From Halomonas organivorans (GTDB taxonomy: Bacteria; Pseudomonadota; Gammaproteobacteria; Pseudomonadales; Halomonadaceae): 64,000 nucleotides of DNA. The DNA is taken from assembly GCF_014192055.1 (NCBI RefSeq), contig NZ_JACHXM010000003.1:186001-250000 (forward strand). The letters are read 5' to 3'. The notes beneath the pieces were generated by a model, which made no database searches, had not been told where the DNA came from, and was given only the letters and a program-made list of their open reading frames with translations. Both the position numbers and the translations under genes were made by a program. How positions within the stretch are numbered: the stretch's first letter is position 1; every line of letters begins with the position of its first letter. Shown here in pieces: positions 1 to 64,000 of the stretch.

Positions 1-111
1 CGACCGCCCGGCGCGGCAAGGCAATCACCGAGTGTCACGCCGCTGCCCGTTGACTTGTCCGACGGGCGTGATAGAACGACCATTCAATTTCGATAAGGTA
101 GTCGAAGCACC

Positions 112-1164
112 ATGGCTTCACGCTCATTGCCCAAGCTGTCGGCACTCGCGTTGGCCGCGACGCTGGCCAGCCTGGGAACGGCCCATGCCCAGACCGACGC
201 GCCGCTCGGCGATGCCGAGCGACAGGTCATCCGCGACCGAATCGAATCTCTGCAAGCCGAGATCGGTGAACTGCGTGCGCGTCTGGCGCAACAGCCGGCC
301 GTCGAAGCCTCGACGCCCGACACCGCATCGGAATCGGCCGAGCCGGAGCTCAAGGCGTCGGTTGCCGAACGTCGCCTGCTCGAGGAAGAGTCGGCCGACA
401 ACCCCTTCGCCATCACCACTCACCACCGCAACTATCTGTTGCCGTTCAGCTATACCACGACGCCCAACGTGGATGGCTTCCATCAGATCGACGACCAGGC
501 CAGCCCCGACCGCCTGGAGGTGAAGTTCCAGTTCAGCGCCAAGTTTCAGCTCGCCCAGGAGCTGATCCTCGGTCACGGCGACCTCTATTTCGCCTACACC
601 CAGCGCAGCTGGTGGCAGGCCTACAACGCCGATGCCTCTTCGCCCTTCCGCGAAACCAACTACGAGCCGGAAGCCTTTTTCGATTTCGACAACGACTGGA
701 CGCTGGCCGGCTGGACCAACATCAACAACCGCATCGCCATCAATCACCAATCCAACGGCCGTTCGGGGGACCTGTCGCGCAGCTGGAACCGCCTGATCCT
801 GACCAGCACCTTCATCAACGATGACTGGGCCGTCTCACTGGCCCCCTACTGGCGCCTTCCCGAGACCGAGGGCGAGGACGACAATCCCGACATTAACGAA
901 TACCTGGGCTATGGCGACATCACCGTGGCGCGGCGTTTCTTCGACGACCACGAGGCCAGCCTGCTGTGGCGCGGCAACCCCGACCGCGGCCACATGGGCG
1001 CCCAGGTCGACTACTCATGGCCTCTGTTCGGCAAGGTCAGGGGCCATATCCAGTACTACCAGGGCTATGGCGACAGCTTGATCGACTACAATCGCAGCGT
1101 TCAGCGTCTCGGCGTGGGCTTCAGCCTCAACCCGCTGTTTTCCACGGGCAGTTTCGAGCAATGA
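112..1164 (+). CDS. pldA: Outer membrane phospholipase A (OMPLA)
   Basis: Calcium-dependent outer-membrane phospholipase A1 that hydrolyses phospholipids misplaced in the outer leaflet. The 350-aa product begins with a signal peptide (about residues 1-26, ending AHA). A Gln/Glu-rich stretch follows, then the OMPLA barrel. The catalytic signature HQSNG is visible: His212 and Ser214, with Asn226 in SRSWN twelve residues after the serine. This matches the spacing of the H-S-N triad in the E. coli enzyme. The segment between the signal peptide and the barrel (about residues 27-100) is longer than in E. coli PldA and is predicted to be helical. A purine-rich AAGG lies upstream of the ATG. The next gene starts 75 bp downstream. 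Family assignment is confident; activity is inferred from the intact triad. Confidence 0.93.
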   Translation: MASRSLPKLSALALAATLASLGTAHAQTDAPLGDAERQVIRDRIESLQAEIGELRARLAQQPAVEASTPDTASESAEPELKASVAERRLLEEESADNPFAITTHHRNYLLPFSYTTTPNVDGFHQIDDQASPDRLEVKFQFSAKFQLAQELILGHGDLYFAYTQRSWWQAYNADASSPFRETNYEPEAFFDFDNDWTLAGWTNINNRIAINHQSNGRSGDLSRSWNRLILTSTFINDDWAVSLAPYWRLPETEGEDDNPDINEYLGYGDITVARRFFDDHEASLLWRGNPDRGHMGAQVDYSWPLFGKVRGHIQYYQGYGDSLIDYNRSVQRLGVGFSLNPLFSTGSFEQ

Positions 1165-1239
1165 TGTGCCCTGGGTCATTACGGTAAGGGGAGACGGCTG
1201 CTATGCTGGGGCTGTCATATACCGTCAGAGGATGACCCA

Positions 1240-1572
1240 ATGGCCGACCGCACGCCCCATACCCGTGAGACCACCCAACAGCTCAAGGAAGACCTGCGTC
1301 ATCTGTCGCAGACCGTCGAGGAACTGGTGAGCGCCACCGCGGACGATTCCCGAAACAACATCAAGGAACTTCGCGAGCGGGCGGAAAAACGCCTCAACGA
1401 GACCCGTGCCCGACTCGAGGCCCGAGGCGAACGTGCCTATCACGACGCCCGCGATACCGTGACCCAGCAGGCCGATGCCTGTGATCGCTACGTCCACGAC
1501 AATCCCTGGACCAGCATCGGCATCGGTGCCGCCGTCGGCGTGGTGGTCGGCATGCTGATCGGGCGGCGCTGA
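1240..1572 (+). CDS. DUF883 family protein (ElaB/YqjD-like)
   Basis: Small 110-aa protein. It has a long charged helical N-terminus (about residues 1-80, heptad-like Leu/Glu/Arg pattern) and one C-terminal glycine-rich transmembrane helix ending in the basic tail GMLIGRR. This is the architecture of the ElaB/YqjD/YgaM (DUF883) family. E. coli YqjD is an inner-membrane protein that binds ribosomes in stationary phase. The gene overlaps the next one by one base (TGATG), and the following two genes are YqjE-like and YqjK-like, so this is the conserved yqjD-yqjE-yqjK operon. Ribosome association is inferred from family, not seen in the sequence. Confidence 0.88.
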   Translation: MADRTPHTRETTQQLKEDLRHLSQTVEELVSATADDSRNNIKELRERAEKRLNETRARLEARGERAYHDARDTVTQQADACDRYVHDNPWTSIGIGAAVGVVVGMLIGRR

Positions 1573-1970
1573 TGGCACAGAGCCAGGGACCGGCTCAGCG
1601 ACTGTTTGGCGCCGGCAAGCGCCTGCTGGGCAGCCTGCTCGCCACCGGCGAGACGCGCCTGCGTCTCGCCGTGCTGGAACTCGAGGAAGAACGCGCCCGG
1701 CTGGTCACGCTGCTGCTGCTGACCGGCATCAGCCTGCTGCTGTTGCTGCTGGGGCTTGGCGCCCTCACGACCCTGGTCATCGTCGCCTTCTGGGACACTC
1801 ACCGTCTCGCCGCCATCGCCGTGAGCGCTGGCGTGCTACTGTTCGGCGGCCTGGGCTTGGCGGCCTGGGTGCTGCATCTGGCACGGCGACGGACCCTGCT
1901 GGTCGACACCCTCAAGCATCTGGCGCTGGACCGGGAGCTGATGGAGACCCAACGCGATGCGCAAGACTGA
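1572..1970 (+). CDS. YqjE-like inner-membrane protein (phage holin superfamily III fold)
   Basis: 132-aa protein with an amphipathic charged N-terminus and two strongly hydrophobic segments at about residues 46-72 and 79-100. The C-terminus is charged and cytoplasmic-looking. Size, two-TM layout and position between a DUF883 gene and a YqjK-like gene identify it as YqjE (Pfam phage holin family 3-6 clan). Translation is probably coupled to the upstream gene through the TGATG overlap, and the next start codon lies inside this gene's 3' end (14-nt overlap). In these chromosomal operons the function is poorly known. The holin name reflects topology only and does not imply lysis. Confidence 0.8.
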   Translation: MAQSQGPAQRLFGAGKRLLGSLLATGETRLRLAVLELEEERARLVTLLLLTGISLLLLLLGLGALTTLVIVAFWDTHRLAAIAVSAGVLLFGGLGLAAWVLHLARRRTLLVDTLKHLALDRELMETQRDAQD

Positions 1971-2250
1971 GCGTCGAGCGCGCAAGGCGGCTCTGCAGGC
2001 CGCCATCGAGCAACAGCGTCTCGACCTGCTGGTCGAGGCCGAACGCTGGCAGTCTGCTGCTCGCCCGCTCGAGGCCGGCTGGCAGACCATGCAGCGCTAT
2101 CGACTTCCCGCCGTCGGCGGCAGCGCCCTGCTGCTCTGGTGGTCCCTGCGTCATCCCGGTGCCGCCAAGCGCCTGGCGCGGCGCGGACTGTTCGTCATGA
2201 TGACCGCCCGGCGACTGCAGCAGCTGCGACGCTTGCTGCCCCTGCCCTGA
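1957..2250 (+). CDS. YqjK-like small protein
   Basis: 97-aa protein, very Arg/Ala/Leu-rich. It has a basic helical N-terminus (MRKTERRARKAAL), a short hydrophobic segment around residues 49-62 (LPAVGGSALLLWW) and a basic C-terminus. It overlaps the YqjE-like gene by 14 nt, so it is the third gene of the operon. YqjK is a little-studied family. The assignment rests mainly on synteny and composition. Codon use is as GC-rich as in its neighbours and the stop is followed by a normal intergenic gap. Confidence 0.7.
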   Translation: MRKTERRARKAALQAAIEQQRLDLLVEAERWQSAARPLEAGWQTMQRYRLPAVGGSALLLWWSLRHPGAAKRLARRGLFVMMTARRLQQLRRLLPLP

Positions 2251-2394
2251 GCCCAGCGCCTCACGCCGCATTGCCGAGAGTGCCTTGGGCGTCGCGGGGC
2301 GCTCACTATCATCTCGCCGTAACATACCCACATGACCCGCCTGTTATGATTCCGTGTCGATGTAATGACGAATCCACGACAGGACACGATCTCC

Positions 2395-3129
2395 ATGCGC
2401 ATGCTGGCGCTCTACAGCATCAAGGGCGGCGTCGGCAAGACCGCCTCGTCGGTGAACCTGGCCGCAGAGGCTGCGCGGGCGGGGCTTCGCGTGCTGCTTT
2501 GGGATCTCGACCCTCAGGCGGCCACCAGCTTCTATCTGCGCGTCAAGCCGCGCATTCGCGGCGGCGTCGGCAAGCTGGTCAAGGGCAAGGCCTCCTTCGA
2601 CAAGGTGATCCGCGCCACCCAGATCGATGGCCTCGAGCTGTTGCCGGCGGCCCAGGTCTCTCGCGAGATGGATGCCCGGCTCGCCAAGCGGGGCGCTAGC
2701 CACCTGCGCCAGATCCTCACGCCGATACGCGACGATTACGACCTGGTGATTCTCGACTGCCCGCCGAGCCTCTCCCACCTTTCGGAGAACATCTTCTCCA
2801 GCGTCGACGCCCTGCTGGTACCGATGGTCCCCACCGTACTCTCTCTGCGTACCCTGGAGCAGCTCGATGACTTCCTGGATGACCACGACATCGCCTGCCC
2901 CCGCTGGCCCTTCGTGACCCTGGCCGATCGGCGTCGCACGCTGCATCGCGAGGTCATGGCGGCGCTGCCGGAGCGCTGGCCGCTACGCCTGTCGACGACC
3001 ATCCCCGCTGCCAGCGCGGTCGAGCGCATGGGCCTCGAGCGCGCCCCGGTGCGCGACTTCGCACCACGCAGCGCCGCCGCCCGCGCCTATGCCGCCCTGT
3101 GGCGAGAGCTCGACCAACGCCTGAACTGA
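2395..3129 (+). CDS. ParA/MinD-family ATPase
   Basis: 244-aa cytosolic P-loop ATPase of the ParA family. It carries the deviant Walker A box KGGVGKT close to the N-terminus (SIKGGVGKTASSVNLA), the switch motif LDPQAATS, and Walker B VILDCPPSL. I start the gene at the ATG at 2395 because a 10-codon extension upstream (from 2365) lacks family similarity, and an AGGA lies about 10 nt before 2395. No parB-like partner or parS-like repeat is next to it, so it is an orphan ParA; such proteins position plasmids, chemoreceptors or other cargo. It precedes a convergent CHAD-domain gene. Cargo is unknown. Confidence 0.82.
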   Translation: MRMLALYSIKGGVGKTASSVNLAAEAARAGLRVLLWDLDPQAATSFYLRVKPRIRGGVGKLVKGKASFDKVIRATQIDGLELLPAAQVSREMDARLAKRGASHLRQILTPIRDDYDLVILDCPPSLSHLSENIFSSVDALLVPMVPTVLSLRTLEQLDDFLDDHDIACPRWPFVTLADRRRTLHREVMAALPERWPLRLSTTIPAASAVERMGLERAPVRDFAPRSAAARAYAALWRELDQRLN

Positions 3130-3139
3130 AGCCCCTCAC

Positions 3140-4108
3140 TCAGCCACCGCGCATGGCTGTGATGGTCGCCTCCAACCGTGCCGACAGCGTTGCCCCCGGG
3201 CCCGACGAAAGCGCCGTCTCACGGGCGATGTCGTAGTGGGCGAGCCTGCGCTGGCGCTGGATCCGCGCCAGCGCCAGGAATCCCCTCAGATGACGCGGCG
3301 CGACGGCTCGGGCCTCTTTGCCCTCGGCGGCGCGCGCCAGCCGGTCGCGCACCTCTTCATCGGCATGGGCGGCGGCGGCCGCCTCGAGAGCGGGCTCACG
3401 CACCAGGTCGTCATGCAGCACGCCGAAGGCGTCCTGAAAGGTCTTCATGGCCCTTTCCGCCTCCGCGAACACCTCACCCTCCTGCTGCCACGGCCGAAGC
3501 AGGTAACGGATGCGCTTCCCAGTGATGCGCGGGCGATGCAGCGACTCACGCTCCTCGGGGGAGCCGATGGCGGCGATCTCCTCGTTCAACGCATCGTGCA
3601 GGATGGCCAGCTCACGGGCCGTCGCTTCGCCGAAACGCGGCCCGCGGCCTCCTTTCTCGGCCAGCCGGGCGAGCGTCTCGCCAAGACCACGCTCGAGCGC
3701 AGGAAAGTTGGCCCCCAACACCCGCCGGGCCGCGGCATAATCGCTCTCGACCTGAGCCGCCAGCCGCGGGCACCACCAGTCGATGGCGCCGCGCTCGGCG
3801 TTACCCAGCACCGGCCGCTCGGCTTCGAGCCAGGCCAGCATCACCTCGCCGTCGCGCGCATCATTGGTGGCGCGGGCCAGGTCGCGCAGCCGACGATGCT
3901 GCGACTTGGGCACCTCGATGCCCGGGTCGTCACGATAGGCCCTCAGCCAGGAGCGCAATCGGCGCAGGGCGACACGAAAGTCATGCAGGCCCTCGCTATC
4001 CCGCGGATCGTCGATGCGTGGCCAGGCCAGTCGGGCCTCTTCCAGCATGGTCAGACCGACCTTGCCCACGACACGGCGCAGCCGACGTTCTCTCAATGGC
4101 TTGGGCAT
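3140..4108 (-). CDS. CHAD domain-containing protein
   Basis: 322-aa alpha-helical protein with two repeats of the CHAD fold. Conserved basic/histidine motifs are LHDFRVALRRLRSWLRAY near residue 40 and RPRITGKRIRYLLRPW in the second half. CHAD proteins bind inorganic polyphosphate through these conserved Arg/Lys/His residues. No CYTH triphosphatase domain is fused. The start at 4108 (MPKPLRERRLRR) is set by the strong GGAGGAGG ribosome-binding site just upstream; the longer open frame to the right is out-of-frame shadow of the flavoprotein gene. Polyphosphate binding is a family inference. Confidence 0.87.
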   Translation of the reverse strand: MPKPLRERRLRRVVGKVGLTMLEEARLAWPRIDDPRDSEGLHDFRVALRRLRSWLRAYRDDPGIEVPKSQHRRLRDLARATNDARDGEVMLAWLEAERPVLGNAERGAIDWWCPRLAAQVESDYAAARRVLGANFPALERGLGETLARLAEKGGRGPRFGEATARELAILHDALNEEIAAIGSPEERESLHRPRITGKRIRYLLRPWQQEGEVFAEAERAMKTFQDAFGVLHDDLVREPALEAAAAAHADEEVRDRLARAAEGKEARAVAPRHLRGFLALARIQRQRRLAHYDIARETALSSGPGATLSARLEATITAMRGG

Positions 4109-4151
4109 GGACGCCTCCTCCGGGGATTGCCGCCCCCAGTATAGGCGCGAC

Positions 4152-5327
4152 CTACAGGGCCAACCCGCAGGCCACCCCGGAGGCCCAGGCCCACTGGAAG
4201 TTGTAGCCGCCGAGCTCGCCGGTGACGTCCAGCACCTCGCCAATGAAGCGCAGCTGGGGCAGGCCGTTGACCTCGAAGGTCTTCGACGACAGGGCCCGAG
4301 TGTCCACGCCGCCCATGGTGACCTCGGCGGTGCGCCAGCCCTCGGTGCCGGCGGGCTTGAGCCGCCAGTCGTTGAGGTGGGCGGCCCAGGCCTCCAACTC
4401 GGCGTTGGAGCGCTCGGCCAGCGGGCCGTCGCCGCCGTGCCACTCGACCAGCGACTGGGCCAGGCGGCGCGGCAGCCGCTCGCCGAGCCAGGTGGACAGG
4501 CGCCGCTTGGGCGTGTCCCGACGGGCCGCCGCCAGGGCCTCGAAGGCCGATTCGCCGGGCAGCAGGTCGATGGCGAGTTCGTCGCCCGGTTGCCAATGGC
4601 TGGAGATCTGCAGCATCGCCGGCCCCGACAGGCCACGGTGGGTGAAAAGGATCGGCTCGCGATACTCGCCGGTTCGACAGCGCGCCACCACCTCCGTGGA
4701 CACGCCTGACAGCTCCGCGGCCCGCGACTTCCAGGCCGAGGTCAGGGTGAAGGGCACCAGTGCGGCCCGGGTGTCGGTCACCTCGAGGCCGAACTGGCGG
4801 GCGATGTCATAGCCGAAGCCACTCGCCCCCATGGTGGGCACCGACAGCCCGCCGGTCGCGATCACCACCGCCCCGGCGTCGATGCGCCCGCCTGACGTCT
4901 CGATCCGCATGCCCTCTCCGCGGCGCTCGAGGCTTTCGACGGTCGTCTTCATCCGCAGCTCGACGCCTGCCCAGTCGCACTCGGTGAGCAGCACGGCCAG
5001 CAGGTCCTTGGCCGATTCCGCGCAGAACAGCTGGCCCGGCGCCTTTTCCACATACTCCAGCCCATGGCGCTCGACCAGTTCGACGAAATGCTCCGGCCGA
5101 TAGCGCTTCAGCGCCGAGATGCAAAAGTGCGGGTTGCCCGAGAAGAAGTTGGCCGGCGTGGCGGCCAGGTTGGTGAAATTGCAGCGCCCGCCCCCGGACA
5201 TCAGGATCTTCTTGCCGGGCCTGTTGGCATGATCGATCACTAGCACCGAGCGCCCGGCATAGCCGGCGGTCAGCGCGCACATCAGTCCGGCGGCCCCTGC
5301 GCCAATGACGACCACGTCGTAGCTCAT
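4152..5327 (-). CDS. HI0933-family flavoprotein (NAD(P)/FAD-dependent oxidoreductase)
   Basis: 391-aa flavoprotein of the HI0933/YhiN family. The N-terminal Rossmann dinucleotide motif VVVIGAGAAGLMCAL is followed by the family signature KKILMSGGGRCNFTN (about residues 38-53). The second glycine motif VIATGGLSVPTMGASGFGY and the C-terminal FAD-closing GEVLDVTGELGGYNFQWAW are also present. The length matches the family (about 390-410 aa). The biochemical substrate of this family is not settled. It lies convergent-free, 43 bp upstream of the CHAD gene on the same strand, and may be co-transcribed with it. Cytosolic. Confidence 0.9.
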   Translation of the reverse strand: MSYDVVVIGAGAAGLMCALTAGYAGRSVLVIDHANRPGKKILMSGGGRCNFTNLAATPANFFSGNPHFCISALKRYRPEHFVELVERHGLEYVEKAPGQLFCAESAKDLLAVLLTECDWAGVELRMKTTVESLERRGEGMRIETSGGRIDAGAVVIATGGLSVPTMGASGFGYDIARQFGLEVTDTRAALVPFTLTSAWKSRAAELSGVSTEVVARCRTGEYREPILFTHRGLSGPAMLQISSHWQPGDELAIDLLPGESAFEALAAARRDTPKRRLSTWLGERLPRRLAQSLVEWHGGDGPLAERSNAELEAWAAHLNDWRLKPAGTEGWRTAEVTMGGVDTRALSSKTFEVNGLPQLRFIGEVLDVTGELGGYNFQWAWASGVACGLAL

Positions 5328-5586
5328 GCTTGCCTCTCTCGCGATGACCCGCCGACACCCTGAGCCAGGCGGGTGGAAAAGGGCGACATCTTAGCAAAGC
5401 CGGCTCCGGCAATCCTCCGCGGAAGCGTCATCGGCAACGAGCGGTCGCAAAACGGCGAACGAGTTGCGAAAACAATGTGCAACCCCCGGTTTTGTGACAC
5501 CCTGACCCGCCGGCTTGAGGCATGCTGTCGCTACTCGTCGACACCCATGTTACCGAGGGTAAAGACCTCCTTCTGGACACACGCTC

Positions 5587-6711
5587 ATGATCCACGCATT
5601 CGCTTCGTTGCGAGCCTCACTGCAACGGTTAGGCCCGCTCGCCCTCATCCCCCTGCTGGTCACCCTGTCATCAGCGACCCTGGCCCAACAGCCCGCCGAC
5701 ATGCCGCCGACGCCGGTGATCGGCGCCGAGGTCAGCCGCAAGGCCTGGTCCGATCCGCTGGAATCGCTGGGCACCCTGGCCGCCAACGAGAGCGTGACGC
5801 TCTCGGCCACGGTTACCGACACGGTATCGGCGATCAACTTCGAGGGCGGCGAGCGGGTCAAGCGGGGCGAAGTGCTGGTCGAGCTGTCCGATGCCGAGGA
5901 GCAGGCCGCGCTGCGCGAGGCCCAGGCGTTGCGCGTCGAACGCCAGAACGCCGTCGACCGCCTCTCCCAGCTGCAAAGCCGCAACCTGGCGCCTCGCGCC
6001 GACGTCGAGGACAGCCGCGCGCAGCTGCAGCAGGTCGACGCCACCCTCCAGGGCCTGCGGGCGCGGCTCGAGAACTACCGGGTCAAGGCGCCCTTCGACG
6101 GCGTGGTCGGGGTCCGCGATATCAGTGTCGGAACCCTGGTCACGCCCGGCACCGAGCTGGTCACCCTGGACGACGTCTCGCGCATGAAGCTCGACTTCGA
6201 GATTCCCGAGGTCCAGCTCGGCTCGCTGACCGAGGGGCTCGCCGTGACCGCGACCACCGCCGCCTATCCCGACCGGGTCTTCGAAGGCGATGTCGGCACC
6301 ATCGATTCGCGAGTCGATCCGGTCAGCCGCAGCATCGCGGTGCGGGCCCTGATCGACAATCCGGACCAGCGGCTGCGTCCCGGCATGCTGATGCGGGTCA
6401 CCATCGCCCGTCGTCCTCGCCAGGCCCTGGTGATCCCGGAGTCCGCGGTGGTCCCGGAGGGGCAGCGCCAGCGGGTGTGGGTGATCACCTCGCGGGAGGA
6501 CGGCTCGGTGGAGCGCCGCGACATCAGCGTCGGCGAGCGTCGCCGGGGCGAAGTGGAAGTCACCGAGGGCCTGACGGCGGGCGAACTGGTGGTCAGCCAC
6601 GGCGCCGACCGCCTGCATGCCGCCTCGCGAGTGCGACTGATCGGCATCGAAGACGACTCCACCAGCGTCAGCGAGATCCTGCGGGCCAACCGCCAGGGAG
6701 ATGACGCCTGA
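5587..6711 (+). CDS. RND efflux periplasmic adaptor (membrane fusion protein)
   Basis: 374-aa HlyD/AcrA-type adaptor. A signal peptide spans about residues 1-36 (ends SATLAQQ). It is followed by a lipoyl half-motif (VSAINFEGGERVKRGEVLVELSD), an alpha hairpin (EEQAALREAQALRVERQ... to LQGLRARLENY), the second lipoyl half (RVKAPFDGVVGVRDISVGTLVTPG) and beta-barrel/membrane-proximal domains. The protein bridges the inner-membrane pump to an outer-membrane channel. The stop overlaps the start of the pump gene (TGATG), so the two are an operon. There is no outer-membrane factor gene beside them, so a TolC-like channel must be encoded elsewhere. No lipobox is seen. Confidence 0.92.
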   Translation: MIHAFASLRASLQRLGPLALIPLLVTLSSATLAQQPADMPPTPVIGAEVSRKAWSDPLESLGTLAANESVTLSATVTDTVSAINFEGGERVKRGEVLVELSDAEEQAALREAQALRVERQNAVDRLSQLQSRNLAPRADVEDSRAQLQQVDATLQGLRARLENYRVKAPFDGVVGVRDISVGTLVTPGTELVTLDDVSRMKLDFEIPEVQLGSLTEGLAVTATTAAYPDRVFEGDVGTIDSRVDPVSRSIAVRALIDNPDQRLRPGMLMRVTIARRPRQALVIPESAVVPEGQRQRVWVITSREDGSVERRDISVGERRRGEVEVTEGLTAGELVVSHGADRLHAASRVRLIGIEDDSTSVSEILRANRQGDDA

Positions 6712-9700
6712 TGCGACTGTCCGACGTCTCCGTCCAGCGCCCGGTTCTGGCCATCGTCATGGCGGCGCTGATCGTCGCCTTCGGCCTGCTGGCGCTGACT
6801 CGCCTGCCGCTGCAGGAATATCCCACCATCGATCCGCCCGTGGTCAGCATCCGCACCTCCTATCCGGGGGCCAACGCCGAGGTGGTGGAGACCCGCATCA
6901 CCCAGGTGCTCGAGGAACGCATCGCCGGCATCGCCGGTATCGAGGTGATCTCCTCCACCAGCAGCGACGGCGACTCCAACATCAACATCGAGTTCGGCCT
7001 CGACACCGACATCGATGCTGCCGCCAACGATGTGCGCGACCGCATCTCCGGGGCGGCGGACAACCTGCCAGAGGAGGCCGACCCGCCCGAGGTGCGCAAG
7101 GAGGACACCAGCTCCGAGGTGGTGATGTGGCTGATGCTCTCCGGCGAGGGCTACACCACCGCCGAACTGACCGACTATGCCGAACGCTACCTGGTCGACG
7201 GCTTCTCGGTGCAGCAGGGCGTCTCCGGGGTGTTCGTCGGCGGCGGCCGGGAATACGCCATGCGCGTGTGGCTCGACAGCGACGCCCTCGCCGCCAGGGG
7301 GCTCGCGGTCAGCGACGTCGAGGACGCCCTGCGCGAGGAGAACGTCGAGCTGCCCGGCGGCGCCGTGGAATCCGCCGATCGACAGTTCATCGTGCGCCTG
7401 CCGCGCAGCTTCGCCACCCCGCAGGACTTTCGTGAGCTGGTGCTCGACCGCGGCGATGGCGGCTACCTGGTGCGCCTGGCCGACGTGGCCCGCGTCGAAC
7501 TGGGCACCGTCGAGGAGCGTTCGCTGTTCCGCGGCAACGGCGAGACGGTGGTGGGCCTGGGCATGGTCAAGCAATCCACCGCCAACGTCATGGCACTCTC
7601 CCAGGCCGTACAGGCGGAAATGGCGCGCGTGGCGCCGCGGCTGCCCGACGGCATGCACCTGTCGCTCAACTACGATGCCTCCACTTTCGTCTCCGACGCC
7701 ATCCGCCAGGTGGTCGCCACCCTGCTGATCGCCATCGGCCTGGTGGTGGTGGCGATCTTCGTGTTCCTCGGCAACCTGCGCAGCACCCTGGTGCCGGCGG
7801 TCACGGTGCCGGTGACGCTGATCGGCACCTTCGCCGCGCTGGCCGCCATGGGCTTCACCATCAACCTGCTGACACTGCTGGCGCTGGTGCTGGCCATCGG
7901 CCTGGTGGTGGACGACGCCATCGTGGTGCTCGAGAACATCCACCGGCGCATGCACCTGTATGGCGAGACACCGCTGGTGGCCGCCTACCGAGGCGCCCGA
8001 CAGTTGGCCTTCGCGGTGATCGCCACCAGCCTGGTGCTGATTGCGGTGTTCGTGCCGCTGAGCTTCATCCAGGGCGACGTGGGCAAGCTGTTCACCGAAT
8101 TCGCGCTGACGCTCTCGGCGGCGGTGGCCATCTCCACGCTGCTGGCGCTGACGCTGACGCCGATGATGGCGTCCAAGATCCTCTCGCCGGGCATGCACGA
8201 GGGCCGGCTGGCCCACTGGGTCGATGGCGGCCTGCACTGGGCCCAGAGCCTCTATCGCCGCTGCCTGGAGGCGGTGCTCGCCCTGCGCTGGCTGGTGGTG
8301 GCGGTCTTCATCGCCCTGCTCGCATCCATCGCCTGGCTCTACCCTCAGCTGCCGGCGGAATACACCCCGCGTGAAGACCGCGGCACCTTCTTCGTGCTGA
8401 TCAACGGCCCGCCCGGTGCCACCTTCTCCTACATGGAAGACTACATGGACGAGGTCGAGGCACGGCTGCTGCCCCTGCGCGAGGACGGCGAGGTCGAGCG
8501 AGTGCTGATCATCTCGCCGCGGGGACGCGGCAGCGTCGAGAACTTCAACTCCGGTTTCGCCATCGTCGGTCTCTCCGATTGGGCCGAGCGACGGCCCGCC
8601 TGGCCGATCATGAACGAGGTGCGCCAGACGCTGGCCGAGCTGCCCGGCATCCGCGCCTTCCCGATCATGAGCCAGGGCTTCGGCGGCGGCTTCGAGCAAG
8701 GCGTGCAGTTCGTGCTCGGCGGCGGCAGCTACGAGCAGCTGGCGACCTGGCGCGATGCCCTGCTGGAGCATATTCGCCGCACCAACCCGCAGTTGATCAA
8801 CCTGGAGAGCGACTACGAGGAGAACCAGCCTCAGCTCAGCGTCGACATCGACTACACCCGGGCGGCGGACCTCGGCGTCACCGTCAGCGAGATCGGCAGT
8901 ACCCTTGAAACCCTGCTCGGCGGGCGCACCGTGACCCGCTTCACCGACCAGGGCGAGGAGTACGACGTCATCCTCGAGGGCGAGCGCGGCGCTACCCCGA
9001 CGCCGAGCGCCCTGGAGAGCGTGCGCGTGCGTTCGGCGCGTACCGGCGAGCTGATCCCGCTGTCGAGCCTGGTCGAGATCGAGACCTACGCCGGGCCCAG
9101 CCAGCTCAACCGCTACAATCGCCTGCGGGCAATCACCGTCCAGGCGGACCTGGCCGACGGCTACTCCATGGGCGAGGCCCTCGACTACCTGGAAAGCGCC
9201 GTGGACGAGGTGCTGCCACCGGGCGTGCAGACCGACGTCAAGGGCGCCGCCCGGGACTATCGCGAGTCGAGCGGCGCCACCACCTTCCTGCTGGTCCTCG
9301 GCACCCTGGTGGTGTTCCTGGTGCTGGCCGCCCAGTTCGAAAGCTTCGTCCATCCGCTGGTGATCATGCTCACCGTGCCGCTGGCCATCGGCGGCGCCCT
9401 GCTCGGACTATGGCTCACGGGACAGTCACTGAACATCTACAGCCAAGTGGGCCTGGTGATGCTGGTGGGGCTGGCGGCCAAGAACGGCATCCTGATCGTG
9501 GAATTCGCCAATCAGCTGCGCGACCAGGGCGTGGCCTTCCGCGATGCCCTGCTGCGCGCGGCCATGACGCGACTGCGCCCCATCGTGATGACCTCGGCCA
9601 CCACCATCGCCGGCTCGATACCGCTGATCCTCTCCAGCGGCGCCGGCGCCGAGACGCGTCTGGTGATCGGCACCGTGATCTTCACCGGGGTGGCCGCGGC

Positions 9701-9824
9701 AACCTTCTTCACGCTGTTCGTGGTGCCGGTGGCCTACGACCTGCTGGCACGTCGCACCGGCTCGCCCGGCGACGTGGCCCGCCGCCTGGAGCACGAGATG
9801 GGCGAAGAGCCGGCGCAGCACTGA
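6711..9824 (+). CDS. RND multidrug efflux permease (HAE-1-like)
   Basis: 1037-aa inner-membrane proton/drug antiporter of the AcrB/MexB superfamily. The first TM helix follows MRLSDVSVQRPVLAIVMAALIVAFGLLAL. There are two large periplasmic loops (about residues 40-330 and 560-870) and two sets of TM helices. The proton-relay aspartates are present in TM4 (GLVVDDAIVVLENIHRRM). The second half has the repeated motif GLAAKNGILIVEFANQLRDQG. Start-stop overlap with the adaptor shows translational coupling. The pump loop sequences suggest a drug/hydrophobe exporter rather than a heavy-metal pump, but substrates cannot be read from sequence. No adjacent regulator gene is seen. Confidence 0.95.
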   Translation: MRLSDVSVQRPVLAIVMAALIVAFGLLALTRLPLQEYPTIDPPVVSIRTSYPGANAEVVETRITQVLEERIAGIAGIEVISSTSSDGDSNINIEFGLDTDIDAAANDVRDRISGAADNLPEEADPPEVRKEDTSSEVVMWLMLSGEGYTTAELTDYAERYLVDGFSVQQGVSGVFVGGGREYAMRVWLDSDALAARGLAVSDVEDALREENVELPGGAVESADRQFIVRLPRSFATPQDFRELVLDRGDGGYLVRLADVARVELGTVEERSLFRGNGETVVGLGMVKQSTANVMALSQAVQAEMARVAPRLPDGMHLSLNYDASTFVSDAIRQVVATLLIAIGLVVVAIFVFLGNLRSTLVPAVTVPVTLIGTFAALAAMGFTINLLTLLALVLAIGLVVDDAIVVLENIHRRMHLYGETPLVAAYRGARQLAFAVIATSLVLIAVFVPLSFIQGDVGKLFTEFALTLSAAVAISTLLALTLTPMMASKILSPGMHEGRLAHWVDGGLHWAQSLYRRCLEAVLALRWLVVAVFIALLASIAWLYPQLPAEYTPREDRGTFFVLINGPPGATFSYMEDYMDEVEARLLPLREDGEVERVLIISPRGRGSVENFNSGFAIVGLSDWAERRPAWPIMNEVRQTLAELPGIRAFPIMSQGFGGGFEQGVQFVLGGGSYEQLATWRDALLEHIRRTNPQLINLESDYEENQPQLSVDIDYTRAADLGVTVSEIGSTLETLLGGRTVTRFTDQGEEYDVILEGERGATPTPSALESVRVRSARTGELIPLSSLVEIETYAGPSQLNRYNRLRAITVQADLADGYSMGEALDYLESAVDEVLPPGVQTDVKGAARDYRESSGATTFLLVLGTLVVFLVLAAQFESFVHPLVIMLTVPLAIGGALLGLWLTGQSLNIYSQVGLVMLVGLAAKNGILIVEFANQLRDQGVAFRDALLRAAMTRLRPIVMTSATTIAGSIPLILSSGAGAETRLVIGTVIFTGVAAATFFTLFVVPVAYDLLARRTGSPGDVARRLEHEMGEEPAQH

Positions 9825-9844
9825 ATCGCCCTCGCGCCCCGGCG

Positions 9845-10255
9845 TCACTCGACGCCGGGGCCGACCCACATGAAGGGGTTGTAGGCGATCTCCCAGAGGT
9901 GGCCGTCGGGGTCGGCGAAGTAGCCGGAATAGCCGCCCCAGAACACTGCCTGGCCCGGCTTGACCAGCCGGGCTCCCGCGGCCACCGCCTGGGCCAGCAC
10001 GTCGTCCACCTCAGCCTCACTGGCCACGTTGTGGGCCAGCGCCACTCCGCGAAAACCCTCGCCATTGGCGCTGACGCCGGCATCCTCGGCCAGCGCCTCC
10101 CGCCCGTAGAGCCCCAGCCAGGTGCCATTGAGGGGAAAGAAGGCCACTTCAGGCGGCGATTCCATTCGCTCCCAGCCCAGACCCTCGGCATAGAAGCGCA
10201 CCGCCCGCTCGAGATCGGCAACGCCCAGTGTGATCATGCTGATACGCGCTTGCAT
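9845..10255 (-). CDS. VOC family protein (glyoxalase/bleomycin-resistance fold)
   Basis: 136-aa single-domain VOC protein with two beta-alpha-beta-beta-beta modules. Typical elements are ISMITLGVADLERAVRFYAEGLGWE at the N-terminus and YSGYFADPDGHLWEIAYNP near the C-terminus. His and Glu in the GHLWE segment are the usual metal ligands. The gene is convergent with the RND pump and 20 bp from its stop. Substrate is not predictable; members include glyoxalases, dioxygenases and antibiotic-binding proteins. AAGGAGAACGCC immediately before the ATG gives a good ribosome-binding site. Confidence 0.88.
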   Translation of the reverse strand: MQARISMITLGVADLERAVRFYAEGLGWERMESPPEVAFFPLNGTWLGLYGREALAEDAGVSANGEGFRGVALAHNVASEAEVDDVLAQAVAAGARLVKPGQAVFWGGYSGYFADPDGHLWEIAYNPFMWVGPGVE

Positions 10256-10367
10256 GGCGTTCTCCTTAGACGTGTCGCTTAGTGTAGGCGTCTCGCGCCA
10301 TGCGCGATGGCCCGAGAGACTATGCTGCTATAGGAAAGCATCACCGCCGCATCGAGGAGGACCCACC

Positions 10368-10784
10368 ATGCTCGAACTCCTGCCCTCGGGCGCCGACCAC
10401 GTGGTAGCCATGAAGGTCAGTGGCCGCGTCACCGCACCGGACCTCCAGGTCGCCATCGATGCCATCGAAGCCGTCAAGAAGACTCAGCCCCGCATCAGCC
10501 TCTACACCGAAATCGACGAGATGCGCTGGATGACCTTCACGGCCTTTCTGCGTGACCTGGGCTATGGCCTGACCCAGGTGGGCGACCTCGATCGTTACTA
10601 CCGCGCGGCGGTGCTCAGCGACAAGCACTGGGTGCGCCACCTGGCCCGGCTGGAGAACCGGCTCTTCAAGCATCTGGAAGTGCGTGCCTTCTCGGTGCGA
10701 CACAAGCCCGACGCCCTCGAATGGATCCGTCACCTGCCTGAGCATCCCGTTGCTGGCTCCCAACCCTCCACCTCCCGACGCTAG
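10368..10784 (+). CDS. SpoIIAA-like (STAS/SEC14-fold) protein
   Basis: 138-aa soluble protein matching the SpoIIAA-like family (PF11964). The pattern is MLELLPSGADHVVAMKVSGRVTAPDLQ, then ISLYTEIDEMRWMTFTAFLRDL and a C-terminal EVRAFSVRHKPDALEWIRHL helix. I start at 10368 because GAGGAGG lies 8 nt upstream; the frame is open further left but without similarity. These proteins have a STAS/CRAL-TRIO-like fold and no defined biochemical role. It is the last clear host gene before a 480-bp non-coding stretch leading toward the mobile element. Confidence 0.82.
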   Translation: MLELLPSGADHVVAMKVSGRVTAPDLQVAIDAIEAVKKTQPRISLYTEIDEMRWMTFTAFLRDLGYGLTQVGDLDRYYRAAVLSDKHWVRHLARLENRLFKHLEVRAFSVRHKPDALEWIRHLPEHPVAGSQPSTSRR

Positions 10785-11249
10785 GCATGCGACAAAAAAT
10801 GCCCCCGGAGCGGGGGCCAAAACAGGGAATGATCGAGGCCGAGACAACGTGATTGGCGATGGGGGAGCCACCGTTGCCTGGCCCCGCAGGGGAACAGGTC
10901 CGCTCAGCATGGACCTGGAGCAGCGAACGCCCGATAGACCATGGACTCGGTCTCGGGGTATGGCTCGGGTGTATCGCCACGCCTTCCATGATGGCTCTTC
11001 TTGCCGAAGAGCATCGCACGGCATTGACCGCACGCCGTGTAGGAGATCGATGAAAACGGCGAAGATACTCAGTGCCTCCGGGGCTGAATGACGGCCGAAG
11101 CTCGCGGCCACCCTCACGTCGCTACCCTCACATCGCTACATACCGGGGCGCGCAGGAACCGTACGCCATTAAGAATATCTGCATATTCAAATTAAGACAT
11201 AACGTATAGCGAGGTCGGTCCCGTTTCAGGATGCTAGGAGGCTCACGAA
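10785..11249. other. Gene-poor intergenic stretch with an orphan minus-strand terminator
   Basis: About 465 bp without a convincing gene. At its left edge is a strong minus-strand intrinsic terminator (entered separately), yet no complete minus-strand gene feeds it. A minus-strand frame ending at 10897 (from about 11040) encodes a Cys-x-x-Cys-like short peptide (ACGQCRAMLFGKK) but has no clear start or ribosome-binding site. The right part (about 11160-11220) is AT-rich and includes the palindrome GAATATCTGCATATTC, probably promoter DNA for the small genes at 11250-11557. Confidence 0.4.
10795..10817 (-). terminator. Intrinsic terminator, minus strand
   Basis: On the minus strand GCCCCCG-CTC-CGGGGGC (stem 10801-10817) is followed by ATTTTTTG. 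This is a 7-bp GC stem, 3-nt loop and U-tract, a canonical Rho-independent terminator. It faces a region with no annotated minus-strand gene, so it may end a small RNA or a decayed gene. On the plus strand it lacks a U-tract but could act weakly for the SpoIIAA-like gene. Confidence 0.75.
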
Positions 11250-11297
11250 ATGGAGACGTATGAATGCAAGAAATCGAACTGGTGCCTTCCCCGTTAG
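11250..11297 (+). CDS. Possible 15-aa leader peptide
   Basis: A 15-codon frame (METYECKKSNWCLPR) starts 8 nt after a perfect AGGAGG (11236-11241), the best ribosome-binding site in this area. It overlaps the start of the zinc-ribbon gene at 11264 in another frame. It may be a real translated leader, or it may only load ribosomes for the downstream start. Too short for family recognition. Confidence 0.25.
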   Translation: METYECKKSNWCLPR

Positions 11298-11557
11298 GCC
11301 ACTGGATGATGATGTGCTCGTGTGGCGCAACCGAGATCCGCTCGCCCAAAGGACCAAACTGGACGAGTTTCGAGCTTCGATGCCTCGATGGGGCCAGCTA
11401 CCGGATCACCTGCGGAAGCTGTGGCCAAATGACCCAGCGCTACTGCCCACGGGATGGAGAAGCCGGCCATACGGGGGTACGGGGGGCCGGGCAACAGGGG
11501 AAATCGGATTCATCGGCATGTTTCACCAAGCGGGATAACTCACGTCATGCATCATGA
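11264..11557 (+). CDS. Small zinc-ribbon protein of unknown function
   Basis: 97-aa product. Two cysteine pairs, Cys18-x-Cys20-Gly and Cys50-x-x-Cys53-Gly, form a zinc-ribbon pattern, with further cysteines at 40 and 61. The core is WMMMCSCGATEIRSPKG and YRITCGSCGQMTQRYC. The C-terminal third is low-complexity and probably disordered. A GGAG lies 8 nt before the ATG. I do not recognise the family. It lies between the SpoIIAA-like gene and the left end of the integrated element, and could be host or a remnant of mobile DNA. Overlapping frames are less protein-like. Confidence 0.5.
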   Translation: MQEIELVPSPLGHWMMMCSCGATEIRSPKGPNWTSFELRCLDGASYRITCGSCGQMTQRYCPRDGEAGHTGVRGAGQQGKSDSSACFTKRDNSRHAS

Positions 11558-11600
11558 GGCACTTCCCCAACGTGCAGGCTTCTCGCTTGGTACAGACGAA

Positions 11601-11635
11601 GAAGGGGAATCAACATAAAATGTTGATTCCCCTTC
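11601..11635. terminator. Perfect 15-bp inverted repeat beside the left att site
   Basis: GAAGGGGAATCAACA-TAAAA-TGTTGATTCCCCTTC is a perfect 15-bp stem with a 5-nt loop (arms 11601-11615 and 11621-11635). It ends 9 bp before the duplicated tRNA-Ser 3' end at 11645. Before integration it would have lain directly downstream of tRNA-Ser, so the likeliest role is the host's original tRNA-Ser terminator. No U-tract follows in either direction, so a recombination or protein-binding role is also possible. Confidence 0.5.
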
Positions 11636-11644
11636 AAGATTCTG

Positions 11645-11658
11645 TGGCGGAGGGGGAG
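11645..11658. repeat. Left attachment site (copy of tRNA-Ser 3' end)
   Basis: TGGCGGAGGGGGAG is identical to the sequence at 25240-25253, which covers the CCA end, discriminator and acceptor strand of tRNA-Ser(GGA) in reverse complement. Beyond these 14 bp the two copies diverge, as expected for an att core. It marks the distal boundary of the element. Confidence 0.75.
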
Positions 11659-12111
11659 TCCCCTCGTATTTCTTATAAATCAATATCTTGTTAATTAATT
11701 TACCACATACCCAACAAAGAACCTCACATAGAGAATGCTATTCCGTGATACGGGGAGATACCTCCGGCGAGCACTCTTCACCTCCGCTGCGAAGGCTCTC
11801 ATAGTGGCTGGGTCGGGCTCAGATTCCTACCCTTCGGGCGCCTCGATGCTATCCCTGTAGCAACGGGCAGCCAGGTGATAAGAGCGGGATGCTGGCGGTT
11901 TCCCGGTTTCAAACCGGAAAACGTGACGCCGAGTCACAATTACCGAACATGGCAGGCGGTGCGATGATCGTCGCATCAGGGCGGTCAGGCTAGCCGGCTG
12001 GGGCAGAGTGTCACAGGGTCACTCGTTGGGGGAGGCACTCCCCGGTATCAGGGTGGTGCCGGTAAAAGGTGGGGATTCCCATCTTTTCGCCAGAAGCTCG
12101 GCAGCGGGCCG
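11659..12111. other. Non-coding left end of the element
   Basis: About 450 bp with no supported gene. It starts AT-rich and contains one copy of the composite motif (TACCCAACAAA at 11708-11718, GTGATACGGG at 11745-11754). It also holds several inverted repeats, including CCGGTTT-C-AAACCGG near 11913, GCGATGATCGTCGC near 11964 and GGGGAG-GCA-CTCCCC near 12030. The last hairpin could end minus-strand transcription from the immunity gene. The region looks like an attachment-arm/regulatory end rather than coding DNA. Confidence 0.5.
11708..11754 (+). promoter_or_regulatory. Composite motif copy at the left end (candidate integrase arm site)
   Basis: TACCCAACAAA (11708-11718) followed by GTGATACGGG (11745-11754), 50-97 bp inside the left att core. 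Same order and orientation as the copy at 25117-25162. The DNA around it is AT-rich, as is usual for arm sites. Confidence 0.5.
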
Positions 12112-12300
12112 CTACCTCGCGGGTGCCTGGTCGTTCATGCAGGCCCAGACCAGGGCGACCACCCAACCGATGAAGGTCCAGCCGAGGAAGAGATTCAGCA
12201 TCGAGATGGCCACCGCATTCTCCTTGGACCGCATGACGGCCACGATCAGCGGCAGGAAGTAGACCACCACGGCGACGAAGAGCATCAGCAAGGCTTCCAT
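12112..12300 (-). CDS. Superinfection immunity family membrane protein
   Basis: 62-aa protein with two TM helices: YFLPLIVAVMRSKENAV and the signature ISMLNLFLGWTFIGWVVALVWA. The NLFLGWTxIGWxxALxWA motif is diagnostic of the superinfection-immunity family (PF14373) that includes T4 Imm. T4 Imm blocks DNA entry of superinfecting phage at the inner membrane. The start at 12300 follows GAGGAACAGGAC. It is the last minus-strand gene before the element's left end, a usual place for lysogen-protecting cargo. Many chromosomal homologues exist whose role is untested, so an exclusion function here is inferred. Confidence 0.8.
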   Translation of the reverse strand: MEALLMLFVAVVVYFLPLIVAVMRSKENAVAISMLNLFLGWTFIGWVVALVWACMNDQAPAR

Positions 12301-12310
12301 GTCCTGTTCC

Positions 12311-12748
12311 TCATAGCTTGTAGTTGCGGCGCAGTATGCCACGGATCTCGGGCTTAGCCTCCTCGAACCCCTTCTCGAGGAAGCGTGGCTCGCCTCGCGG
12401 GTCCCAGAACTTGCCCGCGTTCGACGCGAAGGCCTGGCGGCCGTCCGACGTGCCGAAGGCCTGCACCGAGGAGCGGGGCTGTCCCTTGAGCTTGCCAGAC
12501 GCCTCGTGGACGTAAAGAGCATAGTCGGCCGTGTAGCCCACGATGCCCCGGGTGCCGGTAAGCGTGTTGGTGACCTGGCGGTACCTGCTGTTGATCAGGT
12601 TCGCAGTATCGATCGGCGTCAACCGGGCGGCATACCCTTCGGCGGTAATGAGGATCTCGGTCATCGCCCGCTCGGTGACACGACCTCGAGCCTCCTTCAC
12701 CAGCCGGCCCATGTTCCGCCGGACATTGCGCCCACCTCGACTCGGCAT
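12311..12748 (-). CDS. HK97-gp10-like phage protein (tail completion/minor capsid)
   Basis: 145-aa basic protein. Features typical of the HK97 gp10/tail-completion family are an N-terminal basic helix, TPIDTANLINSRYRQV, GIVGYTADYALYVHEASGKLKG and a C-terminal PRFLEKGFEEAKPEIRGILRRNY. In complete siphophages this protein joins head-tail connector and tail terminator. Here the usual neighbours (connectors, terminator, tube) are missing. It could be a leftover, or could be used by a satellite to interact with helper tails. The stop lies 10 bp upstream of the immunity gene's start. Confidence 0.75.
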   Translation of the reverse strand: MPSRGGRNVRRNMGRLVKEARGRVTERAMTEILITAEGYAARLTPIDTANLINSRYRQVTNTLTGTRGIVGYTADYALYVHEASGKLKGQPRSSVQAFGTSDGRQAFASNAGKFWDPRGEPRFLEKGFEEAKPEIRGILRRNYKL

Positions 12749-12754
12749 TGTTGC

Positions 12755-13024
12755 CTATCCTCCCTCTACAGGGTACACGCCAAGCAGCTTCACCACGTCT
12801 CGACCACGACTGATGTCGAGCCCGGCAATATGCCGCTTCAAGCAGGCTTCCGAACTCTCGCCCTCGTGCCGATACGTCGCGGTGCCAGCTGTCCTGTATC
12901 CGGCCACCAACTGCCGCTCAGGGTCGCGCGACCCCGGCACCAGGAAGATGTGACGCACACTTGCGTCATCTCCACAGCCTTGAATCTCCACAGCCTCCAG
13001 GCGGTTCAGCAGGTCACGTCTCAT
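12755..13024 (-). CDS. Small phage protein of unknown function
   Basis: 89-aa product (MRRDLLNRLEAVEIQGC...). The ATG overlaps the previous gene's stop as ATGA, supporting translation in this frame. The middle (HIFLVPGSRDPERQLVAGYRT) looks like a beta-rich domain and the C-terminus ends VVKLLGVYPVEGG. I do not recognise a family. It belongs to the run of five coupled small genes between the DUF5681 and gp10-like genes. Confidence 0.6.
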   Translation of the reverse strand: MRRDLLNRLEAVEIQGCGDDASVRHIFLVPGSRDPERQLVAGYRTAGTATYRHEGESSEACLKRHIAGLDISRGRDVVKLLGVYPVEGG

Positions 13025-13323
13025 CACGATTCTCCTCCCCCAACGAACTTCTTGGCTTCCCGGTTCCACGGAGGCACCTCTAGTTGCAGATCCTCCATCC
13101 CCGGCAATCCACCGCACATCTCCCAGGCTATCCGGTAGGTCGCCTTCTTCACCTCCTCGGGAAGGTGCGCATTGTCGCTGTCGTAGCGCTCCCAAGTCAG
13201 GCGTTCAGCTCCATAGGCGAAGAGGGCCGTGAAGGCCTCCACCTCGTCCTTGTCGACGATGGGTAGGGTGCCCGGGGTTCTCTCCTCCAGGGCTTTCAGC
13301 CTGCGCAGGATCAATGCCCTCAC
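13024..13323 (-). CDS. Small phage protein of unknown function
   Basis: 99-aa product starting with GTG at 13323 (VRALILRRLKALEERTPG). GGGAGGTGA sits just upstream of that GTG and the start overlaps the preceding stop by four bases (GTGA). A longer TTG start at 13338 is possible but less likely. The protein is acidic and helical (EEVKKATYRIAWEMCGGLPGMEDL). No family recognised. It is coupled to both neighbours. Confidence 0.6.
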   Translation of the reverse strand: MRALILRRLKALEERTPGTLPIVDKDEVEAFTALFAYGAERLTWERYDSDNAHLPEEVKKATYRIAWEMCGGLPGMEDLQLEVPPWNREAKKFVGGGES

Positions 13324-13538
13324 CCCATCACCTCCCAATAGACGCGCTCGGCCTCGCTGGGCCCAACCGGGCGCAGCCGGCCTGCCTGGATGCCCCCATC
13401 GAGAATGCTTCGATATTGCCGGGCGGCCTCATGGGGGCAAGCAGTGGGCTGATAGACCGGCACTGGCCGACGTTGCCGGCCGACTCCAGCTCGAGCCTCA
13501 AGCACATCGAGGCGAGCCGCATTCCTGGATCGCGCCAT
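13320..13538 (-). CDS. Small phage protein of unknown function
   Basis: 72-aa basic protein (MARSRNAARLDVLEARAG...). A strong AAGGAGG lies 7 nt before the ATG, and the end overlaps the next start (GTGA). The C-terminal region (HEAARQYRSILDGGIQAG...EAERVYWEVMG) is helical. No known domain recognised. The tight overlaps suggest a genuine gene. Confidence 0.55.
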   Translation of the reverse strand: MARSRNAARLDVLEARAGVGRQRRPVPVYQPTACPHEAARQYRSILDGGIQAGRLRPVGPSEAERVYWEVMG

Positions 13539-13549
13539 CTGGAACCTCC

Positions 13550-13744
13550 TTATTGCTCTAGGTGGGTCGATGTCGAGGGGCCAAGAGTGGCCGCAATGCG
13601 CCGGGCCCGCTCCTGTGCCTCTTCCGGAGTATCGCCACCGACCCGAGCCATGGTCGCACCGCTCTCATCTTCGACCCGAGCGAAATAGCGACGCGGCAGG
13701 GGCTCTCCCCACCGAAAGTCAGGGTTGTGGTCAAGGATCCGCAT
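13550..13744 (-). CDS. Small phage protein of unknown function
   Basis: 64-aa product (MRILDHNPDFRWGEPLPRRYFARVEDESG...). The beta-rich N-terminus followed by an Ala/Arg helix (DTPEEAQERARRIAATL) resembles small domains with a DUF1508- or HicB-like strand-strand-helix order, but this is only a pattern match. The start overlaps the DUF5681 gene by 14 nt; AGGAGAGAG lies upstream. Function unknown. Confidence 0.5.
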   Translation of the reverse strand: MRILDHNPDFRWGEPLPRRYFARVEDESGATMARVGGDTPEEAQERARRIAATLGPSTSTHLEQ

Positions 13745-14135
13745 TTCTCTCTCCTTCTAGGGCCTCAAGGCGCCGAACGATTTCATCAACCTCCTGCACC
13801 TTGACCAGGCCGGCAATGGCGGCAATCAGCTCTTTCCCGGTGGCTGGGTCGAGGTCGCCGGCAGCGATCGCAGTCAGCACGCTGTCCGCCTTCTCGGTGA
13901 GCGTCTCGCCCTTCAGCTCGAAGCGCACCGGCTCAGCCTGAGGCTTATAGGCCGGCGTCAGACGTTCGAGACAAAGGCGCAAGGCCTGGGCGTCCCCGGA
14001 GAGCGCCATTTCCACGGCTTTGGTCACCAAGGCCTTGCCCTTTGGCTCCAACTCATTGCGCCAGGCTGTGCGCCGATCCGGGCGGCCCCTTGGCCGCCCT
14101 TTCGGGTTCCCTGACTGCCCCGGCTTGAATGCCAT
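13731..14135 (-). CDS. DUF5681 domain protein
   Basis: 134-aa protein opening with the DUF5681 signature FKPGQSGNPKGRPRGRPDRRTAWRN, a basic segment likely to contact nucleic acid. A helical region follows (KALVTKAVEMALSGDAQALRLCLERLTP) and then a C-terminal coiled segment (ELIAAIAGLVKVQEVDEIVRRLEALE). DUF5681 genes are common next to terminase genes in prophages and may be small-terminase-like, but that role is unproven. No large terminase is present in this element. The start is near GGAAAGAACAGG. Confidence 0.75.
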   Translation of the reverse strand: MAFKPGQSGNPKGRPRGRPDRRTAWRNELEPKGKALVTKAVEMALSGDAQALRLCLERLTPAYKPQAEPVRFELKGETLTEKADSVLTAIAAGDLDPATGKELIAAIAGLVKVQEVDEIVRRLEALEGERNADP

Positions 14136-14156
14136 CCTGTTCTTTCCTTGTTCTGT

Positions 14157-14558
14157 TTAGCGGGACGGCATGGTGCCGAGGTCATCACTGGAGCCCCCTC
14201 GGGCGTCGCGGCTTGGCATGGTGTCGTAGAAGCCTGCCTGGCGATTCGCCACAGTAGCCTCGCGCCCCCAGCGGACATGCTTCTTGAGGTCGGCACTGCC
14301 AGCCTGGATCGCGGCCAGGCCTTCAGCATCAAGGCTGCCCAGCACCTCACCTTGTTCGTTCACGATCTCGCCACGCTCAAAGGTATCGCCGTCGCGGTCA
14401 CCGACGTTCTTCTTAAAGACCACGGTTCCCTTCTCGTCATACAGGGTCAGGTAGAGCTTCCCACTCTGATTCTCCAGCTCTTCAACCGGGTCCTTGTCGC
14501 TGGACTCGGGTGCAGCTACGTTGCCCTGGAAGGCCGGAAGTAGTTGATTGCCGAACAT
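14157..14558 (-). CDS. Phage protein of unknown function
   Basis: 133-aa acidic protein (MFGNQLLPAFQGNVAAPESSDK...). The central segment LYLTLYDEKGTVVFKKNVGDRDGDTFERGEIVNEQGEVLGSLDAEGLAAI looks like a small beta domain, and the C-terminus is Ser/Arg-rich and disordered. No family is recognised. AGAGGAAATCGAC precedes the ATG. It lies between the tape-measure and DUF5681 genes on the same strand but is separated from the tape-measure gene by an oppositely oriented gene. Confidence 0.5.
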   Translation of the reverse strand: MFGNQLLPAFQGNVAAPESSDKDPVEELENQSGKLYLTLYDEKGTVVFKKNVGDRDGDTFERGEIVNEQGEVLGSLDAEGLAAIQAGSADLKKHVRWGREATVANRQAGFYDTMPSRDARGGSSDDLGTMPSR

Positions 14559-14722
14559 GTCGATTTCCTCTATCAGTTAGTTTGCACCCGAAAGCGCGGT
14601 TGGATCAGCGGCCAGAGATGGTACGCCGCAGTCCGTAGTTGCTGGCCACCTTGGCATTGTTGCCCTCCTGTCATTTTTGGCTGGTATGCTGGCCCTTCAA
14701 GTCATCGCAAAGAGGGGCAGAC

Positions 14723-14944
14723 ATGGAAATTAGCTTTGGCAGCGCGGACGAAGTCACAGGCAAGGTTCTTACTCGCTTCCAGATGAATGAAGACACTCCT
14801 GAAGGACATTTCCAATGCATCGAGATTGACGTCTGGGTGCCCGACCTTGACTCACTCTCCGAGCGTCAGCGCCACTCCAAGCAGGAGGCTCTTTCGATGC
14901 TTCGCCGGGCCGTTGCCACGCTCGAGGAAAATCTGGACGAGTAA
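14723..14944 (+). CDS. Small acidic protein, plus-strand insertion in the minus-strand phage genes
   Basis: 73-aa acidic protein (MEISFGSADEVTGKVLTRFQMNEDTPEGHF...). AGAGGGGCAG precedes the ATG, and a possible -10 (TATGCT) lies near 14683. The predicted beta-rich N-terminus and long C-terminal helix (SERQRHSKQEALSMLRRAVATLEENLDE) are protein-like. It is convergent with the tape-measure gene (24 bp apart) and has its own upstream region, so it behaves like a moron with independent expression. Function unknown. Confidence 0.6.
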   Translation: MEISFGSADEVTGKVLTRFQMNEDTPEGHFQCIEIDVWVPDLDSLSERQRHSKQEALSMLRRAVATLEENLDE

Positions 14945-14967
14945 GTGGTGGGGGTGGCGCTTCTGCG

Positions 14968-17067
14968 TCACCTCTGAACCCCATACAGGCTCTTCATCTG
15001 CCGGTCCATGGACCCGTCTTGAAAGTTCTTCCTCATGCGTTGATCGACAACCTTCTGCACCCACAAATGAAGCTCTCGGCGGCCATCACCCCCTTGTCGA
15101 TCCTCTCGGCGCCCCACCTGCATCGGCTCACCCCCCTCGTTGTGGATGTGAACCTCAACACCCCCTAGCGCGGAGCCCGCGGCCGATGAGCCCCCGCCAA
15201 CGCGACCGCCTTTCAGATAACCGCGGGTGTTCTTGAGCTGCTCGAGCATCGGCAGCATGCCGGGCTGATCGACGACCGCCTTGGGCATGACGAACTCGCC
15301 GCGGTGGACGATGCCCGCCACGTCGTGCTTGCTGCCGTCGCCGGTGTAGCCGCCGTTGGCCCAGCTCCCGCCGCCTGCCACAGATAGGGCTGAATCAATC
15401 GCCATGCCCGAGACGCCGGAGCTTGAACCGAAGGAGGTTCCGGCCGAGGGCCAGCCGAAGAGACCGCTGATCATGCCGCCCCAGTCGAAGCCGCCAATGG
15501 CATTACCCAGAGGCTCAGTGACGTTGCGGCGAAGAGTGATGCGCGCGATGTCCTTGGCGATGCCCTGAAGCACGCTGCGCAGATCCTCGCCCTCGATAAC
15601 AGCGTCCTCGAACGCAGATTGGAAGGTGAAACCGAGATCCCGGGCCGCGTCGTTGACCTTGTCCATGGCCTTCTCGCCGTTCAGGCCGTACGCCTCGGCG
15701 GCGCTCTGGCTGCTGCGGTAGCTCTCTTCCAGGTCGTTGAGCAGCGCCCCCAGCTCGGTGGCCGCCATACCCTCGCGGACGGCGTAGCTGATCAGGGTCA
15801 GCTTGTCCTGCATGTACTGCCGCTGGGAGGCTTCGAGAGGGCGTAGATCGTCGCGCAAGCCGCGGTAGGCACGGCCGAGCTCGTCTACGCTTTCCTTTTC
15901 ATCTTCCAGAGGGGCCCCCAATCCAGGCAGTCGGGTCTTGGGCGGCGTAAGCGGGTCCAAGTCTAGGGTGTCAGGCACAGTGACCCCGGTATCCAGATTC
16001 AGCAACTCCTTCTTCCGGTCGATAAGGCGCCCATATTCCTCCTGCAGCTCCTGCAGGGCCTGTACAGCATCCTGGGCCTGAGGCGAGTTCTCCCCGAACA
16101 GGTCGATACGCGCCTCGAGCCTGGCCTTGTCATCGAAAAGGCGCTCAAGCTCGGCATTGATGCCGGCAAGCGAGCGCTTGGCCTCGTTATCACGGAAGGA
16201 GTCCATGAAGATGTTGAAGCCGCGAGCCAGCGCAGCCAGCCCCTCGCTGGTAGTCTCCAGAGATTCCTTGATCAGGCTGTCGAACTGCAGGACGGCGCGA
16301 CTAGTCTCGGTACGGATCTGCTGGCCAAGCTGGTTGAATCCCTGGGCTAGCTCTCTCAGGCGCTCAACCTCCGACTGAGAAAGCACGGCATTGAGGTCAC
16401 GCGCCTCCTTGGCCATGTCCCGAAGCGCTCGAGCGTTGTTGGTCAGGAGCGGCTGGAGGCGCGATGCTTCATCGGCCACGCTCTCGAGATAGAAGACCTG
16501 CTCCTCCATCGAGAGATTGGCCGCGTCCATGCCTTGCTGAAGCTTGATGAGCACTTGGGGGCCGGAGAGATTGCGAAACTCCTCCGCCGTCTGCCCGACC
16601 AGTGGAGCGATGTTCTCGAAGTAGTCGGCGAGCTCTCCGCCTCCTGTTGCCAGGAAATCGCCCACGCGGTCCTGACTGTCACGGAAGATGTCGGCGAGCC
16701 TCTCCTGCTGGACATTCACGCTCTTGGCCGCGTAGGCCAACTGCTGATAGGCCTCGACTGACACGCCGGCCTGACGGGCCTGGCTGGTCAGCTCCTGGGC
16801 CGACTGCGCAGCGCGCTGGGTTAATACCAGCATCGCCGCCGAGAGCCCTGTGAACGCCGCCGTGCCGGCTATGGCCACGGACTTCACGCTAGCGGCAATA
16901 GGCCTGAGCTTAGAGAAAGAGCGGGAGACGCGATCGCTCTCATCCTTCACGTCATCCAGCCGGCGCTCCATACGCTTTGAGGAGCGGGACACATCCCGTT
17001 CAGCCTCGAGAAGCGCTTCAGTCTGCGCATCTACCGTGAAATGAATCCCGCCGAGATCACCGTCCAT
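14968..17067 (-). CDS. Phage tail tape measure protein
   Basis: 699-aa protein with a long N-terminal coiled coil (ERDVSRSSKRMERRLDDVKDES), a hydrophobic segment at about residues 60-85 (SVAIAGTAAFTGLSAAML), and extended helical repeats. The C-terminus is typical of lambda-like tape measures, with GGYTGDGSKHDVAGIVHRGEFVMPK and a glycine-rich tail. Tape measure proteins set tail length and are ejected into the host. At about 700 aa it would specify a short tail of roughly 100 nm by the usual 0.15 nm per residue rule. No tube, chaperone or baseplate genes accompany it, which is odd for a functional tail operon. Confidence 0.88.
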   Translation of the reverse strand: MDGDLGGIHFTVDAQTEALLEAERDVSRSSKRMERRLDDVKDESDRVSRSFSKLRPIAASVKSVAIAGTAAFTGLSAAMLVLTQRAAQSAQELTSQARQAGVSVEAYQQLAYAAKSVNVQQERLADIFRDSQDRVGDFLATGGGELADYFENIAPLVGQTAEEFRNLSGPQVLIKLQQGMDAANLSMEEQVFYLESVADEASRLQPLLTNNARALRDMAKEARDLNAVLSQSEVERLRELAQGFNQLGQQIRTETSRAVLQFDSLIKESLETTSEGLAALARGFNIFMDSFRDNEAKRSLAGINAELERLFDDKARLEARIDLFGENSPQAQDAVQALQELQEEYGRLIDRKKELLNLDTGVTVPDTLDLDPLTPPKTRLPGLGAPLEDEKESVDELGRAYRGLRDDLRPLEASQRQYMQDKLTLISYAVREGMAATELGALLNDLEESYRSSQSAAEAYGLNGEKAMDKVNDAARDLGFTFQSAFEDAVIEGEDLRSVLQGIAKDIARITLRRNVTEPLGNAIGGFDWGGMISGLFGWPSAGTSFGSSSGVSGMAIDSALSVAGGGSWANGGYTGDGSKHDVAGIVHRGEFVMPKAVVDQPGMLPMLEQLKNTRGYLKGGRVGGGSSAAGSALGGVEVHIHNEGGEPMQVGRREDRQGGDGRRELHLWVQKVVDQRMRKNFQDGSMDRQMKSLYGVQR

Positions 17068-17075
17068 ACATCACC

Positions 17076-17657
17076 TCAATCCAAGGGATAGCTCTTGGCG
17101 TGCCCCGGCCCCACTGGAAAACCGTTCTCTCCCTGGTGCATGACGACTTCGGCCCGCTCGAACATGCCCTTCCCAACGCTACACACGCGGCGGGAGGTGA
17201 AGGCCCCCACATTCGGAACCTCGATGGCGTCCTTGGCGCCAGACTTGTCGATGATCTTGAGCGCGCCGGCATGTACCGCTTGTGCCTGCTCCCGGATCTC
17301 GGCATAGCGATCCAGGTGGCTGGCAAGCGTTTTCCAGGCCTCGTCAATGGCTGCCGCGGCCTCTTCTGCTTGCTCTGCCAAAGCGGAATGTTCATCCACC
17401 ACGCCCTTGAGCTTGGTCTGGGCGTCCTCGGCCCTGGCGATCGGCAGCCGAGCCTCGAGCGCCTGTCGCTCCACTCGCAGTCTCCGCGCCTGGCGCTCGG
17501 CCTCCAGGTGCGCGTCCTCGACTGCATCAACGTCGCCGCCATCGGCGATGACCCTACCCAGCTCGGCATCGAGATCCCGGGCATCGAAGGCACGTTGCTC
17601 CTCGGTGACCTCGGCCAGGCGCTGCTCGACGGCCTCAAGACTCATGGTGTTGATCAT
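17076..17657 (-). CDS. Coiled-coil phage protein of unknown function
   Basis: 193-aa protein. The N-terminal two thirds is a continuous charged coiled coil (EAVEQRLAEVTEEQRAFDARDLDAEL through LEARLPIARAEDAQTKLKG). The C-terminus is a short globular part with a cysteine (TSRRVCSVGKGMFERAEVVMHQGENGFPVGPG). The ATG at 17657 overlaps the previous stop (ATGA), with GGAGGGC upstream. It lies directly upstream of the tape-measure gene, where capsid scaffolds or tail chaperones often sit, but no similarity allows a call. Confidence 0.6.
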   Translation of the reverse strand: MINTMSLEAVEQRLAEVTEEQRAFDARDLDAELGRVIADGGDVDAVEDAHLEAERQARRLRVERQALEARLPIARAEDAQTKLKGVVDEHSALAEQAEEAAAAIDEAWKTLASHLDRYAEIREQAQAVHAGALKIIDKSGAKDAIEVPNVGAFTSRRVCSVGKGMFERAEVVMHQGENGFPVGPGHAKSYPLD

Positions 17658-17845
17658 GCTGGTTGCCCTCCAGGGCGGTGTGGTTGAGGGGTCTGCTCGC
17701 TGATGAAAACCAGCCAGCCGGCGGCATTTACGTCGCCACGTTCAGCGGCTTGCTGCAGGAGCTGGTAATAGCTGGCGATGGCCGCTTTGCCGGGGCGAAT
17801 GTTGCGGGCTCCGGCTGGACGGCCGCCTCGCTTCCCTTGGCTCAT
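17654..17845 (-). CDS. Small phage protein with basic GRPAGARN N-terminus
   Basis: 63-aa product (MSQGKRGGRPAGARNIRPGKAAIASYYQLLQQAAERGDVNAAGWLVFISEQ...). The basic glycine-rich start followed by a helix-turn-helix-like stretch resembles small terminase-associated proteins, but no family is certain. It is the first gene of the tape-measure operon. GAGGTGATACGTC precedes the ATG, and the GTGATACG part of this ribosome-binding region is also part of the element's repeated composite motif (17848-17887). Confidence 0.6.
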   Translation of the reverse strand: MSQGKRGGRPAGARNIRPGKAAIASYYQLLQQAAERGDVNAAGWLVFISEQTPQPHRPGGQPA

Positions 17846-17847
17846 GA

Positions 17848-17887
17848 CGTATCACCTCGGTGGATGGAATCGCATTTTTGTTGGGTA
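17848..17887 (-). promoter_or_regulatory. Composite motif copy upstream of the tape-measure operon
   Basis: On the minus strand TACCCAACAAA (17887-17877) is followed 32 bp on by GTGATACG (17855-17848), just before the 17845 start codon. The same pair in the same order occurs near both ends of the element. A second, weaker CCAACAA lies one helical turn further upstream. The surrounding 100 bp is AT-rich. Likely a promoter/operator bound by an element-encoded protein; it could be the integrase, AlpA or an activator. Confidence 0.45.
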
Positions 17888-17999
17888 TATTGTTGGTTAT
17901 TTGGAGTTTATACCCATAAACCATTGTTTTCAAATACTCCGATGCGGACCACATCTCCGCCAAACACCGCGACGTGAACCATGACCGATGTCAGGCAAC

Positions 18000-18029
18000 G
18001 GGGTGGTACGGGGTGGTACGGGGTAGAAC
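18000..18029 (+). repeat. Three tandem 10-bp repeats in the divergent control region
   Basis: GGGGTGGTAC occurs twice in tandem (18000-18009, 18010-18019), followed by a third variant GGGGTAGAAC (18020-18029). The 10-bp period places the copies on one face of the helix. They lie between the divergent starts at 17845 (minus) and 18111 (plus). This arrangement suggests an operator. Nothing identifies the binding protein. Confidence 0.45.
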
Positions 18030-18110
18030 AACAAAACTCGGTCGGGCACCATCTGGGTGGCCAGCATAGAGACTGGTGGAATAGAGCAAACAGGATCGTA
18101 GGGAACCAAA

Positions 18111-18599
18111 ATGAAGAAGATCATTCTTGCCGCGGCCGCATCACTCACTCTTGCGGGGTGTGCGGGCCCCTCAGTGATGCCACCCAACACGTCCACGGGG
18201 AACCAAACGGAAGCCTACAGCGCTGACTTTGATAGCGTTTGGGAAGGTGCCGTTGACTGGTTCGCCGTCAACAACATCCCAATCAAAAATATCGAGAAAG
18301 ATTCTGGAATCATCGGCTCCGAATACACACTTGGGGCAAACTACTCGCAGATTGACTGCGGCACCGTTAATCCAGGTGCGATGCACATCCTGCTCAACCA
18401 GAATGTAGTGGCCAATATCAATGTTCTAGTCCGAGAAACAAGTGCCGGCACCACCGTCCAGCCCAACGTTTTTGGACACGGAACAGCAATGCTGCGAGAT
18501 AACTGGAACGGTATGCCCGTACAGCTCCGGCTTGATAACTGCGTCAGCACTGGCGAGCTCGAAAGAAGCTTGCATCAGTACCTCAGCAGGAGCCTGTAA
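18111..18599 (+). CDS. Lipoprotein of unknown function (cargo gene)
   Basis: 162-aa predicted lipoprotein. The type II signal peptide MKKIILAAAASLTLAGC ends in lipobox LAGC with the lipidated Cys17. The mature part has YSADFDSVWEGAVDWFAVNNIPIKNIEKDSGIIGSEYTL, like small lipoproteins with a BamC/DUF3576-type fold, plus three further cysteines. Codon use is distinctly less GC-rich than in the host. It is on the plus strand, alone, with its own upstream region, so it is probably a lysogenic-conversion gene expressed from the integrated element. Function unknown; localisation to an outer or inner membrane cannot be fixed, although residue +2 is Ala, which favours the outer membrane. Confidence 0.75.
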   Translation: MKKIILAAAASLTLAGCAGPSVMPPNTSTGNQTEAYSADFDSVWEGAVDWFAVNNIPIKNIEKDSGIIGSEYTLGANYSQIDCGTVNPGAMHILLNQNVVANINVLVRETSAGTTVQPNVFGHGTAMLRDNWNGMPVQLRLDNCVSTGELERSLHQYLSRSL

Positions 18600-18693
18600 T
18601 GCCCCCTTTCGCGGGTTTCATGGTCTTTGAGGAAGGCGTGGGACAAGCGGCCAACGGCCTTGTTCTTTCTCTGTTCTGATCAGCAGCAACCAA

Positions 18694-18721
18694 ATCGGCC
18701 CCGGCAAGCGACGGGGCCGAT
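18694..18721. terminator. Perfect 10-bp hairpin between convergent genes
   Basis: ATCGGCCCCG (18694-18703), 8-nt loop, CGGGGCCGAT (18712-18721). It lies between the plus-strand lipoprotein and the minus-strand gene ending at 18745. It probably serves as a bidirectional terminator although U-tracts are weak. Confidence 0.55.
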
Positions 18722-18744
18722 AGTGGGCAAGGTTCGGGCAAGGG

Positions 18745-19029
18745 TCAGTGCAGCGGCTTGGGTGGCGTGGTGCGTAGCTGGTCGGCTATGTCCATCTTCT
18801 CGGCATGGGCCAGCAAGTCCTCCTCGCTGGCACCCAGCGCCTGGGCCAGGTCGGCCAGGTTGAACATGGGCCTTCCCTCCTCATCGACGCCTGACGGTTT
18901 CAGGCCCGGAAAGAACTCCTCCATGCCATGGCGCAGCGTCTCCAGGATCGGGCCGCGCAGGAACATCGGATGATCCTCGTCATGGGCGGCAGCATGGGCC
19001 AGAGTGTCGCGGATGATGGCGTCGGTCAT
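18745..19029 (-). CDS. Phage protein of unknown function
   Basis: 94-aa acidic protein (MTDAIIRDTLAHAAAHDEDHPMFLRGPILETLRHGMEEFFPGLKPSG...). The start at 19029 has GGAAG 8 nt upstream; an ATG two codons earlier is the alternative. The C-terminal half (FNLADLAQALGASEEDLLAHAEKM) has a helix-turn-helix-like pattern. It follows the 19046-19579 gene with a 16-bp gap, at the end of the replication operon. No family recognised. Confidence 0.6.
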   Translation of the reverse strand: MTDAIIRDTLAHAAAHDEDHPMFLRGPILETLRHGMEEFFPGLKPSGVDEEGRPMFNLADLAQALGASEEDLLAHAEKMDIADQLRTTPPKPLH

Positions 19030-19045
19030 GGGCATGTCTTCCAGG

Positions 19046-19579
19046 TCAGGGCGTCCGGTGGTCGTGCTGCATGCGCCAGCTGTCAGGCCGGATGAGGGCC
19101 AATAAGGTGCGGTTGGCGGCCCTCCTTCCAGCGTTCTCTTGGCGATGCGGCTTAGGCTCAGCCTCGGCGGCCTGCATCCAGGTCTGGATGTACCGCCTGG
19201 CAGCCCTCTCCATCGCTAACGGCGGGAGGGTGGCCAAGCGCGACCACACGTATTGCCGATCCTCTCGAAGCAGCGGCACCTGGCCGGCGATCCACTCGAG
19301 CCAGTCGGTCCGACTCGCCGCCTCAGGGTCAGGTTCTGATGCAACTCCGGAGGGCTCGCCAGGGGCTAAAAGTTGCACGGTTTCAGGGGTGTCGGTTGCA
19401 GCCGAGTTGCAATCACGGTTGCTTTCAATCTCTCGCAACCGCTTGTCTGCCAAGGCTTTGAGTCCGCCGGTTGCACTCCCGGTTGCATCCTGACCCCGCG
19501 AAGTTGCCCCCTTGGACTGGGAAAGTTGCGGGTTGCATCCCCTAGGGGGTGCAACGTGCAACTCTGGACGATCGCTCAT
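19046..19579 (-). CDS. Hypothetical protein of the replication operon
   Basis: 177-aa protein. The N-terminal half is low-complexity and likely disordered (GCNPQLSQSKGATSRGQDATG...). The C-terminal half is helical (WIAGQVPLLREDRQYVWSRLATLPPLAMERAARRYIQTWMQAAEA...), a pattern seen in accessory proteins encoded beside RepA-like helicases of integrative elements. The ATG at 19579 overlaps the ATPase stop (TGATG), indicating translational coupling. It may be a helicase loader or partner, but that is inference from position. Confidence 0.6.
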   Translation of the reverse strand: MSDRPELHVAPPRGCNPQLSQSKGATSRGQDATGSATGGLKALADKRLREIESNRDCNSAATDTPETVQLLAPGEPSGVASEPDPEAASRTDWLEWIAGQVPLLREDRQYVWSRLATLPPLAMERAARRYIQTWMQAAEAEPKPHRQENAGRRAANRTLLALIRPDSWRMQHDHRTP

Positions 19580-20628
19580 CACTCACCCCCTCCCTTCTTG
19601 GCCAGCAAGCCATCCCGCTCGGCCCGCTTGCGATACCGAGTAGCCGTGCTTTTGTGGATGTCCAACTCCCGGGCCGCCTCTGTCGGCGACAGCCCCTCAT
19701 TGAGGAGATCAACGACCCGCTGATAGGTGCTCTCCTGGAGCGGGAGCCAGGACCAGGTGGTGCCCCCGCTTGGGGAGCTGACCAGCTCGATCTCTCGCCC
19801 CTTGGCGTCGTCACCGTAGAAGCCCCGATTCTTCTCGAAATGAAGCTCGAACTTGGCGCCCTGGGCGTCGTCGTCCTCGCCTTTCGGGTAGCGGAGCGCG
19901 ATGACGGTATCCAGTACGTCCTCCCGGCGGCTGGTGCCGCGCTGCTGACCGCCCTTTCCGGCGTGGTGGACGAACAGCACCGTCTTCCCCTGGGCCCGCA
20001 TACGCAGGGCCCATTCCTGCACCATCAGCCAGCTTTCGCCTTCGTTCTCCTTTCCGGTCCGACAAAGGGTCGCGATGTTGTCCACCACGATGAGCTTGGC
20101 GGGATCGGTGAAGGGCTCGAGGGCTGTTTGGCCTTCCACGGTCGAGAGGTCCGGCATCCCCCTGGGCTGCAAGTCAGGCGTCAGCAGCTGCAGGGCCTCT
20201 GGCGCCGCCTCGTGCTCAGTGCTCTGGATGATGCTTGCGAATCGCTCCTGAAGGGCGATGGCCGGCATCTCCCCATCCAGGTAGAGCACCGGCGCCGGGG
20301 AAGGCGCCTCCCAGCCGAGAAAGGATCCTCCGGCAGCCACGGCGTAGCCCGCGTACATCGCAAACCAGGTCTTGCCGATGCCTCGAGGCGCATAGACCAT
20401 GGCCAGCCCGCTGGTGGGCAACCAGGGAGCCAGGAGCATGGTTCTCGGCGGGATGTTCAGGCCCAAGAAGTCGCCCAAGCTGATGGACTTCAGCGCCATC
20501 GATGCCGCGGTTTCCTCATAAGCACTTGCTGGCGGCGTCGGCGGCCCCTCGCTGGGAACCGGCCTCAGCTTAGCCGCGGTGTTGGCTCGCTCATCGAGCC
20601 AGCTGGCCCCTGTGTCACGTTCAGACAT
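19579..20628 (-). CDS. RepA-like AAA ATPase / replicative helicase (AAA_25 type)
   Basis: 349-aa RecA-fold ATPase. Walker A APRGIGKT is at about residues 80-87, VLYLDGEMP follows it (a typical RepA/AAA_25 element), Walker B KLIVVDN, then VLFVHHAGKGGQQRGTSRREDVLD, which corresponds to the sensor/hexamer-interface region. The C-terminus carries a helix-turn-helix (LSPTEAARELDIHKSTATRYRKRAERDGLL). Plasmid and satellite RepA helicases of this class unwind origins as hexamers. The start at 20628 overlaps the zinc-finger gene by 8 nt. This is the likely replication motor of the element. Confidence 0.82.
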   Translation of the reverse strand: MSERDTGASWLDERANTAAKLRPVPSEGPPTPPASAYEETAASMALKSISLGDFLGLNIPPRTMLLAPWLPTSGLAMVYAPRGIGKTWFAMYAGYAVAAGGSFLGWEAPSPAPVLYLDGEMPAIALQERFASIIQSTEHEAAPEALQLLTPDLQPRGMPDLSTVEGQTALEPFTDPAKLIVVDNIATLCRTGKENEGESWLMVQEWALRMRAQGKTVLFVHHAGKGGQQRGTSRREDVLDTVIALRYPKGEDDDAQGAKFELHFEKNRGFYGDDAKGREIELVSSPSGGTTWSWLPLQESTYQRVVDLLNEGLSPTEAARELDIHKSTATRYRKRAERDGLLAKKGGGE

Positions 20629-21094
20629 GGCAACCCACCTCCTCCGCGGCACCGCGCAGGCGCCCGACGGCCTTGGCCAGGCGGTCCAGGTCGGTGCGCT
20701 GGAGAGGCTTGCCAGACTGCACCGCCTCCGCCGCCAGCATGACCACCACCGCCTCCCTGGAGATGGCAGCCAACACATCTCGGGGGACCCAGCGCTCGCC
20801 GGATCGCTTGCTTGTGCGGAAGGCCTCCTGTTCCCGCTGGGGGAACAGGTCGGCCAAGGACATGCCGACGGCAGCCATCACATCCGCGGTCGGGCATCCG
20901 GTGAAGCACTTCACCAGCAGTGTGCCATCCTCGGTCTCTCGGATTGCCAGGCTCGGCGATCGGTCATCATGCGCTGGGCAGCATGCAAGCCACCTGCCCG
21001 TGCCATTCGCCTTTACCTTGTCCAACCGGGCGAGGAGCCGGTGCACATCGGCCCCGGTCCGATACTCAGCCCTCGGCAGCTGATCAGCTCGCAT
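20621..21094 (-). CDS. CHC2 zinc-finger (primase-type) protein lacking a catalytic domain
   Basis: 157-aa protein with a DnaG-type zinc-binding fold: Cys39-Pro-Ala-His42, then Cys63 and Cys67 (RWLACCPAHDDRSPSLAI...LLVKCFTGC), followed by PTADVMAAVGMSLADLFP. This is the primase zinc module seen in phage and plasmid primase-helicases. No TOPRIM or archaeo-eukaryotic primase domain follows; after about residue 85 there is only a helical tail. With the downstream RepA-like ATPase it looks like a primase-helicase split into two genes with the polymerising domain absent. The start (MRADQLPRAEY) overlaps the upstream stop by 11 nt. Confidence 0.8.
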   Translation of the reverse strand: MRADQLPRAEYRTGADVHRLLARLDKVKANGTGRWLACCPAHDDRSPSLAIRETEDGTLLVKCFTGCPTADVMAAVGMSLADLFPQREQEAFRTSKRSGERWVPRDVLAAISREAVVVMLAAEAVQSGKPLQRTDLDRLAKAVGRLRGAAEEVGCHV

Positions 21095-21311
21095 GGAAGG
21101 GCCCTCCTCCGTTGCGGCGGACTTCCTCAAAGCAGCCATGGATCGAGCGGATCGTATCCGCGATGTGCCCCGTGGCATCGACCAGGGGCTGGTAATGAGC
21201 CTGGGGATGACCGGCATCGGCCAGGGCATGGGCGACGGCATCCACCCGATCGCCCAGCGCCAGCAGCTCTTCAGTGACCTTCACCAGATCGGCAGCTTGC
21301 TCATACGTCAT
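21084..21311 (-). CDS. Small hypothetical protein
   Basis: 75-aa helical protein (MTYEQAADLVKVTEELLALGDRVDAVAHALADAGHPQAHYQPLVDATGHIADTI...). The start at 21311 has TTGAGG upstream and is 5 bp from the preceding stop. No domain recognised. Part of the coupled chain from 22193 to 19046. Confidence 0.55.
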   Translation of the reverse strand: MTYEQAADLVKVTEELLALGDRVDAVAHALADAGHPQAHYQPLVDATGHIADTIRSIHGCFEEVRRNGGGPFHAS

Positions 21312-21315
21312 AGCC

Positions 21316-21600
21316 TCAATGCCTCCCCTGCTTGTTCCCTGCGACCGTCTCGAAGGGAAGCGCCTCGATCTCGTCCACCAGCGCACTGGCTTCTCGCTCG
21401 GTGAGCTCGCCATACCACTTCATGATGAGAATGGCGCCACCACAGAAGAGCTTCCGGCTATTCAGCTCATCCTCGGTGCTGCTCTCGAGCAGCGTGTCCA
21501 GGGAAGCCGTGAGAGGATGGGCCCGGTGTCGCCCCATGAACTCGTCGATCCACATGCGAGCGTCCTGCGCCACGTTCAGGCGAATGGTTTTATCCGGCAT
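21316..21600 (-). CDS. Small hypothetical protein
   Basis: 94-aa protein (MPDKTIRLNVAQDARMWIDEFMGRHRAHPLTASLDTLLESSTEDELNSRKLFC...). The start is set at 21600 by the strong GGAGGTGACC just before the ATG; a longer start at 21621 exists. A mixed N-terminal strand followed by helices suggests a small DNA-binding or antitoxin-like fold, but no family is recognised. Confidence 0.6.
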   Translation of the reverse strand: MPDKTIRLNVAQDARMWIDEFMGRHRAHPLTASLDTLLESSTEDELNSRKLFCGGAILIMKWYGELTEREASALVDEIEALPFETVAGNKQGRH

Positions 21601-21799
21601 GGTCACCTCCACTGCCTGCATTGATCTCCTGGATTTTCGCCGTGTGGTAGGCGAGGTTCTCCATCAGCCCGGACATGATGTCGTCGTTCAAGACGTTGTG
21701 GTCTTCCTGGCCGCCGTAGTGATCAACCAGCAGCTCGGCCAATGCCCAAGCCTGGCGGGCGTGCGAATCGATATGATCAGAGGTGGTGGGGTAGCTCAT
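21590..21799 (-). CDS. Small hypothetical protein
   Basis: 69-aa acidic helical protein (MSYPTTSDHIDSHARQAWALAELLVDHYGGQEDHNVLNDDIMSGLMENLAYHTAKIQEI...). GAGGAGGGCGACGC lies before the ATG. It overlaps its neighbours on both sides by 4-11 nt. The ALAELLVDHYG...LNDDIMSGLMENLAYHTAKIQ pattern is like short phage proteins of the DUF3077/DUF6124 type, but I cannot assign it firmly. Confidence 0.55.
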   Translation of the reverse strand: MSYPTTSDHIDSHARQAWALAELLVDHYGGQEDHNVLNDDIMSGLMENLAYHTAKIQEINAGSGGDHAG

Positions 21800-22020
21800 G
21801 CGTCGCCCTCCTCATCCTGCAGCTCGCGGGCGAAGTCGTCGAAGTCGCAGGCGGCGATGTCGGCGGAATCATGGGAAAGACTGGCGATACGCTTGGCGTG
21901 CTTGATGGCATCGGGCTGATCCGACTCCATCAGCACCACGATGGTCTTGAACATCGTGGCGGCGTTTTGCAGGTGCTCACTCGCCAGGGTCAGGTTGTCG
22001 TAGTGATCGGTGTGATTCAT
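21796..22020 (-). CDS. Small hypothetical protein
   Basis: 74-aa acidic helical protein (MNHTDHYDNLTLASEHLQNAATMFKTIVVLMESDQPDAIKHAKRIASLSHDSADIAACDF...). CAGGAGGTGGCGTC precedes the ATG; the start overlaps the upstream stop and the end overlaps the next start (ATGA). Similar in size and style to the 21590-21799 product, possibly diverged paralogues. Function unknown. Confidence 0.55.
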   Translation of the reverse strand: MNHTDHYDNLTLASEHLQNAATMFKTIVVLMESDQPDAIKHAKRIASLSHDSADIAACDFDDFARELQDEEGDA

Positions 22021-22193
22021 GACGCCACCTCCTGGCCGGCAACGCGGGCCTCCAGGCGGCGAGCTTTCTGGATGTGGTGGTTATAGCGGCGCAGCCGAAC
22101 GGCGGCGCTTGAATCAGAGAAAAGGGCTGATTTCGCCATCGCTCGATGAGCAGCGGCGCGTGCGGACGCACTCCGGGTAAGGAGGGGGATCAT
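22017..22193 (-). CDS. Small basic hypothetical protein
   Basis: 58-aa Arg/Ala-rich protein (MIPLLTRSASARAAAHRAMAKSALFSDSSAAVRLRRYNHHIQKARRLEARVAGQEVAS). It overlaps the next gene by 4 nt (ATGA), which argues that this short frame is translated. AGGAG lies about 9 nt upstream. First gene of the replication operon downstream of the hairpin-rich region 22194-22440. No family recognised. Confidence 0.45.
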   Translation of the reverse strand: MIPLLTRSASARAAAHRAMAKSALFSDSSAAVRLRRYNHHIQKARRLEARVAGQEVAS

Positions 22194-22465
22194 GGGTCTG
22201 ACTCCTGTATCTGTGGAGTCGTCCCCGGCTGCGGCCAAGCAGCTGATGGGGGCGACTGTACGCGGGTTGGCCGACCGGGGATACAGGATCCCGGCACACC
22301 CGAAGGTGTCCCGCGCACAGCCGCCATAACGCATAGCGGGCACAAAAAAGCGCCTGCTATGAGAGGGGCGCTTGTGCGCCTGTATCCTTTCGACCGGCCA
22401 AGGTCGGCCACGGAATTTGCCGTGGCTCCCCCATGGTAGTGAGACGGGATGATATGCGCAAGCAT
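22190..22465 (-). CDS. Ash-like phage leader ORF
   Basis: 91-aa frame starting at the ATG that overlaps the alpA stop (TAATG). The segment VMAAVRGTPSGVPGSCIPGRPTRVQSPPS has the MxGRxGxxxGxPVSxxxG-like shape of the phage Ash family found beside alpA in P4-type elements. The DNA beneath it is rich in hairpins and contains a terminator at 22343-22373, so the conserved entity may be an RNA (C4/CI-type antisense regulator) and not a protein. Another frame over the same DNA is also open. Moderate to low confidence. Confidence 0.4.
   Translation of the reverse strand: MLAHIIPSHYHGGATANSVADLGRSKGYRRTSAPLIAGAFLCPLCVMAAVRGTPSGVPGSCIPGRPTRVQSPPSAAWPQPGTTPQIQESDP
22343..22373 (-). terminator. Intrinsic terminator downstream of alpA
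   Basis: On the minus strand AAGCGCC, an 12-nt loop, then GGCGCTTTTTTG: a 7-bp stem with a U6 tract (stem arms 22348-22354 and 22367-22373). It lies inside the Ash-like ORF, so transcription from alpA would normally stop here unless anti-terminated, as in the P4 immunity region. Confidence 0.65.
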
Positions 22466-22662
22466 TAGGCGACCTCCTCGCGGGAGGATTCCCACGCTTC
22501 AAGGTCGGCCAGGTTCCAGCGGGTGCAGTTGTCGCCCAGCTTCTTGGGCTTGGGGAACTCGGTGCGGGCCTTTGACCACCGCCAGATGGTGGCCACTCCG
22601 ACGCCATAGCGATCAGCGACTTGGTTGGCGTTAAGCCATGCTTGGTTGGTCTGGGATGTCAT
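22465..22662 (-). CDS. alpA: AlpA-family DNA-binding protein
   Basis: 65-aa winged-helix/MerR-like regulator of the AlpA family. Signature elements are AWLNANQVADRYGVGVATIWRWSKA, FPKPKKLGDNCTRWNLADLEAWE. AlpA proteins of P4-like elements regulate the integrase gene and can act as excisionases. The start at 22662 (MTSQTNQAWL) fits the family length; an upstream ATG at 22704 would add 14 residues. The gene lies between the integrase-proximal cargo gene and the hairpin-rich control region. Upstream (22663-22790) is AT-rich promoter DNA. Confidence 0.85.
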   Translation of the reverse strand: MTSQTNQAWLNANQVADRYGVGVATIWRWSKARTEFPKPKKLGDNCTRWNLADLEAWESSREEVA

Positions 22663-22793
22663 GCCTTGATGCCCTATGCGATGGATTGCAAGGGCATCGT
22701 GCATCGAAGTCTATCCGCATAAACTGCCAGTATTAGAAAAAAATATTACATGCCGTCAACAGATGCTTAACTCGACATGCAAAACATCAGTGA

Positions 22794-23738
22794 TCAAGAA
22801 TGCATGCTTTCCATTTCCGAAGACTTTGCAGTAAGGTCATCAATGTACCCTCCTTCCACTCGCCGAATGAACCTACCTACCGTCTTGGAGGGCATCATAT
22901 CGACCTCCCCGTACCGCCCACCAAAAAGAGCGCTTGCCATGCACTTCTTCGTAATGGTGCAACCTGTCAAAAAGCTCCATGACTCAAGATCAGCATAGGC
23001 CGCAACGCGATACTCAAACAGCTTCCTCACATCCGAATATCTAGCTCTATCAGCCCCGTTGTTGCGACCAGGCAGCGAGCGAAGGTGTCCTTCTATCTGC
23101 CTGATTACCGTTGGAATTGTTGGATATGGATCCACCATCAAAAAATCACCCATGTCACTATCTCGAACAGGTATATGCCTCTGAATGGCAATTCTCACGC
23201 TATCGGTATCCCATCCGTTCTTTGCCGACAACCGCTCAGCCGTGCGATCTATCTCCTTAACAAGCTCCTCATTTTCTTTCAACCACTCCATCATGTCCGC
23301 GAGAGTTACCTGGCTAATGCCATCTTCGCTTAAGACGCTTGGCTTGTGGCCAAGAATCCTATCTACCTCGTGGGCACAGCATGTAGAGAACTGCTCTTCT
23401 TCACGCCGCCTTTCACTTAGATAGCCTTTGTAATCAAAACTGCCCTTCTCCTTACACCGCTCGTGAAAAATTTCAATTAGAAGCTTGTTAACATTTCGCT
23501 CATAAGGGCATGAGGATATTTCCGACAACTTCTCGAGCACTGCCTCCCGAGTATTGCCTGGGCACCCTGGAGTATCTTCATCAAAGATAACAAAGCCAGA
23601 GGATATGATGTCCTTTATCCAAAGCCTATCGCTCACTGACATAGCTGCTTCATAGGGGTCTTTGTCTTCCCATTGCTCGTATGGCCGAATATCGAACCAT
23701 TCGGGAAGCTCGCTGACATCGCGGATCATCTTGTTCAT
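22794..23738 (-). CDS. Integrase-adjacent hypothetical protein (DUF6387-like)
   Basis: 314-aa cytosolic protein starting MNKMIRDVSELPEWFDIRPYEQWEDKDPYEAAMSVSDRLWIKD. The LPEWF-x-I/L-xx-Y opening and the position beside a tyrosine integrase match my memory of the DUF6387 family, but I cannot confirm this. It contains several Cys and charged helices and no nuclease or ATPase motif that I can see. GC content is clearly lower than in its neighbours, and it has many AT-ending codons. This implies recent acquisition. Cargo genes at this spot often encode phage defence, so this is a candidate defence gene. Function unknown. Confidence 0.6.
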   Translation of the reverse strand: MNKMIRDVSELPEWFDIRPYEQWEDKDPYEAAMSVSDRLWIKDIISSGFVIFDEDTPGCPGNTREAVLEKLSEISSCPYERNVNKLLIEIFHERCKEKGSFDYKGYLSERRREEEQFSTCCAHEVDRILGHKPSVLSEDGISQVTLADMMEWLKENEELVKEIDRTAERLSAKNGWDTDSVRIAIQRHIPVRDSDMGDFLMVDPYPTIPTVIRQIEGHLRSLPGRNNGADRARYSDVRKLFEYRVAAYADLESWSFLTGCTITKKCMASALFGGRYGEVDMMPSKTVGRFIRRVEGGYIDDLTAKSSEMESMHS

Positions 23739-23845
23739 CGCGCTACTCCTGCGCTTACTCCATCCATTGAAGAGGCCGGCCAGTGCGGTGGAGTGTGCCG
23801 CACGTTCGGGAGCGACCCTAGGCCAGCCAACAGGGGCGGCGCCGG

Positions 23846-25099
23846 CTATTCGGCAGACGCCTTATTCTCGCGAATCGAGGTGACATTCCCGGCCTTGGCG
23901 GGCGGGGTGTCGATGAAGTCAGCCCATTGCTGCATCAGCTTGGCCCGCTTGGCCAACAGGTCGCCACGCCGGTAGGCCGCTTCGGCGTCGTTCTTGATGG
24001 TGTGCGCCAAGGCCATCTCAGCGATGTGGTGCGGGGTGCTGGTGCGCTCGGCCGTCCAGTCACGGAACGTCGATCGGAGGCCGTGAACGGTGGTCTTGTC
24101 GCTCATGCCCATCCGCTTGAGCACCGCGGACATGCCAGCATCAGAGAGCCGGCCGCCCCGCGGTGCGCTGAAGATGAGGCCGCCGCCCTTGCAGGGCATG
24201 CCGCGCAGCAGATCGACAGCCGCGTCTGAGAGCGGCACGCGATGCTCCTTGCCAGCCTTCATGCGCTCCGCAGGGATGGTCCAGACGCGGCTCTCCAGGT
24301 CGATCTCCTCCCAGCATGCAGAACGGGCCTCATTGGACCTCACGGCGGTCAGCGCCACCAGCTCGAGGCAGCGGGCAGCCTCGCCTTTACGCTTGCGCAG
24401 GGCGGCCATGAAGTCGTGCACCTCGTCGATCGGCAGGGCCCGATGGTGCTTCACCTTGGAGATGCGGGTAGGCGCCGGCAGGATGGCATCCAGATTGTTC
24501 TTCCAGACGGCCACATTGGGAGCGTCCCGGTAGCCATGGGCCGAGGCATAGGCCAGCACGGTCTCGATCCGCTGGCGAACCCTGGTCATGGTCTCGGTCT
24601 TCTCCTCCCAATACGGCTCGAGGACCTGGACGATGTGGGGTAGCTCGATGTCGCCGATAGCCATCTTGCCGAGGACCGGATAGGCGTATGCCTCCAAGGT
24701 GGAAGCCCACTGCTTGCCATGCTTTGGATTGCTGGCCTCAGCCTGCTTCTTCTTGATCACCGCGGCGGCGCATTGCTCGAAGGTGATGGCCTTGGCCTGG
24801 GCGGCGATGAGCTCGCTTCGCTTGGCCTGGCGCTCGAGCACGGGGTCGATGCCCTCCTCTCGGATCCGGCGCTTGAGCTCGGCCGCATCCTCCCTCGCCC
24901 TGGCCACGGGCACCTCGCTGGCACTGCCGAGGCCGATGTCCCGGCGCTTGCTGCCCACTGTCGTCCTGAGGATCCAGGAGCGGCCACCGTTCTTGCTCAC
25001 CTGCAGGTGCAGGCCCGGCGCACCGCCCACGGCATAGAAGCCTGGCTCGACCAGCCGCTTGATCTCCAGGGGGGTAAGTGCCTTCGCAACCTTGGGCAT
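23846..25099 (-). CDS. int: Tyrosine integrase (P4/DUF4102 type)
   Basis: 417-aa site-specific recombinase. The N-terminal arm-binding domain (DUF4102-like: LTPLEIKRLVEPGFYAVGGAPGLHLQVSKNGGRSWILR) is followed by a core-binding SAM-like domain and the C-terminal catalytic domain. Catalytic residues are visible: Arg254 (TAVRSNEARS), His339 and Arg342 (VHGLRSTFRDW), His365 (ALAHTIKND) and nucleophile Tyr376 (EAAYRRGD). The gene points away from tRNA-Ser and starts 140 bp from it, the standard layout for integration into a tRNA 3' end. Intact, so the element may still excise. Confidence 0.95.
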   Translation of the reverse strand: MPKVAKALTPLEIKRLVEPGFYAVGGAPGLHLQVSKNGGRSWILRTTVGSKRRDIGLGSASEVPVARAREDAAELKRRIREEGIDPVLERQAKRSELIAAQAKAITFEQCAAAVIKKKQAEASNPKHGKQWASTLEAYAYPVLGKMAIGDIELPHIVQVLEPYWEEKTETMTRVRQRIETVLAYASAHGYRDAPNVAVWKNNLDAILPAPTRISKVKHHRALPIDEVHDFMAALRKRKGEAARCLELVALTAVRSNEARSACWEEIDLESRVWTIPAERMKAGKEHRVPLSDAAVDLLRGMPCKGGGLIFSAPRGGRLSDAGMSAVLKRMGMSDKTTVHGLRSTFRDWTAERTSTPHHIAEMALAHTIKNDAEAAYRRGDLLAKRAKLMQQWADFIDTPPAKAGNVTSIRENKASAE

Positions 25100-25116
25100 A
25101 TCCGCCTCTCACATCC

Positions 25117-25162
25117 TACCCAACAAAAAAGTTTGTGATTGGATGGTAGTAGGTGATACGGG
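25117..25162 (+). promoter_or_regulatory. Composite motif copy at the right end (candidate integrase arm site)
   Basis: TACCCAACAAA (25117-25127) followed by GTGATACGGG (25153-25162), between the integrase start and tRNA-Ser. The left end carries the same two blocks with almost the same spacing (11708-11718 and 11745-11754). Position near both att cores suggests integrase arm-type or excisionase sites. Confidence 0.5.
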
Positions 25163-25202
25163 CTAATACAAGGAAATGGCGTAACGGCGGGACCCAGACA
25201 CG

Positions 25203-25227
25203 AAAAAGCCGCCTCGATGGGCGGCTT
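25203..25227 (-). terminator. Intrinsic terminator of tRNA-Ser, carried by the element
   Basis: On the minus strand AAGCCGCC-CATCGA-GGCGGCTT with a U5 tract (stem 25206-25213/25220-25227). It lies 13 bp downstream of the tRNA-Ser CCA end but on the element's side of the att core, so the integrated element appears to provide a new terminator for the tRNA. Confidence 0.8.
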
Positions 25228-25239
25228 AATCTGCTGTTC

Positions 25240-25253
25240 TGGCGGAGGGGGAG
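25240..25253. repeat. Right attachment site within the tRNA-Ser 3' end
   Basis: TGGCGGAGGGGGAG, identical to 11645-11658. Covers CCA, discriminator and acceptor 3' strand plus the start of the T-stem. Confidence 0.75.
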
Positions 25254-25327
25254 GGATTCGAACCCTCGAAGCCTTTCGACTTACACACTTTCCAGGCGTG
25301 CTCCTTCGACCACTCGGACACCCCTCC
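25240..25327 (-). tRNA. tRNA-Ser(GGA)
   Basis: 88 nt on the minus strand including an encoded CCA. Acceptor GGAGGGG pairs with CCCCTCC (discriminator G). The anticodon loop CTGGAAA gives anticodon GGA, reading UCC/UCU. The long variable arm and T-loop GTTCGAATC are intact. The 3' end is the integration site of the neighbouring element and remains complete. A good promoter lies upstream (25382-25410). Confidence 0.97.
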
Positions 25328-25381
25328 GCATTGTGGTTCCCAAGCCTGAGGCGCGCTGCCTTCTCCTCGAGAACGGCGCAC

Positions 25382-25410
25382 ATATTATCGACTTAAGTGC
25401 GCGATTGCAA
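25382..25410 (-). promoter_or_regulatory. Sigma-70 promoter of tRNA-Ser
   Basis: Minus strand: -35 TTGCAA (25410-25405), 17-bp spacer, -10 TAATAT (25387-25382), followed by a GC-rich GTGCGCC discriminator typical of stringently controlled stable-RNA promoters. The tRNA starts about 55 bp downstream. Confidence 0.75.
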
Positions 25411-25456
25411 GCCGTTTTTCGGCTTTCCGCCAATTCCCTTCCATGGATCGCCATCC

Positions 25457-25960
25457 CTACCCGGCGGGCAACACCGCGTAGTCCCCGCGCGCCTCGAGGC
25501 ACAGGGTCTCGCCGCACCATAGGCGCTGGACCAGGGCGATACGCCCCTTGCCACGCTGCGCCAGGCGTGCGCCGAGCCTTGCCGGGCCTTCCTCGGCTTC
25601 GGGCGTGCACACCAGCCGGTAGTTGCCGGTCACCGGCGCCAGGAAACGCTGCTCGGCCTTGGCCACCACCACATCGCGGTCAAAGCCGTGCCGACGCAGC
25701 CAGAGCGTCGTCCAGCACCAGCCGAGCAGCGTGGTCTGGGCGGCCAGGGAACCGCCGAAGCCAGTGCCCTTGTCGTTGAGGTTCGGCGAGAGACCAAGAC
25801 GCCACTCGAGGGCATCGCCGTCACGCTGCATCGCCTCGATACCGAGATGCCCGACCATGGGGATCGCCTCGCCGAGCCAGGCCAGGAAGGCCGCCGGGTC
25901 GTCCTCCTGGCCTGGCGACGGCAGCGGAAGGCGGGGATGGGAAATGCCGGGTTCGCGCAC
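25457..25960 (-). CDS. Thioesterase-domain protein (YiiD C-terminal type)
   Basis: 167-aa hotdog-fold protein matching the YiiD C-terminal thioesterase family (PF09500). Motifs are LAWLGEAIPMVGHLGIEAMQ, LSPNLNDKGTGFGGSLAAQTTLLGW and AEQRFLAPVTGNYRLV. The GTxFGGSL motif is typical. I use the GTG at 25960, 2 bp after the upstream stop; a TTG at 25972 would overlap. It lies in a tight pair with the nitroreductase gene. Acyl-CoA thioesterase activity is a family inference. Confidence 0.85.
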   Translation of the reverse strand: MREPGISHPRLPLPSPGQEDDPAAFLAWLGEAIPMVGHLGIEAMQRDGDALEWRLGLSPNLNDKGTGFGGSLAAQTTLLGWCWTTLWLRRHGFDRDVVVAKAEQRFLAPVTGNYRLVCTPEAEEGPARLGARLAQRGKGRIALVQRLWCGETLCLEARGDYAVLPAG

Positions 25961-25962
25961 GG

Positions 25963-26523
25963 TCAGTCCCAACGCTCGACGAAGTCGTCGATGTCATGTT
26001 CGGGCACCGGCCGATGGCGCCCGCCAAGCTGGCCAACGTAGAGAAACGCGACCAGCTCGTCGTCCTCGGCCAGGCCGAGCCCCTTGCGCACCGTGGGATC
26101 GAAGGCGTACTTGCCGGTCCGCCACATGGCGCCGAGCCCTTGCGCGTGGGCGGCCAGCAGCAAGCCGTGGGCCGCACAGCCGGCGGAGATCACCTGCTCC
26201 ACGCGCGGCACCTTGGGTTCGTCGGGAACGACCTTGGCGATCACGGCGATGATCATCGGGGCACGCTTGGGTTTCTTGCGCGCGGCTTCGAGCACGGCGT
26301 CCTTGGCGTGTGGGTCCTCGCGAAACTCGGCTTCGGCAAACAGCTCACCGAGCCGGTCGAGCCCCTCGCCGGAGAACTCGATGAAGCGCCAGGGCCGTAG
26401 CTCCTTGTGGTCCGGGGCCCGCAACGCCGCCCGATACATCGCCTCGAGCTGTTCAGTGCCGGGGGGCGGCCCCATCAGCTTGCCCATGGAACTGCGTTCA
26501 TGGAGCAACGTCATCGCATCCAT
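25963..26523 (-). CDS. Nitroreductase family protein (YdjA-like)
   Basis: 186-aa FMN-dependent oxidoreductase of the YdjA subgroup: MDAMTLLHERSSMGKLMGPPPG (RxS motif for FMN phosphate), APDHKELRPWRFIEF, and C-terminal LGGRHRPVPEHDIDDFVERW. The short length (about 185 aa) is typical of YdjA. AAGGAGATCCTG precedes the ATG at 26523. Upstream of, and coupled to, the thioesterase gene. Physiological substrate unknown. Confidence 0.9.
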   Translation of the reverse strand: MDAMTLLHERSSMGKLMGPPPGTEQLEAMYRAALRAPDHKELRPWRFIEFSGEGLDRLGELFAEAEFREDPHAKDAVLEAARKKPKRAPMIIAVIAKVVPDEPKVPRVEQVISAGCAAHGLLLAAHAQGLGAMWRTGKYAFDPTVRKGLGLAEDDELVAFLYVGQLGGRHRPVPEHDIDDFVERWD

Positions 26524-26617
26524 CAGGATCTCCTTGCCGGGAACAAACGAGAAAGTTTCTCGATACTCTATCAAGCCGCGACATTACTGTCGCGCCAGGC
26601 CTGCTGTCACGGCAAGA

Positions 26618-27454
26618 CTACTGCCTCGACAGGCGAAGGGGCGTCGGCGGCCGCTCGCCGGGGGTGCCGCGCCATGGGCTGATGTCGAGCCCGCCGCGCC
26701 GCACGTAGCGCGCCAGCACCAGCAGCCGCTCGGGCCGAGCCTTCTCCATCACGTCCATGAAGATGTGCTCGACGCAGTGCTCGTGGAAATCCTGATGCTG
26801 GCGATAGCCGATCAGGTAGCGCAGCAGGCCGTCGCGGTCGAGGCGCGGCCCGCGGTAGCGGATCATCACGCTGCCCCAATCGGGCTGGCCGGTAACCGGG
26901 CAGTTGGACTTGAGCAGGTGCGAGTGCAGCGTTTCCTCGACGATCTCGTCGCCGACGATCAACTGCTCGGGGCTGGGCGTGTAGTCCTCGACCTCGATGT
27001 CGCGGTCGTCGATGCACTCTCCGGGCAGGCGGCGCGGGGCCAGCACAGCGTCGTCGACGCCGAGCAGCTCGACGCTCACGGCGGCACCGGCCGCCGCGGC
27101 CAGGTCGCGCGCCATGGTCGCCTGCACCTCATCCTGCGAGGCGAAGCGGGTCTGGTTGAAGCCGTTGAGGTAGAGCTTCCAGGACTTGGACTCGATCAGC
27201 CGCGGCGAGTCCGCCGGCAGCCGGAAGCGCGCCACGGCGACGATCGGCTTACCGCGCGCATTGAGCCATGAGACCTCGAAGGCATGCCACTCGTCCTCGC
27301 CGACGAACGGCAAGGCGCCCTCCTCGATGCCAAGCGGCGCTCGGTTGGCGGCGCGAGGAATCGGATAGAGCAGCCCGGCATCGTACTGCTCGGGGTAGGC
27401 GGACTCCCGGCCAAGGGGAGCCTCTGCCAGGGTCTCGGGTCGATCGTGTGCCAT
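26618..27454 (-). CDS. queF: NADPH-dependent 7-cyano-7-deazaguanine reductase QueF
   Basis: 278-aa long-form (type II, E. coli-like) QueF, which reduces preQ0 to preQ1 in queuosine synthesis. The substrate motif ESKSWKLYLNGFNQTRF lies near residues 88-104. The catalytic cysteine is in LKSNCPVTGQPDWGS. The second half has EHCVEHIFMDV and ARYVRRGGLDISPWR. Cytosolic tunnel-fold enzyme. It is 3 bp downstream of the ABC permease gene's end on the same strand. No other que gene is in the window. Confidence 0.96.
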   Translation of the reverse strand: MAHDRPETLAEAPLGRESAYPEQYDAGLLYPIPRAANRAPLGIEEGALPFVGEDEWHAFEVSWLNARGKPIVAVARFRLPADSPRLIESKSWKLYLNGFNQTRFASQDEVQATMARDLAAAAGAAVSVELLGVDDAVLAPRRLPGECIDDRDIEVEDYTPSPEQLIVGDEIVEETLHSHLLKSNCPVTGQPDWGSVMIRYRGPRLDRDGLLRYLIGYRQHQDFHEHCVEHIFMDVMEKARPERLLVLARYVRRGGLDISPWRGTPGERPPTPLRLSRQ

Positions 27455-27457
27455 CGG

Positions 27458-28231
27458 TTAACTCCTGATGCCCTTGCCATTGTCGAGCATCCACAGGGCG
27501 ACGCCGAAGAGTACCACGATGAACGCCAGGATGGCGGTGAGCGCCCAGCCCACGGGAATGTCGGAGACGCCCAGGAAACCGTAGCGGAAGACGTTGACCA
27601 TGTAGAGGATCGGGTTGAGCATCGAGGCGCCCTGCCAGAAGGCCGGCAGCAGCGAGATCGAGTAGAACACCCCGCCCAGGTAGGTCAGTGGCGTCAGCAC
27701 GAAGGTCGGCACGATGGAGATGTCGTCGAACTTCTTGCCCAGCAGCGCGTTGATGAAGCCGCCGATGGCAAACAGTGCCGCGGTCAGCACCACCACCACG
27801 ATGGTCAGCAATGGATGCGCCACCTCGAGGCGAGTGAAGAACAGCGACACCAGGGTCACGATCACGCCGACGCCCAGGCCACGCGCCATGCCGCCAAGCA
27901 CGAAGCCGGACAGGATGACCCAGTTGGGCATCGGCGAGACCATCATCTCCTCCACGCTGCGCTGGAACTTGTTGGAGAAGAAGGAGGACGCCACGTTGGA
28001 GTAGCTGTTGGTGATCACCGCCATCATGATCAGCCCGGGGACGATGAAGTCCATGTAGGTGTAGCCATCCATGGCCCCGATACGCGATCCGATCAGGTTG
28101 CCGAAGATGATGAAGTACATGGTCATGGTGATCGACGGTGGCAGCAGGGTCTGCGGCCAGATCCGCGTGAAGCGCTTGATCTCCTTGACCACGAGCGTCC
28201 AGAGGGCGATGGCGATCTGAGTGGCGTTCAT
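27458..28231 (-). CDS. ABC-2 type exporter permease (YadH-like)
   Basis: 257-aa inner-membrane protein with six predicted TM helices and the ABC-2 signature region (GSRIGAMDGYTYMDFIVPGLIMMAVITNSYSNVASSFFSNKFQRSVEEMMVSPM). Its start overlaps the ATPase gene's stop (ATGA). Sequence style and operon match E. coli YadGH, an exporter pair of unknown substrate. The conserved LTYLGGVFYSISLLP segment lies in the fourth/fifth TM region. Confidence 0.93.
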   Translation of the reverse strand: MNATQIAIALWTLVVKEIKRFTRIWPQTLLPPSITMTMYFIIFGNLIGSRIGAMDGYTYMDFIVPGLIMMAVITNSYSNVASSFFSNKFQRSVEEMMVSPMPNWVILSGFVLGGMARGLGVGVIVTLVSLFFTRLEVAHPLLTIVVVVLTAALFAIGGFINALLGKKFDDISIVPTFVLTPLTYLGGVFYSISLLPAFWQGASMLNPILYMVNVFRYGFLGVSDIPVGWALTAILAFIVVLFGVALWMLDNGKGIRS

Positions 28232-29184
28232 GCACTGACCTCCTGGTCCGCTTTCCCTGTGTTCTGCCCACCTTCCACCATGGAGACGAACATCTCCTCG
28301 AGCCGGTTGGCGCGGTTACGCATCGACATCACCTCGATGCCCTGCTTGCCCAGCGCATCGAAGACGGCGTTGAGCCGCTGGCCGCGATGCACCATGACCG
28401 CCAACTGGGCGTCGTCCACCTGCCGGACATCGAAGCCCTCGATCGCCGGCAGCGTCTCGAGCGGATGCGCCAGGTCGAGCAGGAAGGTCTCGGTGTCCAG
28501 CTCGGCGAGCAGCTCGCGCACGCTGGTGTCACGGATGATCTCGCCGTGATTGATGATGCCCACATGCCGGCACAGGCTCTCGGCCTCTTCCAGATAGTGG
28601 GTGGTCAGGATGATGGTGGTGCCCTCCTCCTCGTTGATGCGGCGCATGTACTCCCACATGCTGCGGCGCAGCTCGATATCCACCCCGGCGGTGGGCTCGT
28701 CGAGAATCAGCAGCCTGGGACGGTGCATCAGGGCACGGGCGATCATCAGCCGGCGCTTCATGCCACCGGAGAGCATGCGGGCGCTGCCGTCGCGCTTGTC
28801 CCACAGCCCCAGGTCGCGCAGCAGCTCTTCGGCGCGCGGCAGGGCCTCGCGGCGTGACATGCCGTAATAGCCGGCCTGGGCCAGCACGATGTCGATGACT
28901 TTCTCGAACTGGTTGAAGTTGAATTCCTGGGGCACCACGCCCAGATGGTACTTGGCGTGGGCGAAGTCCTTGTCGATGTCGATGCCGAAGATCGAGACCT
29001 TGCCGGCGGTCTTCTGCACCAGCGAGCAGACCACGCCGAGAGTGGTCGACTTGCCCGCGCCGTTGGGGCCCAGCAGGGCGTAGAAGTCGCCCTGGGCGAC
29101 GTCGAGATCGATGCCCTTGAGGGCTTGGAAGCCATTGCCGTAGACCTTGGTCAGGCCACGAATGGACAGCGCCGGTTCGGCCAT
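28228..29184 (-). CDS. ABC transporter ATP-binding protein (YadG-like)
   Basis: 318-aa ATPase. Walker A GPNGAGKST, Q-loop VVPQEFNFNQFE, signature MLSGGMKRR, Walker B LLILDEPTAGVD and H-loop LTTHYLEEAE are all present. After about residue 225 there is the usual C-terminal extension of ABC-2 export ATPases. The start at 29184 has AGGA upstream. Forms an exporter with the downstream permease. Substrate unknown. Confidence 0.95.
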   Translation of the reverse strand: MAEPALSIRGLTKVYGNGFQALKGIDLDVAQGDFYALLGPNGAGKSTTLGVVCSLVQKTAGKVSIFGIDIDKDFAHAKYHLGVVPQEFNFNQFEKVIDIVLAQAGYYGMSRREALPRAEELLRDLGLWDKRDGSARMLSGGMKRRLMIARALMHRPRLLILDEPTAGVDIELRRSMWEYMRRINEEEGTTIILTTHYLEEAESLCRHVGIINHGEIIRDTSVRELLAELDTETFLLDLAHPLETLPAIEGFDVRQVDDAQLAVMVHRGQRLNAVFDALGKQGIEVMSMRNRANRLEEMFVSMVEGGQNTGKADQEVSA

Positions 29185-29716
29185 GAGCAGTCCTGTGTAC
29201 TTGGGTGAATGTCGTCGAAGGCCCACTACTATGGGGGCGATTCCGCCAGGTTCAATCGCTGGCGAACGAGTTCGGCGGATTCCCGCCCGGCGATCATGGG
29301 TGAGATCACGAAAGCCTGGTAAGAATGAACGCGGCTCGGCCGCCCCTGGCGAGGCGGCCGAGCCGGTCGTCGTCGACGCCAGAGGTCAGCGACACAAGAT
29401 AGCGCGTTAACTATTCTCCGGCACACCTGATCATCGCCAACATTTGACTGATTCTCCGATGCAGGCCTTCCGGGTCCCGTCCGGCGCCGTTCATGCGCTT
29501 CATTCATAACTGCTATCGGACTCATGATCTTATCAGGGCATGTCGCGCCACCTAGACTGCGACGCCATCCAGCCCTGGCGACCACGCCGCACGTGCCATT
29601 CCTGTGCCACGCCCCATCGCTTGCCGGCCCCCTGCCTCGTAGCGGGGGCCGGCGTTGCTGTCGGCAGTCAAAGGACCAACGCCAGGCATCATCGACGACA
29701 ACGCAAGGCAGACGCT
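29185..29716. other. Intergenic region with strong hairpins, no supported gene
   Basis: About 530 bp between divergent genes. It contains a perfect 13-bp hairpin (CGGCTCGGCCGCC, 8-nt loop, complement; 29332-29365) and a second 10-bp GC hairpin (about 29623-29653) in the likely 5' leader of the MFS gene. Short open frames across it are not protein-like. Promoters for both flanking transcription units must lie here but no clear -35/-10 pair stands out. Confidence 0.45.
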
Positions 29717-30922
29717 GTGAACACGACTCCCCCGACTTCGACCGGCCGCTTCAACGGGCCGCTGGTGGCCCTCGGCCTCGGCGCCTTCGGCATCGGCACC
29801 ACCGAATTCTCGCCCATGGGCCTGCTGCCAGTGATCGCCGACGGCGTGAGCGTCTCGATTCCCACCGCCGGCACCCTGGTCACCGCCTACGCCATCGGCG
29901 TGATGATCGGCGCGCCAGTCATCACCCTGCTGCTCAGCCGCTTCGGCAAGCGCACCGCGCTGATGCTGCTGATGGGCCTGTTCATTCTCGGCAACCTGCT
30001 CTCGGCGCTGGCCCCGGGCTACCCCACCCTGCTGGCGGCGCGGGTGATCACCAGCCTGTCGCAGGGCGCCTTCTTCGGCTTCGGTGTCGTCGTAGCCACA
30101 CAGGTGGTGCCGAAGGAGAAGCAGGCAAGCGCAGTGGCGACCATGTTCATGGGGCTCAGCATCGCCAACATCGGCGGCGTGCCCGCCGCGGCCTGGATCG
30201 GTCAGCAGGTCGGCTGGCGGATGCCCTTCGCGGCCATCGCGGCGCTGGGCGTACTGGCCCTCATTGCCCTGGCGCTGGCCCTACCCCACGGCGAGCGCGG
30301 CCAGCGCCCGAATGTGAAACGCGAGCTGCGGGCGCTGATGCAGGCCGAGGTGCTGATCGCGATGTCGATGACCGTGCTGTTCGCCGCGGCCTTCTTCACC
30401 CTCTACACCTACGTGGCCCCGCTGCTGAAGGTCCTGACCGGTGCCTCGGGCAACTTCGTGACCTTCGCGCTGATGCTGATCGGCCTGGGCCTGACCGCCG
30501 GCAACTGGCTGGGCGGCCGTCTGGCGGACTGGTCGCTCGACGGCGGCACGGCCATCGGCCTGGCTGCGCTTGGCGGCACCCTGCTGGCGGTACCGCTGAT
30601 GACACTCACCCACGTCGGCGCAGCGGTCATCCTGATGCTGTGGGCCATCGCCGCTTTCATCGTGGTGCCGCCGCTGCAGATCCGCGCCATGCGAGCAGCC
30701 TCTGACGCGCCCAGCCTGGCCGCCGCGATCAATATCGCCGGCTTCAACCTGGGCAATGCCATCGGCGCCAGCGTGGGCGGCGGCGCCCTCGCACTGGGCT
30801 TCGGCTATGGCGCGGTGCCCGTAGCCGGCGGCGTCCTGGCGCTGATCGCCCTCGCCATCCTGTGGCTGTCACGTGGCCGAGCTGCGTCGACCGCAGCACC
30901 GGCCGCCGATACCGCCGCCTGA
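29717..30922 (+). CDS. MFS transporter, DHA1 family (AraJ/YdhP-like)
   Basis: 401-aa inner-membrane protein with 12 predicted TM helices. The opening LGLGAFGIGTTEFSPMGLLPVIADGVSVSIPTAGTLVTAYAIGVMIGAP is characteristic of the YdhP/AraJ group of drug or sugar exporters. The loop 2-3 motif LLSRFGKRTALM is the MFS motif A variant. I chose the GTG at 29717 (VNTTPPTSTG) with AAGG upstream; an upstream extension is Cys/His-rich and not MFS-like. A Rho-independent-like hairpin follows the stop (about 30962-30990). Confidence 0.9.
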   Translation: MNTTPPTSTGRFNGPLVALGLGAFGIGTTEFSPMGLLPVIADGVSVSIPTAGTLVTAYAIGVMIGAPVITLLLSRFGKRTALMLLMGLFILGNLLSALAPGYPTLLAARVITSLSQGAFFGFGVVVATQVVPKEKQASAVATMFMGLSIANIGGVPAAAWIGQQVGWRMPFAAIAALGVLALIALALALPHGERGQRPNVKRELRALMQAEVLIAMSMTVLFAAAFFTLYTYVAPLLKVLTGASGNFVTFALMLIGLGLTAGNWLGGRLADWSLDGGTAIGLAALGGTLLAVPLMTLTHVGAAVILMLWAIAAFIVVPPLQIRAMRAASDAPSLAAAINIAGFNLGNAIGASVGGGALALGFGYGAVPVAGGVLALIALAILWLSRGRAASTAAPAADTAA

Positions 30923-30959
30923 CGTCCGCCTCACCGCCTTCCATAAAAGCAGCCACAAG

Positions 30960-30990
30960 AGCGCCCGCACGAATTTCGTGGGGGCGCCTT
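30960..30990 (+). terminator. Hairpin downstream of the MFS gene
   Basis: GAGCGCCCGCACGAA-TTTCGTGGGGGCGCC forms a long imperfect GC stem of about 13 bp with a tiny loop, 40 bp after the MFS stop, followed by TTGCGTT. Probable terminator between the plus-strand MFS gene and the minus-strand tRNA operon. Confidence 0.55.
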
Positions 30991-31128
30991 GCGTTGTGCC
31001 TTTCTTATATAAAGCACGACGCATCACGCCACGCGACGCCAGCTAGCCATGAGCACACGAAGAGGATGAGACAACGCAAAACTCCGGGCAGGCACATTGG
31101 GCCGGACCGGTAAGGAGAAACCTTCGAA

Positions 31129-31192
31129 TGGAGCGGGAAACGAGATTCGACTGGGCCGGCACACCGGGTCGTGACCCGAGCCTTGGCCTATC
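31129..31192 (-). repeat. 3'-tRNA-Gly-like fragment (a), diverged
   Basis: 31129-31150 is identical to the 3' end of tRNA-Gly(GCC): CCA, acceptor strand and half the T-arm. Upstream (in transcript order) it diverges into GC-rich hairpins (GGGTCACGACCC, CCGGTGTGCCGG) before weak similarity to the tRNA-Gly anticodon arm. No 5' acceptor partner. It follows tRNA-Gly copy 1, as fragments (b) and (c) follow the other Gly copies. Confidence 0.6.
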
Positions 31193-31212
31193 GGATATTG
31201 CTATGTAGGAAA

Positions 31213-31287
31213 TGGAGCGGGAAACGAGATTCGAACTCGCGACCCTCGCCTTGGCAAGGCGATGCTCTACCACTGAGCTATTCCCGC
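31213..31287 (-). tRNA. tRNA-Gly(GCC), copy 1
   Basis: 75 nt with encoded CCA; acceptor GCGGGAA/TTCCCGC; anticodon loop CTTGCCAA gives GCC; T-loop GTTCGAATC. Identical to the copies at 31501 and 31774. Confidence 0.97.
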
Positions 31288-31312
31288 TCTACAGAAAGGA
31301 GACGATGCGAAG

Positions 31313-31388
31313 TGGCGTCCCATAGGGGGTTCGAACCCCTGTTACCGCCGTGAAAGGGCGGTGTCCTAGGCCACTAGACGAATGGGAC
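31313..31388 (-). tRNA. tRNA-Glu(TTC), copy 1
   Basis: 76 nt with encoded CCA; acceptor GTCCCAT/ATGGGAC; anticodon loop CTTTCAC gives TTC; T-loop GTTCGAACC. It differs from copies 2 and 3 by two bases in the D-arm region (TGGCCTAGG against TGGTCCAGG). Confidence 0.96.
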
Positions 31389-31412
31389 GCAATCATTGCC
31401 CTATTGGACAAA

Positions 31413-31464
31413 TGGAGCGGGAAACGAGATTCGACCGGGCTGGCGTTCCAGCTCGCGACCCTCG
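31413..31464 (-). repeat. 3'-tRNA-Gly-like fragment (b)
   Basis: 31413-31434 matches the tRNA-Gly 3' end exactly. Then about 17 extra bases replace the middle of the T-loop and form the hairpin GCTGG-AACG-CCAGC, and then a further tRNA-Gly block (31452-31464, CTCGCGACCCTCG on the plus strand). Only three differences from fragment (c). No 5' half. Confidence 0.65.
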
Positions 31465-31500
31465 CAGGCCCTACTCTAACCCCATTAACCCGAAGGAAAA

Positions 31501-31575
31501 TGGAGCGGGAAACGAGATTCGAACTCGCGACCCTCGCCTTGGCAAGGCGATGCTCTACCACTGAGCTATTCCCGC
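31501..31575 (-). tRNA. tRNA-Gly(GCC), copy 2
   Basis: Identical in sequence to copy 1, same strand, second unit of the tandem operon. Confidence 0.97.
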
Positions 31576-31602
31576 AGGTCTCGCACTGTCGAACATCGGA
31601 AG

Positions 31603-31678
31603 TGGCGTCCCATAGGGGGTTCGAACCCCTGTTACCGCCGTGAAAGGGCGGTGTCCTGGACCACTAGACGAATGGGAC
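31603..31678 (-). tRNA. tRNA-Glu(TTC), copy 2
   Basis: 76 nt with CCA; anticodon TTC; identical to copy 3. Confidence 0.97.
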
Positions 31679-31683
31679 GCATA

Positions 31684-31735
31684 TGGAGCGATAAACGAGA
31701 TTCGACCGGGCTGGCGCTCCAGCTCGCGACCCTCG
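31684..31735 (-). repeat. 3'-tRNA-Gly-like fragment (c)
   Basis: Same structure as fragment (b): tRNA-Gly 3' end (31684-31705, two acceptor-strand changes), a GCTGG-AGCG-CCAGC hairpin, then the T/variable-arm block ending at 31735. It lies between tRNA-Gly copy 3 and tRNA-Glu copy 2. Confidence 0.65.
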
Positions 31736-31773
31736 ACCACCTGACCTCCTAATCCAACTTCCCGAGGGAAGAT

Positions 31774-31848
31774 TGGAGCGGGAAACGAGATTCGAACTCG
31801 CGACCCTCGCCTTGGCAAGGCGATGCTCTACCACTGAGCTATTCCCGC
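31774..31848 (-). tRNA. tRNA-Gly(GCC), copy 3
   Basis: Identical to copies 1 and 2; follows tRNA-Glu copy 3 in the transcript with a 24-nt spacer. Confidence 0.97.
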
Positions 31849-31872
31849 ACTCCGATATCTCATCGAGAAGAG

Positions 31873-31948
31873 TGGCGTCCCATAGGGGGTTCGAACCCCT
31901 GTTACCGCCGTGAAAGGGCGGTGTCCTGGACCACTAGACGAATGGGAC
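31873..31948 (-). tRNA. tRNA-Glu(TTC), copy 3 (promoter-proximal)
   Basis: 76 nt with CCA; anticodon TTC. First gene of the operon, about 30 bp downstream of the promoter at 31979-32007. Confidence 0.97.
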
Positions 31949-31978
31949 GCTGTGTCTCGCCTCGTCGAGATGGCGCGT

Positions 31979-32007
31979 ATATTACTGAGCCCCCTGGAAA
32001 CTGTCAA
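31979..32007 (-). promoter_or_regulatory. Sigma-70 promoter of the Glu/Gly tRNA operon
   Basis: Minus strand: consensus -35 TTGACA (32007-32002), 17-bp spacer, -10 TAATAT (31984-31979), then ACGCGCC, a GC-rich discriminator as expected for growth-rate/ppGpp-controlled stable RNA. The same -10 hexamer is used by tRNA-Ser. Confidence 0.88.
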
Positions 32008-32115
32008 GCATGGGGTGCTGCGCGACCTCAGCGTTGGTAGCCGGGGTGGAAAAAAACCGCCCTTCGGATGTCACAATGAGGTGCAGGCGCCCGCGACGCG
32101 ATAAGGAGAAAGTCC

Positions 32116-32517
32116 ATGCGCAAGAAGATAGAGAAGAGCGATGCCGAATGGCGTGAACAGCTCACTCCCGAGCAGTATCACGTCACCCGGGAGAAAGGCA
32201 CCGAACGTCCCTTCTCCGGAGACCACGGGGTCACCGACGAGCACGGCATCTATCACTGCGTGTGTTGTCACGCCCCGCTGTTCGAGAACGAGCACAAGTT
32301 CGACGCCGGCTGTGGCTGGCCGAGCTTCGACCGCCCGCTTGCCTCCGGCTGCGTGGAGCAGCATGCCGATTCGAGCCACGGCATGCAGCGCACCGAGGTA
32401 ATCTGCGCCCGCTGCGATGCCCACCTGGGCCATGTCTTTCCGGACGGCCCGGCCGAGACCACCGGCCAGCGCTATTGCATCAACTCGGTCGCCATCGACT
32501 TCCACCCCGGGGAATAG
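32116..32517 (+). CDS. msrB: Peptide-methionine (R)-S-oxide reductase MsrB
   Basis: 133-aa cytosolic repair enzyme reducing methionine-R-sulfoxide. Zinc site: CVCCHAPLF and [12 protein letters not shown]. Substrate region: GWPSFDRPL. The catalytic cysteine is in [13 protein letters not shown]. The length equals typical single-domain MsrB. AAGGAGAAAGTCC precedes the ATG. It stands between the tRNA operon (divergent) and the YlqF gene, probably with its own promoter. Confidence 0.97.
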
Positions 32518-32592
32518 TCCAGCTCCGTCCTGAGGCGGCCGGCCATCTGCTATGATGGTCGGCCGTTTCATTTGGCAAGCAGGAGAGATGTG

Positions 32593-33561
32593 ATGCTCGG
32601 CTGGTACCCGGGACACATGAACAAGGCACGTCGCCAGATCCTCGAGGCGCTGCCGGAGATCGACGTGGTCATCGAGGTGCTCGATGCCCGTCTGCCCTAC
32701 TCCAGCGCCAACCCCATGCTGGCGGAGCTCACTCGTCACAAGCCGGTGCTCAAGATTCTCTCCCGGGCCGACCTGGCCGATCCGGCCCGCACCAGGGAGT
32801 GGACGTCTCACTTCGACGCCCAGGCCGACACCCGGGCACTGGCGGTGACCACCACCCAGGCCCGCGAACTCAAGCGGATCCCCAAGCTGTGCCACGAGCT
32901 GGCCGGCCAGGTACGCGCCGACCGCGACGTGCGAGTGATGGTCATGGGCATTCCCAACGTGGGCAAGTCGACGCTGATCAACGGCCTGGCCGGGCGCACC
33001 ATCGCCAAGACCGGGAACGAGCCGGCGGTCACCAAGCGCCAGCAGAAGGTGCGCATCGGCGGGCAGGTGGCGCTGATCGACACCCCCGGGGTGCTGTGGC
33101 CCAAGATCGAGGATCAGGCCAGCGCCTATCGCCTCGCCGCCAGCGGCGCCATTCGCGATACCGCCATCGACTACGTCGATGTAGCGGTGGTCGCCGCCGC
33201 CGAGCTGGCCAGGCGCTACCCCGAGGCGCTCTCTTCGCGCTACAAGTTGAAGACGCTGCCCGCCTACCAGCCCAACCCGGATGCCGACCGGGTCGACGCC
33301 GACGGCGACGACCGGCTCGATCTGCTGGCGCTGGCCGGCTACGACGGCCATGCCATCCTGAGCACTATCGCCGGCAAGCGCGGCGGCCTGCGCGCGGGCG
33401 GCGAGGTCGATCTTCATCGCGGCGCCGAGGTGTTGCTGCACGAGCTGCGCGACGGCAAGCTCGGCCGACTGACCCTCGAGACCCCCGCCGACATTCCGGC
33501 GGAGCCCCTCGTGGAGGATGCCAACGCCTCAGCCAAAGCCGACGACGAAGCGGCCAGTTGA
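32593..33561 (+). CDS. ylqF: Ribosome biogenesis GTPase YlqF/RbgA family
   Basis: 322-aa circularly permuted GTPase. The N-terminal motif MLGWYPGHMNKARRQI is diagnostic. G-motifs come in permuted order: G4 position near residues 57-60 reads SRAD in place of NKxD; G1 GIPNVGKST; G2 threonine in VTKRQQKVRI; G3 DTPGVLWPK. B. subtilis RbgA matures the 50S subunit. The start at 32593 is set by AGGAGAG and by the family N-terminus. The altered G4 motif could weaken guanine specificity; see findings. C-terminal acidic tail about 20 residues. Confidence 0.92.
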   Translation: MLGWYPGHMNKARRQILEALPEIDVVIEVLDARLPYSSANPMLAELTRHKPVLKILSRADLADPARTREWTSHFDAQADTRALAVTTTQARELKRIPKLCHELAGQVRADRDVRVMVMGIPNVGKSTLINGLAGRTIAKTGNEPAVTKRQQKVRIGGQVALIDTPGVLWPKIEDQASAYRLAASGAIRDTAIDYVDVAVVAAAELARRYPEALSSRYKLKTLPAYQPNPDADRVDADGDDRLDLLALAGYDGHAILSTIAGKRGGLRAGGEVDLHRGAEVLLHELRDGKLGRLTLETPADIPAEPLVEDANASAKADDEAAS

Positions 33562-33642
33562 ACCACACTCACACGATGTTTCTCTCACCCCGAAGACGCT
33601 AGCCCCGCCGCTGGCGGCCCTGGACCTCACTGGACACGACCC

Positions 33643-34872
33643 ATGGACACTGCCCCGCTCAGGAAATCGCACAAGCTCGACAATGTCTGCTATGACATTC
33701 GCGGCCCGGTGCTCGACCACGCCAAGCGCCTGGAAGAGGAAGGCCAACGCATCCTCAAGCTGAATATCGGCAATCCCGCGCCGTTCGGCTTCGAGGCGCC
33801 GGAGGAGATCCTCCAGGACGTGATGCGCAACCTGCCCACCGCCCAGGGCTATTGCGATTCCAAGGGGCTGTATTCGGCGCGCAAGGCGATCATGCAGGAG
33901 TGCCAGCGCAAGGGTATTCCCGGTGTGGGCATCGAGGACATCTTCATCGGCAACGGCGTGTCCGAGCTGATCACGATCGCCCTGCAGTCACTGCTCAACG
34001 ACGGCGATGAGGTGCTGATTCCGGCGCCGGACTATCCGCTGTGGACCGCCGCGACCAACCTCTCGGGCGGGCGCGCCGTGCACTACCTGTGCGACGAACA
34101 GGCCGACTGGGCGCCGGACCTCGACGACATCCGCAAGAAGGTCACCGAGCACACTCGGGCCATCGTCATCATCAACCCCAACAACCCCACCGGCGCCGTC
34201 TATCCACCGGAGGTAGTGCGCGAGATTCTGGCGATCGCCCGCGAGCATGATCTAGTGGTGTTCTCCGACGAGATCTACGACAAGATCCTCTACGATGACG
34301 CCGAGCACGTGGCCACCGGCGCGCTGGCTGGCGACGACCAGTTGGTGGTGACCATGAACGGGCTGTCGAAGAGCTACCGCTGCGCCGGCTTTCGCAGCGG
34401 CTGGATGACGCTGTCCGGCGGCATCGCCAAGCAGCGCGCCCAGGACTATGTCCAGGGCCTCAACATGCTGGCGTCGATGCGCCTGTGCGCCAACGTGCCG
34501 GCCCAGCACGCCATCCAGACCGCGCTGGGCGGTTATCAGTCGATCAACGACCTGATATTGCCGGGCGGACGGCTGCTCGCCCAGCGCGATATCACCTTCG
34601 AGAAGCTCAACGCCATCCCCGGGGTGTCCTGCACCAAGGCCAAGGGGGCGCTGTACGCCTTCCCGCGTCTCGACCCCAAGGTATACAACATCCAGGACGA
34701 CCAGCAGCTGGTGCTCGACCTGCTGCTGCAGGAGAAGATCCTGCTGGTCCAGGGCACCGCCTTCAACTGGCCGGCGCCGGACCACGTGCGCATCGTCACC
34801 CTGCCCTGGGCCGATCAGCTCGACGATGCCCTGGATCGTTTCGCGCGCTTCCTGTCGCGCTACCGCCAATGA
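33643..34872 (+). CDS. alaA: Alanine-glutamate aminotransferase AlaA (PLP class I)
   Basis: 409-aa fold-type I aminotransferase, very like E. coli AlaA/YfbQ. The start LRKSHKLDNVCYDIRGPVLDHAKRLEEEG is typical. PLP sites: INPNNPTGAVYP, DEIYDKILYDD and the Schiff-base lysine in NGLSKSYRCAGFRSGW. It makes alanine from pyruvate with glutamate. It has an 81-bp upstream gap after ylqF. A 10-bp hairpin at 34937-34961 lies between it and htpX. Confidence 0.95.
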   Translation: MDTAPLRKSHKLDNVCYDIRGPVLDHAKRLEEEGQRILKLNIGNPAPFGFEAPEEILQDVMRNLPTAQGYCDSKGLYSARKAIMQECQRKGIPGVGIEDIFIGNGVSELITIALQSLLNDGDEVLIPAPDYPLWTAATNLSGGRAVHYLCDEQADWAPDLDDIRKKVTEHTRAIVIINPNNPTGAVYPPEVVREILAIAREHDLVVFSDEIYDKILYDDAEHVATGALAGDDQLVVTMNGLSKSYRCAGFRSGWMTLSGGIAKQRAQDYVQGLNMLASMRLCANVPAQHAIQTALGGYQSINDLILPGGRLLAQRDITFEKLNAIPGVSCTKAKGALYAFPRLDPKVYNIQDDQQLVLDLLLQEKILLVQGTAFNWPAPDHVRIVTLPWADQLDDALDRFARFLSRYRQ

Positions 34873-34936
34873 ACAATCGGCAGCGCCGGACTTGAAACCC
34901 TCGGCCAAAGGCCGTATCTAAGCAAATGCTTCTACT

Positions 34937-34961
34937 CGCCGCATCCACCCCGGATGCGGCG
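34937..34961 (+). terminator. Hairpin between alaA and htpX
   Basis: CGCCGCATCC-ACC-CCGGATGCGGCG-type stem of 10 bp with a short loop, 65 bp after the alaA stop and 35 bp before htpX. No U-tract. It could be an attenuator/terminator or a leader structure for htpX. Confidence 0.4.
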
Positions 34962-34995
34962 CCCGCATGACAACCCTGACGGGAGAGTTCCGGCC

Positions 34996-35898
34996 ATGAT
35001 GAGAATCCTGCTGTTCCTGGGCACCAACCTGGCGGTGATCCTGGTGGCCAGCATCACCCTGCGCCTGCTTGGCGTCGAGCCTTACCTGACCGCCCAAGGC
35101 ATCAACTTCAATGCCCTGCTGATCTTCTGCTTCATCTTTGGCATGGCCGGCTCCATGGTGTCGCTGTTCATCTCCAAGTGGATGGCCAAGCGGACCACCG
35201 GCACGGTCATCATCGAGCAACCCTCCAACAGCACCGAGCAGTGGCTGCTCGACACCGTCGGCGAACTGGCCCGGGATGCCGGTATCAAGATGCCGGAAGT
35301 GGGGATCTTTCCCGCCCAGCAGTCCAACGCCTTTGCCACCGGCTGGAACAAGGACGATGCCCTGGTAGCGGTCTCGGCCGGCCTGCTCAACCGCATGAGG
35401 CCCGAGGAGGTCCGCGCCGTCCTGGCCCACGAGATCGGCCACGTGGCCAATGGCGACATGGTCACCCTGGCGCTGATCCAGGGCGTGCTCAACACCTTCG
35501 TGATGTTCTTCGCCCGCGTGGTGGCGCAGCTGGTCGACAGCTTCCTGCGCCGAGACGACAACGAGGGACTGGGCTTCTTCGGCTACTTCGCGGTGGTGAT
35601 CGTCGCCGAGATCGTGTTCGGCCTGATCGCCTCGGCGATCGTCGCCTGGTTCTCACGCTTCCGCGAATATCGCGCTGACGCCGCAGGGGCCAAGCTGGCC
35701 GGCAGCGGCGCCATGATCAACGCCCTGGCCCGGCTGAAAGCCGAAACCCAGATGCCCGATCAGATGCCCGACACCCTGACGGCGTTTGCCATCACCACCG
35801 GCCAGACTCGCAAGCTGATGGAGCGACTGTTCGCCAGCCACCCCCCGCTGGACGAGCGGATTCGCGCCCTCAAGGAAGCGGCTTACCGGCAGCAATAA
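34996..35898 (+). CDS. htpX: Protease HtpX (membrane zinc metalloprotease)
   Basis: 300-aa inner-membrane M48 protease. TM helices lie at about residues 4-25 and 34-54, and another pair at about 155-180 and 190-215. The zinc motif [10 protein letters not shown] is followed by the third ligand region [15 protein letters not shown]. It degrades misfolded membrane proteins together with FtsH and is usually under envelope-stress control (CpxR in E. coli); no Cpx box was identified here. GGGAGAG precedes the ATG. Confidence 0.97.
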
Positions 35899-36000
35899 GC
35901 TGCGGGCTGCGGGCTGCGGGCTGCGGGCTGCGAGCTGCGAGCTGCGAGCTGCGAGCTGCGAGCTGCGAGCGGTGAGTATCGCTCATCGCTCGCAGCCCGC
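35899..36000. repeat. Heptanucleotide tandem repeat with inverted tail
   Basis: Ten perfect 7-bp units run from 35899 to 35968: GCTGCGG four times, then GCTGCGA six times. The array begins directly after the htpX stop. About 20 bp later GCTCGCAGCCCGC (35988-36000) is the reverse complement of the unit junction, so a long hairpin can form. Then comes a C/T/A-rich tract (CACTCA-type) up to pdxB. It lies between the convergent htpX and pdxB genes. Repeat number is likely variable. Confidence 0.9.
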
Positions 36001-36045
36001 CACATCCTGCTCACCACTCACTCTTCCCCCCTCACCCTTCACCAC

Positions 36046-37215
36046 TCACCCTTCACTTCCCACCGCCACCCGAAAACCGGCGGCCGAGAGCGGTCCGGCC
36101 AACGCCTCCGCGGCCGGTCGCAGCGCCACGGTCAGCGTCGAGAATTCCCGGCGTAGCGGATAGCGTGCCCGACAGTCGTCGAAGCCGGCCGCCATGCCCT
36201 GACGGCGACGCTCGCGATGCAGGGCATCGTGGTCGCGCCGCACGTCGTAGACCGCTCGCATGCAAAGCCGCAGGGCCTCGTCCACCGACAGCCCCTCGTC
36301 GAGCGTCAGGGAAGGCAGCGGCGGCGGCGGAGACAGGTCCTCCATGGTGAGCCGCACCGGTAGCCCGAAGCGATGAGCCAACGCTTGATAGACGGCATGG
36401 GTACCGCGCAGCTTGCCGTCCCGACTGTGGCCAGCGATGTGCGGCGTGGCGATCTCCGCCAGGTCGCAGAGCGCGGCGTCGATGGCCGGCTCCCGCTCCC
36501 AGACGTCGAGTACCGCCGTGATATCGTCCTGCCCGGAGAGCCTCGAGCGCAGGGCCTGGCCATCGAGGCAGTCGCCACGCCCGGCATTGAGCAAGATGGT
36601 GCCCGGCGCCAGCTCGGCAATGCGTCTGGCGTCGAGCAGGTGCCGGGTCGCGTGGGGTCCCTCGCGCACCAGCGGCGTGTGCAGGCAAAGCACGTCGCAG
36701 GCGTCGATCAGGGCGTCCAGTTCGTGAAAGCCCGCACCGCCCTCCGCCTCGATGCTCTCTGCTTCCACCCTGGGCGGATCGCAGGCCAGGCACTCGATGC
36801 CCAGTGCCTCAAGCCGCGCCCGCAGCCTGCCGCCGACGTTGCCTACCCCGACGATGCCGACCCGGCGTTCGGTCAGTCCGAACCCCTGGCGCTCGGCCAG
36901 GGTTGCGAGGCTTGCCAGCACGTAGTCGACCACCGCCTCGGCATTGCAGCCCGGTGCGCTGGCGAAGCCGATGTCGCGCGCGGCCAGGGCAGCCCGGTCG
37001 ACGTGATCGGTCCCGATGGTACAGGTGCCGACGAAGCGCAGCCGCGAGCCCGCCACCAGGGCCTCATCGACGCGGGTGATCGAGCGCACCACCAAGGCAT
37101 CCGCCTCGCGGACCGCCGCGGCATCGATCTCGCGCCCCGGCACCGCGATTACCTCGCCCAACGGCGCAAAGCATTCCCGGGCCGCCGGAACGTTGGCATC
37201 GACGACGATTCTCAT
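36046..37215 (-). CDS. pdxB: Erythronate-4-phosphate dehydrogenase PdxB
   Basis: 389-aa NAD-dependent 2-hydroxyacid dehydrogenase in the DXP-dependent pyridoxal-phosphate pathway. N-terminus MRIVVDANVPAARECF; NAD-binding VGIVGVGNVGGRLRARLEALG; catalytic region LNAGRGDCLDG and HIAGHS. The PdxB-specific C-terminal dimerisation domain (about residues 290-385) distinguishes it from other D-hydroxyacid dehydrogenases. The start at 37215 follows GAAGGAGGCAGTC. Convergent with htpX across the heptamer repeat. Confidence 0.95.
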   Translation of the reverse strand: MRIVVDANVPAARECFAPLGEVIAVPGREIDAAAVREADALVVRSITRVDEALVAGSRLRFVGTCTIGTDHVDRAALAARDIGFASAPGCNAEAVVDYVLASLATLAERQGFGLTERRVGIVGVGNVGGRLRARLEALGIECLACDPPRVEAESIEAEGGAGFHELDALIDACDVLCLHTPLVREGPHATRHLLDARRIAELAPGTILLNAGRGDCLDGQALRSRLSGQDDITAVLDVWEREPAIDAALCDLAEIATPHIAGHSRDGKLRGTHAVYQALAHRFGLPVRLTMEDLSPPPPLPSLTLDEGLSVDEALRLCMRAVYDVRRDHDALHRERRRQGMAAGFDDCRARYPLRREFSTLTVALRPAAEALAGPLSAAGFRVAVGSEG

Positions 37216-37322
37216 GACTGCCTCCTTCACATGACTTGTCCGCGGGACACAAGCCCTTACAATAGCGCCCCATGTTACACGAGCGGGGCCCTACTGCGCC
37301 GCCGCCGACACCGGGAGCCACT

Positions 37323-37604
37323 GTGATCGTTCGCTGGGAAACCGACCATGACTATGTGCTGGTACATGTCCATCAGGACATGTTCGGCGACTGGATCTTC
37401 AGCCGCGCCTGGGGCCAGATCGGCACCCAGTTCGGCGGCCTCAAGCACCGCCTCGCCGACGATCACGCCCAGGCCATGATGTGGCTCGAGGACGAGACGA
37501 CCATCCAGACGTCCCGCGGCTTTCGCAAGGTGCTGGAAGCCGACGACCATACCCCCGAGGGTCGTGACGCCGTGGCTCAGCTTTCGCTGCTGGATACGCC
37601 GTGA
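37323..37604 (+). CDS. WGR-domain-like small protein
   Basis: 93-aa protein starting at GTG 37323 (VIVRWETDHDYVLVHVHQDMFGDWIFSRAWGQIGTQFGG...). The FGDWxxxRxWGxIG segment matches the WGR domain known from PARPs and MolR, which binds nucleic acid. GGGAG lies 7 nt upstream; an ATG at 37272 would add 17 poorly conserved residues. The C-terminal part is LAQLSLLDTP-like and acidic. It is divergent from pdxB. Function unknown; small stand-alone WGR proteins are common in gammaproteobacteria. Confidence 0.72.
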   Translation: MIVRWETDHDYVLVHVHQDMFGDWIFSRAWGQIGTQFGGLKHRLADDHAQAMMWLEDETTIQTSRGFRKVLEADDHTPEGRDAVAQLSLLDTP

Positions 37605-37701
37605 AACCGCGAGACGCGGCTGCGCCGCGGGAAGAGGAAGTACGGCGCTTCGCGCCTTGAAGAGGAAAGAACAGCCACGATCCCGACGTCCCTCTTCCCA
37701 C

Positions 37702-38055
37702 TCACAGCTTCCCGGGAGGGGTAAGGTAGCGCCGCCCATCGCGCATCTCGGCACCTCGGGAAGCCGGCCGCGGTTCCTCGCCCTCCTGGGCGGCCCGCCA
37801 GGCCGCCTCGTCCAACCAGCCCCTTGCGGCCAGCCATTCGGCCAGACGCGGCGCCTCGAACCCCCGCTCCAGCTCGTCGCCGTCGGCATCGACCAGCACG
37901 GGGATCCGCTCCCCGAAGCGCTCGAGCAGGCGATCGTCCTCGCTGATCTCCACCTTCTCCAGGCGATGCTCGACCGACGCCAGAACGCTCAGCCATGCCT
38001 CGAGCTGCTCGCAGAGATGGCAGCCCAGGGTGGTATAGAGCGTCAGCCGAATCAT
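37702..38055 (-). CDS. Glutaredoxin-like DUF836 protein
   Basis: 117-aa thioredoxin-fold protein. The active-site motif CHLC is in LTLYTTLGCHLCEQLEAWL, followed by the cis-proline region RIPVLVDADGDEL. This is the DUF836/glutaredoxin-like family. The C-terminal 40 residues extend beyond the usual domain. The CxxC is intact, so redox activity is plausible. It lies downstream of rlmKL on the same strand (85 bp). Confidence 0.87.
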   Translation of the reverse strand: MIRLTLYTTLGCHLCEQLEAWLSVLASVEHRLEKVEISEDDRLLERFGERIPVLVDADGDELERGFEAPRLAEWLAARGWLDEAAWRAAQEGEEPRPASRGAEMRDGRRYLTPPGKL

Positions 38056-38140
38056 GCCCTGACCCATCGCACGACATCGACGCCGCACCATCCGGCACGG
38101 TCTTGGGCGATGAGCCCCCACCGTCTGCGCAGCACGGGCG

Positions 38141-40336
38141 TCATGCCTCCTCCCGGTGATGGATCAGGAACACATGATGCAGGTCCGGACGCCGCGAGAA
38201 ATCGGGATCGAAGGTCTTCGCCGAGATATCCTCTACCGCGAAGGCCTCGGCAAGATCGGCATCGAGCTTGAAGCGTCGCTGGTTGTTGGAGAACACCAGG
38301 ATGCCGCCCGGCGCCAGCCGCGCCATGGCCAGGCGCACCAGTCGCCCGTGGTCGCGCTGGACATCCAGGGTATCGGCCATACGCTTGGAGTTGGAGAAGG
38401 TCGGCGGATCCATGAAGATCAGGTCGAACTGGACGCCGGCGGTCTCCAGCCATTGGAAGCAGTCGTCGCGCACCACGCGGTGACGCGAGGGATCGAGCCG
38501 GTTCAGGGCGAAGTTGTCGCGGGCCCAGTCCAGATAGGTATTGGACAGGTCCACGCTGACGCTGTCGGTCGCCCCACCGAGTGCCGCCTGCACGGTGGCC
38601 GTGGCGGTATAGCAGAACAGGTTCAGGAAGCGCTTGCCCTGGGCCACCTCGCCGAGCATGCGCCGCACCGGCCGATGGTCGAGGAACAGGCCGGTGTCCA
38701 GGTAGTCACGCAGGTTCACCCACAGCCTGGCAGGACCTTCCCGGACCTCGAAACGCTCGCCGCTGGCCGCCTGTTTCTGGTACTGGGCGCGCCCGCTCTG
38801 GCGCTCGCGACGCTTGACCACCACCCGGCTGACGTCGACCTCCAGCTCTTCGGGAATCACCGCCAGCGCCTCGAACAGCCGCTTCTGGGCCTGCCCGGCG
38901 TCGATCGACTTGGGCGGCGCGTATTCCTGCACGTGAACGTGATCGCCGTAGACGTCGATGGCCAGGGCATACTCCGGCATGTCGGCGTCATATAGCCGGT
39001 AGCAGCACTCGCCGGAGCGCTTGAGCCACTTCCTGAGCCGCTTGCGGTTCTTGATCAGGCGATTGGCAAACATCTGCGCCCCCTCGGAGCGCGGCGGCGG
39101 CGCCGGGGTCGGCGACGTGGCCTTGCCCTCACCTTCTCCCTGGGTGGCCTCCGGCACGTCCATCAGCAACAGCTTGGCGTCCAGCGGCCCGTTCTTCAGC
39201 GAATACTGCTTGTAGGCACGCAGCGCGGTGCGATGACCGAGATCCGGATTGGCCGTAAACAGCGCCAGGCGCCAACCCGGGAAAGCCTGGCGCGCCCGCT
39301 CGCCCAGGTCGGCATAGAGACCCACCAGTTCGGGCAGCTCGCCAAGGCGCTCGCCATAGGGCGGATTAGTGACCACCAGGCCCTTCGCCTCGACATCGAG
39401 GTCGTCGGGACGCGTGAGCTCGGTGAGGCTCGCGCCCTTCAGGGTGATCAGCGCCGGGATGCCGGCGCGCATGGCGTTGGCCTTGGCCGACGACAGCGCC
39501 GGCGGGCTCTGGTCGAAGCCGTAAAGCCGGCAGCGGCAGCGCTTGCGGCCGATGCTGGCGCGCGCCTCCGCCTCACGCTTGAGTTCACGCCAGCGAGTGG
39601 CGTCATGACCGGCCCAGCCCTGGAAGCCGAAGCGCTCGCGATGCAGGTTGGGGGCCATGTCGGCGGCCATCATCGCCGCTTCGATCAGCAAGGTGCCTGC
39701 GCCACACAGCGGGTCGACCAGCGGCGCCCCCTCGCGGGCAAGCGCCGGCCAGCCGGCGCGCACCAGCAGCGCCGCGGCCAGATTCTCCTTGAGCGGCGCA
39801 TGCCCCACGTCGCGGCGATAGCCCCGCCGGTGAAGGCTGTCGCCGGCGAAGTCGACGCCGAGCGTCAGCCGGCCGCGATGCAGGTGGGCATAGAGCCGCA
39901 GATCCGGCTGTCGCGTATCGACGTTCGGCCGCGGCTGACCCTCGGCCTGCAGACGATCCACCACGCCGTCCTTGACGGTCTGGGCCCCGAAGCGCGTGTG
40001 GCGAATCTCGTCGGAACGGCCGTGGAAGTCCACTGCCAGGGTCGCGCCGCGTGGCAGGTGATCGCGCCATGCCACGCCCGCGGCGACCGCACGCAACTGA
40101 TCGGGGGTCTCGATGCCCTCCTCGCGCACCAGGCACAGCACCACCCGGTTGGCCAGCCGCGACCACAGGCAGGCCCGATAGGCCGTCTCGAGGTCGGCCT
40201 GGAAATGCACCCCGGCCAGGGTCGTCTTGCCCGGCTCGGCGCCCAGCGCCGCCAACTCCTCGGCCAGCAGCAGCTCGAGGCCCTTGGGACAGGTGGCCAG
40301 GAAGGCCTGGGAATCGGAAGCTCGTCGTTCGATCAT
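38141..40336 (-). CDS. rlmL: 23S rRNA (G2445-N2)/(G2069-N7) methyltransferase RlmKL
   Basis: About 731-aa bifunctional rRNA methyltransferase. An N-terminal THUMP domain (about residues 10-165) precedes the RlmL domain, with the SAM/target motif TNPPYGERLGEL. The C-terminal RlmK domain has FLNLFCYTATATVQAALGG and MDPPTFSNSKRM. I use the start at 40336 (MIERRASDSQAF), nearest the family N-terminus; in-frame starts at 40357 and 40369 cannot be excluded. A Pro/Gly-rich linker near residue 405-420 joins the two enzymes. Cytosolic, acts on naked 23S rRNA during 50S assembly. Confidence 0.95.
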   Translation of the reverse strand: MIERRASDSQAFLATCPKGLELLLAEELAALGAEPGKTTLAGVHFQADLETAYRACLWSRLANRVVLCLVREEGIETPDQLRAVAAGVAWRDHLPRGATLAVDFHGRSDEIRHTRFGAQTVKDGVVDRLQAEGQPRPNVDTRQPDLRLYAHLHRGRLTLGVDFAGDSLHRRGYRRDVGHAPLKENLAAALLVRAGWPALAREGAPLVDPLCGAGTLLIEAAMMAADMAPNLHRERFGFQGWAGHDATRWRELKREAEARASIGRKRCRCRLYGFDQSPPALSSAKANAMRAGIPALITLKGASLTELTRPDDLDVEAKGLVVTNPPYGERLGELPELVGLYADLGERARQAFPGWRLALFTANPDLGHRTALRAYKQYSLKNGPLDAKLLLMDVPEATQGEGEGKATSPTPAPPPRSEGAQMFANRLIKNRKRLRKWLKRSGECCYRLYDADMPEYALAIDVYGDHVHVQEYAPPKSIDAGQAQKRLFEALAVIPEELEVDVSRVVVKRRERQSGRAQYQKQAASGERFEVREGPARLWVNLRDYLDTGLFLDHRPVRRMLGEVAQGKRFLNLFCYTATATVQAALGGATDSVSVDLSNTYLDWARDNFALNRLDPSRHRVVRDDCFQWLETAGVQFDLIFMDPPTFSNSKRMADTLDVQRDHGRLVRLAMARLAPGGILVFSNNQRRFKLDADLAEAFAVEDISAKTFDPDFSRRPDLHHVFLIHHREEA

Positions 40337-40640
40337 GAGAAGTCCATCGGATGACATCGGGTCCGCCACACTGGCGTGACGTCTGAGTGTACGCTTTGTT
40401 ACAAATCACCTGTCGACGGCATCGGTCAGGTTGCGCTATGAATTAGGTGGTAGCTACCAGACAACGCATGCGTTCCTGTCAAAGGGATGCCGACCTGTAA
40501 GACACGCAACATGGATGTGTCAACGGGCATCCCCAATCAAGCACGGGTGCGACGCCTCCTCGAGAGTGACTACTTGTGATGAATCATTGCTCGAGAAGCG
40601 GCGTCGTATTCCAACGGTACCTTTAGCAAGAGGTAGTCCA
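40337..40640. other. Intergenic region between divergent rlmKL and rmf
   Basis: About 300 bp, holding the promoters of both genes and the palindrome GGTAGCTACC near 40448. No clear sigma-70 pair stands out. No gene-like frame is present; open frames on the plus strand are Cys-rich and merge out of frame with rmf. Confidence 0.4.
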
Positions 40641-40847
40641 ATGAAACGACAGAAACGTGATCGCTTCCAGCGTGCCTATGTCCATGGGTACAAGGCGGGT
40701 CTTTCAGGTCGTTCCCGTGATGACTGTCCCAATCAGGATATCAATCTACGCGAGTACTGGATGAGCGGTTGGCGTGAAGGTCGTGGAGATCATTGGTCCG
40801 GCATGACGGGCGTCTCCGGTATTCACAAGAACCCCATGGTGGTTTGA
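40641..40847 (+). CDS. rmf: Ribosome modulation factor RMF
   Basis: 68-aa basic protein with the full RMF signature: MKRQKRDRFQRAYVHGYKAGLSGRSRDDCPNQDINLREYWMSGWREGRGD. RMF dimerises 70S ribosomes into inactive 100S particles in stationary phase. AGAGGTAG precedes the ATG. A strong intrinsic terminator follows at 40888. The rlmKL-rmf-pyrD order is conserved in this group. Probably ppGpp-controlled as in E. coli, but no site was identified. Confidence 0.97.
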   Translation: MKRQKRDRFQRAYVHGYKAGLSGRSRDDCPNQDINLREYWMSGWREGRGDHWSGMTGVSGIHKNPMVV

Positions 40848-40887
40848 GCGAGCCGCCACTCACGATCCCCTGCAGCTCACGCATACA

Positions 40888-40913
40888 AGCCCACGCATGT
40901 CGTGGGCTTTTTA
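40888..40913 (+). terminator. Rho-independent terminator of rmf
   Basis: AGCCCACG-CATGT-CGTGGGCT followed by TTTTA: 8-bp stem, 5-nt loop, U-tract; 40 bp after the rmf stop and next to the convergent pyrD stop. Confidence 0.9.
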
Positions 40914-41930
40914 CTGCCCATGCGCCGCCTGAAGGGCCCGGGCACACTCCCTCACCAGCGCCGGCCCCCGGTAAATGAACCCGGAATACAGCTGCACCAG
41001 GTCCGCACCGGCCTCGACCTTGGCCAACGCCGCCGCACCGCTATCGATGCCCCCCACGCCGATGATCGGCAACGTCGGCAGATGACGACGCAGCTCCCGG
41101 ATCACGGTGTTGGAGGCTTCGAACACCGGCCGCCCCGATAGGCCGCCCTGCTCTTCACCGTGGGGCAAGCCCTGCACTGCCTCCCGGGACACCGTGGTAT
41201 TGGTGGCGATCACCCCATCGATGCGATTGGCCGCCAGGCTCCGCGCCACCAGGGCCACTTCCTCGGCATCCATGTCCGGGGCGATTTTCACTGCCAGGGG
41301 TACGACCCGGCCGCTATCGCGGTCGAGCCGATCCGCTTCATCGCGCAGCGCGCCCAGCAGCTGGTCCAGGTGCTCGCCGAACTGCAGGTTGCGCAGCCCG
41401 GGGGTATTCGGCGAGGAGATGTTGACGGTGATGTAGTGGGCATGGGCATGCACCTTGCCCAGGCAGTGCAGATAGTCGTCCACCGCACGCTCTACCGGCG
41501 TCGTGAGGTTCTTGCCGATGTTGATGCCGATCACGCCGTCATAGCGGCTGGCCCGGACCTTGGCGACCAGGTGGTCCACGCCGGCGTTGTTGAAGCCCAT
41601 GCGGTTGATGATGGCATCGGCCTCGGGCAGACGGAACAGGCGTGGCCGGGGATTGCCGTCCTGGGGCCGCGGCGTCACGGTCCCCACCTCGACGAAGCCG
41701 AAACCCAGCGCCCCCAGTGCATCCAGGTGATCGGCGTTCTTGTCGAGCCCGGCGGCCAGGCCCACCCGGTTGGGGAAACGCAGCCCCATCAGGGTGACCG
41801 GATCCTCGACCCGACGGCACAGTGCCCGCGTGGCGCCCAGGCGATCCACCAGGTCCAGCCCCGACAACGCCAGACCATGAGCCTTCTCGGCATCGAGACG
41901 GAACAGCAGCGAGCGAGCAAGGGCGTACAT
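40911..41930 (-). CDS. pyrD: Dihydroorotate dehydrogenase (quinone), class 2
   Basis: 339-aa membrane-associated flavoenzyme of pyrimidine synthesis, passing electrons to quinone. The N-terminal amphipathic helices ([25 protein letters not shown]) are the class 2 quinone tunnel. The FMN site includes [31 protein letters not shown] (with Ser in the catalytic loop), VKIAPDM and [16 protein letters not shown]. The end overlaps the terminator of rmf. Full length. Confidence 0.97.
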
Positions 41931-42110
41931 GGCATCTCCTGGGCGGACATCGGCTGGGAATCGGGGCGCGAGTATAGCGCAGCCGCCGCCCGACGACGAA
42001 CCTCGCCGCCACCTGCCATGACGGGCATCTTTTATGATCTACTGACAGCACATCAGGAAGTCCGACAGCGGACACACCGCGGGCGCCCGCCGCCTCGCCA
42101 GGGAGACGCC

Positions 42111-43463
42111 ATGACCGATACCACCGAGACACTCGAACACCGCCTGTCGCGCATCCACCTGGCACTGGAAAAGGAACATCTGGAATGGGTCGACGACGTG
42201 ATCGCCGACCTGGAACCCGCCGAGGTCGCCCTGCTGCTGGAGTCGCTGCCTCCCAATGAGCGGATCCGGCTCTGGGAGCGCATTCCCCAGGAAGTCGACG
42301 GCGAGGTGCTGCTGCACGTCCATGACGAGGTGCGCAGCACCCTCATCGACGACATGGATGACGCCGAGATCGTGGCCGCCACCGCCGGCCTCGACACCAC
42401 CGATCTGGCCGAGCTGTTCGAGGATCTCCCCCAGCAGGTCGCTGAGGACATGCTGCGCTCGATGGACGAGCTGCAGCGCATGCGCCTCCAGGAGACGCTG
42501 GCCTTCGAGGAGGACTCGGCAGGCCGCCTGATGCGTACCGACACCATTGCCGTCCGCGCCGACGTCAGCCTGGAGACGGTGCAGCGATTCCTGCGCTGGA
42601 AACAGGACGTGCCCGATAACACCGACAGCCTGATGGTGGTGGACCGCAACGGCCTGTTCATGGGTGTGCTGCCGATGGCCCGGCTGGTAGCCAGCGACCA
42701 GGAGCTGGCGGTCGCCGACCTGATGGACAGCGACGTCGACAGCATCCAGGTGACCATGAAGTCGCGTGACGTGGCGACGCTCTTCCAGACCCACGACCTG
42801 GTCTCGGCGCCGGTGGTCGATGCCCGCGGTTTGCTGCTCGGGCGGGTGGTGATCGACGACATCGTCGACGTGATCCGCGAGCATTCCGAACAGGCGCTGA
42901 TGAACATGGCCGGCCTCGACGAGGAAGAGGACCTGTTCGCCCCGGTGCTGCCCAGCGCCAAGCGACGGGCCGTGTGGCTCGGCATCAACCTGCTGACCGC
43001 CTTCCTGGCCGCCTGGGTGATCGGGCGCTTCGAAAATGCCCTGGACCAGGTCGTGGCTCTGGCGGTGCTGATGCCGATCGTGGCCAGCATGGGCGGCATC
43101 GCCGGCAGCCAGACACTGACCCTGGCGATTCGCGGTCTGGCCCTTGGTCAGATCAGCCGTACCAACAGCAACTGGCTGCTGCGCAAGGAAGTCGGCATCG
43201 CGGTGCTCAACGGGGTGCTGTGGGCGCTGGTAGTGGCAGCGCTGGCGGTAGCCTGGTTCGGCAGCTTCGGCATCGGCGTGATCATCGCCGCAGCGCTGGT
43301 GATCAACATGCTCGCCGCCGGCGTCGCCGGCATCGTGGTCCCGCTGCTGCTCAAGCGCCTGGGCATCGACCCGGCCCTGTCCGGCTCGGTGGTACTGACC
43401 ACGGTGACCGACGTGGTGGGCTTCATGTCTTTCCTCGGTCTCGCCACGATCTTCCTGCTGTAG
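42111..43463 (+). CDS. mgtE: Magnesium transporter MgtE
   Basis: 450-aa Mg2+ channel. MgtE N domain (about residues 10-130, LEPAEVALLLESLPPNERIRLWERIP), two CBS domains (about 140-260), plug helix, and five TM helices from about residue 285. The pore motif is in PIVASMGGIAGSQTLTLAIRGLALG. The start at 42111 follows GGGAGACGCC; the frame is open far upstream but only as antisense of pyrD. No M-box or other Mg2+ riboswitch is seen in the 180-bp leader. A bidirectional terminator follows. Confidence 0.95.
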   Translation: MTDTTETLEHRLSRIHLALEKEHLEWVDDVIADLEPAEVALLLESLPPNERIRLWERIPQEVDGEVLLHVHDEVRSTLIDDMDDAEIVAATAGLDTTDLAELFEDLPQQVAEDMLRSMDELQRMRLQETLAFEEDSAGRLMRTDTIAVRADVSLETVQRFLRWKQDVPDNTDSLMVVDRNGLFMGVLPMARLVASDQELAVADLMDSDVDSIQVTMKSRDVATLFQTHDLVSAPVVDARGLLLGRVVIDDIVDVIREHSEQALMNMAGLDEEEDLFAPVLPSAKRRAVWLGINLLTAFLAAWVIGRFENALDQVVALAVLMPIVASMGGIAGSQTLTLAIRGLALGQISRTNSNWLLRKEVGIAVLNGVLWALVVAALAVAWFGSFGIGVIIAAALVINMLAAGVAGIVVPLLLKRLGIDPALSGSVVLTTVTDVVGFMSFLGLATIFLL

Positions 43464-43486
43464 CGTCTTTACGCGAGATCGAAAAA

Positions 43487-43516
43487 CGAAATCCCGCCTC
43501 GAGGGGCGGGATTTCG
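43487..43516. terminator. Bidirectional terminator between mgtE and gdhB
   Basis: CGAAATCCCGCC (43487-43498), 6-nt loop, GGCGGGATTTCG (43505-43516): a perfect 12-bp stem. The minus-strand side continues with TTTTTC, and the plus side with CGTTTG, so it can end both convergent transcripts. Confidence 0.88.
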
Positions 43517-43539
43517 CGTTTGACGGTGGTGGCGGACCG

Positions 43540-46500
43540 TCAGGTTTCGCTATTGCTCTCGGCCAGGTCGACCAGTTCGCGAACGGCTACGGCAAACAGC
43601 GGGAAACCGCCCTGGCTGCCGCTGCCGACCTCCTCGAGCAGGCGGCACCAGCGCTGGTGCATGCTCTCGTGGAGTGACAGCCAGCGCTCGACCCGCTCGG
43701 CGCTGTCGCGTGGCCCGCCTTCCATGCTGAGCACGCTGCCGGTCAACGCCAGCTGTTGACGCTCGATGTCGTCGCGGAAGGTCTCGCGAGCCTTGACCTG
43801 CCAGCTGTCGCGGACATCGAGCTGGGTGACCTGCTGCAGGATCCACGGCAGCTCCAGCCGCGCACCGATCTCGTAGAAGATCTCGGCGACTCGCTGCGGC
43901 TTGTCGTCGCTCTGACGCGCCGCGTGGATGATGCCCAGGGCCGCATAGAGGCTGTTGGCCGCCGCCACCGTGGAGGCCAGGGCATCGGGCACGCCGGCCT
44001 CGATCAGCTCCTGTCGACGGGTTTCCCACTGGGCCTTCTCTTCTCCCCGCAGGCGCTTGCCGATGCCTTCCTGGAGCTGGGCCAGGCGCGGCGCGAAGTA
44101 GTCGATGGCATCACGGGTCGTCATGGTGGTGCGATGGCGCAGGAACCAGCGAGTCGCGCGACGCAGCATGCGCATCAGGTCGAGCATCATCGAGTACTGG
44201 ACGCGGCTCGGCACCTTGTTGTCCAGCGCCTCGACCTGCTCCCAGAGCTTCGGCAGCTGGAAGCTGTCGCGGGCGATCACGTAGGAACGGGCAATATCGG
44301 CGCGCCCCGCCCCGGTGGAGTCCATCAGCCGCCGGATGAAGACGATGCCCATGTGATCGATGAGATCGTTGGCCACCTGGGTCGCGACGATCTCGCGCTT
44401 GAGACGGTGCTCGTACATCTCGTTGCGATAGCGCTCGGCCAGCACCGAGGGGAACACACGCTCCACGTAGCTGGTGATGGTCGGATCGTCCGGCACGTCC
44501 GAGGTAATCAGGTCCCCCTTGAGTGCGCTCTTGGCATAGGAGATCAGCACCGACAGCTCGGGCAACGTCATGCCCAGATCCTGATGGGTACGCTCCTGCA
44601 GTTCGTCGTCGCTGGGCAGGAACTCCAGCTCACGATCGATCTGGCCGGCGGCTTCCAGCTCGGTGATGAAGCGGCGGAAGGGTCCGATGCCGTCCCGCGA
44701 CAGCTGTTCGGCCAGGTCCAGCGCCTGGGTCTGGCGATAGTTGTCACGCAGCACCAGCTCGCTGACCTCGTCGGTCATGTCGGCGAGCAGCTGGTTGCGC
44801 TGCTTCTCGGTCATGTCGCCCCGAGACACCACTTCATCGATGAGGATCTTGATGTTGACCTCATGGTCGGAGCAGTTCACGCCGCCGGCGTTGTCGATGA
44901 AGTCGGTGTTGACCCGCACGCCCTTGGCCGCGGCTTCCATGCGACCGCGCTGGGTGAGGCCGAGGTTGCCGCCCTCGCCGACCACCCGGCAGTTGAGATC
45001 GCGACCGTCGATGCGCAGGGCATCGTTGGCCTTGTCGCCGACCTCGGCGTCGGTTTCCTCACTGCTCTTCACGTAGGTGCCGATGCCGCCATTCCAGATC
45101 AAGTCGACCTGGGAGACCAGCATGGCGCGAATCAGCTCGTTGGGCGACAGCTTGTCCTCGCGGATGCCGAAGGCCTTCTTCATCTGTGGCGTGATGGCGA
45201 TCGACTTGGCGCTACGCTTGAAGATACCGCCACCTTCGGAGATCAGCTCGGCATTGTAGTCTTCCCAGCTCGAGCGCGGCTGTTCGAACAGTCGCTTGCG
45301 CTCGTCGAAACTCGCCGCGGCATCGGGTGTGGGATCGACGAAGATGTGCAGGTGGTTGAAGGCGCCCAGCAGTCGAATCTTGTCGGACAGCAGCATGCCG
45401 TTGCCGAACACGTCACCGGCCATGTCACCGACGCCGACCACGCTGAACTCGTCCTCCTGGGTATTCACGCCCAGCCCGCGGAAGTGGCGCTTGACCGACT
45501 CCCAGGCGCCCTTGGCGGTAATCCCCATCTTCTTGTGGTCATAGCCGTTGGCACCGCCGGAGGCGAAGGCATCGCCCAGCCAGTGACCGTATTCGGCGGA
45601 GATCTCGTTGGCGATATCCGAGAAGGTCGCGGTCCCCTTGTCGGCCGCCACCACCAGGTAGATGTCATCGTCGTCGTGGCGCACCACGTCCTTCGGTGGC
45701 ACCACCTCGCCGCCGGCCAGGTTGTCAGTGACGTCGAGCAGTGCGCGGATGAAGATCTGGTAGCAGGCAATGCCCTCTTTCTGGGTGGTCTCGCGGTCCG
45801 CGCCATCGGGCATGCGCTTGCAGACGAAGCCGCCCTTGGCCCCCACCGGCACGATCACCGCATTCTTGACCTGCTGCGCCTTGACCAGGCCCAGTACCTC
45901 GGTGCGGAAATCCTCGTGGCGATCCGACCAGCGCAGCCCGCCGCGGGCCACCTTGCCACCACGCAGGTGCACGCCCTCGACGCGCGGCGAACACACGAAG
46001 ATCTCGTAGACCGGACGCGGCTTGGGCATGCCGGACACCCGGGAGGGCTCGAGCTTGAGGGCAATGTAGTCCTTGACGCCGCCCGTCTCGCTACGCTGGT
46101 AGTAGTTGGTACGCAGGGTGGCCTGGATCAGCTCCATGTAGCGGCGCAACAGCTGGTCGTCATTGAGGCTTGGCACCTCGTCGAGCAGTGCCAGGATACG
46201 CGCTTCACAGTCGGCGATCTCGCTTTCCTCGGGGCGATCGGCAGGATCGAAGCGCAACTCGAACAGCGTCACCAGCTCGCGGGTGATCTCCGGGTGATTG
46301 ACCAGGGTCGTGGCAATGTAGTCCTGGGACATGCCGAAGCGAATCTGCTTCAGGTAGCGGGCATAGGCGCGCAGCATCGCCACCTCGCGCCAGTCCAGGT
46401 TGGCGGAGATGATCAGCCGGTTGAAGGCATCGTTATCGGCCTCACCGGTCCATATGCGCCGGAAGGCCTCGACGAAGGGCTCGCGCATCTCCTGGAGATT

Positions 46501-48381
46501 GACCTCCACGCTGGTGTGGTGCTCCAGAGTGAAGTCGTGGACCCAGTAGGAGCGGTCGGTGGCGTGTACGCCATAGGGACGCTCGCCCAGCACTCTCAGG
46601 CCGAGGTTCTCCATCATCGGCAGCACGTCGGACAGCGGAATCGGCGCATCGCCGTGGAACAGCTTGAGGTTGACCCCGCTGCCCTCTTCCTCGATCAGCC
46701 GATACAGCGACAGCCCCAGCGGAATGCCATCATCGAGTTCGCCGAGATGCTGCAGGTCGTAGACCGCGGTGCGGGCGCTGAAGTCATCGCGATAGCTTGC
46801 CGGGAAGGCATCGCGGAAGCGTCCCATCAACAGGTTGGCCTGCTCCTCGCCGAAACCTTCGATGGCGGCATTGAGCAGGTCGTCGCGCCAGTTGCGGGCG
46901 AGCTTGACCAGCTTGTCCTCGAGACGCCGGATGTCGTAGTCCACCGGACGATCGCCGTTGAAGCGCAGGATGAACTGGATGCGCGCCAGCACCGACTCGG
47001 AGAGATAGGTGTTGAAGTCGCCGAAGGTGGCGTCGAGTTCCTCGCAGAGCAGCTCCTGCAGCCGAACGCGCAACTCGGTGGAGAACACGTCGCGAGGCAC
47101 GAACACCAGACAGGAATAGAACTTGCCGAAGCGGTCCTCGCGGATGAACAGCCGCACCCGACGTCGCTCGCGGATATCGAGAATGCCCAGCGCCGTCTGC
47201 GCCAACTCGTCGACGTCGATCTGGAAGAGGTCATCGCGAGGGTAGACCTCGAGGATCTGCATCAGCTGCTTGCCGTTATGGGCCTTGGGGCTGAAGCCGG
47301 AAATGTCCATCACCGCACGCAGCTTGCGCCGCAGGATCGGCACGTGACGCGGCGAGTCGTTGTAGACCGTGGCGGTGAACAGCCCCAGAAAGCGTCGCTC
47401 GCCGATGATGTTGCCGTGCTCGTCGTAGCGATCGATGGAGATATAGTCGGGATAGGTCGGCCGATGAATGCGAGCGTGATGAGCGCTCTTGGCGAACGAC
47501 AGCAGTTGCGGCACCAGCACGTAGCGATCGCCCTCGACGCCGAGGTCGGTGCGGATGCGCTCGCGGTAGCGCGGCTGGTCGAGTCGGAAGACGCCGAGCT
47601 CACTGCCTTCGAGCTTGTCCAGGCGCTGCTGGCCGTCTTCCTCGTGAACGACGTACTCGTCGTAACCGAAGAAGGTGAAATTGTCTTCGAGCAGCCAGTC
47701 GAGGAAGGCGATGGCCTCACGATGATCCTCGGCATCGACCTGCTCGGGACGGAAGGCCTCGATCTCGGCCTTGGCGGCTCGCACCTGGTCGCGCATGGTG
47801 TCGAAGTCTGCCACTGCGGTGCGCACGTCATGCAGCACCTCCTGCAGGCTGACCTCGATCGCTTCCAGCTCGGCCGGGTCGGAATGTCGGTCCACCTCGA
47901 TGGCGATCAGCGACTCGCGGGAGTCCGGCGCCTTGTCCTCGCCGGGCGCCGTCACCCGGCGCAGGCGATGCTGCTTGTCGCGGTCCACGGCCAACACGGC
48001 GTTATGGATGGCATGCACGGTCATGCCGCGGCGATTGAGCTCCACGCGCACCGAGTCAACGAGGAAGGGCATGTCTTCGTGAAGTACGGCGATGAACGTA
48101 TGGGTCGACTGCCAGCCATGCTCTTCGAAGTCCGGATTGAAGACCCTCACCTTGGGTGACTTGGGGTCGAGCTGCTGGATGAAGTGCCACACCGAGAGCG
48201 TCGCCCCGTAAAGATCGTCCAGGCGGCGGTCCGACAGGTCCTCCAGTGGTACGGCAGCATAGAAATGCCGGGCAAACCCCTGCACCGTCTTGGCCTTGTC
48301 CTTGTCCAAGCGGCTTTGCAGCCGTTCCTCGAGCTGCTTGAGCAGATCCTGACGGGTCTCCTCGTGTGCGACGTGTAGCAT
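43540..48381 (-). CDS. gdhB: NAD-specific glutamate dehydrogenase, 180-kDa class
   Basis: 1613-aa large-type GDH that deaminates glutamate to 2-oxoglutarate with NAD+. It has long N-terminal regulatory domains with ACT-like segments (about residues 1-700). The catalytic core includes [43 protein letters not shown] (substrate and catalytic lysines), and the NAD-binding region [20 protein letters not shown]; a helical C-terminal domain follows. The length matches the L_180 class of Pseudomonas and Streptomyces. It is monocistronic, between two intergenic gaps. Allosteric regulation (arginine/citrate in Pseudomonas) is known for the family, not shown here. Confidence 0.96.
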   Translation of the reverse strand: [1613 protein letters not shown]

Positions 48382-48574
48382 CCATCACCTCGACTGCCAG
48401 CGACCGCATCGTGCGGCCGGATCACTTGATCGGATTGTCGGGCCCGGGGCCAGCCCCCGAACCTGCATCAGCGACAGCTTACGCCAATCCCCCAGGCGTC
48501 CCCAGAGACATGCCGGTTCCCTCATGGAACATGTCGGTTGCGCATCGCCCTTGACAAGACCGCCGGCGCTTCAC

Positions 48575-49681
48575 CTAGCGGCGGCGCTCCAGCAGCACGC
48601 CGCACTCGCAGTGGTGCGTCCAGGGAAACTGATCGAAGAGCGCGAAGCGCACCACCTCATGGGTACGGGTCAGTTCATCCAGATTGTCGGCAAGCGTCTC
48701 GGGATTGCATGAAATATAGACGATACGCTCGTAATCGCTGAGCTGGCGACAGCTCTCGTCATCGAGGCCGGCCCGGGGCGGATCCACCAGTACGGTGGAG
48801 AAATCGTAGTCCGCAAGGCCCATCTCCGCGACTCGTCGCCCTCCCTTCTCACCTTTCAGGGCCTGGGCGAACTCCTCGGCGGACATGCGCCCCACCGTGG
48901 CGTTGGCAACACCGTTGGCGGCCAGGTTTTCGCGGGCACTGGCCACCGAGGTACGTGAGATCTCGGTGGCCAGCACCCGGCGGAAGTTCTCGGCCAGGGC
49001 AATCGTGAAGTTGCCGTTGCCGCAGTACAGCTCGACCAGATCGCGATCGCCGCCGTTGGCGGTGACATCACGTGCCCAGGAGAGCATCGAGCGGCAGATC
49101 TCGGCGTTGGGCTGGGTAAAGCTGTTCTCTACCTGCTGGTAGACGAATTCACGGCCGTCGACGGTCAGCCGCTCCCAGACATGGTCCCGGGTCAGCACCA
49201 GGCGCTGCTTGCGGGCCCGGCCGATGATCATGACGCCCAGCGCCTGCTCGAGCGACCTGGCCTCGGCCTCCCAGGCCTCGTCGAGCTGACGATGGTAGAT
49301 CAGCGTGATCAGCGCCTCGCCGGACAGGGTGGTGAGAAACTCCACCTGGAACAGCCGATGGCGAAGCGTCGGGCAGTCGAGCAGGCGCTCGCGCAGCTTC
49401 GGCATGAGGTCGTTGATGCGTCGACCGGCCACCGGGTAGTCGTCCAGGCGCACGACATTTTTCTGTTTCGGATCCTCGGGATCGACTTCGAACATGGCGT
49501 AGTAGAGGTCGTCACCCTCATGCCACAGCCGAAACTCGCAGCGCTGGCGATAATGGCTCGCCGGCGAGGGGAAGACCTCCAGCGGGGGCGGCAAAAAACG
49601 GGCGAAGTCTGCGGTCAGGCGGTCGCGCTTGGCCGCAAGCTGCTCGTCATAGCGGTCGGGGTCGACAACGGGAATGGCCAC
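48575..49681 (-). CDS. trmA: tRNA (uracil-5-)-methyltransferase TrmA
   Basis: 368-aa SAM-dependent enzyme forming m5U54 in the T-loop of tRNAs. Motifs: SAM site ELYCGNGNFTIALAENF, DPPRAGLDDES, and the catalytic nucleophile in IVYISCNPETLADNL; the N-terminal RNA-binding part contains HYRQRCEFRLWHEGDDLYYAMF. Lacks the TRAM and Fe-S regions of RlmD, which supports TrmA. It ends in CECGVLLERRR. Starts 34 bp inside the gap from murI. Confidence 0.95.
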   Translation of the reverse strand: MAIPVVDPDRYDEQLAAKRDRLTADFARFLPPPLEVFPSPASHYRQRCEFRLWHEGDDLYYAMFEVDPEDPKQKNVVRLDDYPVAGRRINDLMPKLRERLLDCPTLRHRLFQVEFLTTLSGEALITLIYHRQLDEAWEAEARSLEQALGVMIIGRARKQRLVLTRDHVWERLTVDGREFVYQQVENSFTQPNAEICRSMLSWARDVTANGGDRDLVELYCGNGNFTIALAENFRRVLATEISRTSVASARENLAANGVANATVGRMSAEEFAQALKGEKGGRRVAEMGLADYDFSTVLVDPPRAGLDDESCRQLSDYERIVYISCNPETLADNLDELTRTHEVVRFALFDQFPWTHHCECGVLLERRR

Positions 49682-49735
49682 GGCGGCTCCTGAAAGTAGG
49701 GTCGATCGATGAGAGAGGGACGGGAAGCGACGGCC

Positions 49736-50512
49736 TCACGACAGCGTCAGGCAGCGAGTGTCGGCGAAGCCGAAGCCGGCGAGCCCACGAGCCAGCGCCG
49801 GATTGGGGCCGGTGACCCAGCCCCGCTCGATGGCCGGGCGACGCAGCGGCTCGACCACCACCTGCCCGGTACGCCGGGCGATGGCATCACCTGAATCGAT
49901 CCATCGCACCGGATGCGGCACCACCGCCTCGAGCGCCTCGCGCAGCAGCGGAAAATGGGTACAACCCAGCACCAGGGTGTCGAGGTCGGGCCAATCACCC
50001 AGCGGCGCCAACGCCCTGCGCAGGACCTCGGGCTCCAGCGTCTCGCCGGCCACCAGGCGCTCGGCCTGGCCCACCAGGGAATCGGCCGCCAGCCGCGTCA
50101 CTCGGCAATCGCCGGCGAAATCGCGAATCAGCCGGTCGGTATAGGGCCGCGCCACGGTGGCGCTGGTGGCCAGCAGGCCGATATGACGACTCGCGCTGGT
50201 ACCGGCGGCAGGCTTGATCGCCGGCACGGTGCCGACCACCGGCACCGCAAGCCGGTCACGCAAGGCATCGAGCGCCAGCGTGCTGGCGGTATTGCAGGCC
50301 ACCACCAGGCCACTGCAGCCGCTGGCCGCCACCGCCGCCTCGCAGACGGCGAGGATGCGCGCCACCAGCCAGTCATCCTCGCGCACGCCATAAGGCAGCA
50401 TGGCGTTATCGCAGGCATACGCCAGGGCGACCTCGGGAAGTCGGCGGCGTAGCGCCTCGACCACCGAAAGCCCTCCAACGCCGGAATCGAACACCAGCAC
50501 CGGTCCCGCCAT
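49736..50512 (-). CDS. murI: Glutamate racemase MurI
   Basis: 258-aa cytosolic enzyme providing D-glutamate for peptidoglycan. The two catalytic cysteines lie in VVACNTASTLAL (Cys near residue 72) and LGCTHFPLL (near residue 182). The N-terminal motif LVFDSGVGGLSV is present. I start at the ATG 50512 (MAGPVLVF), matching the family; a longer frame to 50548 adds Cys/Gly-rich residues. Short C-terminus. It lies upstream of trmA on the same strand. Confidence 0.95.
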   Translation of the reverse strand: MAGPVLVFDSGVGGLSVVEALRRRLPEVALAYACDNAMLPYGVREDDWLVARILAVCEAAVAASGCSGLVVACNTASTLALDALRDRLAVPVVGTVPAIKPAAGTSASRHIGLLATSATVARPYTDRLIRDFAGDCRVTRLAADSLVGQAERLVAGETLEPEVLRRALAPLGDWPDLDTLVLGCTHFPLLREALEAVVPHPVRWIDSGDAIARRTGQVVVEPLRRPAIERGWVTGPNPALARGLAGFGFADTRCLTLS

Positions 50513-50753
50513 CAGTCGACCACCACACGACCGCCCCCCGGCCGGCAAGGCACGGGGGGTTCAGTGAATGGGGCACTCGCAGTCACCGACATCGCATGCT
50601 TCCCGTCGAACGATGCGGCGCATTCTACCTCAGGAGTCCAGCGGACTTAACGACCAATCCGCCACGAGAACCGAGTTCTCTCACCTCGGCCGACCGAATC
50701 CGGCAGGCAATGGCAAGAAACCGCCGCTCCCGCAGCCAAAGGAAGTCCGAGGC

Positions 50754-51305
50754 TCAGGTCACGGGATCCGGAGCATCGCGAAGCTCGGCATAGAGTTCGG
50801 GGTACGCTTCCTGGAGACGCTCCAGTTCGGCGGCGGCGTTGTCGGGCAGGGCTTCGGCGAGCCGTTCCAGGTCCCCCTCGTCGAAGTATTCCCGAATCAG
50901 CGGAAACAGCAGCTCACGCTCATCGCGCAGATAGGCCCGGTGCGCATCGAGATATGCCCTGAGATCGTCGGCAAAGCGGTCCATGGGCATCACGGCATCC
51001 ATGAGGATCATGTCGAGATCACCAGACAGCCGCTTGAGCTGGGCTTTCAAGGCACGGTAGTCCTTGGCGAGACGCTCGGTCACCTCTTCGGACTCCGGCG
51101 CCAGCTCCCGCAGCCGCTCGGAGCAGACTTTCTCCAACGGCTGGGAAAACCCGTCCTGGTAATCGAGGATGTAATCCACGACTTCCCGCACCAGCTGGAA
51201 ATTCGGACGTTCTCCGCTCGCCAGGGTCTTCTGCTTTAGCTGCAGAACGTGCAACATGCGCGCCATGTTGGCATGATCCTGGCGCAATTGGTTCAGCATG
51301 GGCAT
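50754..51305 (-). CDS. Hemerythrin-like HHE-domain protein
   Basis: 183-aa alpha-helical protein with the hemerythrin-like pattern: His in MLNQLRQDHANMARMLHVL, further acidic/His ligands around VDYILDYQDGF (Tyr/Asp in place of His), and HRAYLRDERELLFPLIREYF. Such proteins bind a di-iron centre or sense O2/NO. One usual histidine (HHPKEE-type motif) is replaced by YQDGFSQPLEK, so iron binding may be altered. The start at 51305 (MPMLNQL) is 9 nt from GAGGAG. Function unclear. Confidence 0.8.
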   Translation of the reverse strand: MPMLNQLRQDHANMARMLHVLQLKQKTLASGERPNFQLVREVVDYILDYQDGFSQPLEKVCSERLRELAPESEEVTERLAKDYRALKAQLKRLSGDLDMILMDAVMPMDRFADDLRAYLDAHRAYLRDERELLFPLIREYFDEGDLERLAEALPDNAAAELERLQEAYPELYAELRDAPDPVT

Positions 51306-51499
51306 TGCGGCAGTCTCCTCAATATCGGTCATGGGCGGAAGGCACCTTGGGTTAGACGCGCCTTCGCCATCCGGGTTCCAGGCCGTCGTCATCGGCCGTC
51401 AGGGGTTAGCCCGTCTCTTTCGGGACCTTTGCCCGATGCCGGGGTCGAATGACCGGCATCGAGTATCCAACATAGCAGCCGTCAGCGAAGGAGTCAGAA

Positions 51500-52840
51500 A
51501 TGGACCTGTTCCAGCAGGCCGCCAGTGAAGACCACGCCCCCCTGGCCTGGCGCATGCGCCCCCGTCGACTGGCCGACTACGTGGGCCAGCCGGCCCTGGT
51601 CGGCCCCGGCAAGCCGCTGCGGCGCATGGCCGAGGGCGGCACGGTGCGTTCGATGATTCTGTGGGGCCCTCCCGGCACCGGCAAGACGACCCTTGCGGAG
51701 ATCCTGGCCGAGGAATCCGGCGCCCACCTGGAGCGCCTCTCGGCGGTGATGGCGGGGGTCAAGGACATTCGCGAGGCCGTGGACCGCGCCCGCGCCGCCC
51801 AGGGGCAAGATCGCAGCACCCTGCTGTTTCTCGACGAGATCCACCGCCTCAACAAGAGCCAGCAGGATGCCCTGCTGCCCCACGTGGAATCCGGGCTGCT
51901 GACGCTGATCGGCGCCACCACCGAGAACCCGTCCTTCGAGGTCAACTCGGCGCTGCTGTCCCGGGCGCGGGTGCACGTGCTCAAGTCGCTTTCCGAGGCG
52001 GATCTGATCGACGTGCTGCAGCGGGCGCTGGACAATGCCGAGCGCGGCCTCGGCAGCCGTCGTATCGCCGTGGACGATGAGGTCCTGACCCTGCTGGCAC
52101 GGGCCGCCGCCGGCGACGCCCGCCGGGCCCTGGGCCTGCTGGAGACCGCCTGCGACTTCACCGTCCCGGAGGGCGACGGAGAGCGCCTGCCCCGCGAGGC
52201 CCTGGAGGACGTGATCGGCCATCAGGCCAGCGCCTTCGACAAGCAGGGGGATCACTTCTACGATCTGCTCTCGGCGATTCACAAGTCGGTGCGTTCCTCA
52301 CGCCCTGACGCCGCCCTGCTCTACATCGCCCGCTTTCTCCAGGGCGGCGGCGATCCGCTGGACGTGATCCGCCGGCTGACCGCCATCGCCTCGGAGGATG
52401 TCGGCAACGCCGATCCCAAGGCGCTGCCGCTGGCCATGGCGGCCTGGGACGCCTACCTGCGCCTCGGCGACTACGAGGGCCAGCGCGCCATCGCCCACGC
52501 CGCCATCCATCTGGCGGTGGCCCCCAAGAGCAACGCCGTCGACCAGGCCTGGAATCGCGCCAAGGCGTTCGCCGCCGCCCAGCCGCGCCTCGAGGTGCCT
52601 ACCTACCTGCGCAACGCCCCCACCAAGCTGATGGCGTCGCTCGGCCATGGCGAGGGCTATCGCTACGCCCACGGCGAACCCAACGGCTACCCGGCGGGCA
52701 GCGCCCACGACTGCTGGCCGGAGGAACTGCCATACGAGCGCTTCTACCAGCCCACGGCGTACGGCCAGGAAAAGCGTTACGCTCAGATCATGGAGTGGCG
52801 CGCGGAGCTGGATGCAGCCGCCGACCGGGAATCACGCTGA
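51500..52840 (+). CDS. rarA: Replication-associated recombination protein RarA (MgsA)
   Basis: 446-aa AAA+ ATPase of the clamp-loader group acting at stalled forks. N-terminal [12 protein letters not shown]-type motif ([17 protein letters not shown]); Walker [10 protein letters not shown]; Walker [24 protein letters not shown]; sensor 1 [25 protein letters not shown]-terminal tetramerisation domain with [34 protein letters not shown] precedes the ATG. In many gammaproteobacteria rarA is downstream of lolA and ftsK; here lolA-ftsK lie 3 kb away, separated by the MocR/MFS pair. Confidence 0.97.
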
Positions 52841-52841
52841 G

Positions 52842-54224
52842 TCATCGCGGGTCACCCAGAAACGCCCGCGCCCTGGCGTCGTCGACGTAGGCCACGTTGA
52901 GGCGAATCCAGGGCGACTCTTTTGCCTCGGGCAGGAAGACATCCCCAGGAGACAGCCGTATGCCGCGGCGCCCCGCGCTGGCCACCAGCTCCCGGGACGA
53001 TGCGACGTCAGGATGACGCGCCCACAGGAACATGCCGCCCCGAGGCATCGCGTACGGCTCCCAGCCACCTGTGTGGGCCAGCTCGAGGGCGGTGATCATG
53101 CGACGCGACAGCCGCTGGCACAGCCTGTCCGTCAGTCGGCGATAGCTCCCATTGCGCAACAGGGTCGCCACCCACTGCTCGGCGAAAGGCGAGGTGGCGA
53201 TGTTACTCAGCATCTTCACGTCGACCAGCGGCTTGAGCAGTGCCGGCGGCGCGGCGATGAAGCCGACGCGCAGCGAGCAGGACAGGGTCTTGGAGAAACT
53301 GCCCACGTAGAGGACCCGCCGCAGGCCGTCCAGGGCGGCCAGACGCGGCGTCGGCGCCGCCTGGAAGTCGGCATAGATATCGTCTTCGACGATCCATAGA
53401 TCATGCCGCTCGGCCAGCGCCAGCACCCGTCGGGCAACCTCCGGAGACAGGGTCGTGCCCGTGGGGTTGTGCAGGACGCTATGGCAGAAGAACAGCTTGG
53501 GGGAATGGCGCTCGAGCAGTGTCTCGAGATGCTCCGGGTCCGGCCCGTCCTCGGTTCGACGCACGCCAACGACGTTGACCCGGTGGAGGTGCAGCAGCCC
53601 GAACAGGTTGTAGTAGCCAGGGGATTCGACCAGCACGGTGTCACCCGGACGCAGCAGCCAGCGCACGATGATATCGAGCGCCTGGCTACCGCCGCCGGTC
53701 ATCATCAGCTGGTTGGCATCGACCTCGATGGCGAGGCGACGCAGGCGTTTCTGCAACAGGGCACGCAACTCGGGCAATCCCAACGGCGTGCCGTACTCGA
53801 ACAGTCCCGCCGATGACCGCCTCGTCACCTGGCGCAGGGCATGCCCGAAGGCGTCGTCGTCGCGCCAGGCAGTGGGCAGCCAGCCACAGCCCAGGCGCAG
53901 GGAATCGCCTTCTTCCTGGAAGAGGCTCCACATTTCGTCGGAGACGTCGGCCATGCCCGAACGGGCGCCTCGCTCGGCTTCGTCGACCACGCCATCGGCC
54001 ACATAGAATCCCGAACCGGGACGCGAAACGATCCAGCCCAGCGCCACGAGGCGCTCATAGGCCTCGATCACCATGTTGCGACTGACGCCGTGCGTGGCGG
54101 AAAGCCGGCGGATCGACGGCAACCGCTCCCCGGAGGCCCCATGCCGCGACACCCATTCGCGAATGCCGTCGGTCAGTTGCTCGACCCGAGGACGCACCGC
54201 GCGCGGATCGATCTTCACCTGCAT
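52842..54224 (-). CDS. MocR-family regulator (GntR wHTH fused to aminotransferase)
   Basis: 460-aa chimeric transcription factor. An N-terminal GntR winged helix (about residues 15-75, GASGERLPSIRRLSATHGVSRNMVIEAYERLVALGWI) is linked to a fold-type I aminotransferase-like domain with PLP lysine in YVGSFSKTLSCSLRVGF, plus NPTGTTLSP and EDDIYADF. MocR proteins sense PLP or amino compounds. It is divergent from an MFS exporter gene 110 bp away, so it probably controls that gene and itself. Effector unknown. Confidence 0.93.
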   Translation of the reverse strand: MQVKIDPRAVRPRVEQLTDGIREWVSRHGASGERLPSIRRLSATHGVSRNMVIEAYERLVALGWIVSRPGSGFYVADGVVDEAERGARSGMADVSDEMWSLFQEEGDSLRLGCGWLPTAWRDDDAFGHALRQVTRRSSAGLFEYGTPLGLPELRALLQKRLRRLAIEVDANQLMMTGGGSQALDIIVRWLLRPGDTVLVESPGYYNLFGLLHLHRVNVVGVRRTEDGPDPEHLETLLERHSPKLFFCHSVLHNPTGTTLSPEVARRVLALAERHDLWIVEDDIYADFQAAPTPRLAALDGLRRVLYVGSFSKTLSCSLRVGFIAAPPALLKPLVDVKMLSNIATSPFAEQWVATLLRNGSYRRLTDRLCQRLSRRMITALELAHTGGWEPYAMPRGGMFLWARHPDVASSRELVASAGRRGIRLSPGDVFLPEAKESPWIRLNVAYVDDARARAFLGDPR

Positions 54225-54335
54225 GGCCCCTCCCTCGCCCGCACCGTTCCCGGAAAATCCGTTGCCAGTGTACCTTATGCCGCCACGAGCGGGATGGGAG
54301 CCTGGGCCTCCCCACCCATTCGCTCGAGGACAACC

Positions 54336-55490
54336 ATGCCATCGCTTTCAGGACTTCGCCTGGCCTTGGCCCTGTGCCTGATCACTACCGCCGTCAACCT
54401 CCAGGCCCCCTACTACGACGCCCTAGCCGCCCATGACGGTCTCGGCGTCACCGCCACCAGCATCGCCTTCGCCTGCTATGTACTGGGCATTCTGCCCGTG
54501 CTCATCCTGGGCAGCGGACTGCCCGACCGATATGGGCGGCGAGCGATGATCGCGACCGCCCTTGGGCTGTGTCTCGTCGCCACCCTGCTGACGTGGCTCG
54601 CCCCGGGGGTCGTCACGCTCGGCATTGCCCGCTTCCTGATGGGCATCGCCGCCGCCCTGACGTCGGCCACGGCGCCTGCCTACATGCTCGCGCTGTTCGA
54701 CGGTCGTGATACCCGAGGCCCCACGGCCTGGGTGACGGCCAGCACCTCGCTCGGTTTCGGCCTGGGCGCCGCCCTGACCAGCCTGTGCCTGGTGCACGAG
54801 CCCAGCCTGGCTCCGCCGAGCCTGTGGTGGTATCTGTGCGCGGCCTCGCTGGCGCTGCTCGGACTGTGGCGCCTGGAAGATGCCACCTCCAGCCCGCCGG
54901 CGCCCATGCGTCTGCGCATGCCCACCTATCCGGTCGGCGGCGTGGCGTTCGGCGTCGCGATCCTGTTGGCCTGGGCCACGGTCGGTCTGGTCATCGCCAT
55001 CCTGCCCGGCGTGCTGGCCCGGCACGGCCTCTCGGCCTGGTCCGGGTTCGCCACCCTCGGCATCTGCAGCGGCGGCGTGCTGTTCCAGCCCCTGGCCAGG
55101 CGCCTGGACCCGACGATCTCCGTTCGGCTCGGCCTGCTCATCCTGCCGCTGGCCTATGCGCTGATCGCCTGGGGAGCGCTCGATGGCCGGCTATCCGCCG
55201 TGCTGCTGGGCGCCGTGGGTGCCAGCAGCGCCTGCTACGGCTTCATCTACCTGGGTGGACTGAGCGGCGTCCTGGAGGAGGCCGGCGACCAGGCCGCCCG
55301 CGCCAGTGCGGGCTTCTTCCTGATGGCCTACCTCGGGTTCAGCGTGCCGGTCGTCGTCACCGGCGCGCTGATGGAGCGCATCGGCCAGCACCATGCCCTC
55401 ATCGCCTTCGGCCTGGCGCTGCTCACCGCCAGCCTGGCGGTCGGGGGCTGGCTATGGCAGCAGGACCGCCGCCCTGAACGCCTGGCATAA
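54336..55490 (+). CDS. MFS transporter (CynX/drug-type), probable MocR target
   Basis: 384-aa inner-membrane protein with 12 predicted TM helices. MFS motif A variant GLPDRYGRRAMIA lies between TM2 and TM3; GIARFLMGIAAALTSATAPAYMLALF and RLRMPTYPVGGVAFG mark the second half. AGGACAACC precedes the ATG at 54336. The pairing with a divergent MocR regulator suggests export of an amine, amino acid or vitamin-B6-like compound; this is inference from context only. Followed by a 12-bp hairpin. Confidence 0.88.
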   Translation: MPSLSGLRLALALCLITTAVNLQAPYYDALAAHDGLGVTATSIAFACYVLGILPVLILGSGLPDRYGRRAMIATALGLCLVATLLTWLAPGVVTLGIARFLMGIAAALTSATAPAYMLALFDGRDTRGPTAWVTASTSLGFGLGAALTSLCLVHEPSLAPPSLWWYLCAASLALLGLWRLEDATSSPPAPMRLRMPTYPVGGVAFGVAILLAWATVGLVIAILPGVLARHGLSAWSGFATLGICSGGVLFQPLARRLDPTISVRLGLLILPLAYALIAWGALDGRLSAVLLGAVGASSACYGFIYLGGLSGVLEEAGDQAARASAGFFLMAYLGFSVPVVVTGALMERIGQHHALIAFGLALLTASLAVGGWLWQQDRRPERLA

Positions 55491-55524
55491 GCGCCACCGG
55501 CCCGACATCCGGCCATCGAACGAC

Positions 55525-55553
55525 ATCGCCCCCGGAGACTCTCCGGGGGCGAT
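55525..55553. terminator. Hairpin between convergent MFS and lolA genes
   Basis: ATCGCCCCCGGA-GACTC-TCCGGGGGCGAT, 12-bp perfect stem (55525-55536 and 55542-55553) with a 5-nt loop. No U-tract, but it is placed between two convergent stops, so it is a likely bidirectional terminator. Confidence 0.65.
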
Positions 55554-55577
55554 GGCAAGCCTCATGGCGATGTGCGC

Positions 55578-56201
55578 TCAAGGAGATTCGCGAATCACAT
55601 CGGTTCCATCGGGCAACGCCACGCGGAAGCGCGAATCCTCGACCGGCGCGTTCTGCTCGACCCCATCGAACTCGATGGCGGTGCGCTGGCCGGTGCTGTC
55701 GGTCATCTGCAAGAAGCCCAGCCGCTCACTGTAGAAGGTCAGCTTGAGCTCCTCGAACAGGGTGTCGGCACTCTTCGGGTGCAGGGTGAAGGTCTCGGCG
55801 GTGCCCTGCTGGCTGCTCGACACTTCGTAGCTGTCGGTCAGCTCAGCGGTGCTGCCGGACAGCAGCAGGGCCGGCGTGTGCGTCACGCGATCGTCCAGGG
55901 GCTGGACGGTGGCCTGCTGGAGATCCGGGTCGTAGAGGGTCACCTCGTCGCCGTCGGAGACCACGATCTGTTCATAGGGCGCGTCCACTTCCCAGCGGAA
56001 GCGGCCGGGCCGCGACAGCCACATCCGCCCGCTGGCTTCTTGCAAGCGCTGACCCGAGCCATCGAGGATCTGCTGGTCGAAATCGGCGACATAGGTTTTC
56101 ACCGGCGCCAGCATGCGCGTCAAGCGTTCGGCGCCTTCGTTGGCCAGCGCCGACAGGGGCGTCAGCGCCAGCAGGGCCAGCGCGGCGAGGGATTTCTTCA
56201 T
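55578..56201 (-). CDS. lolA: Outer-membrane lipoprotein carrier protein LolA
   Basis: 207-aa periplasmic chaperone ferrying lipoproteins from LolCDE to LolB. A signal peptide at residues 1-20 (MKKSLAALALLALTPLSALA) is followed by the LolA fold: YVADFDQQILDGSGQRLQEASGRMWLSRPGRFRWEVDAPYEQ (conserved RPGRFRW), then VTLYDPDLQQATVQPL. ACAGGAG lies 6 nt before the ATG used. It is 114 bp downstream of ftsK, the usual ftsK-lolA order, and would be co-transcribed. Confidence 0.96.
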   Translation of the reverse strand: MKKSLAALALLALTPLSALANEGAERLTRMLAPVKTYVADFDQQILDGSGQRLQEASGRMWLSRPGRFRWEVDAPYEQIVVSDGDEVTLYDPDLQQATVQPLDDRVTHTPALLLSGSTAELTDSYEVSSSQQGTAETFTLHPKSADTLFEELKLTFYSERLGFLQMTDSTGQRTAIEFDGVEQNAPVEDSRFRVALPDGTDVIRESP

Positions 56202-56315
56202 GATCATCTCCTGTTTCCCTGGGGTCGATGGGCGTCCTGCCACATTAGGACTGTGCTCGCCGCGGCGGGTTGCCGTCCCGCCACGGCTTGCATGGTGGTT
56301 GCACGATCGGCGGCA

Positions 56316-59684
<3,369 letters not shown>

Positions 59685-59815
59685 GGCGTCTTCCAGAATC
59701 CACGGCCGTCAATCATACCGAGCCAGGCCCGCCCGTCACAGGGGCAAACGCTGACTTGAGCCCCACCAGCGGGGCCGTCAAACTGGAACCTTCCCGTCGC
59801 GAGGACATCCGCCCC

Positions 59816-60592
59816 ATGCTGCCCTGGCTCCCCGAGCACCCCGTTCACTTCCCCCCGGTCGGCACCGCCCTCGATGACCCAGGGGGCCTGCTCGCCGCCG
59901 GCGGCAACCTCAGCCCAGCCTGGCTGCTCACCGCCTATCGCCACGGCATCTTCCCCTGGTACAGCGAAGGCCAGCCCATCCTGTGGTGGAGCCCCGATCC
60001 GCGCATGGTCCTGTTTCCCGACGAAATCCGGGTACGGCGAAGCCTGGCCAAGCGACTGCGCAACGGCGGGTTCGCGGTCACCGGCGACCGCGCCTTCGAC
60101 GCCGTCGTCGATGCCTGCGCCGCACCGCGTCACGACCAGCCGGGCACCTGGATCACCGACGAGATGGCGACTGCATACGGCCGGCTACACGAACTGGGAG
60201 CGGCTCACTCGGTGGAAGTCTGGCAGGCAGGCGAGCTGGTCGGCGGTCTCTATGGCATCGCCCTCGGGCCGGTGTTCTTCGGCGAATCGATGTTCTCGCG
60301 GGTCCCCGATGCCTCCAAGGTAGCGCTGGTAGCGCTCGCTCGCACCATGGCCGCCGAGGGCGGAAGGCTGATCGACTGCCAGATGCATACCGCCCACCTG
60401 TCGAGCCTCGGCGCTCGCGACATCGCCCGGGTCGAATTCATCGGCTATCTTGAACAGTGGCTGGACGAAATGCCGGACGCTCAGGGTGATGTGCCCGGCG
60501 CCATTCTGCCGCCGGCATGGTCGTTCGCACGCCTCGACACCGCGAGACAGATGCCCCCCGGAGCCAGAGGAGGCGGTCGCCTTGAGCAGTAA
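59816..60592 (+). CDS. aat: Leucyl/phenylalanyl-tRNA-protein transferase
   Basis: 258-aa enzyme that adds Leu/Phe to N-terminal Arg/Lys, marking proteins for ClpAPS. Motifs: [41 protein letters not shown] and [23 protein letters not shown]. The start at 59816 ([14 protein letters not shown]) is the family N-terminus; the frame extends 20 codons upstream without similarity. It is divergent from ftsK and overlaps the ate gene by 11 nt. C-terminal tail is Arg/Gly-rich. Confidence 0.95.
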
Positions 60593-61319
60593 CACCCCCC
60601 GCCAGCCGATTCGCGATCTGCGGTTCTTCCTGACCGTGCCACATGCCTGCAGCTATCTCGAGGGACGCGAGGCCACCACCCTGTTTCTGGATCCCCAGGA
60701 ATCGCCCGGCGTCGGCGTCTACGACGCCTTGGCGCTGCTCGGCTTCCGCCGGAGCGGACGCCATCTCTATCGTCCCCACTGCGAGGGCTGCAGTGCCTGC
60801 ATCTCGGTGCGCATCCCGGTCGACGCCTTTACCCCCAATCGCACCCAGCGCAAGCTCTACCGCCGCAACGCCGACCTCGAGATGCAGGTGCGCCCGGCGC
60901 TGTTCGACCCCGAACACTACGCGCTCTATGCCCACTACATCCGTACCCGGCATGCCGACGGCGACATGTACCCGCCTAGCCACGAACAGTACCGCACCTT
61001 CCTGACCCTGGACCAGAACTACGCTCGGCTGCTGGAGCTGCGCCTCGACGGGCGACTGCTGGCCGTCTCGGCCTTCGATCAGCTCGAGCATGGCCTGTCG
61101 GCCATCTATACCTTCTTCGATCCGGACGATACGTTCACCCGACGCTCACTCGGCACCTACGCGGTACTGGCGCTGGTGGAGCGCGCCCGCTCTCTCGGGT
61201 TACCGCATGTCTATCTCGGCTACTGGATCCGAGAATGCCGCAAGATGGCCTACAAGCAGGCGTTCGAGCCCCTCGAACTGCTCGAGGGAAGGCACTGGCG
61301 ACGCCTGATCCCCTGCTGA
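60582..61319 (+). CDS. bpt: Aspartate/glutamate leucyltransferase (Bpt/Ate family)
   Basis: 245-aa arginyltransferase-family protein. N-terminal Cys cluster [34 protein letters not shown], and C-terminal [21 protein letters not shown]. Bacterial members (Bpt) transfer Leu to N-terminal Asp/Glu. The start is TTG at 60582, 8 nt after AGAGGAGG; ATG starts inside would cut the family N-terminus ([23 protein letters not shown]). Overlaps aat, so the two are translationally coupled. The product feeds the same ClpS/ClpAP pathway as aat and the clpA gene nearby. Confidence 0.93.
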
Positions 61320-61378
61320 AAGGGCACCGCTTTTTGCCTTGACGCCCGGCATGCGGCACAATATCGCGCTATCCTGAT

Positions 61379-61410
61379 CGGCACGAGCGGCCTGGCCGCA
61401 TCTCGTGCCG
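61379..61410 (+). terminator. Hairpin between bpt and infA
   Basis: CGGCACGAG (61379-61387) pairs with CTCGTGCCG (61402-61410), with an inner CGGCC-TGGCCG. It is followed by CTGTTTGTT. Likely a terminator or processing site separating the aat-bpt operon from infA. Confidence 0.6.
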
Positions 61411-61442
61411 CTGTTTGTTATCACCAGCGAGGAACCGCCTAT

Positions 61443-61661
61443 ATGGCACGCGAAGACCATATCGAAATGGAAGGCGTCGTCGTCGACACGCTGCCCAACA
61501 CCATGTTCCGTGTCGAACTCGAGAACGGCCATGTGGTGACTGCCCATATCTCGGGCAAGATGCGCAAGAACTACATCCGCATCCTGACCGGCGACAAGGT
61601 CAAGGTCGAGCTGACGCCCTACGACCTGTCCAAGGGCCGCATCGTCTACCGTTCCCGCTGA
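61443..61661 (+). CDS. infA: Translation initiation factor IF-1
   Basis: 72-aa S1-fold protein, full length: [72 protein letters not shown]. Binds the 30S A site during initiation. AGCGAGGAACCGCCTAT precedes the ATG. The order aat-ate-infA followed by convergent clpA is conserved in gammaproteobacteria. Confidence 0.99.
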
Positions 61662-61965
61662 GGGAACGCTGCTTTACTGCTGCGCTCGATACCTTGACCG
61701 CCGGCGGTGCTCGCCACAGGCACTGAGCATCACCTCGGCTCAGGCCACTGCGCCCCGGCGGCGCCCCACCCTGCTTAGTGCTTCGCTCGCGACATGCGTC
61801 CGTCGTTCTCACGCGGAGGCGTCGGGCCAGGCCCAATGCCCCCGCGCATGCCGCTGGACAACCCCGCCATCCTGTTTCCACGATCCCGGCTCGACGACCA
61901 CGAACGAACAACGCCCCGTCCGAAGACAGGGCGCTGTGGGGTGACGAGGCTGACGACGCGCCGCC
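61662..61965. other. Convergent intergenic region with clpA terminator
   Basis: About 300 bp between infA and clpA stops. Its right part holds the clpA terminator at 61910-61933. The rest is GC-rich without a gene-like frame, RNA gene or repeat that I can support. Confidence 0.45.
61910..61933 (-). terminator. Terminator downstream of clpA
   Basis: Minus strand: AGCGCCCTGTC-TTCG-GACGGGGCGTT with a stable UUCG tetraloop, then GTTCGTTCG. 32 bp after the clpA stop. Confidence 0.7.
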
Positions 61966-64000
61966 TCAGGGCGCGTCGGCCAGTTCCGACTCCGAGGCCA
62001 GGTGCAGCTCGTCCCCTTCGACGCTGACATGCACGATCCCGCCGTGCTCGGCGAGCTCGCCGAACAGGATCAGCTCGGCCAGCGGCTTCTTGAGCTTCTC
62101 CTGGATCAGCCTGGCCATGGGCCTTGCCCCCATGTCGGGGTCGTAGCCCTTCTCGGCCAGCCAGTCCCGGGCCGCCTCGTCGACATCGAGCTGGACGCGC
62201 TTCTCGTCGAGCTGCGCCTGGAGTTCGACCAGGAACTTGTCGACCACGCTGCGCACCACCTCGGTGGGCAGCGAGTGGAACTGGATGATGCCGTCGAGCC
62301 GGTTGCGGAACTCCGGCGTGAAGGTCTTGCGAATGGCCTCCATGGCATCGGTGGAGTGGTCCTGGGTCTGGAAGCCGATGGAACGCCGCGTGGCCAGCTC
62401 GACCCCGGCATTGGAGGTCATGATCAGGATCACGTGACGGAAGTCCGCCTCCCGGCCGTTGTTGTCGGTCAGCCGGCCGTGGTCCATCACCTGCAGCAGC
62501 AGGTTGAAGACCTCGGGGTGGGCCTTCTCGATCTCGTCGAGCAGCAGCACGCAGTGCGGCTGCTTGGTGATCGCCTCGGTCAGCAGGCCGCCCTGGTCGT
62601 AGCCGACATAGCCCGGAGGTGCACCGATCAGCCGTGACACGGTGTGTCGCTCCATGTACTCGGACATGTCGAAACGCACCAGGTCTATGCCCATGATGTG
62701 GGCCAGCTGGCGGGCCACCTCGGTCTTGCCGACCCCGGTGGGGCCAGCGAACAGGAAGCTGCCCACCGGCTTGTCCGGCGATTTGAGCCCGGCCCGTGAC
62801 AGCTTGATGGCCGCCGCCAGGCTGTCGATCGCCTCGTCCTGGCCGAACACCAGCATCTTGAGGTCGCGATCGATGTTGGCCAGCAGCTTGCGATCGGAAC
62901 TCGACACGCTCTTCGGCGGGATCCGTGCGATGGACGCCACCACCGCCTCGACCTGATCGACATCGATGGTGTCGACGCGCACCTCGGGCGGCAGCAGCCG
63001 CTGGTGGGCGCCGGCCTCGTCGATCACGTCGATGGCCTTGTCCGGCAGGTGGCGGTCATTGATGTAGCGATCCGCCAGCCGCGAGGCGCTCTCCAGCGCC
63101 GCATCGGTGTACTTCAGGTGGTGATGCTCCTCGAAGCGCGAGCGCAGCCCCTTGAGGATACGGATGGTGTCCTCCACCGAGGGCGCCATGACGTCGACTT
63201 TCTGGAAACGGCGGGCCAGCGCACGATCCTTCTCGAAGATGCCGCGGAACTCCTGGAAGGTCGTGGAGCCAATGCAGCGCAGCTCACCGGAGGACAGCAG
63301 CGGCTTGAGCAGGTTGGAGGCGTCCATCACGCCACCGGACGCCGCTCCGGCACCGATCACGGTGTGGATCTCGTCGATGAACAGGATGGAATTGGGCTGC
63401 TTGCGCAGCTCGGCCAGCAGGCTCTTGAGGCGCTTCTCGAAGTCGCCGCGGTACTTGGTGCCGGCCAGCAACGCGCCCATGTCGAGGGAATAGACCACGG
63501 CGTCGCCGATCACCTCGGGGACGTCCTCCTCGACGATGCGCTTGGCCAACCCTTCTGCGATAGCGGTCTTGCCGACCCCGGCTTCGCCGACCAGCAGCGG
63601 GTTGTTCTTGCGCCGCCGGGCCAGGATCTGCACCACCCGCTCGAGCTCGTGATCGCGCCCGATCAACGGGTCGATCTTGCCCATCCGCGCCTGTTCGTTG
63701 AGGTTGGTGGCGTAGCCGGTCAAGGGGTTGCCGCTCGGCTCGCCTCCCGCCTCTTCGGCTTCCTCGGCGTCGGGCGACGGCGAACTCTGGCTCTGGCCGT
63801 GGCCGGACACCTTGGAGATGCCATGGGCGATGTAGTTGACGGCATCCACCCGCGCCACGTTCTGCTGCTTGAGGAAGTATACGGCCTGGCTCTCCTGCTC
63901 GGAGAAAATGGCCACCAGCACGTTGGCACCGGTCACCTCACTCTTGCCGGAGGACTGCACGTGGAACACGGCCCGCTGCAGGACACGCTGGAAGCCCAGC
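61966..64000 (-). CDS. clpA: ATP-dependent Clp protease ATP-binding subunit ClpA (partial, N-terminus cut by window)
   Basis: The visible 678 codons of ClpA; the frame stays open to the window edge, so the first roughly 75-80 residues are missing. They include most of the ClpS-binding N domain. The second half of the N domain ([35 protein letters not shown]) is present. D1 has Walker [15 protein letters not shown] and [14 protein letters not shown]2 has [48 protein letters not shown] and the C-terminal [15 protein letters not shown]. Unfoldase partner of ClpP; with ClpS it degrades N-degron substrates made by Aat and Bpt. Confidence 0.97.

Follow-up and report, generated by a model that had tools for sequence, protein, structure and literature searches.

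Among phage satellites, the closest described precedent is the PLE family of Vibrio cholerae, for which chimeric tails combining the satellite's tape measure protein (TMP), tail assembly chaperone (TAC) and BhuB were shown in March 2026 (PMC12987554). That report describes PLE TMP and BhuB in virions and a 96–99.9% drop in transduction upon loss of tmp, remarks on tmp genes in other putative satellites, and lists putative tmp genes in sampled members of the cf-PICIs (PMC12987554). At the head, the Ccm protein of SaPIbov5 is described as a capsid-protein homologue, a captured virion protein that redirects helper assembly (PMC8569155). Pseudomonas AH14b (16.8 kb, with an int-AlpA-primase order) is described as packaged in particles of helper proteins and is reported to lack any structural protein gene (PMC4936722).

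We analyzed a 64,000-nucleotide stretch of the Halomonas organivorans genome (the window), in which a 13.6-kb element occupies positions 11645-25253 at tRNA-Ser(GGA). Its integrase/AlpA/primase plan is that of AH14b and the P4-like satellites. The latter have a single fused alpha-type primase-helicase and sid/psu capsid genes, whereas in the window CHC2 and AAA_25 are separate genes, and Pfam/PHROG scans, whose libraries may lack such models, returned no sid/psu match. Compared with AH14b, by description only, the window has split primase/helicase parts and tail genes. Of the PICI-type traits, a ~10–15 kb size, int, AlpA and replication genes are present, with DUF5681 as the candidate for packaging redirection, and leader-plus-AlpA elements that carry a cf-PICI-like MCP-portal-TerL set do occur, in Vreelandella (L118, L120) and in IMG/VR (L246, L247, L249), but no such capsid set was recognized in the window itself. 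SaPIbov5 is unrelated and acts on the head, whereas the window's element would act on the tail, although one relative (L092) carries a major head protein in the corresponding slot.

As in PLE1, PLE4 and PLE11, the TMP is encoded by what we infer to be a satellite, and in both cases its length differs from that of the phage protein: by 95 aa in PLE11, whose tails are ~10 nm shorter, while here the TMP has 699 aa and the closest prophage counterpart that we found was called at 750 aa. PLE11 also uses a TAC and a baseplate hub; in the window no TAC match rose above noise and no hub was recognized, whereas relatives carry one or the other beside TMP (a TAC in G033, G144, G160, G263, G151 and G119, a hub in G099). 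The PLEs live in V. cholerae with the contractile phage ICP1 as helper; the window's lineage belongs to another host family, includes H. elongata 153B, and has TMPs that match siphophage-like prophages. Relative to the PLEs, the window adds tRNA-Ser integration and predicted AlpA, leader, CHC2, RepA-like, gp10 and Imm proteins. Because of the PLE precedent, the 'new type' proposed in the sequence-only reading is too strong, and what we describe is a new lineage rather than a categorically new kind. The lineage is apparently undescribed so far; our searches of open PMC papers returned no description of Halomonadaceae TMP satellites.

Ends and genes of the element

The left repeat recurs at 25240-25253, where TGGCGGAGGGGGAG forms the 3′ end of tRNA-Ser(GGA), and the left copy is flanked directly on its outer side by a terminator hairpin (11601-11635). 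A 14-bp repeat on its own could be a chance match, but the proposed att repeats are backed by the uninterrupted site in G167, in which the terminator hairpin directly follows tRNA-Ser (63 bp, 92% against the window); G147 has the same arrangement at 82.5%.

Table 1. Features of the element by position in the window, with strand and basis of assignment.
Feature	Position	Strand	Basis
Left attachment core, displaced tRNA-Ser 3′-end copy	11645..11658	-	14-bp repeat TGGCGGAGGGGGAG
Superinfection immunity membrane protein (Imm)	12112..12300	-	PF14373 3.5e-19; phrog_1039 1.1e-23
HK97-gp10-like tail completion/Neck1 protein	12311..12748	-	phrog_5 1.4e-13
Four small ORFs, some 'RLEALE' type	12755..13744	-	13550-13744, 13320-13538, 13024-13323, 12755-13024
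DUF5681, candidate small-terminase-like protein	13731..14135	-	PF18932 1.8e-14
s133	14157..14558	-	No PHROG family; Pfam noise only
Tape measure protein (TMP), 699 aa	14968..17067	-	phrog_2854 9.9e-62
s193, helical protein, so far only in such elements	17076..17657	-	phmmer homologues
s63, small protein, first of morphogenesis block	17654..17845	-	Alignment A2
Motif TACCCAACAAA	17877..17887	-	~30 bp upstream of s63 start
Lipoprotein, possible moron	18111..18599	+	LPAM_1 0.006
s96, conserved replication-cassette gene	18745..19035	-	Homologues in G033 and G212
s177, conserved gene after helicase	19046..19579	-	phrog_852 1.8e-8
RepA-like AAA_25 ATPase, C-terminal HTH	19579..20628	-	PF13481 3e-27
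CHC2 zinc-finger protein, split primase part	20621..21094	-	phrog_6088 (primase) 7e-16
'Ash-like' leader protein, 58 aa, element hallmark	22017..22193	-	12-row alignment
AlpA/HTH_17 regulator, possible excisionase	22465..22662	-	PF05930, PF12728 (scanned as 22465-22704)
DUF6387 protein	22794..23738	-	PF19924 1.3e-7; homologue at same place in H. elongata 153B
Tyrosine integrase, 417 aa	23846..25099	-	Pfam Phage_integrase, Arm-DNA-bind_3
tRNA-Ser(GGA), right attachment site	25240..25327	-	ARAGORN

We called ORFs with a home-made caller and assigned families by Pfam and PHROG profile scans, which bore out the sequence-only reading both in the genes it had named, with their frames open, and in the absence of recognizable capsid, portal, large-terminase, tube, baseplate and lysis genes: none of these gave a match above noise among the scanned ORFs (small ORFs outside the family scans include 14723-14944 on the plus strand, 21084-21311 and 21796-22020). 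The noise comprised 'cement' at 0.0085 on DUF5681, which had no TerS-like match, TAC_6 at 0.085 on CHC2, and a TerS family at 0.0075 on the RepA-like protein, at its HTH end. The CHC2, RepA-like and s177 proteins match phage protein families, the Pfam match of CHC2 (1.7e-4) lying below Pfam's own cut-off, and the TMP has no Pfam match. The candidate terminase role of DUF5681 comes from a single gene neighborhood, in phage Bas81, where a distantly related protein (34%, 1e-5) is encoded two genes ahead of TerL; its structure model is poor (mean pLDDT 62), too poor for a fold search.

The plus-strand lipoprotein gene, whose Cor superinfection-exclusion signal (0.0047) is confined to its first 19 residues, divides the element in two, and the genes from s63 to imm make up a distinct block preceded by an upstream region of its own. 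Among 50,697 phage records, neither the leader protein (E<=0.01), s63 (E<=1) nor s193 (E<=0.1) found a match. Homologues of s193 were found in L083, L089, L093, L095, L096 and L097, and its AF2 model has a helix at residues 43-139 (mean pLDDT 79.8, pTM 0.50). A known fold for s193 was rejected, with 138 PDB matches at E<=10 and none at E<=0.001, as was the idea that s193 and s330 are versions of one protein (profile comparison probability 1.8%).

Relatives at the same site and across the family

At the same tRNA-Ser site, H. elongata 153B (G212/L095/L124) carries a copy whose synteny with the window is largely preserved, in the order int-DUF6387-alpA-ash-...-s63-s193-TMP-DUF5681-s64-s72-s88-gp10, and three of the four small ORFs preceding gp10 in the window have phmmer homologues there in the same order. 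This copy gave no CHC2/RepA or imm match, so the plan is shared only in part. Nine s63 elements lie at this tRNA-Ser (L082, L083, L085, L090-L092, L094, L095, L098), six of them with both cores and spans of 6.8–15.6 kb. Three have a capsid protein (L090 and L092 by PHROG, L091 by resemblance), and the reference HMMs found no portal in any of the nine. At further tRNA-Ser sites in 20 of 76 genomes of the genus (18 read over ~19 kb, two over less because of contig ends), the same type of search left all 20 without a TerL, portal or MCP match. The possibility that the element derives by one-off deletion from a full prophage with the same ends was thus not borne out by the nine elements and 20 further sites; judged by the syntenic H. 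elongata copy and the 20 sites without recognized head genes, it is not a one-off deletion.

A search for s63 across 275 genomes of the family (E<=0.01) returned 41 matches in 38 genomes, of which we read 37 neighborhoods (all except G019, G126, G202 and G177:C6), several of them resting on weak matches of E 1e-3 to 0.01 (e.g., G193, G096, G139 and G177:C5). TMPs of several types were present in 18 of the 37, and for 14 of these 18 we found no MCP, portal or full TerL among the matches listed. The other 19 lack a recognized TMP, which is therefore not essential to the lineage. As a control, of 30 other TMP loci in the family, 25 gave a TerL, portal or MCP match with the same reference HMMs, or 21 of 26 when four reference-supplying loci were set aside. 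These HMMs were built from few source proteins, partly from loci later scored, such that matches to L034, L037, L041, L045 and many s63 loci are built in; one of the five intB references is out of frame. Pooled PHROG/Pfam scans covered 99 of 150 deduplicated unannotated proteins (169 of >=80 aa) and give the best 25 of 125 and the best 25 of 46 families, so a weak single head match could be hidden. In these scans TerL had at least two members, L103 and, by resemblance only, L108.

Relatives differ in what fills the slot, which holds TMP, MCP or genes with no assigned family, and the identifiable slot genes are all morphogenesis genes (TMP, MCP, scaffold, TerS, TerL, hub). L170 has a scanned protease-MCP preceding TMP and L179 a similar ORF seen by eye only; in L086 a TerL-like fragment of 54 aa lies past the satellite-like genes. 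The L036 and L091 elements end at contig ends, and for the elements of G160 and G263 the int side is covered by L133 and L137. Among viral contigs, the TMP scan confirmed no relatives, and terminal redundancy as a sign of circles was absent from the five IMG/VR loci. Vibrio phage 187P1 (15.4 kb, with a TMP match) was rejected as a satellite, being a head-plus-tail phage contig.

Origin and proposed function of the tail genes

Our preferred reading, of moderate confidence, is of a phage satellite, integrative and complete, from a modular lineage whose members occur mainly in Halomonadaceae; its TMP and gp10-like protein would enter chimeric tails built on helper parts. Over residues 61-360, segments of the window's TMP are 71–82% identical to the TMP of a Halomonas-group siphophage-like prophage, and most of its segments resemble a prophage TMP more closely than they do the TMPs of other satellites; it was therefore likely captured recently. 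In the window's own genome (G000) we found no resident helper whose TMP is close, though one prophage or more there carries both TMP and head genes. For gp10, identity to the H. elongata copy is 68% and dN/dS 0.18. For the TMP of the same pair, a mosaic with near-saturated synonymous sites, identity is 36% and dN/dS 0.49 overall, 0.67 over residues 1-370 and 0.28 in the C-terminal part. Ten TMP pairs gave 0.24–0.60, and the N-terminal parts of three pairs 0.06, 0.14 and 0.18. By these ratios, gp10 and most compared TMP segments look to be under purifying selection.

An unlikely alternative is that the element is an interference satellite, its TMP (with gp10/Imm) acting as a decoy or dominant negative that poisons tail assembly or DNA injection of the helper or a competitor and does not become part of transducing particles. 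Tail assembly is a known target of defense, with Tab described as acting on a TMP (PMC10884400), Tai as occurring in PICIs and P4-like satellites (PMC11364771) and Rta as acting on the ICP1 TMP (PMC12987554), and Imm shares a block with TMP in the window. However, the window's TMP aligns nearly end to end with a prophage TMP (residues 1-688 of 699, 53%), tail-completion genes go with TMPs of two types (gp10 in the window and G212, GPZ in G049), and Rta is, at 80 aa, small and unlike a TMP (PMC12987554). Less probable again is that TMP, MCP and the like are passengers, taken by recombination from resident prophages into a cargo slot and without satellite function. The variable slot, the mosaic TMPs and the upper end of the dN/dS range would fit such passengers, but the exclusively morphogenetic character of the identifiable slot genes, several low dN/dS values and the retention of chaperone, hub or completion partners beside TMP in several relatives argue against them. 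The sequence-only reading had left open a decayed siphoprophage that lost its head, tube, tip and lysis genes as against a satellite with its own TMP; the latter is favored and decay is very improbable, since, despite homologues of TMP, gp10 and imm in a siphophage-like prophage elsewhere (G084), TMP lies upstream of gp10 unlike in that prophage, a second species has the syntenic same-site copy, leader, s63 and s193 are unmatched in phage records, the window has no pseudogenes that we could see, and the 20 further sites have no recognized head gene.

The motif upstream of s63 has two further exact copies, at 11708-11718 (+) and 25117-25127 (+), so that three exact copies stand against an expectation of 0.04 at <=1 mismatch in mononucleotide shuffles. 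It is absent from L095 by exact 9-mer search, and the 11-mer is absent from L085, L094 and L098. A nested element, an idea raised by the inverted internal copy, was abandoned, since relatives too have the motif upstream of s63.

Under the satellite reading, growth of a helper siphophage would be the trigger: the AlpA-type protein would promote Int-mediated excision, the motif at both att ends and at the s63 promoter would make the s63 block's expression go together with excision, and the CHC2 and RepA-like proteins would replicate the satellite. Because no MCP, portal or TerL is recognized in the window, helper capsids would be needed, into which DUF5681 and/or s63 may steer satellite DNA in the fashion of a small terminase. 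The satellite's TMP and gp10-like protein would then replace those of the helper; the resulting chimeric tails, with tube and tip proteins from the helper, would probably be slightly shorter, while Imm would guard the carrier cell against superinfection. In a bolder and rather doubtful extension, the morphogenesis toolkit would be one slot switched by the excising protein and filled, depending on the relative, with TMP, capsid protein, TerL or combinations, so that helper tails, heads or packaging are hijacked in turn, and a TMP+gp10+Imm tail would be exempt from exclusion or tail-targeting defenses aimed at the helper TMP.

New here, as far as gene content tells, is the interchange of TMP, capsid protein or terminase between related elements, and also the motif common to the att ends and the TMP-operon promoter. 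The comparisons suggest that borrowing of tail-building genes is recurrent in such parasites, from salt-loving relatives. Chimeric tails have been shown in one satellite family, the PLEs, whose authors regard benefit and mechanism as unsettled and propose a wider occurrence of tail manipulation (PMC12987554). If our reading is true, Halomonas and its relatives harbor a tail-module lineage in which a single plan comes in TMP, MCP and TerL versions, and which would allow tests of why satellites exchange tape measures, how the helper TMP is kept out, and whether one switch serves both excision and the tail genes.

Gene content and the repeated motif of the element

The element lies between a 14-bp repeat copy (the core) and the 3′ end of a tRNA-Ser(GGA) gene. 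Reading inward from the tRNA, it carries int, DUF6387, AlpA, a 58-aa Ash-like leader gene, small ORFs, CHC2, an AAA_25 RepA-like gene, s177 and s96; a lipoprotein gene on the opposite strand then separates s96 from s63, which is followed by s193, the tape measure protein (TMP, 699 aa), s133, DUF5681, four small ORFs, a gp10-like gene and a superinfection immunity gene (imm). The sequence-only reading had described tail genes without recognisable capsid, large-terminase or lysis genes, and this was borne out: Pfam and PHROGs recognised no structural, packaging or lysis gene in the element besides TMP and the gp10-like connector. A candidate small terminase (TerS) is DUF5681, of which a distant relative in phage Bas81 lies two genes ahead of the large terminase (TerL).

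Coordinates of features in the window and in related loci
Feature	Sequence	Position	Strand	Observation
Element	Window	11645-25253		13.6 kb
Left 14-bp copy	Window	11645
tRNA-Ser(GGA), 3′ end	Window	25240
Additional ORF	Window	14723-14944	+	73 aa, possibly real; opposite strand, just after the TMP gene
s193	Window	17076-17657		One ~97-residue helix and shorter ones predicted
tRNA genes	Window	31213-31948	-	Three tandem tRNA-Gly(GCC)/tRNA-Glu(TTC) pairs
tRNA-Ser site of G183	L264	91-12191		Further core copy (distance to the tRNA 11.9 kb), AlpA and int matches beside it
Satellite-like element of G099	L103	7034-12509		TMP-like/lytic protein, baseplate hub (7.2e-56), large terminase (1.4e-24)
Major head protein	L092	9371-10462		phrog_10, 7.6e-39; in the slot after s63
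s330 protein	L101	9052-10068		No match in a PHROG scan

Among 50,697 phage records, the leader, s63 and s193 had no match and the RepA-like protein had one (30% identity, 3e-14), against 197 matches for TMP and 315 for gp10; CHC2, the RepA-like protein and s177 distantly matched phage protein families. We read the element as probably a satellite chassis carrying phage-derived virion genes. As a guess, s193 may act in capsid redirection.

The element contains exactly three perfect copies of the motif TACCCAACAAA. One lies 50 bp in from the left core; a second, upstream of int, lies ~110 bp in from the right end; the third precedes s63 by ~30 bp and is inverted. This pattern recurred with at most one mismatch in L083, L087, L089 and L090, and in L091 up to its contig end, for an expectation from mononucleotide shuffles of 0.03–0.20 per region. 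L082 had the s63 copies only and L092 one end copy; the 11-mer was not found in L085, L094 or L098, an exact 9-mer search of L095 found no copy, and L082 and L094 had 7-mer pairs at the ends and s63. In phage P4, late promoters too are regulated by the excisionase Vis, which makes it plausible that excision is coupled to morphogenesis in a P4-like manner through a common motif.

Occupancy of the tRNA-Ser site

A query of the tRNA and its flank matched every one of the 76 genomes in the genus group, to which H. elongata belongs; the matches in G235 and G223 were weak. To judge from its sequence, the site in G167 is uninterrupted, because the tRNA runs straight into a terminator hairpin that in the window sits just beyond the left copy. 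Nine s63 loci lie at the same tRNA-Ser, judged from flanking genes, and six have both cores, spaced 6.8–15.6 kb. The alternative of a decayed siphophage had been tied to finding a full prophage between the same ends; none of 20 further tRNA-Ser sites had a TerL, portal or capsid protein (MCP) match, using HMMs that miss some prophages (5 of 30 in a TMP-locus control). The element side was fetched for these 20 of the 76 genomes (18 of ~19 kb, two of ~3 kb at contig ends); in the remaining 56, only s63 loci were read at this site. Other elements have apparently integrated there in G183. In L086, L087, L089 and L103 the elements sit in a second recurrent insertion neighbourhood, beside genes that by eye look NUDIX-like and YccA-like.

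Tape measure and head genes in related elements

An s63 profile gave 41 matches across 38 of 275 family genomes, and we read 37 of the neighbourhoods. TMP was recognised in 18 (window, L036, L039, L080, L081, L083, L084, L086, L090, L091, L094, L095, L099, L102, L103, L108, L109, L112), so the window element is not a one-off. Searches of 14 of these 18 found no MCP, portal or full TerL; of the other four, L090 has MCP and scaffold by PHROG, L091 the same genes by resemblance, L103 a TerL and a baseplate hub, and L108 a TerL-like ORF by resemblance. A short piece resembling TerL lies beyond the gene block of L086. The TMPs are of several kinds (phrog_2854 in the window; phrog_1533 in L084, 4e-49; phrog_9483 in L094, 2.5e-50), those of L103 and L108 being TMP-like proteins with a lysozyme/lytic part. 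No TMP was recognised in the other 19 neighbourhoods; one of these, L092, lies at the same tRNA-Ser site as the window element and holds a major head protein in the slot instead. In the TMP-less L101, L104, L105, L106 and L113, the s330 family (~325–340 aa) directly follows s63; in TMPb elements, similar proteins follow TerS.

A TMP search matched 54 of 201 family genomes. Of 32 such loci read, two (G144, G033) were satellite-like, with no TerL, portal or MCP match, and 30 were taken as prophages; one or more of these genes was recognised in 25 of the 30, four of which (L034, L037, L041, L045) had supplied references, and none matched in L042, L233, L242, L243 or L245.

Scanning GTDB species genomes with the leader gene gave 79 loci, chiefly in Halomonas, Vreelandella, other Halomonadaceae and Pseudomonas. 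HMMs found TMP in six: L124 (H. elongata), L125 and L170 (H. ramblicola; in L170 a protease-MCP precedes TMP), L136 (H. colorata), L143 (V. nigrificans) and L179 (Halomonas sp. Y3). Twelve leader loci came from IMG/VR viral contigs, L248 and L250 being TMP elements and L246, L247 and L249 capsid types (contigs of 9.8–11.1 kb). The last three, like L118 and L120 of Vreelandella with their MCP-portal-TerL, join int-AlpA-leader to MCP, portal and TerL and are apparently capsid-forming satellites. An HMM of the L092 head protein matched 11 Pseudomonas loci (L158, L159, L161, L164, L168, L169, L171, L173, L174, L191, L192), most with AlpA and the leader and none with a recognised TMP.

In support of a working satellite, the H. 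elongata 153B copy occupies the same site and keeps much of the int-to-gp10 order, with different replication genes and no imm match. Between it and the window, dN/dS was 0.18 for gp10 (68% identity), 0.31 for DUF5681 (63%), 0.19 for int (66%) and 0.49 for TMP (36%), the last rising to 0.67 over residues 1–370 and falling to 0.28 in the C-terminal part (54%). Ten TMP pairs spanned 0.24–0.60, with synonymous sites near saturation in distant pairs: 0.24 for G160/G263 and for two G171 copies, 0.26 for window/G084 prophage, 0.53 for G151/G119 (0.18 N-terminally), 0.36 for G144/G033 (0.14 N-terminally) and 0.34–0.60 for pairs other than those named. We read the high values as including exchanged segments.

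Comparison with PLEs

In the Vibrio cholerae satellites called PLEs, satellite TMP, tail assembly chaperone (TAC) and BhuB replace those of the helper phage ICP1; PLE11 virions hold PLE TMP and BhuB and have tails ~10 nm shorter, and without tmp ~99.9% of PLE11 transduction is lost (PMC12987554). Of the mechanisms demonstrated so far, this is the closest to how the element may work. A TAC near TMP occurs in relatives G033, G144, G160, G263, G151 and G119, and G099 has a baseplate hub, its TMP and hub pair resembling that of PLE11, whereas the window carries TMP and a completion protein only. Such completion proteins stand beside two TMP types, gp10 in the window and H. elongata 153B (G212) and GPZ in G049. 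Because 120-aa segments of the window TMP (residues 61–360) are 71–82% identical to the TMP of the siphophage-like G084 prophage, a helper of that kind is suggested.

The sequence-only reading had held that a satellite with its own tape measure would be a new type. Putative tmp genes have already been reported from PLE-like elements and from a sampling of capsid-forming PICIs (PMC12987554), and satellite tape measures are therefore known. This Halomonas-group lineage was not described in the literature searched, whose coverage excludes most subscription journals and bioRxiv. What appears new is a tail-module plan in halophiles without recognised head genes, an interchange of TMP, MCP and TerL among related elements, and a candidate shared operator.
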